Shown here: piece by piece, positions 1 through 64,000 of the stretch | How the letters are laid out: each line of letters begins with the position of its first letter | Numbering within the stretch: the first letter of the stretch is position 1 | NCBI GenBank assembly: GCA_963969365.1 | Contig: OZ017753.1 | Coordinates: forward strand, 2,294,001-2,358,000 | Source: Asterochloris sp. CNOR1 | Lineage: Eukaryota; Chlorophyta; Trebouxiophyceae; Trebouxiales; Trebouxiaceae | DNA length: 64,000 nucleotides | Reading direction: 5' to 3' | The notes under the pieces: generated by a model | What the model saw: only the letters and a program-made list of their open reading frames with translations | Told to the model about the DNA's origin: nothing | Databases searched by the model: none | Translations under genes and position numbers: made by a program

Positions 1-3000
1 CCCAGCAGCGTCCCGCTGGCGCCGTGCACCTGCTGCTGCAGCCTTGTGGCTCATCACAGCACTCTCAGCCAAGTCTAGCTGCGACTGTAGGCCTTCTCTC
101 AGGGCCAGATCTGTGGCTGCAACAGCAGCTGCAGTGCGCTGCTTCTCCTCAAGAAGCTGCACCTGCACACCAGAGTGTCTGTCAATTTCACACCTGGTGC
201 GCCCAGCGTGCTGGTGCAATCATAGCAGCCTGGGTCCTTCAGCACGGGACAGCCCATCAGGATTTGACATGCCTGCTGACATGTCAATGCCTGGCTGCTT
301 TGGAGGAGTGGAGTGAGGCACAACCTGCTGCGTGTGCAGGAGGCACAGGCACCAGGGGCTGTCACCCAGCGCTGAACATCCCAAAGGCTGTCAACTTGGA
401 TCCCTATGCCAACACATTGAGCAACCCTGCTGGATCACACATTGCTATGTCACCTGACTCTGAGCATTGCTCACCTGCTGCTGCGTTTGAGCGAGTTGGT
501 CATGGGCCTCCTGCAGCTCATCAACCGCCCCAGCACTGGCGGCACCACCGCGAGAGGTGCCACCTCCCCCAGCAGCGCTGCTGCCCCTGGCGAGGCCTGC
601 CTGCAGCTGCTGGGTGTGCGCAGTCAGCAGGGCCAGCTGGTTGCGCGTCTCTGCGCCCTCTGCCTCTGCCATGAGGGCTCGGTCCAGGGCATCAGCCGCC
701 TCCTCCTTGGCATCAGCCAGATGCCCCTGCCACACACACCCCAAGTGCCTGCTTTAGGCACTGTGTATGCTGTCTGTGAGTAGCAGTGGCATGCAAAACA
801 ACAGCAGCAAGAGAGCAGCATGCTCAAAAGCGATTGACTGGGATGCAGCAAGCTGTGACGCAACCAAGTGACTGGCCTGCTTGTTTCTGTGGTCACTGCA
901 TGGGTGAGCGCGGCTTGAAGGTTGCACGTGCGCCTGGGTTACAACAGCATGCACCAGCAAGCTGTGACCTCGCCAAACTCCATGTGAACCAGGAGGACGA
1001 GCTACCACACTGTCACAGCAGCACAGTGAGGAACCTGTCACCCTATGAGGCAGCACCTCTTGCCTGAGCTTGGTGCATTGCAGCTTGGCCTGAGGCAGCA
1101 CCTTCTGCTATAGAGGCAAGATGAGCAAAGCAGCCTGAAGCAGCAATCTTTTACTTGTTGTGATGCTGCCGTGGTGCAGCCTGAGGCAGCACCTCTGGCC
1201 TCAGGCTGATATACCACAGCCAGAGGCAGTGCCCATCACCTGAAGCTGCTGCACCTCAGCCTGGACAGCTGCCAGGCGCTCATCCGCATCCTCGAAGGGG
1301 TCGACTCCCTCGCCATCGGTCTGCACAGCAGCCTCTGCACACCCTGCTGCTGGGTGCTGCTGGCTTGCAGGGTCACCGCTGGCTGCTCCATAATCATGTG
1401 CCTCAGCTGAGGCAGCCACGCCAGCTGAGTTACCACTGCCAGTGCCTGCTAGCCCTGTTTGCGCTTCTGCATCTGCCAGGCCCACTGGCTGCACAGAGGC
1501 TGCGTGTCCCTGGCTGGTGGCGCCAGTGGCTTGGCGGCTGCTCTCTGCATGGCTGCCAAGGGCAGAAGCGGCTTCACCTGTACCTCGCCGCTGCCGCTGC
1601 AGAGCCTCCTCCGCTGCGTGGCGCAGACCGATCTCTGCCTGTTGCATGCCCAGGACCAGTCAGAATCCGCCCCGTCCACCAGGCAATGCAGCCGGACGAT
1701 GACACTTGGGAAATTTCTGAGCAAGCCTTGAGTGTGCTGCCCCCCAAGTACGCATTGGGTGGTGCATGCATGCACACCCCCTGCATACGGCAGTGGCAGC
1801 GGCCATTCATGGTGGACATGCGGGGACACAGCACACAGTGGCTTTCAGAACTTCCTCTGTGAGATGTGGCAGGTTTTAGTGAAGCAGATATACCCTCTGC
1901 CATGGCCATTGGCCTCCTGGACTGTCAGGCAAAGAGCCCACCGTGAGCTGTCCCTGCAGCAAGGTCAGGGTCTCCTGGACGCCATGCAACTCCCTGGTCG
2001 CCCTGCAGCCATTGGATGACGACTTTCAGGCCATGCAACACCAAGACAGTGCATAGTTTGGCAACACCAGCCAGCATGAGGCAGACCGCGCTCAGCGAGA
2101 TGTCTGCAGAATCTCTTTTCTCCAGGGTCGTGTACAGTTTCACCATGCGGCACCCAGACCTGGCAGCAGTAAGCAATTCACCGGGAGCAGCAGTGACCAG
2201 AAACAGGTGCAACAAAAGGCAGCATCGAGGGAGTTGGCCTCACGTCTGGGCGCTGCGAAAGCGCCTGCCTAGCGCGCTGCATAGCCTACTGCAGCGCTCC
2301 TAAAGCCGGGAGCATTCAGCATCTCACCCCAGGCGGTGCTGTTGGGCCTGCCTGGCAGGCTGCACGGCCTGGTAACAGCACCAACATGAAGAAGGCCCCC
2401 CAAGCACGGCAGAGCAACCTGGCAACACAAGAGGGTGACAAAGCCTCAAGCAAGTTGCCTCTGGCGATCCTGCTGAGCCTGCTTGGCACGCTCCATGGCC
2501 CGCTTGAGGCTGTCCACCAGGCTGCGCTCCACGCTGTGGTGGCTGCCAGACGGGCTCTGCTGCTCTGCAGGCGTGCACACAAACAATGAGCGGCCATTCG
2601 TGTTGGAGGGATCCAGAGAAGCTTCCCAATTTGCTTTGCTAGCTTGCGTAGTGACCTCCCTGCCATAACGTAGACGTGCATACAAGGCAGCTGTGCCGTG
2701 GTCGCCTGAGTGTCAGCTGCCGGGTTCCTTCTCAAGCTGCTCCCGTACCTGCTACATGAGGGGAAGACCGCAATGCCACACCTTGCCAAGCTGTGCTAGG
2801 CTGGCAACTCACCAAAGCTACGCACGCTGTTAAAAGAAGGAGTGCCAGGCACTCCTGCTTGAGTCCCCACAGATGCTGCAGGCTCCCATGCAGCACTGGC
2901 CCCTGCTGTCGGTAACTGGGCCGACCCCTGTGCCTCAGCAGTTGCAGCCAAAGCCACCTCTGCAAGCATGCAGAAGCATCCTATAAAGCACTGCTCACAT

Positions 3001-4469
3001 AAACATTGCAACATCCACCCCTCATCAGGGGTACCACTGAAACACATGTTGCAGCAAACACCCCATTCATGCAGCATCAGTGTGCAGGCATCCACCATCC
3101 CCTGCGGCAAAGTGGTTGCACTTGGTCGACGTGCAGGCGCTCACCATTGCCCTGCTGTGACAGCAGATGTACGGGCTGCTGAGTGCTCCCGCAGAGTGGC
3201 CAACCCCCTCTGGTATACAACTTACAGCAGCAGTGTGCAGACCCTCACCGTCGCCCTGCTGCAAGGCCGCTTCTGAGGGAGCGCTCTCAGCACACAGGCT
3301 GCCAGCATCTGAGGCTGCCTGAGAGTGCTCCAGCTCCAGGTTGAAGGACCGCAGGGAGCCACTCCTGCCCGCTGCGGGGCCTGAGCGCCTACCGCCCGCT
3401 GGCTGGTGCAGCATGATCGGGCTCACTGCTGGCGCCTCAGCCGACAGCCTGCCTGCTGCAGGGCCTGAGCGCCCAGGGGCCCCCAGCTGGTGCAACATGA
3501 ACGGGCTTTCCCCAGATGCCTCAGCTGAAAGCCTGCCCGCAAGGCCTGATTGCACACTGCGCCCGCTGAAGTAGGCACCCAGGGAGGGTGACCCCTGTCC
3601 AGATGCCTCAGCCGCGTGCCCGCCGACGTGGCCTGAGCGCAAAGTGCCCTCTGTGTGGTACCTGCACCACCCAGTTCAGATCTGACACATGTGCAGAGAG
3701 TGCACTGCCTCAAGCCTACAGAGACTGCACAGACAGACCAGACTGGTGGCACAAGGTGAGCCCCCAGCATGACCCACCAGCTCAGAGCACAGGCATACAG
3801 GCTTACCTTGTGTCTGCATATTGAGATAGAGAGCGGGAGCTCCAAGTGGAGGCCTCAGCGGACAGCCTGGCAGCTCCTGCTGCTGCACCAGTGCCAGTTC
3901 TGCTTGTACCAGCAGGTGTGAACTTTGGAGTGACGGCGTCTGTGGGCGCATCCTTTTGAGGGGTGTCTGCTGCAGTGGTGAGGTAGCTCCTGGCACTGCT
4001 GGCACTGCTCCCTGATGAGCCAGCTGAGAGCAGGGGTTCACTGGCGCCGCCCGGGAGCATGTCTGCCCAGCCAGCCGTCAGGTGGGGCTGCAACAGGACT
4101 CGCTGAGTGAAGGCCGTGCCTGCTGACAAGCTGCGCCGCTGCAGTGTGCCCGTGCTGCTGACAGCAGCGCGGTGCAGAGTGCCAGGGCTGCTCGAGCGCC
4201 ATGAGGCAGCCTTGCCTGTGACCTGGCCGGTGTGGCTGCCCAACTCCTGCATTGGGCAGCAGCATGAACATGAGGAGTGGCAGCCGTGTGCATGCTGCAC
4301 CACATCGAAAGCTGGTCTGCACAACTGTGAAGCCACTGACCTGGCGCTGCTGGAGCTGCAACGGCCGCAATGCTGCCCGCAACATGCTTCTGGAATGCAG
4401 TTCTGGAGTCGAGGTAGCATTTATATCTGCTGCAGGGCGTGGCGAAACATCGTGGCTGTCATCCTCCAT
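1..4469 (-). CDS. Large Ser/Ala-rich coiled-coil protein, multi-exon, 3' part beyond the window edge
   Basis: I do not recognise the family. A start codon at 4469 opens an acidic leader (MEDDSHDVSPRP) that splices (donor near 4340, acceptor near 4258) into a long Ser/Ala-rich exon ending near 3816 at SQYADTR. The next exon (about 3660-3253) joins in frame and contains a short tandem protein repeat with the core GRLSAEA..SP.MLHQ and RSGPAAGR. Further exons near 2446-2685 (SLVDSLKRAMERAKQAQQD), 1250-1640, 445-720 and 1-160 (VQLLEEKQRTAAA, LALREGLQSQLDLAES) are rich in Ala, Gln, Glu and Leu with heptad-like spacing, typical of a long coiled coil. The plan, a disordered Ser-rich head followed by a coiled coil, recalls golgin or centrosomal scaffolds, but that is only an analogy. 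The gene is divergent from the small membrane-protein gene at 4705. Exon order is inferred and not every junction was traced. Confidence 0.6.
3082..3268 (-). repeat. Junction echoes beside the coiled-coil gene exon end near 3253
   Basis: The exon 3' end and donor (3235-3268 on the plus strand, GTGCAGACCCTCACCGTCGC) recur in degraded form inside the following intron at 3131-3162 (GTGCAGGCGCTCACCATTGC) and 3082-3115. The spacing is about 50-100 bp. The copies lie in the same orientation and are too short and local to be a dispersed element. Confidence 0.6.
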
Positions 4470-4704
4470 CCTCAAGCGATGCAATCACGTCGGTGTCAAC
4501 TTTTACTGCGACAAGAAATGCGTTGTGCAGAATCGAAAAGCCATGATGATCAGGCAGCAATCTTCTGGGTGTGGTCTATGCGCCGCTCAGCCAAGATGTT
4601 GACCAGAGTCATTGCCTCAAGGTTGACCGCCTTGAGCCCCTCGCGCTGCCCCGCCCTGTTTGCTAAGGCCTTTCCAGGCGCCGAACGATAGCTTGCCTTT
4701 TGCT
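4470..4704. promoter_or_regulatory. Divergent promoter region, coiled-coil gene / membrane-protein gene
   Basis: This 235-bp spacer lies between two inferred start codons on opposite strands, so it must hold both promoters and 5' leaders. No clear TATA box or other motif was seen. It contains another ATG at 4596 whose frame looks like an organelle presequence but stops at 4689, so that ATG was not used. Confidence 0.4.
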
Positions 4705-5828
4705 ATGGGGTCGCTTCCCTTACATCAAAACACGCGGCAGGGTGAGTTGCTGATTCGTGACAGCATGCTGCCTGGTGGCCTGATAAATGCAGGCACTGAT
4801 TGCATTGTTCCTTGCTGCATGTTGTGTACAATTGTCCTCTTGAAAGTACCGCCTTCCCTACAGGCTGTCTTATGGACCTCAGCTCGCATGCCAGGCTTGA
4901 TCAGCCTGTTGCACAGGGCACTGTGGCCAGATTAAAGCACAGCAGGAGGCCACGACAGGCGCGGCGGCAGGCAGTGTGCATGGCGCTCAACACACAGCAG
5001 CAGCGGGAGCGGGCCTCGCTGCGGCGCTCCAGGCCTAGGCAGCCGCGCCCAACCATCAATGCCAACCTGCTTTGGGGCGACATCGTCCTGATCACCTTCT
5101 CTCACCTTGCCTCTGATCGGGTCCCCAAGCACCAAGCAGGCATCCTCACATTTGTGGTGCTCTGCTGCTGGATCGGGGTGAGCTGCTGATGTGTTGAGAG
5201 AGTCATGGCCAAGCAGTTGCATGCTGCTGCAAGCACAACACTGAGTGTGTGCTGCAAGCACAAGTTCCCATGTGTGTACATGGTCACCGCTGCGGCTTTC
5301 ACCAGCTACTGCTGTTGGGCACAATTGCTTGTTACTGGCACTGCCAGGCTATGCTCAGCATCATCTCCACCTGGCCTCTGCTGCACCTGGTGTGCTGAGC
5401 CGCATCGCCCCTGCAGGTTGCGACCGCAAAGGGGGATTACACTATTCGCTCCACCCGCCCAGACACAGTTGCCTTGCTTGATGCCGGCTGGAACATGCTT
5501 GTACACATCGAGCAAGCAGTCGCTACCTGGGTGAGCAAATCTAGACATCCCCTTGCGGCAGCACAGCATGCTGGGGCTGGGGCATTGATGGGCCCAGAAC
5601 TTTGCGCAGAAGTGGCTTTCCTGAAGCATGGTCATGCTGCAGGTTCTCATGGTGCCTACCACGCTGGCGGCTTATGCTGCCATGATCTCACATCAGATGC
5701 TTGACCCCCTGGCGCTTACAGTGCTGCCAGGGCATCGCCTTGCAGCGGAGTCCGAGGTCATGTTCGGGCTTGTGTTCATTCTTACGGCCTGGAGAGCCAT
5801 CTATGGATCAGGATTGACAGGATTGTGA
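4705..5828 (+). CDS. Small multi-pass membrane protein (DUF3054-like?), 216 aa
   Basis: Four exons, 4705-4741, 4864-5177, 5417-5530 and 5643-5828, join in frame (37+314+114+186 nt) through standard GT-AG introns and end in TGA. The product has a basic N-terminus (residues about 30-70, many Arg/Lys) that could be an organelle transit sequence. About four hydrophobic segments follow: WGDIVLITFSHLA, AGILTFVVLCCWIGV, VLMVPTTLAAYAAM and VMFGLVFILTAWRAIYG. A GD near the first helix, a mid-protein W and a C-terminal WR pair resemble DUF3054 proteins of plastids and bacteria, but this is recalled pattern similarity only. The start at 4705 was chosen because its exon has a canonical donor whose phase fits the next exon. 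A start at 4872 or 4980 without that exon is possible. Confidence 0.6.
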
Positions 5829-6221
5829 GGCGCAGGAGTCACCAACAGTCGCATGTGGTCAAACGCGCCCAGAGTGTTTCTGCGCACAAACGAATTTTTT
5901 GCACTGTTCTCAGCACTGTCAGCTGTGTAGCACTTTCAGTTTGAGGTATGTGACAGCATCAATGTACCCTGATGATGCATTCTTGTAAATGAGGAATTGA
6001 GCAGCTGGCCATGTGACCTGGTGTAAACCCTTATATTGTGCTGGGCAGCAGAAATATGCGAAACCGGCCTTTGTGAACAATTTTGACTGGACTGGCAGCC
6101 AAGGAGCCCTCCCACTGCGTGGGAAGCTGCGCATTCCGTGGGCGCCAAGCATTGGCACATGCTGCCTCAGTCCGTGGCCTCAGCACCTGGCATGCTCAAT
6201 TGATTAGCCTTGGGCCGCCCC
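5829..6221. other. Intergenic spacer before PP4c
   Basis: This 393-bp stretch lies between two plus-strand genes. It should hold the 3' end of the membrane-protein gene and the promoter of PP4c. It is somewhat more AT-rich than its surroundings. I saw no ORF, repeat or clear motif in it. Confidence 0.5.
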
Positions 6222-9200
6222 ATGTCGGACCTGGACAGATGGATTGAGCAGCTCAGGGAGTGCAAGCCCCTGAAGGAACCTGAAGTCAAGCAGCTGTGCG
6301 AAAAGGCTCTGGAAATCCTTGTGGAGGAGAGCAATGTGCAGCGAGTGGATGCGCCCGTCACCATCTGTGGGTTTGCACAAATTCATGCAGTCTTGCACTG
6401 CTCTGCTGTCCAGAAGTCCTGCCAGAAGCTGTGCCTGGTCTCACAGAACGCAAGGCGTTGTTGTCCTTGCAATTGTCCTGGCCGCCTGCAGTGTTTGCTG
6501 GTCCGTCCTCAAGGTTTGCTGGCGCCATGAGTGCTGTTGATGCTTTGCCCCTTTCTGCAAGCAGCGACATCGATGTCAACCTTTATCTCAGAGGTCTGGC
6601 TGAGGACAGGGAAGCTTGGGCATTACTCAAAGACCAAGAAGTAATGGGCAGGTGCATGAATGCTGCCGTTAGGCATTGTCCCCAAGCATGTCAAGGCATT
6701 GGTCTGCCTGCAAGGCGCTGTTGTGCCTGCAGGCACTGCCATCCCAGAGGCCTCTCCACGTGGCTCTGCCTTGGCAGTGACACTCTGCAACCCTGCTCCT
6801 GCCTGCAGGCGGCGACATTCATGGGCAGTTCTATGACCTGATGGAGCTGTTCAAGGTAGGCGGGGACTGCCCCCAGACCAACTATCTGTTCATGGGCGAC
6901 TTCGTGGATCGCGGCTTCTACAGCGTGGAGACCCTGCTGCTGCTGCTGTGCCTCAAGGTGGGTGCTGCTGTGGTCACTGCATGCCACCTGAGAAACCTGG
7001 TGTTGCTGCTGAGCCTCAAGGTGGTTGGAAGCGCAGACAGGGTGGTTTGCACAGGCAGGCCTGCAACTCGCCCCAGAATGCATTGCAGGAAGCACAAGCT
7101 GTCCAGCAGATGTCATGTTATTGCACTGGAAAGGCAGGCTGCAAAGCAATCCCATCTGCTGACCACAGCGCCTACAACCCTCCGCGCAATGATCTGCAGG
7201 CAGCCAGAGAAACTCTTGGTATGGTGCACTGCAGGTGCGCTACCCAGACCGGATCATGCTGATTCGGGGGAACCACGAGAGCCGCCAGATCACACAGGTG
7301 GGCAGCCCGGCTGTGCCTGGAGAGCTTCCTGCCTCAGTGGCGGTGCACTGCGCCCCAAGCCTGTCGTGCTACCTGCATGGCGCAGCTGCTGAAGCCGGTG
7401 TTGGCACCAGTGGTGTTGCACCAGGGGCGCAAGGTGGTGTCACACCATTTCCTATGGATGGCTCGCACATCTGCTGGAGGTGGTGTCGTCCCAGATGCTC
7501 AATCTGGTAGTGTTGCACCAGTTGCCCTAAGTGTCGCACCAGTTGCCTCAGGTGCTTCTTGTCCTGGCTGTTTGCTGAGGATAGGAAGGTGGGTGAATAA
7601 AACAAAGCAAGCAAGCAAGCAAGCGAGCAAGCTGCCTGCTGTTGCAGGTGTACGGCTTCTATGACGAGTGTCTGCGCAAGTACGGCTCAGTCAATGTGTG
7701 GCGGTACTGCACAGACATCTTTGACTACCTCAGGTGAGCAGCCACACCCAGCAGCAGGAATGGACCCAACAGCGGTCACTGTGCCACAGGCAGGCTCTTC
7801 AGGGCCAGGCTGTGACTTTGAAGCAACAGTCAGGTGGCTGGCTGCAGCAGAAGCCTGCCAGCTGCTCATGTTTAGCTGGATGCGATGCTGCACTGACCCG
7901 TCTGTTTGGGTGCATCCTCTCAGCACGGTCTGTGTCAATCCATGGGGCAGCACTTGACCTTTGCATCCCCTGCCCTGCAGCCTCTCTGCGCTCATTGACA
8001 ACCGCATCTTCTGTGTACATGGGGGGCTGTCCCCCACGGTGCAGACACTAGACCAGGTGGGTTCATGGCGCATCAAGGGAAGCGCGCCTCTGAGTCTCCT
8101 CCACATGCTCTGTTGAGACTGCAGCCATGATCCACAATGCGCACCTGCACCTGCACCTGCGCCGCTCTCTGGCGTGTGCGCCAGCCCTTGCAGCCAGCCC
8201 CTTCAGCCTGCCCCCGTGCTGCACAGCATGTGTGCCAATGAGAGGACACCTGCCCCGGTTGGCCTGCAGCTGGCATCATCTTCTGATCAAGCACTGCCTC
8301 CTGGAGCTTGGGTGCACTGGTGCTTAAGCCTGGTGCCTGTGGCTTGCAGTGTGCCTGAGATGATGTAACTGCCCTGCGCTACAACAGCGCACTCTCTTGC
8401 CAAGCAGTGCTGTGCTGCAATGTCACTGTGTCTGAGAGAAGACCATATGCACAGCGCTGCTTGTTGTGTACCACATTTGAGAGTTTCTGGCCCTGCCCTG
8501 TAGCTGCGCACCATTGACCGCAAGCTAGAAGTGCCGCACGATGGGGCCATGTGTGACCTGCTCTGGTCTGACCCGGAAGACATTGAGGGGTGAGTGGGGC
8601 CCTGCTTGAGGGAGCATTGTAGGTGACACGTACCATCCACCCTCAGCTCTGGTGGTGCCAGGTGCAACCACACGGTCTGACCAAGAGTACATTAGAGGGC
8701 CGACTTTTGCCTGGCATGCATCATCTCATAGGAGCATTGCACATCAAATGCAGCTGTGCATTCATCTGCCTCAGCTATGGTCTGGAGGCTAGGCATTCCA
8801 TTCTGTCTGGCACTGACTCACCTGTGGCTTCACACCCAGCTGTCCTGAATCTAGTGATTGATGCAGTCTCATAGCTGCCCTGTGCACCCTGCTGAGCACT
8901 CTCCACCCTGCGTGATTCAGTGTTGATGATGGTGCAGCTCACTCTGCACTGGCAACAGGGGTAGCAACCCATGTGGGGGCCTGGCTACCTGTGCAGTGTA
9001 CCTTGCTCTTTAATACATCTCACCCTTTCCCTGCCCTGGCCGGTGCGGCCTTGACCTGGAGGTTCGAGCCACCTGTTGTTCAGGCTGCAGCTGACCCTTG
9101 ATGACCCCTGTGCAGCGCCTAAGCTCTGCCTGTGTCCCGGGCAGGTGGGGGCTCAGCTTGCAAGCATGGGCTCGGACTGCTTGTCATCAAGCTGCACTGG

Positions 9201-9953
9201 TCCAGCTCGCTGACTGCCCCATGAGCCCTGGCAGGTGGGGCCTCCGCCCAAGGGACGCCATCACCTGTCTTGCAAGCTCCACTGGCAATTGCGGCCAATC
9301 TAGCATTTCTTGAAGCTCACAGTCGCCCGGCGCTGTTTCAGGTGGGGCCTCAGCCCGCGGGGTGCTGGTTACCTGTTTGGCGGCGACATCTGCACCAATT
9401 TCAACCAGACCAACAAGGTGGAGCTTATCGCACGAGCTCACCAGCTGGTCATGGAGGGCTACAAGCTCATGTTCAACTCCCAGCTGGTCACCGTCTGGTC
9501 TGCGCCCAACTATTGCTACAGGTGGGCCGGGGCAGCATGGGGGTTCAGGCCCTCGCATGGGTGACTGCTGGCAGGGCCCATTGCTGAACCCAGAAACTGG
9601 CAGTGTTCCTGCTGATCCATCATTGGCAGGTGGTTACAGCCTGGTCTCCTGCTGACGCACCTCAGCCTCCTTCTGATGTGTGCTTCCACATCATCAATGC
9701 CTCTGCCCATGCTGATGCAATGTGCTGCACCTGCAGATGTGGCAATGTTGCAGCCATTTTAGAGCTGGATGAGCACCTACAGAAAAATTTCATGGTGAGC
9801 ACTGTGCCTCCTCAGCGCTTTGTGCTCTCTTTCCACTGAGCACTGTGCTTCCAAAGACTGACCAATCTGTGTCTGCAGGTGTTTGAGGCCGCACCCCAGG
9901 ATGCAAGGGGCCCCGTGCCTGCCAAGAAGCCCCCCGCAGATTATTTCCTTTGA
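6222..9953 (+). CDS. PP4C: Serine/threonine protein phosphatase 4 catalytic subunit (PP4c/PPX), 305 aa
   Basis: Nine exons (6222-6366, 6809-6957, 7235-7297, 7648-7733, 7981-8056, 8504-8589, 9342-9521, 9737-9794, 9879-9953) total 918 nt and keep frame throughout. The 305-aa product is close to the usual 307 aa. It starts [15 protein letters not shown] and carries the PPP metallophosphatase signatures GDIHG (Asp51, His53), GDFVDRG (Asp79) and RGNHE (Asn111, His112), then [14 protein letters not shown] and [11 protein letters not shown]. It ends in DYFL, the carboxyl-methylated tail typical of the PP2A/PP4/PP6 group. The N-terminus, the FKVGGD segment and the tail fit PP4 better than PP2A or PP6. 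PP4 dephosphorylates DNA-repair, centrosome and signalling substrates in complex with R2/R3 regulatory subunits. The 3' end faces the transporter gene across 147 bp. No lesion was seen; all metal-binding residues I checked are present. Confidence 0.96.
6940..7027 (+). repeat. Donor-side junction echo in PP4c intron 2
   Basis: The end of exon 2 and its donor (GCTGTGCCTCAAG|GTGGGT, to about 6963) recur about 60 bp downstream inside the intron as GCTGAGCCTCAAG|GTGGTT near 7007-7025. The copy keeps a GT after AAG and could act as a weak alternative donor. Confidence 0.65.
7603..7632 (+). repeat. (AAGC)n microsatellite in PP4c intron 3
   Basis: About seven near-perfect AAGC units, one with a G change (AAGCGAGC), lie shortly upstream of the exon 4 acceptor. 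Confidence 0.9.
8966..9380 (+). repeat. Acceptor-side junction echoes before PP4c exon 7
   Basis: The acceptor and first bases of exon 7 (CAG|GTGGGGCCTCAGCCCG at 9339) are preceded in the intron by copies at about 9141 (GCAGGTGGGGGCTCAGC) and 9231 (GCAGGTGGGGCCTCCGC), spaced about 90-107 bp. A weaker copy sits near 8970 (ATGTGGGGGCCTGGCTACC). The copies extend into exon-like sequence (CACCTGT against TACCTGT), so they are copies of the junction and not just of the acceptor consensus. Confidence 0.8.
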
Positions 9954-10100
9954 TGCAGTCTGGGAACCTCTACTATTGACCCTGCTCCCTGTTTGGTCGA
10001 GGTGCTGTGACACTCATGCGTCACCAGTTGCACTTGACATTGCGCTCACGCACGAAGAGTTAGTTTCTGTTTCACAGTCAATACGCAGTGATGCTATATC

Positions 10101-13100
10101 TTACAGATCCTCGGCACGCACACGATCAATGGCAGAAAGCTGGTGCTCAAGAGCAGTCTGATGTGCTGGCGCTACATGCTGCGCAATTTGTACAGTCGGG
10201 CTGTCAGGGTGAACAGGAGCCATGAATATGTGGCCTGTGTCCAGGTCCTGGTCTTCTTCTCGGATCCACGGTGGGGCAGGGCGCAGGTACTTCTGAAATA
10301 TCAGAATGCAGAGCGGCGAGATACATGTAAGGACTCCAATGATACCCCAGAGGTCATTGCCGTCACAGGTGACAGCTGTCGGGATGGGCGGTGGCGTCTC
10401 GCCTCCCTCACATCTTACTCCGTTGTCTGGGCAGAAACGCTGCAGGAGCACACCGCCCAGGGCCCCTGCAAGATGTTGGGCAGAGCTGAGCGGGCAACAG
10501 CATCACTTCTGCTGCTCAGATGCTGCTGACAGACAGGGGACACCAGCAGGTGACCTTGTGTAGGGACGAGACAACTGCTGGCAGTCTTGAGCAAGCTGAG
10601 CAAAGCTGGCACAAGCTGGTGTGGGGCCGTGACTGCTGCTGGCAGTCTTGTGCGACACTAGCAAAGTGAGAGGAATTGCTGACCTGTGAAGAACTTGCCC
10701 AGGAACAGTGGCGCAGCTGCAAAGGCGCCAAAAGCCCCCTCGCGGCCAGCAGGCGCCACTGACATTGAGTAGTCATACCTGCATGAAGGCAGCCGGGCAG
10801 GGAGTATATTGAGCCACCACTCTGTTCAGAGGTGTATGTGTGACAAAACATTTGCTTCTGACACAGCGTCCCGGCATCAATCCTGTCTGACATAAGGCTC
10901 TTGAATACTAGTGAGGCACAGCTAATAAGTGAACATTCGAGTCTCACCAGCGGGGTGACCATATAGCTTCTCCTATAGACAGCTGAAGAACAAATAAAGC
11001 GGCAGCCCATTCTGCAACGCCAAGTGTGATAGTCATGCTGCAGCTACCCGCCAGCAGGCCTTGCTTTTTCAGGAACGAAGCCGTGACTCTCACCTCTCTG
11101 AAATGCTGCTAGCCAGAAGGGACTCAGCGCAGAAAGATACGAGCCATAGTGGATCATGTCAAAGTGTTCATAGTGTGAAGCTGCACACAGAAGCAACTTC
11201 AGGGCCACTCATTAACAGCATGAGCAGCACGCTTCAGAGGCAAGATGGCCTGTGGCTGCAGCCAGAGCGGGCAGGGACAGGCAACTGACCCTTGAAGGCC
11301 ATGACAGCCTCAATCTCCATCACGCAATCAACACTCACTCATGGCTCCCACGATAGGCACCAGCGTCAATATGACAAGAGGGTTGATGGAGTAAATGAGG
11401 CCAATGTGGGCAGAACAGCCAAAGGACCTGCAGCGGCAGCACAGTGCCTGGACTCAGGCTGTGTGGGGCAGCCAGCCCAGGGTACCTCTACCTCACAGAC
11501 TCATCAGGCGGAAAGGTCATCAAACTCAGCCTGTGCAGCTCTTTGCTGCCTGAGAGGCAGCAACAAAAAGCCCTCGGGTTCAGGGGCAACACAGTGGCAG
11601 CAGACATTGCCTGCATGTGGATGTTACAATGCCTCCCAGCTGCTGTGACAGACTCCCACCTGACCTGGGCCTTTGGCAGGGTGGCATCCAGGTGCCTGAA
11701 GATTGTTTTCAGCCAGATGGTGACCACGCACCTGCAGTTGCCAGCAGCAGTGACACCAGAGGCTCAGTGCAGCCAAGCACTGGCCGTGCACATGCACAGG
11801 TCAGGCAGCAGCAAGGGTGTGTCCCTACCCATCATGCAGGCAGCATCCGTGCCAAGCAGCCAGGCAGTGGTGGTACAGAGCGCAAGCGGTACAGTGTGGC
11901 AATGTTCTTGCCCAGCAAATAGGCAGCATCTCTGCAGGGCTGCAGCCCTGCAGCTTTGAGGGTGCCTCTTCTGTGTTGCTCACATGGCCAGAAACTTCCA
12001 GAACTCCCGGGATGCCAGCAGCTCCTGCAGGTGAACGAGCTGCGTTGGAGCGAGCGTTCAGCACATCTACGATGTGGGCACAAGCCTACAGTTGGTGCAG
12101 CAGCCCTCACCAGCCAGCTTCCTCCAACCCAAGCATCAAGTGGCCCCAATCCCCTGCCATTCTGGCCAAGTATTCATGGCTTCCCAGCTGGTCAAATTCT
12201 TGGACAAGGCCAGCTGAGCACAGCCAGGGGCGCAATAATGACCTGAGCAGTCCCACCCGCTCCCGACCCAATTGATGAAACAAGCCGCCTGCCTTGGTTA
12301 CTCCCTAATCTGAGCCCCTCCTCTTGCTCCAGATCCCTCACATGCACCGCCCTCTGGATTGTTGCCACCCTGGAGCGCGCACATCGCTTGGCAGGTCAGT
12401 ACCATCCATCCACATGGCCAGTGCTCCAGCAGATGGCAGCCTTCATGCCTGCACATCCCTCTAGAAGCCTGCGACTGCCCTGCGCCACCTATTGCAGCGC
12501 TTCGGATGAACATTACAGGACTAGCCCTCTGGACCCCTCACGTGCACCTTCCTCTGGAAGCCCGCTGGTGCTTTGCCTCACCCGCTGCAGCAATGCAGGC
12601 AATACTGCCGACTCTGGGCCCCTCACCTGCACCTCCGTCTGAAACCGAGCCACCGCCCTGCGCCACCCGCCACCCACCGCCAGCTGCAGAGGCGCCCCAT
12701 CTGGGGCAGGCAGCCCTGCAAAGGGGCTGGTCATGATCACCAGGCGAGCGTGCTCCTCATCCTCTGCATCTGCCACCACTGCTGCCTTGAGTGCCTCTGT
12801 CAGCACCTGCAGATGCGTGAGGGAGCATGAGGGGAAGGGGCAGGGCAGCAGCAGCACTGTCGGGGTGACACCACCTTGACGTCAGGAAGGTGCACAGGAC
12901 CTCATCTGCGGGGCCAGTGGGCACTGACCCCTACGGGCTACAGGAGGTCTGGGGGTGACAGGCGCAAACCTGTCCACTCACCTGCCAAAGCCAGGTTGCC
13001 ACCAGCAAGCTGATGACATGTTGCGACACCCCTGAGCAGACACTGACGGCAACAGATCACTATCAGATTCTGGCTGTATCTCAGACTCTGGCTGAAGAGA

Positions 13101-15628
13101 GTGAGGGTCAGACTGTCAACTGTACCACCAGTGTGCACGGTGTGTCAGCACCTCACCTTTGGGTTAGTTGACAGGCGTTTCATGTCAAAGTGCTGGGGTC
13201 TGCCAGAATGTCAGCTTTGACACCAAAGTGCAGGCTGTGCTATCGCCTCACCTCTGGGTCGGCCGTCATGCGGTGCATGTCAGGTGCCAGGGGCTGCTGG
13301 TCTGCCGTGATGAAGTCGCTCTTGGTGCGCTTAGGGCTGGCCACCGAGGGCACCACCACGCCGATGCGCAGGCAGAGAGCTACCGCAATCCCCAGCAGGC
13401 CCGTCACCGCACCTGCAGAGCAGGTATTTAGTTGTGTGCAGAAGTGCAGGGTCTGCAGCGGTGGGATCAATCCCCATCAGCTTGTCATCACACCTGCCAA
13501 GCAGGTGGCCAACTGAGTGCAGGGGGTGCAGCGGAGGGGTCTACTTCCAGCAGGCTTGTCACCACGCCTGCAGGACAAGGTGCTGGCTGTGTGTAGGGCT
13601 GCAGCAGAGGCTTCAGCCCCCAGCAGGCTTGTCTCCGCACCTGCAGGGCTGCATGGCAGAGGGGTTGACTCTGGTTGACCAGGGGGGTCAAGCAGAGAAC
13701 GGAAGACAGGCAGGGGGTCACCCTGCAGTACACAATGTGCCGTGCGCTGTGTCAGCATCAAGGCAGCAGCTGCTATGCATCACTGCCCCCCCCCCCCCTC
13801 CCCCTTTATCAGAGATGCAGCATAATTCTCATGACCAAGTACAACCAGACAACGTCAGTTGCAGCTTCCATCCACAACAATGAGCTGCATTGGGTGCGGG
13901 CAGCAGAGAGATTTCCACAAGGGCCCTGGCAACTACAGGCTCTCACCAAGGGCCAGGTACAGGCGGTACCCAGAGTTGACGACTGCATTGGGTCCCCATG
14001 AGCTCCAGTGCAGGCCGTGGCTCAGGGTCACACGGAAGGGGTCCAGCAGCAGGCCATTCAGCAGGGCTGCTGCATTGAGGGAGGTGTAGTACAGCGAGAA
14101 GGCAAACCCTCTGTTCACCTGCAAGACATGGAGCAGCAAGCTCTCGCTGACCAGCATACTATGAGAGAGCCGCAGCTTTCAGAGGAGGAGCGCTTGCTGC
14201 AAAGCATGGCTTCATGCCAGCAGGAATGACAAGCCCCACATCAATTCTGTGGGGCTGGCTGTGCATTTCAGGGCAGCAGCCAGTGTCAGCCAGCAGGGTG
14301 TGCAGACAGGGGCCCTGTGCTGCCGTACATGCGCGTGCTCAATGCAAAGGAGACTCTGTTGCATCCAACCACATCTGTTTTGTGGCGCAAGGCAGAGCGT
14401 AAGGCGTGACTTAGTGCAGGCACAATCACGTGCAGCGACAGACCTTGCCAAGTGTTTCCACGAAGCCATGGCATATTTGTAAGCATGACAAGTATTGGTG
14501 ATCCCAGATACATCCTGGGACAGCCTGGGGCCTGCTCTTGGAGCTTTGCTTGGGGTAGCGCCCAGGGCTGACCACAGTAATGAGGATTGTAGAGCATGCA
14601 CTAGCGCCAGCTGTGTCCAGCCCCAACAGGCACTGCTATGTGGCCATGCACATACATTGAGCACCGCTGCAAGTGCCAATAGCATGCTTTTCATGCTGCA
14701 TGCACAGCAGCCTCTGGGAGGCCATAGATGCTCAAACATCACCTCGTGGGTGTAGCGCTTGACTCCAATGATGACTACAGCAGAGCCCAGGCTGGCCCCA
14801 GCCGTGGCAGGCCCAAACATGGCCAACAGGAAGGTGGTCTTTGTGTAGCTGACAGCCAGAGCAGCCCTGTAGCACATGTGGGAGAGGGGACAACTCATTG
14901 TGGCTGTTCTTAGAGAGCAGCCCAGCCTGTTCAGTGGGTTGCTGTATCGCAGGTGAGCACAAAGGGGACATCTTCCACCGTACCAGGAAAGCGATGGCCT
15001 TTCAGCGCTGGTTAGGGGCATCACCAAAGCAATCCTGCAAGGAGTGCAGCTGGGTTGGAAACCCCCTCTTACCTGCCGATGGCAGTGAGAATGCAGGAAA
15101 GGATGAAGCTCCTCTTGACTCCCAAAGCATCAATGATGAAACCAAAGGCCAGCTGGTACATGGAAAGCCCAACGCCCCACAGCCCATACAGAGTGCCAGC
15201 CTGCAGCAGCGCAGGCCACTGTTGCACACCTGGAGAAGGGGCAGCACAAGATGTGACGACGCGGAACACAGCAGGCACAATCAGCATGCAGAAAGCAGAA
15301 GCCACTTTGTGCTGATCTATCAATTGCCCCATTGCTCACCGCTGTATCAGAATAGCCAAACAGCTCTGTGGCGATCATCACAAAGATGAGGCTCATGCTG
15401 AAGTAACTGAAGCCATCTAGTATGTTCAGAACGTACACCAACCATAACTCCCTGCACGATCAGTGAACTGACTGTATTGCGGCAGAGGACACAATGTCAA
15501 GGTCTTGGACATAGTGAGAGACATACAAACTCCCTTGTCCTGTGCTACCTTGGTGACCCCTTGAGGCTGGTGAAGCCTTGCATGACCATGCTCCATCCTC
15601 TTCCCACTATAGTAGCTAAACCAAACAT
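10101..15628 (-). CDS. Major facilitator superfamily transporter, multi-exon
   Basis: The start at 15628 (MFGLATIVGRGWSMVMQ) and these exons were traced in frame: 15549-15628, 15340-15451, 15073-15200, 14743-14866, 13947-14118, 13252-13412 and a 36-nt exon 13157-13192. Further exons are near 12627-12810, at 11984-12024 (ELLASREFWKFLAM), 11665-11731, about 11345-11425, 11094-11180, 10948-10972, 10684-10778 and 10101-10465, ending in TAA. Hydrophobic helices alternate with short basic loops: ELWLVYVLNILDGFSYFS; LWGVGLSMYQLAFGFIIDALGVKRS, with the Asp-x4-Arg-type loop of MFS; YSINPLVILTLVPIVGAM; and GEAIWSPRWYDYSMSVAPAGREG. The last two motifs recall peptide/nitrate (POT/PTR)-like MFS carriers of algae and protists. 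The substrate is unknown. The C-terminal tail (about 80 residues after the last helix) is hydrophilic. Exons between 13150 and 12030 and near 11500 are only partly resolved. Confidence 0.85.
12332..12680 (-). repeat. Four-copy junction echo array in the transporter gene
   Basis: The 3' end and donor of the exon near 12627-12810 (on the plus strand CCTCACCTGCACCTCCGTCT) recur downstream in the gene at about 12536 (CCTCACGTGCACCTTCCTCT), 12449 (CCTGCACATCCCTCTAGA) and 12337 (CCTCACATGCACCGCCCTCT). The spacing is about 85-110 bp. Flanking exon-like words such as GCCCTGCGCCACC are shared as well. Confidence 0.75.
13388..13646 (-). repeat. Four-copy acceptor echo array in the transporter gene
   Basis: The acceptor plus first codons of the exon at 13412 (plus-strand CCCAGCAGGCCCGTCACCGC) are repeated three times upstream in the intron, at about 13469-13498, 13544-13574 and 13617-13646, with a period of 73-81 bp. 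Two copies keep an intact CTGCAG acceptor and remain open in the exon's reading phase for a stretch. Confidence 0.85.
13786..13804 (+). repeat. Poly-C/T tract
   Basis: An almost pure run of C with one T lies in the intron between transporter exons. On the minus (gene) strand it is a G-run. Its length may be unreliable. Confidence 0.9.
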
Positions 15629-15807
15629 TCTCTTCAGTGCATCATGCCACCATCACCCCTTCATGATGGTGCTCAGTTGCTCGGCATATCTATGCTGCAT
15701 CAGAAAGCTGACGAGACTGTGCTCTGTGCCATGAAGCTCCAACTAGAACTCGCCTTCTTCTGGCATCTCCTTCTTCTTGGAGGCTTTCTTCTCTGTTTCA
15801 AGCCACC
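15629..15807. promoter_or_regulatory. Divergent promoter, MFS transporter / ECM29
   Basis: This 179-bp spacer separates the inferred start codons of the minus-strand transporter and the plus-strand ECM29 gene. It is AT-richer than the flanks. The two genes probably share a bidirectional promoter. I could not assign a specific motif. Confidence 0.5.
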
Positions 15808-18800
15808 ATGTCAGCAGAACAGGAGGTTGCAAGACTAGATCGGGTGCTGTTGAGGCTAGGAAGCACTCCAGAAGCTTCTCTTGAGCAGGTTTGGGCACTG
15901 ATGGTGCTGCTCAGATATTGAGATCTGGTACAAGCTTGATCCTCCTGGCTCATCTGATCAGACAGAAATGTTCATGATGCAGGTGCTGAGCAAGTTGTTG
16001 CCGATTGTCATCAAGCAGCTGCAATCAGCTCACCCCCAAACACGCAAAAAGGTTCGCATCACACCTGCTGCTACTGGTTGCTGCTCTACCAACGCTGGTA
16101 CCAAACATCATACCAGTCTGCAGGTACTTGAGCTCTTGAGCCATGTGAACAAGCGTATCAAGGGGCAGATGAGCATCAAGCTGCCCCTTGGAGACCTATT
16201 GGACATGTGAGTGTGGTGCATGGATGCTAGGGTGTCTCACAGGCACCTGGACGGCTGGTCTGGGATTGGCTGACGCTGCAAAGCCATCTGGGATGACTGG
16301 ACAGCCTGTGTGCAGGTACCTTGCCCCGGAGGCTGCCCCGCTCGTGCGGAACTTTGCTCTGGTGTATGTGGAGATGGCAATGGATCGCAGCACGGGCGAG
16401 CAGCAGATGGAGCAGGTGGGCTATGTATGCTGTCTCAGTGCACAATGGCACGGCACGACCACAGCGCCAGTTGCCAGAGGAGGAGAGCATGCTTCTGCCT
16501 GCACAGGACCGCTGCAGGCCGTCTGCCATTCAGCAATGCCCTTGGGTATTGCTGTGCCCTGCAATGCTGCTGTATCACACTGGTAGATGTGAATTAGGGC
16601 AGGACATGCAGTGCATGTCCCTTCCTGTGCCGGGTGCAGGTGCCAAAGCTGCTGCGGGGCATTGCGGGCCAGAGCACGCAGCACAGGGAGATGCTGCTGC
16701 GCATGGCCTTCGCAGGGCTGGTTGGCCTGGCAACAATGCCCCGCCATGATGCTGTTGGGAACGAAGAGACCTTTGCAGGTGTTTGCACTCTGCCTGGTTT
16801 CTGCTGCAGATTGTTATGCATTTGCGCCCCCGTGGGCATCATTTGAGGGTAAACTGCAGCTGCAGAGCTGGCAGCAGTCTCCTGGGCGGCAGCATGACGG
16901 TGATGCCGTTGCTTGACGTGACTTCCTGCGGTGCCCCTCGCCCTGAACCCCCCCATGACATTGTGCCACTATGTGGTCTGCATCTGTTCACAATTCTGCT
17001 GTCGCGTGCAGGCAAGCACCCCTTCCTGGCGCAAGCAGCAGACAGGGCGGCCTTCCTGGATTTTGCTCTGAAGATGCTGCTGCACCAGCCGCCCTCCCTC
17101 CTTGTGACAGAGTCGTCGGCAAATGAGCGTACAGGCATCACTCCCTTCAGCCGGCAGTTTGAGGAATTTGTGCGCCTCAGAGTACTGACATGTTGCTTTG
17201 GCTCCACCATGAGCTGTCAGACCTGCATGAGCAAACAATGTACTTGCTCAGCATTTGAAATTTCTAGCAGGGAGTGCAGTGAGCCTGGATCTTGAGGCCT
17301 CACCTTGGCGCTGCTTATGATCACATTCTGGTGCTTGCTGCAGGCCACAACCCGAAGGCTGCCACCTGCACAGGCATCTGCAGCGCTGCAGCAAGCAGAA
17401 CAGCGGCGGAAGGAGCAGGGCCGCCCTTCAGTGGCGCAAGGACTGTGCCTGAAGGATGTCAAGGCGCTAGAAGGGAAGACACCCCTGTCAGGCAGGTCAA
17501 ACCTGTCGCAGTGCCATTTTTGGCGACAGCTTGTGCTGTGCAATAAGGCTGGTGCTCATGCCTGGCACTCAGGTCTCGTCACATCATGAGCAGAGCCACT
17601 GGACACTGGCTCATGCTTGTTGCCACTCCCTTTCCAACATAGCGATCAGCGGGCAGAGCTTCATGGCATGTGGACCCTCCCAGGCGACGCGGGCACCTGT
17701 CATGCCTGCAGAACCAGCTTGATTTGCTCCATGGAAGGCACGCATCACTGGTCTGATGGCTGTGTTTGTCTGCACCTGCAGCCTTGGATCTGCAGCAGCG
17801 GAAACTGGGTTTCCTGAACTTCACTCAGGCAGCGGGCATGGAGCCGCAGCTTGTGGTGGTGCATTACCTCGTGGCTGCAGTGGACCCCCAGGATGCAGTC
17901 AGCAGGTGAGCCCGTCCCACCTGGGCAGCCTGCTCAGCATGCTCTCTGTCAGCACTCTGGCTGTGGCTCGAGGCACATGCAGTCTGCATGCAGCTTGCAC
18001 CAGGTACTGCCTGCCAGTATGGCTGGTCCTTTCAGATGTAGCCACATGGTGGCTGGCATGTTTGGCCCCTGCAGACGGAGGTACGGGCTGCGCTGTGTGC
18101 ACCTGCATATGCCTGCTGTATGCTGTGAGTTGTCCAGATCGCCCAGGCCTCGCCAGGCACATTTTCCATGAAAGCCTGCTCATTTCTGTGCATTTTGCGA
18201 TGTTGTGCCAAAGCCAAGCACTCAGCAGTATCTCCGTTGCCCGCAGGCGTGGGGACGAGCTGCTGCGCAAGCGCTGTGGCCTGGACTCCCCCAAGCCGGC
18301 TGTGGACCTTGAGAGCCCAGCGCTCATGCAGCGCCTGTTTGCTGTCTTCTTTGGGGGCGACGCATACAAGGGCACCTGGCCCAGCACAACAGACCCGCAG
18401 CACTTCCTGCAGCACCTGGAGGACCAGGTTGCTGCTGAGCAGCGTGAGGTCAACATGGAGGAGGCAGATGGAGGAGCTCCAGGTGGGTACTAGGATGCCT
18501 TGCATGAGCTTCAGGCTTGGCTATCCAGTGCAACAATGACGCAGTGGGGCTCGTGGCGACAGAGCATGCAAGAGGCCAGAATAGTCAACACTTTCAATAG
18601 CCACGTTCGTGGGTCCATCAGTCAGCCTGCTTGTTGTGGCCACAGCACAGGGTCGTCAGGTCCCGTGGCTCATCTGTGGTGCACTTTGGCACTTCCAACC
18701 TACCCTGGGTGGCAATGGTCCCTGCCTCTTCCAGCGGTCCCTGCTGGCCTGGAGTGACAGGCAGCAAAGTCCACTTGTGACACAGAGAAGCCCTGAGAGC

Positions 18801-21800
18801 GCTGGAAAATTGTGCAGCAGGACGTATCCATTCCTACTGCCTGCTGCTGCTGTTAGAGATGTTGTTCACAATCTGCAGTTGTTGATGAGACTCAGGTCGC
18901 TCCGGCTGGAACGCCCCTGCGCGTGCGTCTGATGAGTCTGTTCTGCAAGAGCGTGGCAGCGGCCAATGTCTTCCCTGGAGCACTTGAGGTGCAAGCTACG
19001 CCAGCCTCTTGCAATGGCTTGCGTCTTTGCATGCCCCACTGAGCCATTCCACAGGATCTGCGGTGTACCAGCGGGAGCACAGTTATGCTGAGCACTGGTT
19101 GAGCAGGCAGCGGCCGTCATCAACCTTCTGCTATGACCACTGAGCAATGCCAAAGGCCTCTGGAGCGCGTGAGCTGCAAGCACAGTCAGCAGCTCCCATG
19201 CTTGGCCCCTTTGTCTTGCCGCTGAGCATTATTGAGGACATCTGGAGCGCTTGGGATGCACCGCAGGCAGCAACGCTTCGACAGCTGTGCGCTTTGCCTG
19301 AAGCATCTCTTTTTACGAAGTGTTGCACACAGCATCTCGCAGCGTTTGCTGAACGGCCAGAGCAAGAGGCGCCTGATGAAGTGCAGCTGCGCCATCACTT
19401 GCCATCTCCATGACTGCTCACTATCACACCTCTTGATGCCATGCCATGATGCTATGCAGATTGTGATGGTGTGCTTGGACAACCGTGGAGTGCGGCTCCG
19501 GCAGCAGGGCATGGAGTTTGCAGTCTGGATGTTCAGGCATGCAGAGACGGCATACCTTCAGAAGTGCTCCCTGCTGTTGCTGAGCTCGCTCCAGGGCATC
19601 CTCAATCGAGGTGCGCTGGCATCGCAAATATAGTCTGCATGCACTGCGTGTTGTCCCCCCCAGGCCAGCCACCACATACAAGTGGCAGAGCGCCTCATTG
19701 GCTTTGCTTGTTCCTGCAGAAGTCGGCAGCAGCGACATCAACTCCCAGACGCTGCGTGGGTTCACCTACCAGGCCCTGGGGATGCTGGCGTCGCGTGTGC
19801 CAGAGCCATTCAGAGAGAATGTGGACGCTGCCGCAGGATTCTTTGCAGCACTCTCCTCTGAGCCGCCGGGGGTGCGCGCGAGCCTGCAAGAGGCAGTCAG
19901 CACCCTGGCAACCGCCTACAAGGGCTGCTCAGGCAAGCATTGAGAAGGTTGCTGCTTGGCTTGTTTGCATATCACCTTGTCACAGGGCCTACTTGACAGG
20001 TGCCTGCTAGGTCTGCACATCAAACACTCAATGGAGGGGCAGTGTCCGGCATGGGCAGCTCAGGATCTGCTGTGCAGGCAGTGTGCAGTGGGTAACCAGG
20101 CCTTCGAGCTTAGTTGACCTGATGGAGTGCACTGCAGGGGAGGCTGCAGCCCAGGTGGCAGCCCTGCTGTTGCAGAGTATCCACAGCCGGGAGGAGGCCG
20201 CCCGGCTGTGTGCGGTGCAGTGGGCACGGCGCCTATATCCCTTTAGGTGAGAGCGGGCGAAGGCCCTCCTGCGATGCATGCACTTAGGGAAACGCTTGTT
20301 CCAGAAGGTTGCTTGCTGTTGACAAGTCCGTGCAGGTGTCAGCTGATGGACACTTCCTGAGTCAAACTCGTCATGTGAGGAGCATCAAGGGCACATGCAT
20401 GTTGGGAAGTGCTCCAAGGAAAACCATGCCCTGCCTGCCACATCTGCGTCCTGCTGTTCTGACATGGTCTGCTTCCCTTGAGTATCCATGTCCATGCCTG
20501 CTGCCTCTGCATACTGCTTTTCCAGATGCTCCTGTTGCTGTGCAGCCATGTGCCCGCCCGCTACATTTGTGTCCTTGGAGCAGGCGATGCTAAGCTGGAG
20601 GTTCGGGAGGAGGCCATGCTGGGGCTGCTGCCTCCCAAACCTGGTAACCTTGGCATCTGCTATCTAACATGGGCCCTGCTCTCAATGCGAGCTGGAAGGG
20701 CTATAGGGCTGAAGGGTGGCCCTAGTGTCCCCAGAGCTGCTGTAGTCATGGCCTTGCCTTGGCGCTTGGGTGACCTTGCTCGGCCTCTACATTGCTGTTT
20801 GTTGCCTCTCTGCACTGGGAAGTTATCGGGCTGAACCAGCATGCCTAGCCTGCCAGCAACTTTCTTCACCCAAGGCATGTGATACTGCAGCGTCAGCCTG
20901 GGTCCCAATCCACAACAGACCAACACCTTCTTGAACCAATAATGGCAAAAGCAGAGGCTTTTCATCCCATCTGCAGGGCCCTGGGAATGCTGCTGCAGCA
21001 GCCTGGCTCAGGCTCAGGCAATTGTTTCTTGTCAGCATCAAGCTGACGTGCTGGGACTCCCAATCCTGCCATCTGCAGGTCCTGGTGCCCCTGCAGTGGA
21101 CGCTGAAGCGTCAGCATGGCCCAGCCCTCAGGTCATGGTGGCCTTCCTGCACCAGCAGTACCCGCGCCTGCCAGCCACAGCCCAGGAGCCTCGTGGCAGC
21201 CTGGACACCACCAGGCCTCTGCTGCTGGAGCACAAGGCCTTTGTAGCTCTCATCAAGTTCCTGCGCGAGTGCTGGAGGCAGGCAGGGCACCTGGGGGCTG
21301 AAGCAGACACGCTGCCAGATGCAGCGCCCATGCTGGCTGCTGACTACCTAGGTGAGTTGCTGCATGATAAGGGCTTGTCTGCCAGCTGACAAGATGCAAG
21401 GAGGGTGCCCGGGGCCTGACAGGGAACCCTGTCAGATGCAGCGCGCATGCTGGCTGCTGACTGTGCATGTTACATACGGCTGCACAACAAAGCTTGCCTG
21501 TCAGCTTCTTGAGACGCAAGCAGGGCGCTGAGTGGCACATGGTGCAGAGACCCTGCCAGCTGCTGAGTACGCCTGCTCGATGTGCTCAAGCATGCTGATG
21601 TGCCCAAGCATGCTGCAATCAAGTCCTGTGTGCTGCTGTCTGCATAGGTGGGATCCCTGTAAACAGGGCAGCCAGTCTGTCTTTGTTGGGTCCGACCCGT
21701 GTCCTCTTCCCCAGGCACTTTGAAGCTTACTATCAAGCACTGCACTGAAAGCATTACTGTAAAGGTTTACTCTGCCTCCCATGCTGCATGCTGGTGCTGA

Positions 21801-24800
21801 TAAGGTGGCTGTGCACCAGGGACCTCTTTGTCTTCCTGTGCAGCAATTCTGGAGAACGCGCTGGTGAAGGACAACACACGGGAGCTTCAGGTGGCTGCCA
21901 CTTCAGCACTGCTGGAGGCAGCTGCTCAGGGCCCACAGCGTTTTGCAAGCCTCTACATCGACCGCCTCAGCTGGCTGCGCACCCTCCTGTTGCACACAGA
22001 TGGCACAGGTGCGAGACGTGTCTTGGCAATTGTGCTGGCAGGGCTGTAAGCTGGTACACTTCAGGCATGTGTGCAGTCAGTCTGTTTCGCGAAGCACAGC
22101 TTGAATTGCAGCTGGGCACAAGGGTGTGGCCTGCTTGGTGATCTCAGTCTGTGGTGACAAATAGACATACCTGCTGCACCTCAAGTACTGGCTGCCACAA
22201 CAGCTTAGCAGGCGCTGCTCGTGCCTGACACCCGATGTCATCTGTGCAGCACGTGACATGGCGGCAAAGCTGGTGGGCATCGCTGCCTCTGCGCTCACAG
22301 CTGAGGCAGCACAAGCACTGCTGGAGGATATTGAGGCCTCCTTCAGGGATGGAGACCTGAAGAAACATAAGTTTGAGGAGCAGGACGGGGCAATGGCTGC
22401 TGCGGGCTATGTTCTGGCACAGAGCCTTACAGGTGTGCGCCATGGGAGTGTTTGCTGTAGTTTGCTGAGATCACACCCACACATTGAGTGGGGAGCTGCC
22501 AGGTGTTTGCTGCAATTGGCTGCTGCTGGCCAGTTCTGACCAGACGCTCAGGCGTCAGGGGCAAGGGAGAGTCCACAGGCCAGAGGCTGCTGCAATGCAC
22601 GGGGCAATGACTACTTTCGGCCACATCCCGGCAGACGATTTGACAGGTCTGGGCTGGAAAGTGTCTACTGTGCCCTGGCTGCTCCTTCCTGTGTCGGTGG
22701 CGCCCTGCACTCACAGTCACAGCCATGCCTGCATTCAGCACAGTAGCATGTGTGAGCGTGGTACGCTGTGTGCCACATAGCATGCAGGCCCAGGAGTGCC
22801 AAGTCCAGGCAATGTTGGCCTTGAGTACCTGCTGACGCCGCTGATGGGGTCGTGGCGCCTGCAGGCAGCCCCAGCGTGACGCAGCACTGCATGGCAGAGG
22901 TGGCAACGGCACTGTGCCAGGGGCTGCAGGCACCCACTGCAGGCCTGGCAGCCTCGTCTGCGGCAGCTCTGGGGCATGCTGGCCTGAGGGGCCCCCTCCC
23001 CCTGCCATATGGAAGGCGGCCACCAACATCTGTGGCCGCATCTGCTGCAGCAGGTGACGGCAGCAGTGCTGCTGGTCCAGCCCCTGGCAGCAGCAGTGCT
23101 GCCGAGGGTGCTGCTGGGGAGGCCGCCAAGGGTCCAGACAGCCGGCCCAGCCAGGAGCAGCCTGCAGAAGCCACTCAGCAGCTGGTGCTGGCCCGGCTGG
23201 GAGCCCTGTTGAAGCACAAAGATGCTAAGGCAGTGCAGCGTGCAGCCACTGCTCTGGGGCACCTTGCAGCGGGATCTAGAGCCTCAGCCATCTTGGAGCC
23301 TGCCCTGGACTCCCTTCTGAGCCTCAGCGCCAGCAAGGATGAGGACATCCTTTTCACGGCTGGGGAGGCCCTGTGCTTTGCATTTGGAGGTGAGGATGGG
23401 GGAGCGTGCAGGCCTGTCAGATTTGTGGGGCACACTCTGCGCCTCAGCTCTGCTCTGCTGGCAACGCACTCCAAAGAGCCAGGACGCATGCCGTGCTTCT
23501 TCAAGCCTCCCTTCCTGCTTGCTCCTGGTCAAATGTTATTGTGGAGGCTTGATTATGGGCTATTGCTGGCTGTCTGCCCACTTGTCAGCTATAAAGTGAT
23601 TTTTTTCAGACTGAGCCCACAGTTTGACCTGCAGGGGTGCCTGTGAACGCCGACACTGTCCTGCAAAGCAACTTTCAGACCCTCGCTGACTGGATACACG
23701 AGCACCAGAGCAAAGAGGATCCAGATGGCCAGGCTGTGCCCATGTTGGTAGAGAGCTCTGCAGCAGATAGAGGAGGTGCAGATGCAATGGATGTGGATCA
23801 GGCAGGCAAGATCATCAAGCTGTATCCTTGTGCGCAGCTGGCGCTGCTAGCTCAGCAGTAAGCCTTTGATGCTCAATAGAGCTTGAACGAACCTTGAAGC
23901 TGTGTTTGCCACTCGTACAGTTGCCTGGATGTCTGCCTGAGAGCCCAAACCACGTATTGTCCTTCTTTAACGGCTCTTGAATGTCGCCTGGCAGGTGAGG
24001 GTGACCTGGCGTCTGCCCAACAGTTCATCCTTACCAAGGTCCTGGAGGAGCTGGTGTTTGACCCCAAGCAAGAGGCGAGGCCTGCCTTGTCAGCACTTGC
24101 AGCCCTGTTGCCTGAGCCCCTATACACTCCTGCAGCACTGCACAGGCAGCCAAGCATTGTGCGCAGTGCCTGTTGTCAATGCCTCGCCGGCTGGCAAACA
24201 AGTAAGACGTCAAATTGTGACGAGCCACCTGCTTAACCAACTTCTCAAGATTCTGGTGCAGTGCAGGTGCGCCGCGCTGGCTGCATTTGGCTGCTCAGCT
24301 TGATCAGCTACACTGGCCGCCACCAGCGGCTGCTGCCCCTGCTGCCCACCATCCAGGACGCTTTCTCCCACCTGCTGGGCGACCGCGATGAGCTCACCCA
24401 GGCAAGCCCCTGCCCTTCCAGTGGCCATCTGCACACAAGACACAAGCAGCTCCTACAGCAGCCAGGTCCAGCTGCCCATTGGTCATCTTTGCATGCTGAT
24501 GGGCAGGTAGTGATCTGCTGCATGAACCTGAGTTCTTGGCAATGTCTCAGGCAAGGTGGCCTTAGTGACTGTGGCCTCCTTGCTTGGCGCAGCAGGCACC
24601 GTTTCTCCCCAAAGTGATGGTGACATTTCAGGAAGTGGCATGCAGCGATCTATCTTGCTGGCTGTCCTGCATGATGAACACCCGCCTGATGTGAATCTGG
24701 TGGAGGGTGCTCTGCAGGAGATGGCAAGCAAGGGCATGAGTGTGGTTTACAGCCTGGGAGATGAGGACACCCGCAAGCAGCTACTGGATGGGCTGATGGG

Positions 24801-27800
24801 CACACTGCAAGGTGGGCAATGTGTGCTTACATCGGGGGCGTAGCTATCGCAGTGAATGCCAGTGAGAGCAAACAGGCTTGACAGGCTGTGTGGTGTGCAC
24901 CTTCAGCAACAGGCACCTTGAGGGCCGGCAGCTGAACCTAAGCAAAAAAGTCTGTCTTCTTGGGAAAGGGGTTGCCATTCTGGTGGCAGCTCCAACACCG
25001 ATAGTCTAGCCCACTGCCTCAGGCTCTCTCACAGGACAGGAGCTGATGACCATGCTGCGGCTGCAGGTGGCACCAAGAAGCGGCGGGCCGTTAAGCTTTC
25101 AGGGGAGTCGCGCGTGTTTGAGGAGGGCAGCCTCGGGGAGGCACCTGGCGGCGGCAGTATCAGCACCTACCGGGAACTTTGCTCGCTGGCCACTGACATG
25201 GGGCAGCCTGACCTGGTGTACCGCTTCATGGACTTGGCTAATCACCAGGCCAGCCTCAACTCCAGCCGGGGGGCGGCCTTTGGGTGAGTTTCCTGCATGA
25301 CGGCTGTGTCAAGTCTGCAGCTGGCTTGCATCGTGCTCCTGCCAGGCCAGGTGTGGGTTCAGGTCGGCTCAGCCGCATGTTGAAGATGATCCAGGTGGGT
25401 GACAGTTGGGTCACCATCAAGCTGGTCTGCACTCATCTGCAGGCGCCCCTGTAGCTGCTGGTCGCCACACGGTGCGTCGGGCAAGCACTGTGCATGGTTA
25501 CAGGCCAGGCTGCATTTGTGGGTGTTGGTAGTGCAGGCATCCTGCACATATTGCTTGCAGCCTGGACCATCTGGACCAGCAGCTGGAACACAAAGCAAAC
25601 TAGCTGCGGCATGTCGCCAGATAGGTCTGTCATGAACAGCCAAACTGAAGGTGGCTAAGGACCCGCCTGCCCAGTGGTAAGCAAGCACCGTTCCCATGCT
25701 CTGCTGTGCCGAGCTGCTCTTCTGCCCTGTAGGTTTGCTGGAATTGCCCGCCTGGCGGGCAAGCAGCTGGAGCCCTATGTGGCCCAGATGGTGCCCAAGC
25801 TGTACCGCCTGCAGGTGACCATGCCAGTGCCTTTTGAACAGCTTTGTAGGTGGACTGGGGTCACTTGCCATTACAGTCAGCTGCCGCTCACTATTCCAGG
25901 TCATGTGGAGCAGAGTAGTGAAGTTGCATGGCTCTCCCTCTGATCAGACAGCACAGCAGTGGCAGCTGGACATTGCTTGTGTGGCTGTCCAGAGGCCTGC
26001 TGACTACGCCATTGAGTGAGGTCCAGGTTGTCGCCCTCTCCCATGGTCTGCACACAGATTGACAGCCTTAGCAAGCAACAGCCTTGAACTTGGCTTCACT
26101 GGACTGCAGTATGACCCCAACCCCCGGGTGCGGGACAGCATGACTGCCATCTGGCGTGCTCTGGTGGCTGAGCCACGTAAGGCAGTGGATGAGCACTACG
26201 ATGCCATCATGAAGGAGCTGCTGAAGGTGAGGGGTGCAGTGTCAGTGGGCCTGTGTGCCACAGCCAGACCAGTCCTAGGACTGCAGTAACCGCCTTCACA
26301 CAGACTGGTCACTGCCCCACCTTGTATACGTGGCTTCCTGATGTGAGGGCAAGGTGATGGCTGCAGGCTTGCTGCATTCTGTGACCTGAGCAGCATGAGC
26401 AGGGCTGCATCTCAGGGCTCTGGCTGGGATCTTGTGGAGTATGCTGGTGCGGTTGTTTGGCTGTGTACCGATGTGTGACGCTGCCTTGCCTCTGCAGGAG
26501 ATGGCGGGCAGGCTGTGGCGCAACAGGGAGGCGAGCTGCCTGGCCATGTCAGACCTGCTGCAGGCAAGCATGGCTGTCACATGGGCGGCCAATGCTGACA
26601 CCTGCGGCCTCCTGCCCGACAACTAGAATGCACCTCTTTTGCTGCGGCGCGGCCATCTCCTGTGGCTCTGCCTTGTGCACTATGCAGTACCAGCTGTTGC
26701 GTGGGCGTGCGACTGATTGTGGCAGCATCTGCCTGAACCTGTTTAGGTTGGGTCAGACAGTCGTCAGCATCAGCCACTGCACGGCTTTGCCACTGCTTGT
26801 GGCAGCGTCTGCATGAAGCTGTCCAGGTCTAGGTCTGAGTAGACTTGTATGAGGCTGCAGGGACGGCGCTGGCCGCAGCTTAAGTCCCTGTTTGAAGAGT
26901 TCTGGAGCATCACACTGCGGGCTATGGATGACATAAAGGAGAGCGTGCGGGCTGCAGCAGCCACGCTTCTGCGCAGTGTGCGGGGCCTCACCCTGCGCCT
27001 GTGCGATCCGGCTGCTACGCCTGCTGCCGATGCTGCAGAGGCCACAGCAGTGGCGCTACCGCTGCTGCTGCAGAAAGGTGCAAAGCAGGGATTGCTGGAC
27101 TCAGGGCTGGTGTGTTGGTGTTGCAGAGGCCGCGGCTGCCGCGCTGTGTCATGCCGCCACAAGAATGTCTTTTGCTAGGATAACGAGCTGCGGGCTGCAG
27201 CTGGGGTAAAGCATAGTGTGCCTCCTTCAGACACACACCCTGCGACATGCACAATGCTGGCGGTGCTCCTTGTGGAGGGCAATGTTGCTGTGCTGACCCG
27301 CTGCTGCAAGTGGCCGACTGCTGTTATCCCGGGTTTTTAATAATTTCTAACAAGGCTGCTACCTGCCTTGTGTGCCAGCAGCCATGTGGCTGATGTGCCA
27401 TCACGCCCTATTGTCTTGCCAAGTGCTCAATGCACCTGCAGGGCTGGGCAGCCAGGCGGCTGATGTCCGCGCTCTGGCCATCATGACCCTCACCAAGCTC
27501 GTCCAGGCTGGGGGCCCAGCGCAGATGCAGCCCCACCTGGCTGACCTGACCGTGGCCATGCTGGAGTCCCTGTCAGGCATGGAGGTGAGCTCAGCAGACA
27601 AAAGCACAGGCTGAATGGGTCATGGCCTCAGCGGCAGGTGGTGTTCTCATGCAAGCAGCGCTCAGTCCAGCTAGCACAGGCCGAAAGGAACATGCTGCGA
27701 TGGCAGGTGGTGGGAGTTTGTAAGAATAACTGGAAGCACACCCATCACTCCAGCTCAGCAATAAATTCAACATGATGCATCACGCTGCCCACACCAGTAC

Positions 27801-30800
27801 TGCTTCATTGCAAGAGCTGATGCCTTTGCAAGGAGATAACCCTGCCCCCCAGTTGCCCCTGTGCCATGGCCGCAAACTGCCCTGATTGGCTCTCTCCTGC
27901 CCTATGTAGGACACCCGCCTCAACTATGTTGAGCAGCACGCTGCCCGAATTGGGCTGGACAGCGAGCGCCTAGAATCCGCACGTGTGTCAGCCTCCCGCA
28001 GCAGCCCTATGGGGGACACCCTGGACCTGTGTTCCCGTTACGCAGACGCAGCCACCCTGCCAGCCCTGATCCCACGCTTGAGTGCGCTGGTCAAGAGGGG
28101 CACAGGTCTCAATACACGCGTGGGCACCGCGAGGTTCATCGTGAGCCTGGCGCTGCGCCTTGGGATGGAGCTGAGGCCACAGTCAGGTGCCCTCATCAAG
28201 GTGGGTTCATTCTGTGTCTCTGCCAGGTCCTTTGAATATCTACAGTCTGGGAGCTCAGGCTACATTCTGGGGTGCCCTTATCAAGGTCGGGTCCTGTAGT
28301 CTTGCTGAGTCTGGAAGGACACTCTGAAAGCCACAGCTCAGGAATCAAAATGAAGATGACCAAGACAAGATCAGGCTTGGGATGAGGTCAGGCCGCTCCA
28401 GCAAGCCCTTTTCAACCTAGGCGAGGCTGCTGTCTTCGCTGCGATGTGGCATGGCAGGTGGTGCCATCTGGAAGGCCATAGCTTGAGAGGGAGTGCAGGC
28501 CACACTCAGTGCTGCCTGGCTGCATGGCCTTGCTGCATGGCCTTGCCTGAGTGCACCCTGGCAGTGGAACGGCTGGTTCTGACTGCAGCCTGTACTTGCT
28601 CAATGTCAGCGTGTCGCCACTGTGCAGCCTGATCTTGGCTTCACTGTTGCACAGCATGGGTCAATGCTTCAATTACCGCGGCAACAGGATGGTGTCACAC
28701 TGACCACGCATGTTGCTGCCTTGCCCTGCAGGCGCTCATGCAGGCGGCAGCTGCCGAGCGCAGTGCTGCCGTCCGGAAGGCCTATGCCCAGGCGGCCGCC
28801 TCGGTTGCCAAGACAGCGCCTGAGGCCCGCGCAGCCAAGATGGTGCAGGAAGCAGTCGACATGTACCGCGAGCCAGGTAACCTGGGGGCTTGGCTACATG
28901 CAGAGCATTGCCGCCTTCAATAAGTAAGATGCTTGCGCTTGTGGCGGCTTGGCCTGGTTCAGCCTGGTCAGGCATGCAGCCGGCTGGGGGCTTGCCAGCT
29001 GGCACTTGCATTCATCTGGGAGAGCCTTGGCAGAAGTGGCCATAGCACAGCAAGTACTGCAGTGCCATGACAAGATGGAAGCCGCGCTGGTGCAGGGCCC
29101 CTGCTTGCCATCATCTCACACCTGCCCCACCTTGCAGGCAACAAGAAGGCCCGCCTATGAGCAAAACCTCTCAAGATGGCTGAAGTGGCGCCTGTGCATG
29201 TCTCACAGGTCACTCTTCCGTGCAGACAGCAGGGATGCCTGCCTGTTGTGTCAGGGCGCTTGCTATGCAGATGCCTGTCCTCCATGAAACGTTCATTGTA
29301 CCCCTCCAGGTGACAGGGAGGCCCGCCTGCTGTCAGGGCTGCTCCTGCGGGAGCTGCTGCGCAGCGCCCCCGAGGTGTTTGCGGGGCAGGCAGCTGCATC
29401 GCTGCCCCTTGCCTTCTTGGCCAAGGCTGACGAAGACAAGGAGGTGGCCCAGCAGTGGGGGGAGGTGTGGGAGGAGGGAACCATCAGCGCTGCAGGGGCT
29501 CTCAGAATGTACATGGGAGAGATTGTGCCCCTGGTGCTAGCAGGTGAGCGGGGACACCACTGCCTCAGCGAGGTTGGAGCAAGGGCGTTGCCAGCACTGC
29601 CGGGGCTCTCAGGACATAGCAGAGATCATGCCTCTTCAGCTGGCAGGTGAGAAAAGCCCCAATTTGCTGTGTGTATATGGTCACAGAGCTTCCTGTGGCC
29701 TTTGGGTGCAGCACATGCTGGCCAGATACTGTAGTTGAGCCTCGCCTTAGAGTGTTCAGCCGCCAGCTTTTCAGCATCAAGGTGTCCTAGACATCCTCAC
29801 AGTGAACAACAGGTCCTGCTGTGCTCATTGGTATGCTCCAATTGGGCGCAGGCATTGCTGCAGCTGACATGCGGCCGCTTGCAGGAAAGCGCGTTGCTGC
29901 CCTGCAGGCCTGGCCAGCGCACAGTGGGGACAGAAGCGGGCTGCAGCAAGGGGCACTGTCTCCCTGGCAGAGCAGGGGCCGGACCTGTTGGCGCAGCATG
30001 CCCCCCAGCTGGCAGCGGCCCTGCTTCAGGTGAGGCTGAGCTGAAGCTGTGCACAGCTGGCTGCAGTGCAGTGCTCTCGTGCGCTGCTTGCACCTGTCTG
30101 GGGTCTCCGCTGGCAGAAAGGCAGGCAGGCCAGAGGGAGAGGGGGCTCCTGGGGGCAGACATGGTGCTGGCAACAGGGCTGCAGGCGCTCTGGGGACAGG
30201 CAGGACCGCCGGGGGGGGGGGGGGGGGGGGGGTTCAGCAGGAGTGCAGGCCTGACAAGTTTGAAACGTCCTGACAAAAGTGAAACATCCTGACCAGAGCA
30301 ATACAGCCCGGCCTCTGCTCTTGACGCCTCAAACTGAGCTGGAGCTGCCTGAGTTCTGTCAGAGGGGCAAACATGACTTTCTGCCAGCTTGCAAAAGCAC
30401 CCGATCCAACTTCAAACCTGTCATGTGTGCTTGCTTGCAGGAGCTGCCTGGAGAAGCCAAGGAAGACCTGTTGGCAGCTGACAGATGGCAGGCCTTGGCC
30501 ATCACAATGTTGACCTCAGCCTCTAACCAACACCTGCCTGCAGGAGCTGCCTGGGCGTCTGTGGGAGGGCAAGGAAGATCTGCTGGCTGCGCTGGCAGCC
30601 CTGGTCAAGGCTGCCCCTGAAGCTCTGACTGGGCAAGGGGGAGCGCCAGACACAGCAGCTGCCATTGCTGCGCTGGCTGCAGCCGCAATGCGCAAGAGGC
30701 AGGCCTTCAGGTGGGCCACTTGCTGCCGGTTGCTGCCGGGCAGCATTTGAGCATTGTGGACATGAGCAGTCGCCAGAACTGTGCAGGATAGCACAGCAGG

Positions 30801-32287
30801 CTGAGTGTAAGGTCGCCAGTGCAAGAGGCAGGCCTTTGGGCGGGCCACATGCGTCCTGACAGTATATGAACTCTGCAAACCAGCATTGTCACTGGTGCTG
30901 TGCATTGCGGCTCAGCGGGCAGGCTGCATAACCCACCAGGCTGAATGGACCGCCTGGCGGCCCCGACTAGGCTTCCTGAGGACATTTGGGCCACACAACG
31001 TACATCACTGTATTGCACCAGATATGATGATGATGTGCAGTTCTGGACTTTGAAAAGGACAATGCTCTGCAGGAAGAGTGCCCTCAGCGCTCTCCAGACT
31101 GCCTTGAAGGCTGTGCCAACACAGGATCACTTTGAGAGGGTGGCAGGGCCACTTCTTGAGGCGTGCCAGGCATCAAGCGCCCCACCCAGCAGCACATCTG
31201 CAAGCTCAGGAGCAGCACAGGAGGTGAGCAGTGCAGGCCGCACAGGGAGGCGCTCGCTTCTTACTCATAGCCTGCATCAACCAGGCCTGCTATGCAAAGA
31301 GGTTGCAGATCGCTGTGTAGCTCATGACTGCAGCAGAGCTGTTGGCCCAGACCTTGCAGGCCTATGCTTCAGCAAGTTACCACCGAGCTGCACTGCCAGA
31401 GCAGGTGCCTGCTCACCGCTCCATTTGCCTCTGCCTCACAGTGCTTGTGTGCATTGCAGGCTGGGGAGAGTGAGGAGGACAGTCATCTGCCTGTCCTGGA
31501 GAGCGTGCAGTGCCTGGCAGCCGCCTGGCAGGGGGCTGAGCTGGCCACAATGGCCTCCAGGGGAGATGAGCTGGCACATGCAGTGGCACAGGCAATGTCC
31601 CCAGGCAAGTAGTCGTTCTGATAGCTCTCTGTCAATGCTGCCAGGGCATCCTGATGCCGTTCCATCTGTGGCAGTCAGTGGGCAGGGACAGGTCTTTCCA
31701 TTTGTGCAGGCTGTTGGCTGCCTGGTCCAGGTTGTGGACTGACCAGTACTGTCTGTAACACTCGCGTGACTCCTGCTGCAGAGCAGCCCTGGAACGTCAA
31801 AGTGGCTGCGCTGGAAGCAGCCAAGTCGTTTGTCCATAAGCTGCGGGGACAGGATCCACTTTCCCTCGCGCCACGGCATCTCAGCTGGAGTGCTGCCATG
31901 CTCCCAGGTAGACTGCTCTGCCTGCTGCCACCATGTCAGTGTTCTGACAACAGTGAGGCTCAGGGCCAACAGCACATTCCTTGATGGTGTCTTGTTTAGA
32001 TTGAGTGACTCGAAAGTGAGGCTCAGGGGACCACTGTGAAGTTTCCTTCTTTGCCATGCCTGCCTGCAGGCATTTGTGCAGCTGCCAGGGATGCTCAGAT
32101 TGCTCAGGTGCGCACTGCGGCGCTGGACGCTGTCACAGAGCTGTTGCAGGCCACCAGGCAGGGTGCAGGCTTGGAGTCACAGCACCAAGCCCAAATCAGG
32201 CAGCTACTGGAGGAGATGGTCAAGTCAGAACGGAGTGCCATTGTGAGGGCGCACGCTGCCACAGTGCTGGGCACTCTCAGTGATTGA
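15808..32287 (+). CDS. ECM29: Proteasome adapter and scaffold protein ECM29
   Basis: A single very long gene of roughly 40 exons. It begins [18 protein letters not shown] at 15808 (exon 15808-15888). Next come [31 protein letters not shown] and [13 protein letters not shown], which match the conserved ECM29 N-terminal HEAT region. Mid-gene, the exon near 25040-25284 holds a KKRR patch and the ECM29 signature [20 protein letters not shown]...MDLANHQ...GAAFG. After 25735 come [32 protein letters not shown] and [18 protein letters not shown], then [15 protein letters not shown] and a run of HEAT repeats ending at TGA (32285-32287). ECM29 tethers the 19S and 20S proteasome and links proteasomes to membranes and stress responses. 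Human ECM29 is about 1,845 aa, and the span here fits a full-length protein. The gene starts divergently from the transporter and ends convergently towards the PPR-cyclin gene. Not every exon boundary was traced. Confidence 0.93.
21311..21560 (+). repeat. Donor-side junction echoes in ECM29 (about 119-bp period)
   Basis: The exon end GATGCAGCGCCCATGCTGG (near 21319) with its donor and about 60 bp of intron is repeated about 118 bp downstream (GATGCAGCGCGCATGCTGG near 21435). A third, more decayed copy starts near 21540 (CCCTGCCAGCTGCTGAGTACG). The second copy has lost the donor GT. Confidence 0.85.
28181..28325 (+). repeat. Donor-side junction echo in ECM29
   Basis: The exon end and donor GGTGCCCTCATCAAG|GTGGGT (28186-28206) recur about 85 bp downstream as GGTGCCCTTATCAAG|GTCGGG. 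The flanking intron words (TCTGGGAGCTCAGG and TCTGGAAGGAC) are also related. Confidence 0.75.
29133..29350 (+). repeat. Acceptor-side junction echoes before ECM29 exon at 29310
   Basis: The real exon start CAG|GTGACAGGGAGGCCCGCC is preceded by copies near 29137 (GCAG|GCAACAAGAAGGCCCGCC) and near 29221 (GCAG|ACAGCAGGGATGCCTGCC), with a period of about 84-88 bp. Use of the first copy would run into an early stop. Confidence 0.8.
29490..29656 (+). repeat. Donor-side junction echo in ECM29
   Basis: The segment GCAGGGGCTCTCAGAATGTA ... GCTAGCAG|GTGAGC at the end of an exon recurs about 95 bp further on as GCCGGGGCTCTCAGGACATA ... GCTGGCAG|GTGAGA. The copy keeps a full GTGAG donor, so it could be used to lengthen the exon if frame allowed. 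Confidence 0.8.
30211..30232 (+). repeat. 22-base poly-G tract
   Basis: An uninterrupted run of 22 G in an ECM29 intron, just after the exon ending near 30030. Such a run on the RNA-like strand could form a G-quadruplex. Its exact length is likely to vary between reads. Confidence 0.95.
30433..30605 (+). repeat. Possible duplicated (alternative) exon in ECM29
   Basis: Two related segments, each behind a GCAG acceptor, encode [14 protein letters not shown] (from about 30441) and [17 protein letters not shown] (from about 30542). The second continues into a long open exon, so it is taken as the real one. The first is an echo about 100 bp upstream that is still open and in the same phase. Confidence 0.75.
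30690..30855 (+). repeat. Donor-side junction echo with lost donor in ECM29
   Basis: The exon end CAAGAGGCAGGCCTTCAG|GTGGGCC (near 30713) recurs about 120 bp downstream as CAAGAGGCAGGCCTTTGG|GCGGGCC. There the AG|GT has become GG|GC, so the copy cannot act as a GT donor. Confidence 0.85.
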
Positions 32288-34070
32288 GCGCTGAGCCACA
32301 CCAATCTCAGATTGCCCTGCCCACAGTCCGTTTGTAGCATGGTAGACTCTGTTGCATTCAGGGGGCAAGAAAGTATGAGATATTAAAATGACTCGGCAAG
32401 TGCAGAGGTCTTTGGGCGTCACGTCCATTGTGTTGCTGAGAAGGACCTAGCAACACGTGCACAGCAACTCACAAACATAGGTCCAGTAACCCCCCTGCTA
32501 GTCGTTTGTCATGCTGGCTCCCGTATGACAAACTGTGATAAATACAGTACGGTACTGAGCATTGATCTGGTTGAAGCAGCTGTTGGCCCCCCATCCCCAC
32601 TCTAGCTTGGAGGTGCCATCAAGACATCACGAGCAGACCGTATCTGCTGGTCGACGACTGAGGTTGTCAGGCTCAGCTGTTGACGTCAAGTATTCCTCCG
32701 GCTTGGCATGGTGTGAACGCAGACGTCGCATCTTACAGGCGACTCCCACCCAGTGATTCGCTTCTCCGTCCAGTCCTGACATACCTGATAGGACAGGACC
32801 TTGCATTGCAGACGGGAAGCTAGGAGCAGCGGAACCTTTGGGTTGCTTGGAAAGCTTGCTGGTCAAAAGGGCTGGACACACAGCTTATGGCTGGTGTCGA
32901 AAGCAGTCGTCGTGGACGACTGACAGCCGGCCAGTGGGGGCCTTGCGGCTGGTCCTCGGGCTTCTAGCCTCTCTTATAGATATCCTCGAGTCTCTTACCA
33001 CGGCCGGCTAAGGATTAACTTATATATAGAGAGAAAGAGCTGGTTCCCAAGAGAAGTTCTCAGCTGCAGCCTGATGCACCAGTTTCTTGCTGATGTACTT
33101 GAAGTAGCTGACTTCACAGCAAGAAGACGTCATATTAGGAGCAGAGAATGGCCACGTAAAGCCAGCAACCTATCCACCTTACCCATATGCACAGGGCAAT
33201 CCCTTGGCTGCCAGCTGCAAGGAGGCAGCTCACGCAACAAGCACAGGCTCAGGACTGCCCCTGCAGTGGCAGCCGGAGGCTGGTAAGAGGCAGCACTACA
33301 CCATATGGTGACCTGCACGTGCGCAGACGTTGCGCAGATGTGCATGATGCCTTCTGTGTCCAGGCTTGTGGCACATATTGCTGGACAACCATGTCCAGCA
33401 CAGCACTGTGGCTGACACCAGGTCCGTGCATCCATAGCCTGCCAGACCTGACATTACATCAAGGTGCCCCCGACCCCTGAAGCACCCTTAGGTATGTGCA
33501 AGGAGTCTGTGGGACCAGCTGCAATGGCCGCTGGGCTGCCACTGCAGCGATGAAATATGGGTCCACATGCGCTGAGCATTCTGCAACGTCGTCCCTTAAG
33601 GCTTCACCTGGATGCTGTGACGTCATGGTCGACCATGCATTGTCGCTACCAGTTGTTTTACCACAGCTACTCCGTTGAGGGCGCATTGATTTGTGTTCAT
33701 CATGCTAATGGCAACTTTCAAAATGCAGTGGTGAGTGCCTAATACTTTCTCAATGATTCAACCAAACCGACTTTCGCAAAGACAGGGGACGACTGCTTTG
33801 AGCATGCACATCTGTCCACAACCTGTGACCTGTCAAGCCTCTCAGCAGCGGGTAGACTGTGCTGCATCATGAGCAGGGCGCAACATGCACGGCTGACAGG
33901 TGGTGATGGGCAGATGTGCGCTCACGAGGGCTCAGACTGGGCGGTTCATGACTTGATGTCTCATTCCCTGGAGCGGCGGAACTGCGGCATGGGGGCCCTG
34001 GGACTTGACACTGCTTAGTTTTCTCTTGCTTGCCTGAAGCTATGAGACCATGGTGTGTGTTCCGGCTGCA
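32288..34070. other. Spacer between convergent ECM29 and PPR-cyclin genes
   Basis: This 1.8-kb stretch has no recognisable gene. It contains a TATATATA motif near 33021 followed 50 bp later by a 70-codon ORF (MHQFLADVLEVADF at 33074). That arrangement could be a small gene, but I see no family. A perfect 7-bp hairpin lies at 32905-32921. Composition is more AT-rich and less repetitive than the neighbouring introns. A short minus-strand ORF at 32627-32881 is also unassigned. Confidence 0.5.
33074..33286 (+). CDS. Possible small ORF, unrecognised
   Basis: A 70-codon ORF from an ATG, with a TATA-like string about 50 bp upstream. The N-terminal part (MHQFLADVLEVADFTARRRH) looks protein-like, but the rest is low in information and I know no homologue. 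It may be the first exon of a longer gene or a chance ORF. Confidence 0.15.
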   Translation: MHQFLADVLEVADFTARRRHIRSREWPRKASNLSTLPICTGQSLGCQLQGGSSRNKHRLRTAPAVAAGGW

Positions 34071-37000
34071 CTAGGGCAAAACGCTATCGGGGCTGGCCTC
34101 ATCTGCTGTCAGCTTCTGCACAACCTGGACGGCGCTGGCAAACTCCAGCTGGAGGGTTCCAGACCAACCGGTCAGGCCAGCGATTGCCGACGGCCAGGCA
34201 GGCACCCAACCCCGGGCACGGCGGTCAGCATACAGGGCAGCTGCTGCCAGCAGCGAGGGGCGTATTGTCATTGTGTTGATATTGGTCAACGCCAGGTTCA
34301 GCATGTAGAGGGTTCTGCCTGCAGCGGGCACAGAGGGGCATGTCAGTGTTGTTTCAAATCACATGACCCAAGGTCTAGTGAACGCCAGACTTGGACCAAA
34401 TCAATCAATCCACCTGCGCGAGACTTGAACACGGCTCAGCCATGGTGTGATAGGGCAAGACTGGACAGGAGAACCGCATGGCACACTGACACCAGGCAAC
34501 TGCCTGGCGCACAGGGGCCAGCGCAAAGCTGCCGAAAGCAAGCCTGGCGCTGCCCTTGTACACAGGGCTGCTGTTGTATGCTGCCGCACCACCCTGACCC
34601 TGCCCATGGGCGTGGCCACTGGCTGTTGCTTGTGAGCTTTGGGTGGTGCAGTGCCTGCCTGCATGGGTGAAGGCAGAGCTGACCACCCAGCTGGCAGGCC
34701 TCACCTGCCACCCTCTGCATGTTGGCGGGCGTGGCTCCCAGACGCTCCAGGAACAGCAGCAGGCAGCGAAGTGCACTGATGCAGGACACGTCATTCTGGA
34801 GGATGCTCTGTACGTTCTGCATCATGGCCTTCAGGGAGCCTGCAGCATCAGACCAAAGAGACCTTTGTCAGCCTGCAGCACAAGGGGTCAGGGCGACTGC
34901 AGGAAGACTGCAGGCAGTGACCAAGCTGCCTGCTGTATTTCTAGGAGGGGTTCCATGCGAGCACTGCATGTAGGGTGCTTTCTGAGGCACGCAGGCTGCC
35001 CCCTTGAGGGACGTTTGCGGGGGGTTCCACTGGAGCAGCCTGCCCAGCCAGAAAGACTCCTTGCCAAAGAGGGGGTGCCATCGTGTCCAAGGGTGATGCT
35101 GCTGTGTCTGCCAGGCAAGAAGCTGGGGCTGCCAGCCCTACAGCAGACTGTCGCAGTCCTTTGACGGCAACAGCTCACCTGCTGGGACTCGGATGCTGGC
35201 CTCCACAACAGCATCGCTGGGCATGTTGGAGGGGGCATCTGTCCTGTTCCTCACTGCCAGCATCAGGCAGCTGGCCAGGAGCAGGGGGGCCACAGTCTGC
35301 ACGGACAGCCACCGCAATGAGTTGTTCTCATTCACGTGCCTATGTGCAAACAGCAAAGCCTCAACTGCTTTGGAAACGGGCACAGCAGCTTCCATTGCTT
35401 GAGTAGAGATATCCACTCTGCCAACACCCCTTCCCCCCCTCATCTGCTCACTTGACTGCCCACTCGGCTGCTCACCACATTGAAGTGAGGCCCTGTCTGC
35501 ATGACGCGGTCCATGAGCACAACTGCATCATGCAGTACCACCTGGGGCCACCCCAGCTGCGAGTGCAGCGTGCTGGCCAGGGTCACGCAGTCCGAGCGGT
35601 TGGCCTGCAGCAAGCAGCCTGAGCTGAGGACCCAATGATGGCAGCTGGCCTGACACGATGCCCTGCATTCATAGTAGACAGGGGCCTTGACAGCGGCTTG
35701 TGATCCAGCTGAGCAGTGCAGTTGACAATGCCCAGAGGAGCATTGCAGAAGACCATGCAGGCCTCACAAGCTGGCTGTTCATGGTCCATGGAAAGTGCAC
35801 ACATGTAAGACACCAGCGGCAAGCAAGCATGAGTGGACTCCTGGAACATGAGCAGGGATCGACCTGACCAGACCAGTCGAGGCCAGTCCGTCACATGAAA
35901 GTGGTTGAGGCATGAAGTGCTGAATGACTCTATCTTGCCTGGTACTGCAGGTCCATTTTCCCTGGGTTGAGAGGGTGGCGCTGCTCAAACAGCTGCACAT
36001 GCTGGAAGGCCTTGCCACACTGGGCCTCTGTGGCAACGTCAGCCTGCAACAGCTCAACGCGTGAGGGGCCGCCGCGTGGGGGGTGCTCGTCCCCTGCAGG
36101 TGGCGCATATGTCTCTGTGGAAAACGTTGCCTTGCAACCCATGCCCATTACCCCTCTGCTGCAGGTGCTGGCTGCAGGTGCTGCTGCAGGCGCTGTTTGC
36201 TGAGCACATTGGCAGGCTCATTCAACATACTTACATTGATGGGCAACCCACAATGGCAGGAGAATGCAGCTGTTAGGCACATATGCCTGCCCCTACAGCA
36301 TGAGGAGGCAGCGGGACGCGTTTGCTGAACATTGCGAAACGCAATGTGCCAGGCGTCTTGAGAGGTGTACGACCGCTGGTGCACAAAGCGACTGACGGAT
36401 GCTGCTGATGGATTGCCATGCCTGGTTGCATGTGCATGTTCATGGCGTCAGCCATGTGCAAGGAGGCCAGCACGCACACCTGACTTCCGTGCAGGCAGCT
36501 CAGCAAAATTCCGCAGCTGCTCCTCCGTACCCTCTGACTGCAGCCACTCAGCCACCTGCCAGCCTGCGGCATCGAAGCGCGGCGGCGCACTGTCCGGCAC
36601 CAGGCTGCAGACAGAGCACAGCAGCTGCAACGACGGTGACCCACTTGGTGCCTGGGATGCCTTGCAGACAGTGGTTGGATTGCAGCAAGCAGAGGCAAGC
36701 AAAACAGGGCGCGGATGCCAGCACAGTGGCTGCTGCCCTGCAGTTGCAATGGGCAGCAGCAGTGGCCCAAGGACACACCAGACCCTGCAGGTGCATCTGG
36801 GCACCAGCCATCAAGAGCAGGCCTGTACCTGTAACGCAGCATACATGTAGTCAGCAGTCCGCCTGCTACATGTTGACACCCCACCTGATGGGGCAGTTGA
36901 GCCCATCAAGCATCTCAGCCAGGCTGGCCTGCACCCGCTGTAGCTGCAGCGCCTGCTCATGTGCACGTTGCTGCTGAGCCTGCTGCGTGAGAATGCGGGT

Positions 37001-40000
37001 GGGCGCCTCTGCCTCAGAGCTGCCTGCACCTGCCGCTTCAGCGCCTGCAAATGACACAAAGGGAGCACCATAAGTACCAGACATCTGCGCCATCTTTTAC
37101 ATTGGTGTAAGGCGTTATAGTGCTCTGTCAGCAGCTGGCGGGTGCTGAGATGGTGCCAGACTTTATTGTCAGTGAACATGCCTGACGACGCTGTACAGGC
37201 AGCAGGGTCTGGCGTGCCTGCAAGATGCAGCTGGTGTTAGCCTGGACGCAGACCGGTGGCCATACGGCTTGACCTGGGCAGCACAGGCCGCGCTCTGTGC
37301 AGGCTGGGTGTTTGTTGCTGGTGGGTGCAGGCAGCAGATGCCATGCACAGCCAGGCATCATGATCTGCTGCTGTGGGATTGTGCTGCATAACACCCCATG
37401 CAGCCCCTCATGGCACCCAGCACAGCTTCAGGAGTCACCTGAGCTGCTGCCCCGGGCCTGTGTTGCTGCAGCTGTTGGTGATCCTGCTGCAGCTGACCCT
37501 GTAGGGCTGCCTGGCTGCGAGGCTGCCGCGCTTGAGGTTCCCCTGCACCCAACATGGGATTGCTGCTGAGCCATATGTTGGAGTGTGCACCTGCACATGG
37601 TTGGCAGCAAAGTGCTGCCCAGCAAAGCACTCAATGGCGCAGCCAGCACACTTGCTAAAGCTGTAGCTGACACTGTGTGCACAGGGCTCCCTAGGTACAA
37701 CAGTCATGAGCCCTCCTGAGGAGGCCTGCTGAGCAAATGGAGCATCAATGTAGCGTGAAGCAACACTGGACACTACAATCAGGCAGCACCATCATCAGAC
37801 TTGCTCTTGCCAGGAGGTACAGCATGGCAGCCAGCTCGAGCATACTGGCTTACGACTGAGTGCTCAGGTCAGGGCAGCAGCAGGCATTGTCAACCATGCA
37901 AGGCCCACAACATGGCAACTAGCCAGACAAGGCCCCAAGCTCCACAAGAAAGCATGAAGTCAAGGCATCCACACCCATGTGGCCGGGCCCGTGAGAGCTC
38001 AGCCCAGCAGCCCAGCAAAGCACCTCAGCACTGGCTGCACAAGGACTTTCAAGTCACAGCAGCAGTTGACGCTACCACTGTCAGGCTGATGGAGAGTCAA
38101 GCCACGCAGTGAGCACCTCACAGCCGGCTGCATCAGCAGAAAGACCACTGTCTGCAGAAGGCAGCCTGCCCCGCCCTCCTCCACCTTCCTCTGTGCATCC
38201 GTGAGCCACTTGTGAGCAGCCAGAACTGTGGCTCCGGGGGTGATGGCAGGGAACACTACCTGCAGGGGCACCAGCAGGGAGATTCGAAACATCAGCCGGC
38301 TCTCAAGCAGCCTGCAGATTCTGTAGCTGCAGTCCTCCTGCCAAAAGATGGCAAGGGATACAAGTCAGCATCTGGGCGGCATGCAGGGGGTTTCAGCAGA
38401 TTTGTTGCACACACAAGCAGCTTGAGCTTCGCCTTGAGGGGATGCAGGGGGAGCCCAGCCAACATGCCAAATATGAAAAGCACATGCTTCCCCTCAGGGA
38501 AGCCAGCCTCGGGAGCTACTACTTGGGAGCTTGCTATCAGTGCTGACCTCAAGAGTCTGCTCGTCGTGAGTTAAGCTCTCTTTGGGCGTCATGTTCTGAA
38601 TGCCCACCCACGCAGCTGTCTGGAAGACCTGCGACAGCATTTTGAGTGCTCAAATGCTGTGTTTGCAACCCAAAGGTGCTGGCTAGCCTGGAGCTCCTGC
38701 ACACCATCACAGCAGAGGGAAAGCAGGTCCCTCTGCTTTCCTCTCTGCCTCAACACTGCAGCGTGACACCATGCACACATACCGCTAGCCTGCTGCCAAG
38801 CCTTGCACAGCAAGTGACCATACTGAGGCACCAAGAAACAGGCAACATGGCTGCCGTAGATGCCCCGCCTGCTGATTGCGGGCGCACGCAGCCAGCCACT
38901 GACATCCTCCTGAGCTGGCCCAGCAGCGCTGCATGCAGCTCTTAAAAGCCCTCTGCTGGACCCTTTGCGTGAACCCCGTGTGGGAGCTGGAAAATAATAT
39001 AAACTGACCTGCACTGCCTTGGCCTGTGCGCTGGCAATGCCTGTGTTCCAGAGAACATCTACAACCAGGGTGTACACCAGGGCATCGGGCCGGCAGTTGG
39101 CCTGCTGCATCTGCTCAAACAGCTGCAGGGAAGTGCGCCACTGGCCAGCCTTGTTGTGGGCAGTGATCATGTGGGTGTAGGCTGCCAGGTCAGGCTTGCA
39201 CCGCTGCTGGCGCATGCGCTCCAGTATGTCTGTGGCCAGCTGTGAGCGTGCACCTGCAGGGTGTCATGCAGGGGGCTCAGCAGAGGGCCGCATGCAGCGC
39301 TGCTGGCGCATAGGCGACAGGATGTCTGTGCCCAGTTGGGGGCGCATACCTGCACTGAATGTCATGCAGAGGGCTCAGCTGGGGTCACCTGGGAGCACGC
39401 CCGCGGAAACTGGTTGCACAGTGTACAGCAGAAGGCTGCATGTGGCGCTGCCAGGCCACCTCCACAGAATTGTTGGCTAGCTGGGAAGGCTGCCGATTCT
39501 GTCCCCAATCTATACCATGACAGCAAGCTCAAACCCTGGGACATGTAGCTTCCACCCTAAGTGCAAAACTCAAAACCAACAGCAGGTCTGTCATCTGCAG
39601 CAAAGAGCTGCTCACCCTGGGCACAGGCGTGCAGCAGGCAGGTGTAGGTTGACAAATTGGGGCTGCACCCATCGCGGTGCATTTCCTCGTACAGCTCCAG
39701 GGCAAGCTCGAAGCGCCCTGCGCGGTCTGCAGCATTCACCAGGCTCCCATAGGTGATCACGTTGCGCTCGCAACGCTTCTCACGCATGGTTGCATACACC
39801 TGCAGGGTGGCAGGAAGCTTTGATTGAGGGCTGCTTGGCAGGTAATATGCGGTCAAGTGTTGGTCGTGAACACCTGCAGGGTGAGCATCCAGCTTTGGCA
39901 AAATTGTGCTGACAGGAAACCAAGTCAGTTATATTGCAGTTGTGAGATAATAGCAGCTAACAACTGCAGAGTAACTGACATGATTTTCTGTCACATAAGC

Positions 40001-43000
40001 AGGGGCAGCAGGGGGCTGCTGGCAGCGTGGCATCTGGCAGCTGGCTGGTGGCCTAATCTCAGGCAACAGACCAATGCAAGCAGGCATGCTGGCACCAGCA
40101 TTAGCAGCTGCAGCAACGCTAGCTGCTCTGTGCACCCATTTCATACAGTATGCTGCTGCAATGGCCTCAGGAGATGTCAGGGAGCACATGCGGGCCGCTG
40201 GCAACCTGCAAGAGAGCTGCCTGCTGGGAACAAATGGGCGGCAGCACGGCGCCGAGAGCTGCAGAGATGCTGGACGCTGCACTAGTGTACTGAGCGGTAC
40301 TGAGCAGCAGGAGTAGGCCCCACCTCCAGTGCCTTGTCCAGTTGGTCGGCCCGGCAGTAGGCAGAGATGAGTGCAGTGTAGGTTGTGGCTGTGGGGTGGA
40401 AGCCAGCTGCCATCATCTTGTCATAGACCTGCAGAGCAGCAGCAGCACCTGGTAGCAGGTTACTCAGAGCCAGCTTCGGCTGCATGGCAGGCTTGGGTTG
40501 TGTGTATCTGAGCCCACCATGGACCAGAATCAGCGCCTAAGAGGCAGTCAGGCTATGGGCATCACTCCATGCATTTGCCAGTTTCCAGCCTGCTGCAGCA
40601 ACAACAATTCAGCACAGCTGGTCTCATGCTCATCACAAAGCTCAGGTGCCAGCCAGCATCTGCAGCGTGAGAATTGTGCATCCTGCCCTGAGCAGCACAT
40701 AATATGAACTTAGCTTCTGAGTCTGCCAGGCTTTGAAGGCAGCAGAAGCGATTGTCCAGTGGGCAACTCAGGCATCCCTTAGAGCCAGAGCTGATCTTCT
40801 GGGGTCCACAGCTCGGGTAAGTCTGCTGGCCGCTCACCTTGAGGGCCTCATGCGGCTGGCCGCACATGTTGCAGGCAATGATGGCTGTGTTGTAGGTGCG
40901 TACCTCAGGTTGCAGACCCTGTAAGCCAACAAGACATGGACAAGGTCATGGGAAAGGAGGTGGGTGCAAAACTACAACTGCAACCTGCTGCACAAGAACA
41001 GGTCTGGATGCTCCTCCCAACAAGTTTCTGAGGGGCTGTGTGTTTGTTTTTGCTGATGCAGCCAGGCATGGAGGTCTCTTTGATGTTTCCCAGGCTGAGC
41101 CAATAGGTCAAGCAACTTGCCACAGGCTACATATGCATACAGAGAAGCAGGGGCTTGTCAAGCAGGGGCTTGTCACACTTGAGCAGGGACTCACATGCAT
41201 CTGCATGGTGTCCAGTGTGGCCACAGCGTCTGCTGGGCGCCCTATCTTGCCGTACAGATCCACCAGTGTGTTATAGGTCACCACATTGGGCTGGCAGCCT
41301 TCCATCTGCAGCCGTAAATGATCTTTGACCCAGCAGTTCCCATCATTCCAAAGCAAAGGGTATGGCTGCCTTGTCTTGTGGAGTTGTGCTCATAGCATCC
41401 TCTGCAAGCTCAGTCAGCTACCCGTGTCAAGTGGCTCAGGGGAGGCGCAGGCTGCTGAAAGTGTTCAAATTGTGCAGATAGTTCACCCTCCTGACACTGA
41501 CAGTGGTGTGCCTCCTGAATCCAGGCAATAGGCCTTTTGCTGCTCAGAAGCCTCTACTATGAAGCGGTGTGCTCCACCTTGAAACCTGAGCACACACTGA
41601 CCAGCAGCTGCCTGTGCTCAGTGCCAAGAAGTGGCTGTGCAGAGTCAAGAAAGACAAACCTATTTGCTTTGTCTACAGCAGGAGGGCCCTGGACTCTTCG
41701 CAGATCTGATGGGACTTCACCTCATGTGCACAGCCACATGGATGCCAAACGTTGGCAGGTCAAGTCTCAGCCCCAGTGATTGCTTGCCCTCACCTGCAGC
41801 TGGCGGTAGACGTCCAGAGCAGTATCCACCTCCCCACACTTGATGCACACGTTCATCATTGCGCTGTAGGTGTGTACGTTGGCCAAGATAGCTCGGCTAC
41901 GCATCTCAGCCATCAGCTCCATGGCCACGCGCAGCTGCTGGCGCTGTCCGCACAGGCTGATGGCTGCAGGGTAGCACATTTCGTTCTGGCTCACAGTGAT
42001 CAGGCAGCTCCTGAGCTCACCTGGACAGGGTAAATGCAGCAAGGGCAGGGCATGCACTGTGAGCCAAGGGCTGCAGTTCAGAGCTGCATCTGGGGTGCTC
42101 AGGAGGCTTGGAGGTGATCGTAGCTGTGTGTGCAGATGAGCAACTGTCTTGACAGCTTGCAGGCCCTCAGGTCAGGTCATGTTCAAGCAATCCCTAACTG
42201 GCACTTGGCTGCATGCTCAGCAGGTAGAACTTGGTTGCCACCCTGCACCACTTGTTGGCTGCTTTGTGTGCTGTTCTGTGCCCTCACCTGTTGTGTAGGT
42301 GAACACGTCTGCGAGAGGGGCAAGGTCATGGCTCAGCGGCAGGCTGCGCAGCCAGTCAAATATCTCCATGGACCTGTGCGTGTGTCCACTCTTGGACAGC
42401 TCCTGCAGGCGGGTAAGCAAGGCTGCCCATGCGCTGAAATGAGTGAGTCAGATGAATGATGCTGGAGCTGCAGAGTGGCAGACTGGCAGATGGCAGACCA
42501 TACTATATCTTCAGCAAGCTGAGTGTATGCCGTGAAGATCAAAAGCAGGTGAAGGCCCTGGCTGTGCATGCGTGTACGTATGTTTCGCCAAAGTTCTGGG
42601 CCCTGCCCAACACTTAGCAGGGTGGCTGAAGACTCCAAGACCATAAGTCACCCCGTTACAGCATCTTCATGCTCACTTTCAGCAGCGCAGCCACCGCCCG
42701 ACTGTCCAGGTGCCACAGGCCCTGGCTGACTGCATTGACGGCGGAGACATCTGGTGGCAGCTGCTGCAGCACAGCCACCAGATCCTCCACAGTTATGTGG
42801 GGCATGGGGAAGGGGCCTCCTGCACATCATGGGAAAGGTGTAATATGCAGAGCATTGACATGTTTCCTGCCAGCTCCGGCCAAGGTGATCACACAAAGGT
42901 GGCACTTCTTGGGACGGGGGTGATTTGTGCAAGACACACAGCCCCACTGGCACTGCCCACAACCACCCCATAAGGTGGCAGCTTTTACTCCATGTATTTA

Positions 43001-44395
43001 AAGTTGAACTTGACGCAAGGAGCTGCTTGTGAGTGCGTGAGCTGATGTTGTGGCCATCTGCCTGGGCCAGTGCAGCGGCCAAGGCATGAGCATGGGCAGC
43101 TCACACTGCTCTCAGCGGTCTAGCTTGCTGTGCAAGCATACTAAGAGACGCCACTTGCCAAATGCAGCATGCTTGCTTTGGCTGAAGCCGAGGGACCACG
43201 TTGAGCGATGAAGGGCTGGACAGAGCCTGTGCAGTAATCGCCTGGCACGCACCTGCTGGGAGCATCTGGCCATGCTCCACGCGGGTGACCTCCTGCCACA
43301 TGGCTCTGTACTGGCTGTGAGGGCGGGCGCCACCGTGGCGGCCAGCCGACCGACCCCGCCCTCGTATCCCGCGGCTGGGATGCTGTCCAGGGCGCCCCTG
43401 CCAGGGCTGGGGCATGTAGCCCCGCGCCTGCATGGGCTGCTGGTACGCGCCATATTGCTGCTGCTGGTAGGCGTAGCCAGGCTGCAGTTGGCCAGCCTGC
43501 TGGTGGGGCAGCTGGGGCTGGGGGAAGCTGTAGTCAAAGCCGGGGTACTGGGGCAAGCCAGCGCTATAATGGGAAGGCTGCAGGGGCTCGAAGGTCAGGC
43601 CGGCTGCGCTGCCGGGGCGGTAGATGGGGCCGGCCGCGCTCATGGTGCTGAAGGGCAAGCCTGCAAGAGGGTAGCCATGTGTTGGCAGTCTATCTTTGAG
43701 CAAGCAGATGGGCTACGCCTGGGCAGGGCAGTGGGCTTGCTCTATAAGGCATCTGTGTTGTGGCACCAACATCAGGCAGAGCAGGGGTAGGGCAGATACG
43801 TATGAGCAGAACCCTCAGGCACATCTGCCTGGGGCAGCAAAGGAACCACAGGAGCACCCTCAAACTCTCCACCGTCAATCCCATCCGTGCACCCTACGCA
43901 ACAAGCTCTGCCATGCCTTTGAGGTGGTCGAAGACCTGACTATTGCCGACGCCGGTAACCCCGGCTGAGCAAAACATGCTCCTCAACTGTAGCAGCGGTA
44001 CAGGAATGCCCAAGCAGCCCTCAGTTGAAGGCTAAGGCTGCTGAGCAGCAGCAGTACTTCAGGCTTACGCTGATTCACACCTGATCATGCGCCACGCTGA
44101 TCTGTCCTCCCGTTTCTGCTTGGCAACTGATCATGCTCTGCCTCAGCCATGGGATACCAGGGGCTCTGGGGCTCAAGCTGCTGCTGGCAGGCTCACCTTG
44201 CTGCACAAAGGGGTTGGTCCAGAGGGCGCCAACCGGTAGACTGAAGTGGGCTGCGGCTGCGGGGGTGAGGCTCCTGCCAGCGGCGCTCTGGTCCTGCTGT
44301 CCCTCACTGCTGCTCCTGTGGCTGCCTGCAGACTCTCCCTGGCCTCGCGTATCCGGTTGCCTCACAAGGACCTGTCCCCAAGGCCACTGTTCCAT
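34071..44395 (-). CDS. PPR-cyclin fusion protein, paralogue 1
   Basis: The start at 44395 (MEQWPWGQVLVRQP) lies in exon 44197-44395. In-frame exons follow: 43253-43660, 42677-42819, 42288-42402, 41794-41963, 41195-41305, 40838-40918, 40324-40428, 39616-39799 and 39009-39253. Exons to a TAG at 34071 are less certain. The N-terminus is rich in Gln, Tyr, Gly and Pro with an Arg-Gly stretch (RGIRGRGRSAGRHGG). A conserved leader follows (ITVEDLVAVLQQLP, LDSRAVAALLK). About eight 35-residue PPR motifs come next (VVTYNTLVDLYGKIGR, TYTALISAYCRADQ, NVITYGSLVNAADRAGR), then a cyclin fold (VVLHDAVVLMDRVM, SCISALRCLLLFLERLG, IRPSLLAAAALYADRR, GLTGWSG). PPR arrays bind organelle RNA in a base-specific way. 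The cyclin fold suggests protein partners, possibly a kinase, but that is inference. Its plus-strand paralogue is at 51428. Confidence 0.85.
39197..39490 (-). repeat. Acceptor-side junction echoes in PPR-cyclin paralogue 1
   Basis: The exon at 39253 and its acceptor (plus-strand CGCTGCTGGCGCATGCGC ... CACCTGCAGGGTGTCATGC) recur upstream in the gene at about 39297-39370 (CGCTGCTGGCGCATAGGC ... CACTGAATGTCATGC). A decayed third copy lies near 39440-39490. The period is about 95 bp for the first step. Confidence 0.8.
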
Positions 44396-46478
44396 GCACA
44401 GGCGCCAGGGTTGAGGTGGGCCTGCTAGAGGCCAATGCTAATGCGGGGGTGGGCAATCAAGGAGGAGGGAGACCGATTGCAATAATAAAATATGTGCGTG
44501 TCGGGACCGTGGTCTACAGCGCAGTCGTTGTCGGTTGCCACAGAGTGAAACGGAGTGGATTGTCATGTAGTGCGGAAAAACAGCCGGCCAACAAAACTTT
44601 TGATGATGATCTCGCATGATGCATCGCAGGTCACTCATCCATGCATCTTAAACAACTGGGTAACCTTCCGTCTCATCCCTGTCCGCAAAGAGCATTGGTT
44701 CTGAGGGTCAGATTTTCACTTGAAGCTCATACACTCCTTGCGTTCTTTCATCCAAAAGCCAAGAGTCTGTGAGCTTGACACTTATGTGCTGAGGAATCGA
44801 CTGGATATGCAGCCATTTGAATTGCGGAGGCCACACACTGCATGCAACCGCACCTTGGCCGAGGCATCTGTGCCTCGCTCAGACATCACATGCACAGGAC
44901 AGGCAGATGCTTTGCCCAACTGCTGAGGACCTGGGTCCCATTTCAGGACAGAGCTGTTTGGGCACCTGTGGGAAATGGGCTAATCTAGCCATCTGGGGCC
45001 CCTTGCACATGTCGGTAATAAGTTTTAAGTCTGATAGCTCATCTGCCTGGACCGCGCCCAGTGCAGTTTGTCCAGCTGGAGCCTACTGGGAGGGGCATGC
45101 AGTGTGACGACAATATCTATTGGGCCCAAAGGCCAGTTACATGACTGAGGGCTTCATGCAACTTCCTGCATCCAACTTATGCAGTATCCTGACCAAAAAC
45201 CGGCCAGATGGGGGCATGAGGCTAATTGAGCCGCTGCATGCATCTGAATACATACACATGTGTGCATGCTGAACTGCCAACGCCCACTGCACACAAGGAA
45301 AGCCTGCCCAAGAAGGCCTTGCAAGAGGAGCCATGCCAACACTTGATCAGAAGGATGCTGCCAAGCATGTCACAAATGAGCTTCGTCTCTTCAGCGCTTG
45401 TGCTAGCTAGCTGCAAAGCAGGCCAGCTGGTAGCCAGGCTTTCAGCTAGCAGGGCCAGGACTGCATCAGCAGACCAGGCACCACATCGATGTGGTAGTCA
45501 TGAACATGTTGTTTGGGACTGCCTGTTGCAAGGCTTCTGTGTTCATCTTAACAAACTTGGATGCCTGGAAGCAGCAAGTGCTCAGTGCAGGGTGCTCTGT
45601 GGCCTTTCAGCCCATGCAAGAGCTTCAATTGAGACTTTGCAAAGTCTCAGTGGTGGTGAAGGGCAAGCCCCCAAGGGTTACTGCACTGTTGCGATGCCGA
45701 TTGGAGAGCTTCTTGGCCAAAACTTACCAAAAAGGAGCAGTCTGCAATGCATGGAGCACATCGAGTTTGTACAGAGCATTGCAGTCCACAGTGGGGTTTA
45801 AGCTGCTGGTGCACATGCACCTGCAGAACAACTGCACCACATCTGGGTAGCACACCTGGACACAGACCATACACCGCCAGGACAGAGATATCCTGCTACT
45901 GCTGGTCAGTAGTGTCACCATGATGCAGCCACTCTGTGACAACATTCTTATCGAAGAAGCTGTTAGAAGCTGTGAGAAGCACCCACAATGTAATAGCTGT
46001 GCTGCTGCGCTTTGTGCAATGCCATTGATCAACAACTGCTTGAATTGATGTCGAGCGCCCATTAAATTGTTGCTCATTCATCTGCATTCTCAGAATCAAT
46101 GCTGGCTCACACCTGTCACGGCTGCCTCAGAATGACATCACTCTTTCCAGATGACACTTGTTGTTGTGGCATGCAAAGGGAGCCAAAATCGTGGGCCCCA
46201 AGCTTGCAATCGAGACTTGCGGGACCTCTGCACCCACGGAGGAGCTTCAGATGTGCTGCATTCGCACGGAGCAGTGCCCAACACCTTGAGATCCCTTCCT
46301 CAGCGTTTGGCACTAGAGTTCGTAGACGGGTCGTGGGTGACGGTGTGTAGCAGATGAGTCTCAGAGAGAGAGCTATGAGACGTGTAATATCCTTTTTTTA
46401 AAACGTGTTGACCCAAAGGTTTGGCAATCATGACTCAACTGCTGAGACTGATGACTCGTTGCGCAAGCAGAACGGGGT
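44396..46478. other. Region between PPR-cyclin paralogue 1 and the permease
   Basis: It should contain the upstream region of the minus-strand PPR-cyclin gene and the 3' end of the permease gene. The only possible coding content is a set of minus-strand exon-like segments (see 45222-46082). The stretch 44450-45200 showed no plausible exon. A T-run lies near 46392. Confidence 0.4.
45222..46082 (-). CDS. Possible multi-exon gene of unknown family
   Basis: I do not recognise this gene. Protein-like segments bounded by splice-like sites run along the minus strand. The segment from an ATG at 46082 (MNEQQFNGRSTSIQAVVDQW ... FFDKNVVTEWLHH) ends at a GT donor. TVDCNALYKLDVLHALQ lies near 45790-45740. 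KMNTEALQQAVPNNMF follows a CAG acceptor near 45560. LALLAESLATSWPALQL ... EETKLICDMLGSILLIK (about 45460-45330) follows another CAG and runs to a stop at 45222. Their composition is more like real protein than the opposite strand. I could not join them all in one frame, so they may be exons of one gene, a decayed gene, or chance. They lie between the permease and PPR-cyclin genes, in the same orientation. Confidence 0.3.
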
Positions 46479-49400
46479 TCATGGCCAGAGCAATGACAAA
46501 CCGGGCCTTGGATGCCGTCGGCGGTAGAGGGTGATCACGTTCTGGTGCAGGATGGTCACAGCCAAGGCTACACCAACACCAAACAGCAGAGCCACCGCCA
46601 GCTGGCGTCTCCGGCTGAGTTCATGCCGATGTAGCCTGTAGGTATGGCACAGCCAGGTCCTATCTCGCTCCACCCGTCATCAGCACATGACAAGTTGGTT
46701 GGTGTGAAGCCTTTCAAGCCAGCTCACCTATAGAAGAACAGCGCTGGCAGCAGCATAGAAGAGCTGATGGAGCACGCTGCGCCCAAGATGCTCTCAAAAG
46801 AGCCTAACACGCTGAAGGTGACCACAGCAACCAGCAGGACCAGGCCAAAGATCAGAAATCGCATGGCAACTGCCCACCCAGGGCGCAAGGAGCGTCTGCT
46901 TCTGTCCTCTGCACACAGCAACAGGATGCCTTTCATCTCTTGGCTCATGCCTGCAGTGAGCTGCAGGACAGCCTCTCAACTGCTCTGGCACACAGCTGTG
47001 CACAGAAGAGCAGCGCTCGCTGCATACTGCAGCAACGTCTGGCGGGGTAGAGACATGAGACGGATGTATGCTCAGCAAAATGGCAGCGAGGGCTGCTTTA
47101 GTCAGCAGGGATGGTGCAACACAGTGGGGCTCATGCGGTTACACTTCCAAGCTGCTGCCAAGCCAGCCTAAAGGGGCCTCAGAGTGGAGCCATAGAGATC
47201 TCATGTGCTGCGCACCTTGAGGACACATGCCAAGCAGCATGTCCTGAAGGACCAGTATCTGCAGGAGAAGTGACGGCATGCCATCAGCGACAGCAAAGAC
47301 AAGCTGCAGCTGAGCAGGGCACCTCCTGCCTACCTGGGGACCCAGCACAGTGAAGGCATGCACACCAATGATGGCGCTGACCATCTTGTCAAACTGCAGC
47401 ACCAGACAGAAGAGGCCCATCAGAGCCCGCATGACCCCTGAGTCCCAATATTGTGGGCATCCCAGAGGGCAGCATGCTGCAATGATCAGCACCCACAAAA
47501 CTTGATGGTGCTTGAAGGGCGACCAGGACTCACCCTAATGTGCCCAAGGAGCTTTAGCTGGCCCAGCTGGGACATGTCCTGCAGGTCTGCTGTGATCAGC
47601 TGGGTGGCTGCCTCCCCAAAGTAAAAGTAGCCCACTGAGCCGACCAGCCCGTAGACTACCTGCAGGGTGTCCTGATGCCATGTGTGTTCCAATCGTAGCA
47701 GGCAGCTGGCACGCTCCAAAACAATGCAAGGCATCCTTGCCAGGCAGAGTTAGCTGTTGCCTGGTCCTGCAGGGCAGCATGCTGGTGCCCGCCTAAGCGT
47801 ACCATTGATATGGGATCACATACCCATGGTTCATTGACCCAATGACTGAGTGCAGAGAGACAGCGGAAGTGCTGAAACCAAGCAGTGGCCTGAAACTCAC
47901 CACCATCACACCAAAGGAGGCCCACAGGACTTGCTGGAATTTTTGAGGCTGCTGCATGCTGGCCCGGAGTGTGGGCAATGCCGAGCCAGATGGGCCTGAC
48001 AAGGCCACAGCAAAGATGCCAGCCGCCTCAGACCAGCCTGGGCCCAGCAGGGCATGCCCTGGCAGGGGCTGCAGCAAGCAGCAGGACATTTGCTGGTCAG
48101 TGCTATCTGCTGCCTGCAATGTCATGCCTCAAACTCTGAGATGTTTGCTGCTGTCACTTGGCCTCCACCCTAAAACAACAAAGTGGCTGCGCAGCGGCAT
48201 GGAAAGGGCCGAAAGGGCTCACTGTTGCCAGATCCTATCCAGCATGGGTTGAAGGGGGAGGCACAGAGGAGGACGTGAGCTCCTGCTGGCTCACCTGGAC
48301 ACGCAGGTACGATCTTGTAGGGTCACAAAGTGCCGTCCCCAGCACAGAACAAAAGAGAACAGAGGTACAACTGATGCCCAGAGCCGACAGGATGCTCACA
48401 TGTCTGCAGCTCAGCAGCAGCCTGTGAGCTCAGAAAGAACAATCCACAGGCCTTCTGCAGTCCTTTGGTCAGTGATCGGATGGCCACCAGACTCGCCTGA
48501 AATTTCCCATGAGCAGAATAGGGCTGACCAATAGCACTGCTGCTAGTATTGCCCAGTGGTGATGCTGCAATCTCAGAAGCCGCACATCCGGCGTGACTGC
48601 CTGCACTCCATGCAACATGCCTATGCCCGCATCTGCAGCAGACATGGCTGACGCATGGCATACCTCAATCTGATGCACGAGGAGGATGGTTTGCATGATA
48701 GCATAGCCTGCAAAGACACATGGCAGCTATCAGGAGAGGACAGCAGCACAAAGCGAACACTTAGGCAAGTGGCCTTCAGCAGCCCTCAGCCTTAACGGTG
48801 ACTTTTCACAAAAGTGCAGCCTGCCTGTGTACTCCACTGTGGTGACTATGCTGACCAATGCTCTGCCTGCCGTTCCAAAGGCTGCCGCGCCCACGCTGTG
48901 ATATGTCCTGCTCTCCATTGGCATGATGTCTAAGCACTTGAGCTGCAGGAGGCCTGCAGCAGATGCTGTGTAAGGACCTGCCGGCACATTGACAAAATTT
49001 GAAGGAGCACAGACTTGCCTGCCGCTCCAAAACATAGTGTGATCGCCAAAAGGGCAAGCACGGCGGCCCAGCCTCCTAGTCTAAATGCATAGGCTGCAGC
49101 TCAGCACTCAGGGTCAAGGTTGCACCGGAGGAGACAAGTGCCTCTCTGCAATTCAGCTAAGTACCAGAGCATTAGCAGCTCACCTGTTGACAGCAAGCCA
49201 ATGCCAATGAACAAGTTGCACACAGTGAAGCAAGCCTGGAAGACTGTGACTCCATCAGCCCTGCATGGCTGCTGCACCACGCTGTCTGTCTGTTCCCCTG
49301 CAAGGCTGTCGCCTGATGCAGGGCGGGCGGCTGCCTCCAAGTCATAGGCAGTGCTGGAACAGTCTTGCTCTGCGTGAGCCTCTGCGTGGCTGGCCCTCAG

Positions 49401-49490
49401 CCATGTCTTATTCCATGAGCTGCCGGTTGGAGATGATGGCCGGCCACCATGTTCCTGCTTCAGCTGCCATCTGGCAAAAGCCTCGCGCAT
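46479..49490 (-). CDS. Amino acid/auxin permease (AAAP family) transporter
   Basis: The start at 49490 (MREAFARWQLKQEHGG) opens a hydrophilic head of about 75 residues, then the first helix FQACFTVCNLFIGIGLLSTG, typical of AAAP carriers. Exons traced in frame: 49184-49490, 49019-49093, 48825-48953, 48664-48707, 48497-48600, a 19-nt micro-exon 48295-48313, and 47901-48113. Further exons near 47530-47680, 47330-47430, 46730-46945 and 46479-46670 end in TGA. Family hallmarks are LKCLDIMP..SRTYHSVGAAAFG, AAGIFAVALSGPSGSALPTLRASMQQPQKF, VGYFYFGEAATQLITADL and SFESILGAACSISSSMLLPALFF. Such permeases carry amino acids with protons across the plasma or vacuolar membrane. The substrate cannot be told from sequence. 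Three introns appear to start with GC instead of GT. The gene is divergent from the SRPBCC gene. Confidence 0.88.
48314..48824 (-). other. Two further GC-donor introns and a 19-nt micro-exon in the AAAP gene
   Basis: The exon ending at 48825 (VEYTG) is followed by GCAGGC and joins in phase to the exon at 48707 (YAIMQTILLVHQIE). The exon ending at 48497 (LLMGNFR) is followed by GCGAGT and joins to the micro-exon 48295-48313 (SYLRVQ). Both give the sequence order expected for AAAP proteins. The micro-exon has a normal GTGAGC donor. Confidence 0.6.
48954..49018 (-). other. GC-AG intron in the AAAP gene (65 nt)
   Basis: The exon ends GGAGCGGCAG and the next base pairs are GCAAGT, the standard GC-donor consensus. 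The next exon (GGC CTC CTG CAG) follows a CTGCAG acceptor in the right phase, giving AAGLLQLKCLDIMP as expected for the family. No GT donor nearby keeps the frame. Confidence 0.7.
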
Positions 49491-49919
49491 TTTGGCAGCC
49501 CTGGCTGCACCTTGCTGATTTGCATCTTGATTGATGGCTGCCCTGCAATGGAGTCAGGAGAGCTCCTTCCTTCTTGCTGGCTGCTGTGGAGCAACAGGGC
49601 TGAAGCAAGCCATGTTGGAGCAAATCATCCTGACCTAGAACCCTGCTGGTTGACGGAGCCGGCTTCACTGCCCTCTGAACTGAGGATCAGAGACTGCTGC
49701 AGCTCCGACATGAGTGGTATGTGTGAAGGCAACTTTTCTTCTAGGTATGCATGGGTCCGACACTGATTAATCAGAGCTGAAAACGCCACGTGAATTGCAG
49801 CAGACCATTGCAGCACACCTTGCAATTGATGCCACCTTTTTCATCACTCTTCCCGTCGTGGAGCTCCCCACAACATAAAACTGCAGAACAACCATCACAG
49901 GAGCCAGGCCCATACAGCA
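49491..49919. promoter_or_regulatory. Divergent promoter, AAAP permease / SRPBCC protein
   Basis: A 429-bp spacer between opposite start codons. It contains a plus-strand ORF from about 49790 in another frame that I do not take as coding. No specific motif was assigned. Confidence 0.4.
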
Positions 49920-51088
49920 ATGTCGAGAAATTTGAGGAGAACGTACGCGAGTCTGCTGACAAACAGCCAGCCTGAAAGCGCAGCACTCAGGTGGTATGCT
50001 CACCTGCAGGACATGTCCTTGATGGTCAGGCAGCAGCCAGGCTTCCTGTGCCGCCTCCAGTTGCAGGCCAAGATTCCGATGCCTCCAGACAAGGTGTATG
50101 ACCTCCTTGTCGCACCAGAGAACTCTAGGTGGTTCAGCTCAATCAAGGTACATGTTTGCGTCCCTGTGAGGGACTGCCTCATGTGCCACACCCCCTGACG
50201 CTGCAGCCAGAACCGCCCTTGCTTTCCTGCTGCAGAAAGTCAACCAACGCAAAGTTTTGGAGGATAACCGTAGGGGCAGGCAGAAAGTGTTTGTGGAGCA
50301 GGTAAGCTCTTAGACATGCTTGCCGTTGGCAGCGGCTGCATCAGCTTTGCACATGGAGGCCAAATGTGTTGCGCTGCTGCCCTTCAGGTAGGCCAGTGGA
50401 AATTTCTGAGGTTTCATGGAGAATTCTCGACCAAGCTTATAGTGGAGCAGGACAGGCACAAGCGGACTGTGGACTTCAAGCTGGCAGAGCCAGGCCTGAT
50501 GAAGGACTTTGCAGGCCTGTGGCGTGTGGAGCCTTATGAGGAGCTCAGTCAGGGCGGCAAGTCAGGGAAGACACAGCGCCAGACACGAGGTAGGTGCTAT
50601 ACCACAGGAGGCTAGCCATCCAGAACGGCATTACTTGCACTGAGCAGTCTATGAAGTGAGGCTGCAATGTTGCTATCTCCTGACCAGCGTCCACTGAAGC
50701 ACAGCCACACACACAGCAACCAACTGTTGCTCTACAGAAAGCTGGCGATGGCCAGGGTTTGGCAGCTCCAAGGCTTCTCTAGTGACCCTTGAGCAGAGCA
50801 TCCTGCCAGGTATGGCAGCATGAGCCCCCCGTGCCTGAGCGAAGCACTGTGAGCGTCACTGCTGGTGCACTGCCTGCAGGATTTTTGCCTCCCAAGCCTT
50901 TTGACAGGCTTTTGAAAGGTGCAACCTGTCTCTGTTGACATACAGTCATTGCTAACATTCCACTCATGGTCAGAGAAATTACCTGTCAGCGCTGACATGC
51001 AGGAGTGGCGTCCAAACAGATTCAGACCATCATGCGCGACCTCAGAATGGAAGTGGATAGACGCACACGCTCTGCCAGCCTGGCTTGA
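49920..51088 (+). CDS. SRPBCC/START-like (polyketide cyclase, COQ10-type) protein, 230 aa
   Basis: Six exons (49920-50147, 50236-50301, 50388-50589, 50738-50809, 50880-50918, 51003-51088) keep frame and total 693 nt. The core LQAKIPMPPDKVYDLLVAPENSRWFSSIKKV matches the start of the SRPBCC hydrophobic-ligand fold, in which a sheet around a long helix binds a lipid or small molecule. It is followed by GRQKVFVEQVGQWKFLRFHGEFSTKLIVEQD and KRTVDFKLAEPGLMKDFAGLWRVEP. The C-terminal part SLVTLEQSILP, FLPPKPFDRLLKG and KQIQTIMRDLRMEVDRR resembles plant plastid or mitochondrial proteins of this group. The N-terminus MSRNLRRTYASLL could be a mitochondrial presequence. The ligand is unknown. It is divergent from the permease and upstream of the second PPR-cyclin gene on the same strand. 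Confidence 0.82.
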
Positions 51089-51427
51089 CGCTGTGCTGCT
51101 GCCCAGTCTGCCCATATGGCTGCTGGCCCATGCCCAGCTGACGAACCATTTTCTCTGCACTGATGCACAGTTGGACAGGAAATCACCCCCATGAGAGGGG
51201 ATTGAGCCCTGCATCTTTTGGTAAAATAGGCTGACCAGTCCAACACATCCTGCACCCTGGCCAGCAGCAACCACGACATCTGACTCTACAATTGAACTTT
51301 TCTGCTCCCCTTCTCTGCCTCGGGAGATTGCCTTAAGAAGGCCGCAAGATTGCCCGCACAAGGCTTTCACCCGGGCACCCTCAGCCTGAGGCTGCTCAGC
51401 GCAAGCCTGAAGTTCCAGGGAACCGAC
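51089..51427. other. Spacer before PPR-cyclin paralogue 2
   Basis: 339 bp between two plus-strand genes; it should hold the promoter of the second PPR-cyclin gene. The open frame upstream of the chosen ATG at 51428 extends back to about 51350 without another ATG. No motif was recognised. Confidence 0.4.
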
Positions 51428-54400
51428 ATGGATCCGCCGGGGGGGGACCCCAACAAGTGGCTTTTGCCGAAGGAGACCTCGGCCTTCCATCAAGCGGCAG
51501 CTGCCCCGTTCTCCGACGGTTCATCCCTGCCAACAGCTGACAGGGTGGCCACCCTGCCCCCTCCCCTGCAGCAGTCAGGGGGCTTGGAAGACTGCTTCAG
51601 GCGCGCCATCAGCGCAAGTACAAGCATGGACGCACCCATGCTGCAGAGCGCCAGCTCTGGGCCTGAGCTACACAGTTATGGGGCTCTCCCAAGCCAGGGC
51701 CGCATGCGCAGCGAGCTGGGGGGCTACAGATTTGGCCCCCAGGCTGGGTTTGATGTCAGATATCAGGGAAGCAGCAGGCGCCCCCAGCAGGGGCTGGCCT
51801 TCCCCCAACCGTCGAATGGGTCCCACAGATACCAGATGGCGCCAGAGAGAGGCCAGGGCTACAGGTGAGGCGCCATGCATGCTGCCAAGGCTGCTGGGTG
51901 CCTCAAGAAGCCTGGGGGATGAAGCCATTAGCTAAGCTCCCAGTCTGCATGACTGGGAACTTCAAGTGACATGTACTCCCCGTTGTGTGTACTATACTGC
52001 TGAGTCCTTGGGACAGCAAACCTGCCATGCCCAAGTCCTGTGTGTGCGCAAGTGTGTGGCCTTAAGTACTCTTCTCTGAGACACTGTGTAGTGTGACAAT
52101 CTAACGGTGCCAGGACTGACACACACGTCACGGCACCAGGCGCCACCCTGCTGGCTGAAATGCACAGCTGGGAACTGTGCCAGTGCTGCCAGCCCTCACA
52201 AGTCAGGACACCACTGCAAATGCGCTTACATGCTGCTGTGCAGGAAGCTGTGGCAGCAGGTCACTCAGGTCAACAGGGGGCAGAGGCTGGGAGATGCCAA
52301 CAGCATGCCCCTCTCCGACTGCACTGTAGAGGATCTGCTGCGCATCGTTAGAGCCCTGCCGGCCGAGGAGTCTGCCGTCAAGGCAGTCAGCCAGGGGCTG
52401 CAGTACCTGGACTCTCGGGCGGTGGCTGCCCTGCTCAAGGTGAGCTTCTGCCCCCTGCTCTCAGGCAGCAGCATGACACAGACGTGAGCAGAGGTGCTGG
52501 CCCCTGCTGGCACTGAAGATGGCCCGAACGTGCTACTTGGGGCCTGTGTCAGCTGCTGGTCACCGATTGTTCAGGCGGGTAAATATGCTTCTGCATTATG
52601 GCTGACAATGGCTGAAACGTCTGAGTAGGTGCCTGTGCCAGTGGCAGCCATGCGCATCTTCTCTGTTTGCCAGAGCATAGGAATGGGGTTCTGTCAGCAT
52701 TGTTGCCGCGTTAAAATGCAATTGGAGAGTTTGGACAGGATAGTGACTCATGCAAGTCAAAATCCACTGTCAATACACTGTAGTGTTCTAACTTGCTGCC
52801 ATCCAGCATGGAGCTGGACATCAAGTGGGTCATTGGTGATGGGTGATTATCATGATCCTGCAACATGCATGTGCTGAATATGCACATCCCACCAGCTGAG
52901 ATGAGGGTTTGCCCAAGGTGATGTCAATGCTGCCACATGGAGCGCCAATATAGGTGTTCTGGCCAGGCTGTCAAACACTTGGCTGGCCGGAGGCCAGACA
53001 CACACTTCAATGAATAATCAGCGTGATGCGTTCTTAATGTACTGTGCAGGAGCTGGCAAAGGCGGGGCTGTCCCATCGCGCAGCAGAGCTGTTTGACTGG
53101 ATGCGGCGGCTTCCAGACGGTCATGAGCTGGCCTCGCTGTGCGATGTCTACACCTACACCACAGGCAAGCACATCAGCCTGGGGACAGGACTGGCTGCAG
53201 CTGAGTGCATCTGCAGGAGCTCAATCTTGCCCTGCAACAAGCCCAGGGGCGCCTGGCATCAGACCCCTTAGCATTCCCTGCTGCAAGTGTGGCGCAGCAA
53301 GCTGGCAGCAGGCACAGAGCTTGCCTGGGCTGAGCAGCTGGGCAAGGGCCGCTGCCTGCATCTGGTCTGCTCTGGCTCAATTGCTAAGCAGGGGGCTGCT
53401 AGCCACCAGCATGAGCAAGCTTGAATCATCAGGGGGCGTATCCAGGGGGGCATCAAGGCAGGGCTCACTCTTCGCACTGATTGCTGCAATTTTCATGACA
53501 TTCACACCCCTGCCCTGCAGTGATCAGCCAGTGCGGGTCCCACCAGCAGCTGCGAAAGGCGCTGGAACTGGTGGCAGAGATGCGCACGCGGGGCATCCCC
53601 TGCAACGTGCACACCTTCAGCGCGCTAATGAACGTGTGCATCAAGGCCAATGAGCCTGAGCTGGCGCTGGATGTGTACCAGCAGCTGCAGGCAAGCACCT
53701 GAACAGGGCATGCTGCATCTGCTGTCAGGGACGGAGAATGCAGATCCCAGCTTGACACTAAGGCTAGCTTGTCTCTGGGGTACCTGCTTTGACAGCAACA
53801 TGCAGGGTGACTTGTACTGCAGACGGCTGGACCTTGAGACCACTCAGTAGCCCGGCAGCCCAAGAGCCTTTGCCAGCTCTGCAGCTCAGCACCCCACTGT
53901 CGCTGGATGCCATGGGGAGGTGTCTCTGGATGGTGCAGCTCGTTGCCATTGTCATGCCTGCTGTCCTGAGCTCCAAACCTCCTTCTGCAGAGGGAGGGCT
54001 GCACCCCCAATTTGGTGACCTACAACATCCTCATTGATGTTTATGGCAAGTCGGGGGCCTGGCAGGAGGCAGTCAAGGTGCTGGACGCCCTCCAAGCACA
54101 GGTGAGCCCTGACACAGTGAGCCGCTGCTGATGTGGAGAAACTGTACAAAGATCACCTTTGCTTGCACATGGGAAAGCCTTTACTGGGATCAGCATGTTC
54201 TTAAAGTATAGCAAGCTGCCTCATATGCTGCAAATATATTTCGGTGTCTTTCTGTTCGCACTGGCTTCCATGCACAAAGCATCAGCAAGCCTGGCAGCTT
54301 GCCAGCTGTTAGGCAACTCTGCAATCTGTGTCACTGCTGACCACTGCGCACGACCCTGCAATGCGCCCTGTGCAGGCTGTCGTTCCTGAGACACGGACCT

Positions 54401-57400
54401 ACAACACAATCATCAATGCATGCAATCGCAGCGGGCAGCCAGACGAGGGGTACAAGGTGTATGAGCGCATGCTAAGGGAGGGGGCAGTGCCCAGCGCCAC
54501 CACCTACACTGCCCTCATCTCAGCATATGGCAAGATTGGCAAGGTGGGCAAGTAGGCTTGGTGCAGCTCAGTGCAGGCTTAAGTGATGAGTGTAAGCGGT
54601 ACCATGCACGCTGAAGGAAGGGGCAGTGCCCTACGCCACCATCTACGCATCAGCAAGCAGGCTTGGTCGGGATCAGTGCAGGTTTCATATCAGGGATTGA
54701 AGGTGTGTGGCCAACATGCTGTAGGAAGTGGCAAATGCCCAGCGCCACCACATGCACTGCCCTCATCTCGACCTAGGGTAAGGTCAGCAATGTTGTCATC
54801 CTGTGCAGCTCAGTGCACAAAGGTTCCAGTTGTGACTTGGCCTTACATCGAGTTGAGATCAAGGGTGCAGGCTTCATGAGCAGAGTGTGAATGTTGAAGG
54901 CCTGACGCAGCCAGCTGCTGCACCCAGGTGTCACCTGGGGGAAGCTGGCGTGCTGCCAACTGACACCTGCTGCACCAGTCCTTCTTGCTGTGGGAGTATG
55001 TCGCTTGAGTGATGCACCCAAAGAGCCTTGGCATGTACAGCGGCTCGTTGTTGTGCATGCTGCCCAGGCTGCAGCACTACCCTGACTGACTACCCGCAGT
55101 CAGTCCCACACAACTGTCAGATAGATTTCGAGAACTAGTTAGCTGCACCGCCTGCAGGTGGACAAGGCCCTCAAGATCTTCCAGGACATGATTGCGCATG
55201 GCTGCGAGCGCAATGTCATCACCTACAGCTCCCTCATCAATGCCTGTGAGAAGAGCGGGCGCTGGCAGCTGGCCCTGCAGCTGTTTGACGACATGCAGCG
55301 CGATGGGTGCCACCCCAACGTGGTGTCATACAATGTCCTTGTCTCCACCTGCGCCCAGGGTGAGCATACCTGTGTTGATGGAGAGAGTCAGCATGGCTGC
55401 AGGGGAGTCCCAGCTCGCCTATGGCAGATTTACTGCCAGGTTGTAGTGCTGGCAAGCATTTGGTCACTACAACTTTACATACCTCAAGCTCTTCACTGCA
55501 GCTGCACTCTGCTCTTGTTGTCAGCCGGACGGTTTGGTTGTCAGCTTTGGCATGTTGATCAGCATGCCAGTCCATGACACCACAAGCTTGCCTATCTGCA
55601 TCTCTGCGTTGCTGCGCCCCCAGCATCATTTCTCACTGGGCAGGTGCACTTGTTGCTGTGTCTACACTCTTCAATGGGTCACTCAAGAGCTTGCCTTACT
55701 TGCCCGCAGCTGGGCAGTGGGCGGCTGCCCTGGGCGTGGTTGAGCGCATGGAGGCGCGCGGCTGTCGCCGGGATGCAGCCACCTACAGCCTCCTGCTGAC
55801 CGCGCTTGACAAGGGGCACCAGTGGAGGCGTGCTCTACAGGTGAGCCGTTACTGGCTTCGTCCATGGTGAAAGGCGTGGCCCCTTGTTTTGCCTGTAGGC
55901 TGCCTGCATCGCTGGGTGAAGCAGTGCCACCAATGCTTGCATCACTCCCCACAGCAGCTAACATCAGCCAGCAGCTTCCCGCTCACTGGGCCACTGCCCG
56001 CCTCTCCCCCTTTTCTCAGCAGTCCTGCTTGCGGCATAACATGCAAGCACTAACAGGCCTCTCAAGGACTGCCACCCTTTTGTATGGTCGAGGCTTGCAG
56101 CCTTGGGGCCTTCAAAGAAAGTTGTGTGCGCCAAGCTCACCAATTTTGCCTTCAGATCCTGGAGGAAGTGCACCCTTGGGGCCTTACACATAACATTTCC
56201 CTATGCGGTTAAGCTCACCCTGTGTACCTGCAGGTTCTGGAGGACATGCAGGCCCAAGGCCTGCGCCTGGATGTGGGGGTTTACAACACAGCCATCGACA
56301 TTCTGGTGCGCAGCGGCGTGCTGGCAGCGCAGCAGCAGGGGCTGCAGCTGTACCAGGCCGCCAACCGCCAGGGGCTGCTCAGGTAAGTCGCTGCCTTGCG
56401 GCACACTCTGGTGGCTATTTGACGAGTGGAGAGAATGTGTGGTGGTTGTGGGCTAGAGGTGTTGCTACTTAGTGAGTGCAAAGGTCATGTCATGCTCTGA
56501 AGTCAGGGGCTGCTCCACTGAGATTCCGCTCTGTGTCATGTATTGGTGGCTCTCTATTGCAATTGTCTGGTGCTGATCAGATCTAAGTCCATTAGCCAGC
56601 CAGACAGCTGGCAGCCATCTCATCATTCTCTATGGGGAGCTGGAGTTGCAAGGGTCGGCTTCTCTTGGGAGACAGGCACTGGCTCTCAACTCAAACCTGG
56701 CCAGCCTACCTCTGCGCCTGCAGGGTCTACATGCATTGCCTGGCTGGTTCCCAGCATGGCCACAGACATGGGCACCAGCTTCCCCAGCCTCTGCCTGCCA
56801 GCGCTTGACTCCCAGACATCATGTGCTGATCCGCCTCCATTGCCCCTGCGCAGGCTGGCCCCCCACTCAGCCACAGACGTGGGCATTCTGGCCTACTCCC
56901 TAGGCGCCACCCTGCTGGCTGCCATCCAATGGATTGGCGACCTGCGTGTGCGCGTCCTGAGCATCAGCGTAGCAAAGCCCACAGGCTCCTGCGTGTGGGG
57001 CCTGGTGCTGCTGCGGGGCAAGCAGGCGCGCCCAGAGCCAGCAGCTGGCTCAGTGCTGGAGGTGCTCTCAGGCATGCTCCAGGCCTTTCAGGCGCCTATC
57101 ACCACCTCTGTGCTGCCCCAGGTCAGTGCTGTGTGTCAAACTCGATAGGGCATTGTAGATGACCTCTGTGCTGCAGCAGATGGGCGCTGTGTGTGCATTT
57201 GCTGGATCAAACTCTGCTGTCTGGCCCTCAGCGCAGTTCTGTCCAAGCTGAGCCGGAGCTGTAAGCTGCCTGGGGCTTGCCATCGCTCTGTGTCTCCCAG
57301 CATGCTGCCAGTCATGTCAGTGCACAAGATCACCAAGAAGGCATTGAGTTGGCAGCTACAGCACCTGCAGCTTTGCAGCGCCTCACAGCCAGCGCCTCTT

Positions 57401-59877
57401 CCTGGTCAGCAGTGTCACTGCCTCACTGCAGGGCCTGCGCATAGAGCTGGCAGGGGAGGCTGCTGTTAACTGGCTGGAGGGCGTTCAAGCTGAGGCCCTG
57501 CTGCGCAGCCCCCTGGCCGCCCCTGGGACTGCCGCAGTCCTCCCCATTGCGCAGGTGGTTGAGGCTGACCTTCAAGTGGAGATGCGCTGCTTCAAGGCCT
57601 TCGCGGCTGTGCGGGTGAGTGGGGCTCTGCCTCAGGAGTGGGCAGCTTTGCTGCGCCTGCTGTATGATTGAGATTGGGGTTGTTGAGACAGGCTGACTCA
57701 GGGCCTTACAGCTGTGCAGGTGGGTGGGAGGCCGTGACAGTGGTGACTGCCTGTGTCCCAGACATCGGTCAAGGTCTTTCTGCTGTGCTTAGGGCCAGGG
57801 TAGAACAGAGCTGCCGTTGAAGGCAGCTGGCTGCATCTGGTGAAGTGCCTGTGTGGCCTCTGCGCCGTGCTTGCATGGCGTCCCCAGCTACCTGCACCAG
57901 CCTGTTGCCCTTCCTTCATGGCTGTCCTTGCAGCAGCAGCGCTTCCTTCCTGAGGCAGCCTGCTGGGGAAAGGGGCTTTGAGCATGGACTCCTCTCCCTG
58001 CAGACTTTTGAGGCAGCCCACCCCCCGCCTAGCTTCCCTGCCGCGGACGACGACTCTGCCAAGCAGCGCCGGGAGCATGTGAACAAGCTGATGGCCCTGG
58101 GGCGCGCCTTTGGCTTCCTGGAGGAGACCCTCCATGACGCCGTGCAGCTGTGGGACCGGGTGCTGGACCTGAAGCCAGCTGCTGCGGAGGGTGACTGGGG
58201 CACGGTGGCCGCTGCAGTGCTGCTCATCGCCGCCCAGCAAGGTGTGTTGCGTGTCTTGCCACAGTCACCAGCCCCCTGCATCATGGCATCACCTGTCCTG
58301 GCCAGCAGGGCGACTGGGGCTGCTGTGGTGCTCGTTGGGTTCCACCAGGGTGCATTGACTTGCAGCAGACAGGTGTATGGCCTCAGTATCAGTCTGGGGG
58401 AGAGCTTCTTTTGCGGCCTGGTCCATACCCGATGAGCGTCAGCATGTGCTGCATTTTATTCTGGCCTCTGCTTGACAAAGAGAGCCGTCGCTGCTCCCGC
58501 CTGCTCCCACACAATCAAGCAGCGTGAGCTGCTTGCACACGATGATCAAGCTGCTCTTGGTGCAGACTCCTCGTGCTTGCCTGCAGGCAAGGATTTCGTA
58601 GGTTGGTAGCCGCTTGCTGGTGCAGGCGTTTATGTGCCTGCCCACTCAGTCATCTGCCTGTGTGCAAAGCATACCCCACCTCTGCCTGCAGGTAAAGCCT
58701 GCGGGACATTTTGCAGCCCAGATGGTGGTGAAAAGATGGCCTGCAAGTGAACACACACGTCTTACCACTTAAAAACAGACTCGGTAACATCTCTTGACCC
58801 CTGCAGGCGAGGCTCCTGAGAAGTTCCCCAGCCCCATGCTGGTGCAGCAGATCACGGGGCAGGATGCCGCCAAAGTGCGGGAGCTGGAGGTGCAGGTCTG
58901 CAGCATCCTGCAGGGCAACACAGGGGCCATCTCAGCGCTGCGCATCCTGCACCTCTATCTGGAGAGGATGGGCTGCGACTTCCAGGTGAGGCCTGGGAGC
59001 CCTACAGGCATGTACAGGGGCAGGGGCAGGACTCCTTAGGTTGTCATGCCTGGCACAAGTGGGTGCTCTGCATCTCCAAGCTGCTGCTCTGCACCTGAGC
59101 CAGCTGTCACCATCTACATCTGCAAGCTGAAGCCCCCAATAGTGCAGGCCACAGACGCTGCTGTGGAGGCTTCTGCTATTAGGTGTTGGCATGATTAATG
59201 AGGTGCAGCATTCATGCTGCCCCCAGTCACTGCCAGGCTTTGAGGACAGAGCCTGTCAGGGCCACCTGACGGCTGCACGCCAGCTGGCAGGACCCACTCC
59301 TGCTGACGGCACCTGCCCTGACTCCCCCTGCAGGACCTGAGCCAGCTGAGCAGCATGACTGGCGCAGCCCTGCACATGATGGGGCGCGCCATCTTCGTGC
59401 CAGCCCTGCGGGCCTATCCCCCCAGCTTGGTTGCTGCCACGCTGTTGTACTGTGCACGGCAGAACGCGGGAACCCCTCCGCTGTGGCCAACCTCCCTCAT
59501 CGAGCTGACGGGTGGGTGTGCTGCTTGCTGATCCACTCTGGGAACACTTTGGCTGGAGCCTTGACAGTAAGCTGCCTGGCTTGGTGGGCTCTTGAAAGGG
59601 TCTCATGCGCATTTCAGGTGCAGTTGGCAGGGCCTCACAGCGGCCGCGCATGCTACCTCTTGAGACTGCCATCGCGCCCCTGCAGGTCATTCTGGACCCC
59701 AGCTTGCCGAGCTTGCAGGCTGCAGCATGTACAGCCTGAGCACTGCCACTCTGCCCTGCAGGGTACTCAGGTACCAATGACAACACCTTCAGCGCGTGCC
59801 TCAAGGCGTCCATGGGCCTCTCTCGCCAGGACAGTCCCGCCGGGCATTTTGAGCTGCCCGCCATGACCGCACACTAG
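51428..59877 (+). CDS. PPR-cyclin fusion protein, paralogue 2, 946 aa
   Basis: Fifteen exons keep frame and total 2,841 nt: 51428-51864, 52244-52439, 53050-53164, 53521-53690, 53991-54101, 54376-54543, 55158-55359, 55710-55840, 56234-56382, 56854-57121, 57432-57614, 58004-58241, 58807-58985, 59334-59511, 59762-59877. Residues 1-145 are a disordered Pro/Gln/Ser-rich head. Residues 146-250 hold the leader CTVEDLLRIVRALP..LDSRAVAALLK. Residues about 250-560 hold PPR motifs (NLVTYNILIDVYGKSGA, TYNTIINACNRSGQ, NVITYSSLINACEKSGRW). Residues 560-650 (SLGATLLAAIQWIG) are unassigned, perhaps SMR-derived. Residues about 700-946 are a cyclin fold: FLEETLHDAVQLWDRVL, AAAVLLIAAQQGEAPEKFPSP, ISALRILHLYLERMG, YPPSLVAATLLYCARQ, LIELTGYS. 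It probably binds organelle or nuclear-encoded RNA through the PPR part; the role of the cyclin fold is unknown. Two introns use GC donors. Confidence 0.93.
53165..53520 (+). other. GC-AG intron in PPR-cyclin paralogue 2
   Basis: Exon 3 ends ACCTACACCACAG and is followed by GCAAGC; exon 4 begins TGATCAGCC after CCCTGCAG. Only this junction gives the expected TT-V-ISQCG. At the same position paralogue 1 has a normal GTGAGG donor. Confidence 0.8.
53691..53990 (+). other. Second GC-AG intron in PPR-cyclin paralogue 2
   Basis: Exon 4 ends CAGCAGCTGCAG and is followed by GCAAGC; exon 5 (AGGGAGGGC) follows TTCTGCAG. Exon 4 is 170 nt and exon 5 is 111 nt, the same as the matching exons of paralogue 1, where the donor is GTGAGG. 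Confidence 0.8.
54477..54790 (+). repeat. Donor-side junction echoes after exon 6 of PPR-cyclin paralogue 2
   Basis: The exon end GGGGCAGTGCCCAGCGCCAC ... GGCAAG|GTGGGC (54481-54549) recurs in the intron at about 54616-54690 (GGGGCAGTGCCCTACGCCAC) and 54724-54790 (TGGCAAATGCCCAGCGCCAC). The period is about 110-140 bp. Flanking intron words CTTGGTGCAGCTCAGTGCAG and CTTGGTCGGGATCAGTGCAG are also shared. Confidence 0.88.
56121..56265 (+). repeat. Acceptor-side junction echo before exon 9 of PPR-cyclin paralogue 2
   Basis: The real junction AAGCTCACCCTGTG..CTGCAG|GTTCTGGAGGACATGCAG (56211-56251) has a copy about 78 bp upstream: AAGCTCACCAATTT..TTCAG|ATCCTGGAGGAAGTGCAC. The copy keeps an acceptor and an open frame for about 18 codons. 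Confidence 0.85.
57102..57215 (+). repeat. Donor-side junction echo after exon 10 of PPR-cyclin paralogue 2
   Basis: ACCTCTGTGCTGCCCCAG|GTCAGTGCTGTGTGT..CAAACTC (57104-57143) recurs from about 57160 as ACCTCTGTGCTGCAGCAG|ATGGGCGCTGTGTGT..CAAACTC. The donor GT has become AT in the copy. Confidence 0.85.
57594..57732 (+). repeat. Donor-side junction echo after exon 11 of PPR-cyclin paralogue 2
   Basis: AAGGCCTTCGCGGCTGTGCGG|GTGAGTGGGGCTC recurs about 105 bp downstream as AGGGCCTTACAGCTGTGCAG|GTGGGTGGGAGGC. The copy retains a GTGGGT donor. Confidence 0.8.
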
Positions 59878-60037
59878 CAGTGCTGCACCTGTGCGCAGCG
59901 GGCTGCCTCTGCAGCTCCCCAGGACCACTGACCAGCAGTGGCGAGGCACCTTAAAAGTCACGCGTAACCTTTCTTCCCTCCTCCAAGACAACAATTGCAC
60001 CAACCCTCTGGCCCCTCAACTCATGAGTATCGCAACG

Positions 60038-60089
60038 ACTCCCCAGTGCTGTTAGCAGCCAGTCACGCTCTCGCACAGCACTGGGGAGT
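60038..60089. repeat. 15-bp perfect inverted repeat with 22-nt loop
   Basis: ACTCCCCAGTGCTGT at 60038-60052 is exactly complementary to ACAGCACTGGGGAGT at 60075-60089. The stem is GC-rich and would be stable in RNA from either strand. Confidence 0.95.
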
Positions 60090-60209
60090 GATATGAATCT
60101 GGACGCCTCAGAAAGCAGGACAGCAATGCCCTTGACAGCCATCCGGCCGGGGCAAAGGCTGGTCAGGCCGCACCAAAGACCTATGTCTACATCGCGTAAT
60201 GCGTACACA

Positions 60210-60235
60210 CACATCTGACCGAAAAGTCAGATGTG
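60210..60235. repeat. 10-bp perfect hairpin with 6-nt loop
   Basis: CACATCTGAC at 60210-60219 pairs exactly with GTCAGATGTG at 60226-60235 around the loop CGAAAA. It lies 120 bp from the larger hairpin in the same convergent spacer. Confidence 0.95.
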
Positions 60236-60602
60236 GCCAACACCCGGGTTCTTGTCCTAGCATTCGTTCCCAACATAAACAGGACCTCTTGGAATGGCGC
60301 TCTAAACACAGTTGTCTGGACAAGGTTTCAACACACAGGAATTTGCATACATCTTTTGATGCAGGGCTTTCTGCTTCGAGAGGGCCCCTCGGTTGCATGA
60401 AGCACTCTCCTTAAATGTCATGCATTGTCAGAAGAACTCCAGCGTTTGCTGGTGGCGATGGGCCAGTGTCCTCGTCACCCTTTTTATACTGTTCATTGCC
60501 TTCAGCCAACCATAAAACATCAAGGCTTGTGTCTCGGGCTTAATGTGATCTGTCTTGCCTTCATCTCAAGGACGAAGGACTGGCTTTCAAAAGGAAAAAG
60601 TG

Positions 60603-62305
60603 TCAGGTACTCAGCTGAGGAGTGGTGGCCGTCAGCAGCGCCACTGATGTCTGTCCACTTGACAAGCCGGTGCAATAGTCATGAATCAGGTCCCAAAAGG
60701 GCTTGCTGGTCTCTGGCTGGTCCAGCAGCGTCCTGCATTGGGAGCAAGCTCAGTATGATGCTTCTGACAAAGGTCATGCAGACCAGGACGGGCCAGGGAG
60801 ATGTGCTCAGTCACAGCCAGCACACCTCTGCTTTGCATCCAGCTGTACGTCTACTAGGATGAGCTTGAGCTTGTCAAGCTTCAGGCTGCCCAAAGTTGCC
60901 AACTCCAGGAGGCGGTGTGGGGTGCCCACTGCCAGGCACACTGGCTGCACTGCGAGGAAGTCCTGCTGCTCAGGCACCTTGAAATGCTTGGCAAAGAGCT
61001 TGCCGATGCGGCAGGCCTGCAGAAGCAGCCAGGATTTCTGATGGGGCTGACCAACTGATGTGCAGCAGCATGGACCAGGAGCATAAGGCAGTGGTGGCAG
61101 AGGCTGGGGCCCACCTTATTGAAGTTTGGCAGCTGTCTGATGATGTTCACAGCCCCCACTGCAGATGATGTAACCAGGAGGGCACTTGGCTTCCCGATGG
61201 CCTGCTCTGTGTTGCAGAATAGCTTTTCCCAGTCGTGCACATGGCTGAGCCGCTCCTCCAGGGTGCCCTCCAGTGGCACAGCTTGGACATGTGCATCTGC
61301 AGAGGGTCAGGCACAGCTGCAAGCCAAAGGGTCTTGCCTCCAGCTGTACATGCGTGGACCAGCGGTATTTGCAGGCAGTCGTGCACATAAGACATTGTCA
61401 GGTGATGGGCAATGGCTGCTCTCAGAGTAAGCACTGGAAGCACAGAGGACCCGCAACCTGCCCACAGAATGGCACCAGCTCGTTTGTCTGCAGCCTTACT
61501 GGCACGTGCCACTGCTGCACTGGGGATCGCACCACCTGAGCAACCCTTGGAGGCACTAGAAGTTGCCTGGAGACTGCACCTGTGAAGGGGCTGACGTCCA
61601 AGGCTGTGGCCGCGCCTGCACCTGGATCAATACTGCTGAGCCACTTGGCCTGCTCTGCTGTGCTGCGCTGCGTGATGGTTCGGGCCACCTCCCGAGATGC
61701 TGCATACTCCAGGGCCGATTGCCGCTGACCCTGCACATGCAGGGCAGAGCCATCACATGCATGACGACATGCCAGGCAAGCAGTCTGGGCCTGATGGCGC
61801 TGACCACAATGCAGGGCCAGATTGTTGAGCCTGAGCCACTGCACCTCAAATTCTGCAGGAACACTTACTGCAGTCCTTCAAGCAGTGGGAGCACACCACT
61901 GCAAGGACAGCGTTGCAGTCCTGGAGTCACAAGCATGCTTGATGCCAGATGTAACGGCAGGCTGATTGCACGGACTGACTTTAGGGGGCTTCTTGCGCTT
62001 CTTCTTTGTCTTGCCGTCTGCAGTCACAGCTGGGTCCTGTGCAGCTGGCTGGGCGCCCTCATCATCACTGCTGACGTCTTCTGGCTCAGGAGCATCCAGG
62101 TCCTGGAAATCATCATCGTCGCCGCCTGCAGCAATGTATCTGGTTGGTTCTTGTAGCATGCCTTCAACCAGTCGCACAGGAATCCTCATGGCTTTATCCG
62201 TTTGACACTTGCCAGACATCTCTACCCCGGAGAGGAGCATCACCCACCAGCTGCAAAATGTGCGGCAGGCTGCTCCTTTGTCCGCTTCGGCTTTTTGTTG
62301 CCCAT
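60603..62305 (-). CDS. CMS1: CMS1/CMSS1-like protein (ribosome biogenesis), 285 aa
   Basis: Six exons (62248-62305, 61980-62125, 61580-61730, 61115-61296, 60826-61016, 60603-60732) keep frame and total 858 nt. The start MGNKKPKRTKEQPAAHF leads into an acidic then basic linker (GGDDDDFQDLDAPEPEDV, KTKKKRKKPPK), which looks like a nuclear/nucleolar signal. The conserved core follows: KPSALLVTSSAVGAVNIIRQ, then ACRIGKLFAKHFKVPEQQ, LAVGTPHRLLELATLGSLKL and KLKLILVDVQLDAKQRTLLD. This is the degenerate DEAD-box-helicase-like fold of Cms1/Cmss1, which lacks the usual Walker motifs. In yeast Cms1 is linked to the small-subunit processome. The gene shares a 91-bp spacer with the divergent CCA-adding enzyme gene. 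Confidence 0.88.
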
Positions 62306-62396
62306 GTTAGCTGAGTTTCGTTGACAGGTAATCACTTCAGCTGCAGCACATGGGCGGTCAAGTCAAAGCTGACCTAAAGCACATCTCACAGTCCTC
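62306..62396. promoter_or_regulatory. 91-bp bidirectional promoter, CMS1 / CCA-adding enzyme
   Basis: Only 91 bp separate the two inferred start codons, so the 5' leaders and core promoters must overlap or be very short. Both genes serve RNA maturation, which is compatible with co-expression. No TATA box was seen. Confidence 0.55.
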
Positions 62397-64000
62397 ATGC
62401 GCAGCATCGCTGCCGGTAAGATTGGCAGATTCAGATTGTACTTGACACACCGCACCCAGATCTGCCTGAGGCATCACAGATTGGCCACTTCGTGCGCCAT
62501 GCCGGTGCACCTGCAGCAGGTGCAGCTGAAGGACTCTGAGAAGGAGCTCTTCAGATTGCTCAAGAACACCCTGCAGCATGCCAACCTGAGGACAACTCTA
62601 AGATGTGCGGGTGGATGGGTCAGGGACAAGTTGCTGGGGAAGGACTCTGTGGACATCGACATTGCGCTGGATGATATGCTGGGCACACAATTTGCAGAGC
62701 ACCTCAACGCCTACCTGGAGTCCCAGGTTGGCAGAGCATCAGTCTGTCAGCTATCAGCATCCATGTCAAGTGTACAGTCAGCTGTAAGTGGCTGAAGGCT
62801 GCAGCAGGGCCACCAAGCAGAATTGTCCAGTCAGCAGCCGCCTATGAAACACTGCTGTGCCCCTAAGCACTGACCCTGGCACTGCAAGGCAAAGCTAACG
62901 AAACACTGCCGTGCCCCTGAGCACTGCCCCTGGCACTGCAAGGCAAAGCTACCCTTGCACCCCCCTGGTGAAGCATGCTCCCTGCCTGGCAGAGTTAAAT
63001 GGCTGCACTGCCCTTGTGAAGGTTGTTTTCTCCCGGACCACTGCAGGGCACTGCCAGTGGCCAAACTGCCCTGCCCTGAGCCCTGCCCCTGACACCGCAA
63101 GGCAGAGCTGGTGGCTGTGCCGTTAATATGAAATGCACTGACACTGCAGGGCACAATCAGAGACCGCGCCTCCACCATAAAGAGTGCTCTCTCCCTGGCA
63201 CTGCAGGGCAAGGCCACCGGCCGTATTGCTGTGGTGCAAGCCAACCCTGAGCAGTCCAAGCACCTGGAGACTGCCAAGGTCAAGGTGAATGAGCTGGAGA
63301 TTGACCTGGTCAACCTGCGCTCAGAGACCTATGCCAGCGAAGCAGCCCACCGCATTCCAGAGATGACTTTTGGCACCCCGGAGCAGGATGCGTTGAGGCG
63401 GGACTTCACCTTCAACAGCATGTTCTACAACATCAACACTGAGCAGGTCAGCCGTCTTGTTGCTGATGCAGCATGTGGGGTGCAGCTTGTGGTTTGCAAG
63501 CCTTGGTGGAGGCATTAGCACTGGGCAGGAGAGGGCTAAGACAAGGCAGCTGCAGCCTGGAAGTGTGTGGGTGTCTCTGCTGGGGGGCCATGCATGTGCC
63601 TGACAGCGCCACTTCCTAGTCCTCTCTAGCTTGTCCCACGGGCTGGAGCAGCCTATCCTTGTAGCTCAGCTTGTTTATTGGAGCAGCAGAACTTGATGTC
63701 TTACAAGTGGCACATGGCACCTTCAACAGCTGTGCAGCACCAGAGCTGTCATCAGGCTGAGCCGAGGCTGCTACTCATGACATGCCATGTATGCTGCAGA
63801 GGCAGCTGCTGCCTGGGTTGCGTGACGCCTGCAGGGGTAACCCTGCTCCCATGATACCCTGACTGAGGCCTGACAATGCTGCCCTTGCCCAAGTCAAGCT
63901 GGGGTCATGAGTCAGTCAAGGTATCTGCTCTGTGCCTGTTCCTGCAGCAAGTGCTTTTCACACTACAGGTCGAAGACCTGACAGGCAAGGGGCAACAGGA
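62397..64000 (+). CDS. CCA tRNA nucleotidyltransferase (class II), 5' part
   Basis: Exons 62397-62726 and 63207-63446 (110 and 80 codons) are in frame, and a third starts at 63969 (VEDLTGKG) and runs off the window. The N-terminal 35 residues (MRSIAAGKIGRFRLYL...) are basic and free of acidic residues, as in a mitochondrial or plastid presequence. The Met at residue 35 (MPVHLQQ) could start a cytosolic form, a known arrangement for this enzyme family. Motif A is clear: RCAGGWVRDKLLGKDSVDIDIALDD, with GG-x-VRD at 72-77 and the catalytic DxD at Asp86 and Asp88. In exon 2 the LRRDFTFNSMFYN motif follows (RRDFT-N-x-x-Y), then VEDLTGKG. The enzyme adds CCA to tRNA 3' ends. Confidence 0.95.
62861..63221 (+). 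repeat. Acceptor-side junction echo array in intron 1 of the CCA-enzyme gene
   Basis: The real junction CCCTGGCACTGCAG|GGCAAGGCCACC (63193-63218) is preceded in the intron by copies near 62872 (CCCTGGCACTGCAAGGCAAA), 62930 (the same 20-mer), 63084 (CCCTGACACCGCAAGGCAGA) and 63140 (ACTGACACTGCAGGGCACAA). The three leftmost have CAAGG in place of CAGGG, which moves the AG by one base. Confidence 0.88.

What the first reader, a model, noticed from the sequence alone, without database searches (positions are those of the whole stretch)
1..64000. Pervasive tandem 'junction echoes': introns carry degraded copies of their own splice junctions
In at least six of the genes I found a 50-120 bp segment spanning an exon-intron boundary repeated in tandem within the intron, one to several times, on either the donor or the acceptor side. 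The copies include exon sequence, so they are not just similar splice consensus. They have point changes, often in the AG or GT itself. The local head-to-tail arrangement differs from introner elements or transposons, which insert copies from elsewhere. Established background: tandem duplication of an AG-GT-containing segment is one proposed route to new introns. Inference: this genome appears to go through repeated rounds of such local duplication, giving intron growth, splice-site shifts and new introns.
Basis: partly seen in the sequence, partly recalled or inferred. Interest (0 to 1): 0.85.

Follow-up and report, generated by a model that had tools for sequence, protein, structure and literature searches.

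The report
Introns with copies of own borders
In this alga-like genome many introns contain one or more worn copies of their own exon border, left behind by frequent short tandem duplications that probably do little harm there, because using the outermost copy of the border still gives the normal protein.

Summary
I self-trained a gene finder on the window plus 280 kb from 12 other contigs of the same genome. Of 519 usable predicted introns, 45 (15 of 105 in the window) carry a diverged direct copy of their own donor or acceptor junction, exon sequence included. The same test gave 0 of 5190 intron-to-intron pairings and 0 of 1557 Markov-shuffled introns. Local direct repeats number 253, against 8 local inverted repeats with separate arms. 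Spacings most often lie at 80-120 bp.

The junction itself does not appear to be targeted. Simulated random tandem duplications, kept only if the coding sequence survives, give the observed junction share (58 of 85 class counts; 59-61 expected), although one positional profile leans the other way. Echo GT and AG are not preferentially disabled, and I found no convincing new intron.

Best reading: a widespread fossil record of short tandem duplication, readable at exon borders because selection holds one copy. The ingredients are known; the density and form look like a new variant. No RNA data and no other alga could be tested.

The parts
6933..7027 (+). Donor junction 6957|6958 (6933-6964) and its echo 6996-7027 in a PP2A-type phosphatase gene; 28/32 identical, spacing 63
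   Evidence: the junction LK|VRY aligns without gap to human PP2A
9130..9372 (+). Acceptor 9341|9342 and two upstream echoes (about 9130-9170 and 9220-9260) of the same phosphatase gene
   Evidence: Found by eye; the cores CAGGTGGGG-CTC match in both, but over the whole stretches only 23/46 and 26/46, below the pipeline threshold. The gene finder called them exons; PP2A lacks those residues (query 212-241 unaligned)
6555..6844 (+). Tentative acceptor echo: called exon 6565-6593 resembles the start of the true exon at 6809
   Evidence: 26/50 identical, weak; an 11-residue insertion relative to PP2A
21275..21528 (+). Donor 21351|21352 (21275-21408) and echo 21393-21528, HEAT-repeat, GCN1-like gene (name recalled)
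   Evidence: 97/138 identical, spacing 118
28167..28293 (+). Donor 28200|28201 and echo 28250-28293
   Evidence: 35/44 identical, spacing 83; intron 28201-28731 has no other match in the genome search
29485..29651 (+). Donor 29543|29544 (29485-29548) and echo 29592-29651 with intact GTGAG
   Evidence: 48/64 identical, spacing 107; intron has no other match in the genome search
30432..30590 (+). Acceptor 30543|30544 (30535-30590) and upstream echo 30432-30478, called an exon (30441-30491)
   Evidence: 40/56 identical; flagged as in-register copy of its neighbour
30692..30852 (+). Donor 30710|30711 (30692-30723) and echo 30821-30852, GT changed to GC
   Evidence: 28/32 identical, spacing 129
54446..54817 (+). 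Donor 54543|54544 of a PPR gene (54446-54575) and two downstream echoes (54606-54646, 54692-54817)
   Evidence: 96/132 and 34/41 identical; sole other genome match of intron 54544-55157; removing the falsely called exon gives PPR repeats (PPR_2, E 4e-90)
57576..57728 (+). Donor 57614|57615 (57576-57623) and echo 57682-57728
   Evidence: score 105, identity 0.75, spacing 106
56096..56250 (+). Acceptor 56233|56234 (56169-56250) and upstream echo 56096-56172
   Evidence: 58/82 identical
20424..20569 (+). Acceptor 20545|20546 (20486-20569) and upstream echo 20424-20509
   Evidence: score 107, identity 0.68
62846..63229 (+). Array of acceptor-like copies in a poly(A) polymerase head-domain gene: 54-bp pair 62846-62951 at 49/52, more diverged copies at 63065-63109 and 63186-63219
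   Evidence: family by Pfam PF01743. By eye the true acceptor is near 63208, not at the called 63149
39194..39384 (-). Acceptor 39254|39253 of a second PPR-like gene (39194-39286) and echo 39290-39384
   Evidence: 74/95 identical, spacing 96-98
13109..13297 (-). Donor at 13252|13251 (13204-13297) and adjacent echo 13109-13203, MFS transporter gene
   Evidence: score 190, identity 0.72, spacing 95; MFS_1 by Pfam
13386..13649 (-). Array of about 80-bp units around an exon border, partly called as short exons
   Evidence: score 289 at spacing 82, further matches at 155 and 228; exon 13514-13567 flagged as copy of its neighbour
12450..12670 (-). Donor at 12627|12626 and echo(es) in intron 12025-12626
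   Evidence: scores 150 and 120, spacings 93 and 178
2311..2500 (-). Donor at 2459|2458 (2442-2500) and echo 2311-2369
   Evidence: score 125, identity 0.71
3072..3264 (-). Donor at 3249|3248 (3225-3264) and echo 3072-3110
   Evidence: score 105, identity 0.80

Best explanation
The genome undergoes frequent short head-to-tail duplications, mostly about 60-150 bp, at roughly random places. Duplications inside coding sequence survive only if in frame. Duplications that span a donor or an acceptor survive because using the outermost splice site (first donor, last acceptor) leaves the message unchanged and drops the extra copy into the intron. That copy then decays like any intron DNA while the exon copy is held by selection, so the pair stays recognisable. 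Introns grow by such steps, sometimes several times at one border. Shown here: local, direct repeats; junction-spanning copies far above controls; in-frame bias inside exons only; junction share as expected from random placement. Inferred: the tandem-duplication event itself, neutrality, use of the outermost site in RNA, and break-repair fill-in or slippage as the molecular cause.
For: 253 local direct repeats at >=100 against 8 inverted repeats with separate arms in the same region (72 if self-palindromes are counted) and 2 cross-sequence matches. 45 of 519 introns with a junction copy; 0 of 5190 and 0 of 1557 in controls. Spacing is a multiple of 3 in 21 of 25 exon-exon repeats (p 3e-7) but in 29 of 86 junction repeats, 15 of 48 intron-intron and 8 of 24 intergenic ones. 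Simulated random duplication plus coding survival predicts 59-61 of 85 class counts spanning a junction; observed 58 (p 0.47 and 0.81). Mismatch between exon and echo is highest at codon position 3 (198 of 691, against 162 of 693 and 138 of 693 at positions 1 and 2), as expected if the exon changes mainly at silent sites. Twenty of 53 echoes carry a net frameshift. Three very similar arrays overlap by only 1-4 bases beyond one unit. Echo frequency rises with intron length, from 2 of 150 below 150 bp to 25 of 101 at 400 bp and above.
Against: In introns of at least 300 bp, 40-base tiles at the exon edge have an ungapped copy in the intron 4.7 times as often as intron-interior tiles on the donor side (22 of 342 vs 14 of 1026) and 2.8 times on the acceptor side (16 of 342 vs 17 of 1026), more than the roughly twofold gain I would expect from slower exon decay alone. 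Donor echoes exceed acceptor echoes (38:20 introns, p 0.025; 37:24, p 0.12 after adding echo-like false exons); the three-class fit to the simulation is poor for that reason (p 0.019). In-frame stops in echoes are somewhat fewer than neutral decay predicts (4 against 10.7-11.6, P 0.01-0.03). Spacings of junction and non-junction repeats differ somewhat (medians 117 vs 92.5, KS p 0.007). Gene models are self-trained, without RNA.
Confidence: 0.82

Rival explanations
1. Splice junctions are preferred sites of duplication, for example through breaks or R-loops at transcribed exon-intron borders, so echoes report a junction-targeted process that builds introns.
For: Tile profile peaks at the exon side of the border. 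Donor echoes outnumber acceptor echoes.
Against: The share of junction-spanning repeats is what random placement plus selection gives. The same kind of repeat occurs in intergenic DNA (30 of 253) and within introns (49 of 253).
Confidence: 0.1
2. The copies are functional alternative or mutually exclusive exons, or decoy splice sites kept to tune splicing.
For: Fewer in-frame stops than expected (4 vs 10.7-11.6). 16 of 301 short predicted exons are in-register copies of a neighbour's border (0 of 1305 in control). The L022_023 48-nt units keep both splice sites.
Against: Twenty of 53 echoes have a net frameshift in the exon part. GT and AG are kept no more than neighbouring bases. Echo exons break the match to PP2A.
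Confidence: 0.05
3. Introner elements or other dispersed repeats that happen to lie at exon borders.
For: Introners are known in green algae (Micromonas; passage in PMC3488318).
Against: Three echo introns match nothing else in the genome search except, once, their own junction. Cross-sequence matches are 2 against 253 local ones.
Confidence: 0.02
4. An artefact of splice consensus, low complexity or gene prediction.
For: Gene models are unaided predictions, and some echoes were mis-called as exons.
Against: Cross-intron pairings share the consensus and give 0 of 5190; shuffled introns 0 of 1557. Two junctions are borne out by protein families.
Confidence: 0.01

Closest known systems
Short tandem duplications from break repair (Pol alpha-primase/CST fill-in and end joining; PMC8355091, passages read)
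   Same: Direct, adjacent, tens of bases up to about 100 bp; described there as the most common short insertions in the human genome and as seen in plants.
   Different: Here known only as diverged fossils in one genome; repair pathway untested; unit sizes often reach 100-150 bp.
Intron gain by tandem duplication of an AGGT segment (Rogers model; potato RdRp gene, PMC4974935; Drosophila near intron pairs, PMC2891723; passages read)
   Same: A local duplication that includes splice signals. The potato paper also mentions an 83-bp tandem duplication inside an intron that left the gene structure unchanged.
   Different: Here existing borders are copied into existing introns; no convincing new intron in 403 tested.
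Introner elements (Micromonas; passage in PMC3488318)
   Same: Shape introns in green algae.
   Different: Introners are dispersed families; these copies are local.
Direct repeats at the ends of young introns in Daphnia and Drosophila (PMC2809761, passages read)
   Same: Direct repeats overlapping splice sites, attributed to break repair.
   Different: Those flank whole young introns; here one member usually lies inside an older intron.

Membership tests
Short tandem duplication | Second copy local and in direct orientation | tested here: met
   253 direct vs 8 inverted with separate arms (72 with self-palindromes) vs 2 cross-sequence
Short tandem duplication | Copies exactly adjacent (spacing equals unit length) | tested here: inconclusive
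   True of several of the most similar arrays, not of all repeats above 88% identity; older pairs align over only part of the spacing (median ratio 0.70)
Short tandem duplication | Present independent of gene structure, in frame within coding sequence | tested here: met
   30 intergenic and 49 intron-interior pairs among 253; exon pairs 21 of 25 in multiples of 3
Short tandem duplication | Arises as a de novo insertion in living strains | not testable with these tools
Intron gain by AGGT tandem duplication | Donor and acceptor contexts of one intron are copies in register | tested here: not met
   2 of 403 at >=90, 3 of 403 at >=80 (0 of 4733 in control). The two at >=90 look like echo arrays with doubtful models; the third was not examined
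Introner elements | Many similar copies at unrelated genes | tested here: not met
   Three introns searched genome-wide, no unrelated match; the other echo introns were tested only within the sample
Duplicated alternative exons | Open reading frame and both splice sites kept, spliced in RNA | tested here: inconclusive
   20 of 53 net frameshift, 3 of 53 with stops, 32 of 53 free of both; no RNA available

The most novel reading that the evidence does not exclude
In this lineage short tandem duplication is a main engine of intron growth, and the spliceosome reliably uses the outermost of two or more near-identical splice sites (first donor, last acceptor). The genome would then hold thousands of natural splice-site competition experiments of graded age, with the donor excess reporting stronger selection against duplicated acceptors.
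Probability: 0.3. Interest if true: 0.7.

Novelty: new variant of a known kind. Interest (0 to 1): 0.55.

Why it matters
If it holds for the whole genome, exon borders act as dated reference points for a mutation class that is usually invisible once diverged, so the rate, size and age of short tandem duplications can be read from one genome. It offers a concrete route to the conspicuously long introns reported for six core-Reinhardtinia algae (medians 198-343 bp; passages of PMC8226300). It creates duplicated splice sites of graded similarity for testing how the spliceosome chooses. It is also a practical warning: 16 of 301 short predicted exons here are likely border echoes, so gene annotations of such genomes may contain false exons.

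Tried and rejected
A first all-local search with lenient scoring gave long alignments mostly at 55-60% identity and a noisy control (1083 direct, 371 inverted, 560 cross at score 110); I discarded it and tightened the scoring. The first junction test used that lenient scoring and agrees in direction (donor 43 of 520 vs 5 of 2600 cross pairings, acceptor 30 of 520 vs 3 of 2600 at >=110); its weaker controls are closer at low thresholds (at >=70 donor 116 of 520 vs 417 of 2600). The inverted count of 10 came from a smaller search region; one search repeats it on the same region (72, of which 64 are self-palindromes).

Selective disabling of echo splice sites: rejected, no excess of changes there. 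Junction targeting: not needed but not excluded. Acceptor deficit: suggestive only. New introns by AGGT duplication: none convincing. The L026_027 candidate reads as a triplicated acceptor, the L014_015 candidate as repeated donor copies. A search of solved structures with the predicted 1969-residue HEAT-repeat protein found nothing, so its GCN1 name is recalled.

Simulation limits: one event per simulated intron, unit lengths taken from the observed non-junction spacings, exon rates (0.1 and 0.6 of neutral) and indel rate assumed, only the best alignment counted, whereas observed counts take each class once per intron from up to six alignments, with 8 donor-acceptor, 6 exon-exon and 1 edge cases left out of the 85.
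Full report
What the window is. The window is bases 2,294,001-2,358,000 of contig 8 of a 56.4-Mb genome in 21 contigs. The genome has at least 31 matches to the chlorophyll a/b-binding family, so it is a plastid-bearing eukaryote; 'green alga' is inferred. Genes are dense, with GT-AG introns.

Gene models. Having no annotation, I wrote a hidden Markov gene finder and trained it on its own predictions over the window and 14 stretches of 20 kb from 12 other contigs, 344 kb in all. It converged on 79 genes and 714 introns with a clear donor (CAG|GTGAG) and acceptor (TGCAG|G). Where a relative was found the models hold up: the phosphatase aligns to human PP2A apart from two echo-like inserts, and a PPR gene gives seven PPR_2 stretches once a false exon is left out. 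Other window proteins match MFS_1, Aa_trans, CMS1 and PolyA_pol. The 1969-residue HEAT-like protein found no solved relative.

Observation test. For each of 519 introns I asked whether the donor or acceptor border, with at least 10 exon and 4 intron bases aligned, has a second copy at least 25 bases away inside its own intron. At score 100 there are 31 donor and 16 acceptor cases in 45 introns. The identical search against other introns of similar length gave 0 of 5190; shuffled introns gave 0 of 1557. Cases occur in 7 of 11 window genes and 11 of 15 stretches at score 90. Two of the four stretches without a case, L014_015 and L022_023, do hold predicted exons that are border copies.

What the repeats are. 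Independent of gene models, local direct repeats at score 100 number 253, against 2 cross-sequence matches and 8 inverted repeats with separate arms, or 72 with self-palindromes. Spacing peaks at 80-100 (41 pairs) and 100-120 (27). By location, 49 pairs are within introns, 30 intergenic, 37 exon-exon, 41 donor-spanning and 23 acceptor-spanning, with 27 more linking an exon edge to an intron and the rest mixed. Eight percent of intron bases (14,351 of 179,437), 6.0% of exon bases and 4.5% of intergenic bases lie in such copies at spacings up to 400. Within exons the spacing is a multiple of three in 21 of 25; elsewhere it is not biased. Some arrays are nearly unchanged, for example three copies of 68 bp at 93-96% across an acceptor in L026_027 and five copies of 137-148 bp in L022_023, so the process is recent or continuing.

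Origin of the copies. Three echo introns searched against the whole genome matched only themselves, and in one case their own donor junction at 73%. That speaks for local copying and against introners, for those three.

Is the junction special? In a simulation of uniformly placed duplications that spare the coding sequence, with exons evolving more slowly, donor, acceptor and interior events were recovered 347:387:284 or 215:222:191, depending on the age range. Observed introns are 38:20:27. Junction against interior fits (58 of 85, p 0.47 and 0.81); the three-way fit is poor (p 0.019) because donors exceed acceptors. A separate positional profile in 171 long introns shows exon-edge tiles copied 2.8-4.7 times as often as interior tiles, more than slower decay alone should give. 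I therefore read junction targeting as unnecessary but not excluded.

What happens to the echoes. Mismatch is 0.23-0.27 per base. GT is kept in 24 of 35 and AG in 11 of 18, about what independent decay gives. Codon-position mismatches are 0.23, 0.20 and 0.29 at positions 1, 2 and 3. Twenty of 53 have a net frameshift and 3 of 53 a stop. The 4 stops are fewer than the 10.7-11.6 expected (P 0.01-0.03), which I cannot fully explain. Sixteen of 301 short predicted exons are in-register copies of a neighbouring border (0 of 1305 in control).

Intron growth and gain. Introns with an echo have median length 445, the others 222. The echo rate is 2 of 150 at 60-150 bp, 5 of 131 at 150-250, 13 of 137 at 250-400, 18 of 78 at 400-600 and 7 of 23 above. 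Longer introns offer more room, so this fits growth without proving it. Predicted introns here have median 211.5 bp, and 22% lie at 60-110 bp, so the short class is not absent as reported for core-Reinhardtinia (PMC8226300 passages). Donor and acceptor contexts matching in register, the mark of intron birth by AGGT duplication, occur in 2 of 403 introns at score 90, neither convincing.

Literature. Nine searches of the open library returned no listing that describes introns carrying copies of their own splice junctions as a genome-wide feature; I judged by titles and abstract starts and read passages of seven papers. Closest are break-repair tandem duplications (PMC8355091) and tandem-duplication intron gain (PMC4974935, PMC2891723). 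Vaughn and Bennetzen 2014 and Gao and Lynch 2009 were not held and are known to me only by citation.

Verdict. Observation confirmed; the local-duplication reading supported; the claims of junction specificity, splice-site shift and new introns not supported. Limits: predicted gene models, 0.6% of the genome, no RNA, no strains, no other alga.

Noticed in passing
L022_023 19250-20000 (minus): Five copies, about 92% alike, of a 137-148-bp unit holding a 48-nt stretch between TGCAG and GTGAAG; may be spliced as extra 16-residue exons.
   Followed up: partly
L026_027 545-748: Three copies of 68 bp at 93-96% across an acceptor; three near-identical tandem acceptors, of which only the last appears to keep the frame.
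   Followed up: partly
L014_015 7208-7821: By eye an intron with several partial copies of the preceding exon end, and a doubtful 39-nt exon after it.
   Followed up: partly
window 3364-3660: In-frame 84-bp tandem repeat inside a predicted coding exon (minus strand).
   Followed up: no
window 30209-30232: Run of more than 20 G inside an intron; a C run also near 13786.
   Followed up: no
all echoes at score 90 or more: Fewer in-frame stops in echoes than neutral decay predicts (4 vs 10.7-11.6).
   Followed up: partly
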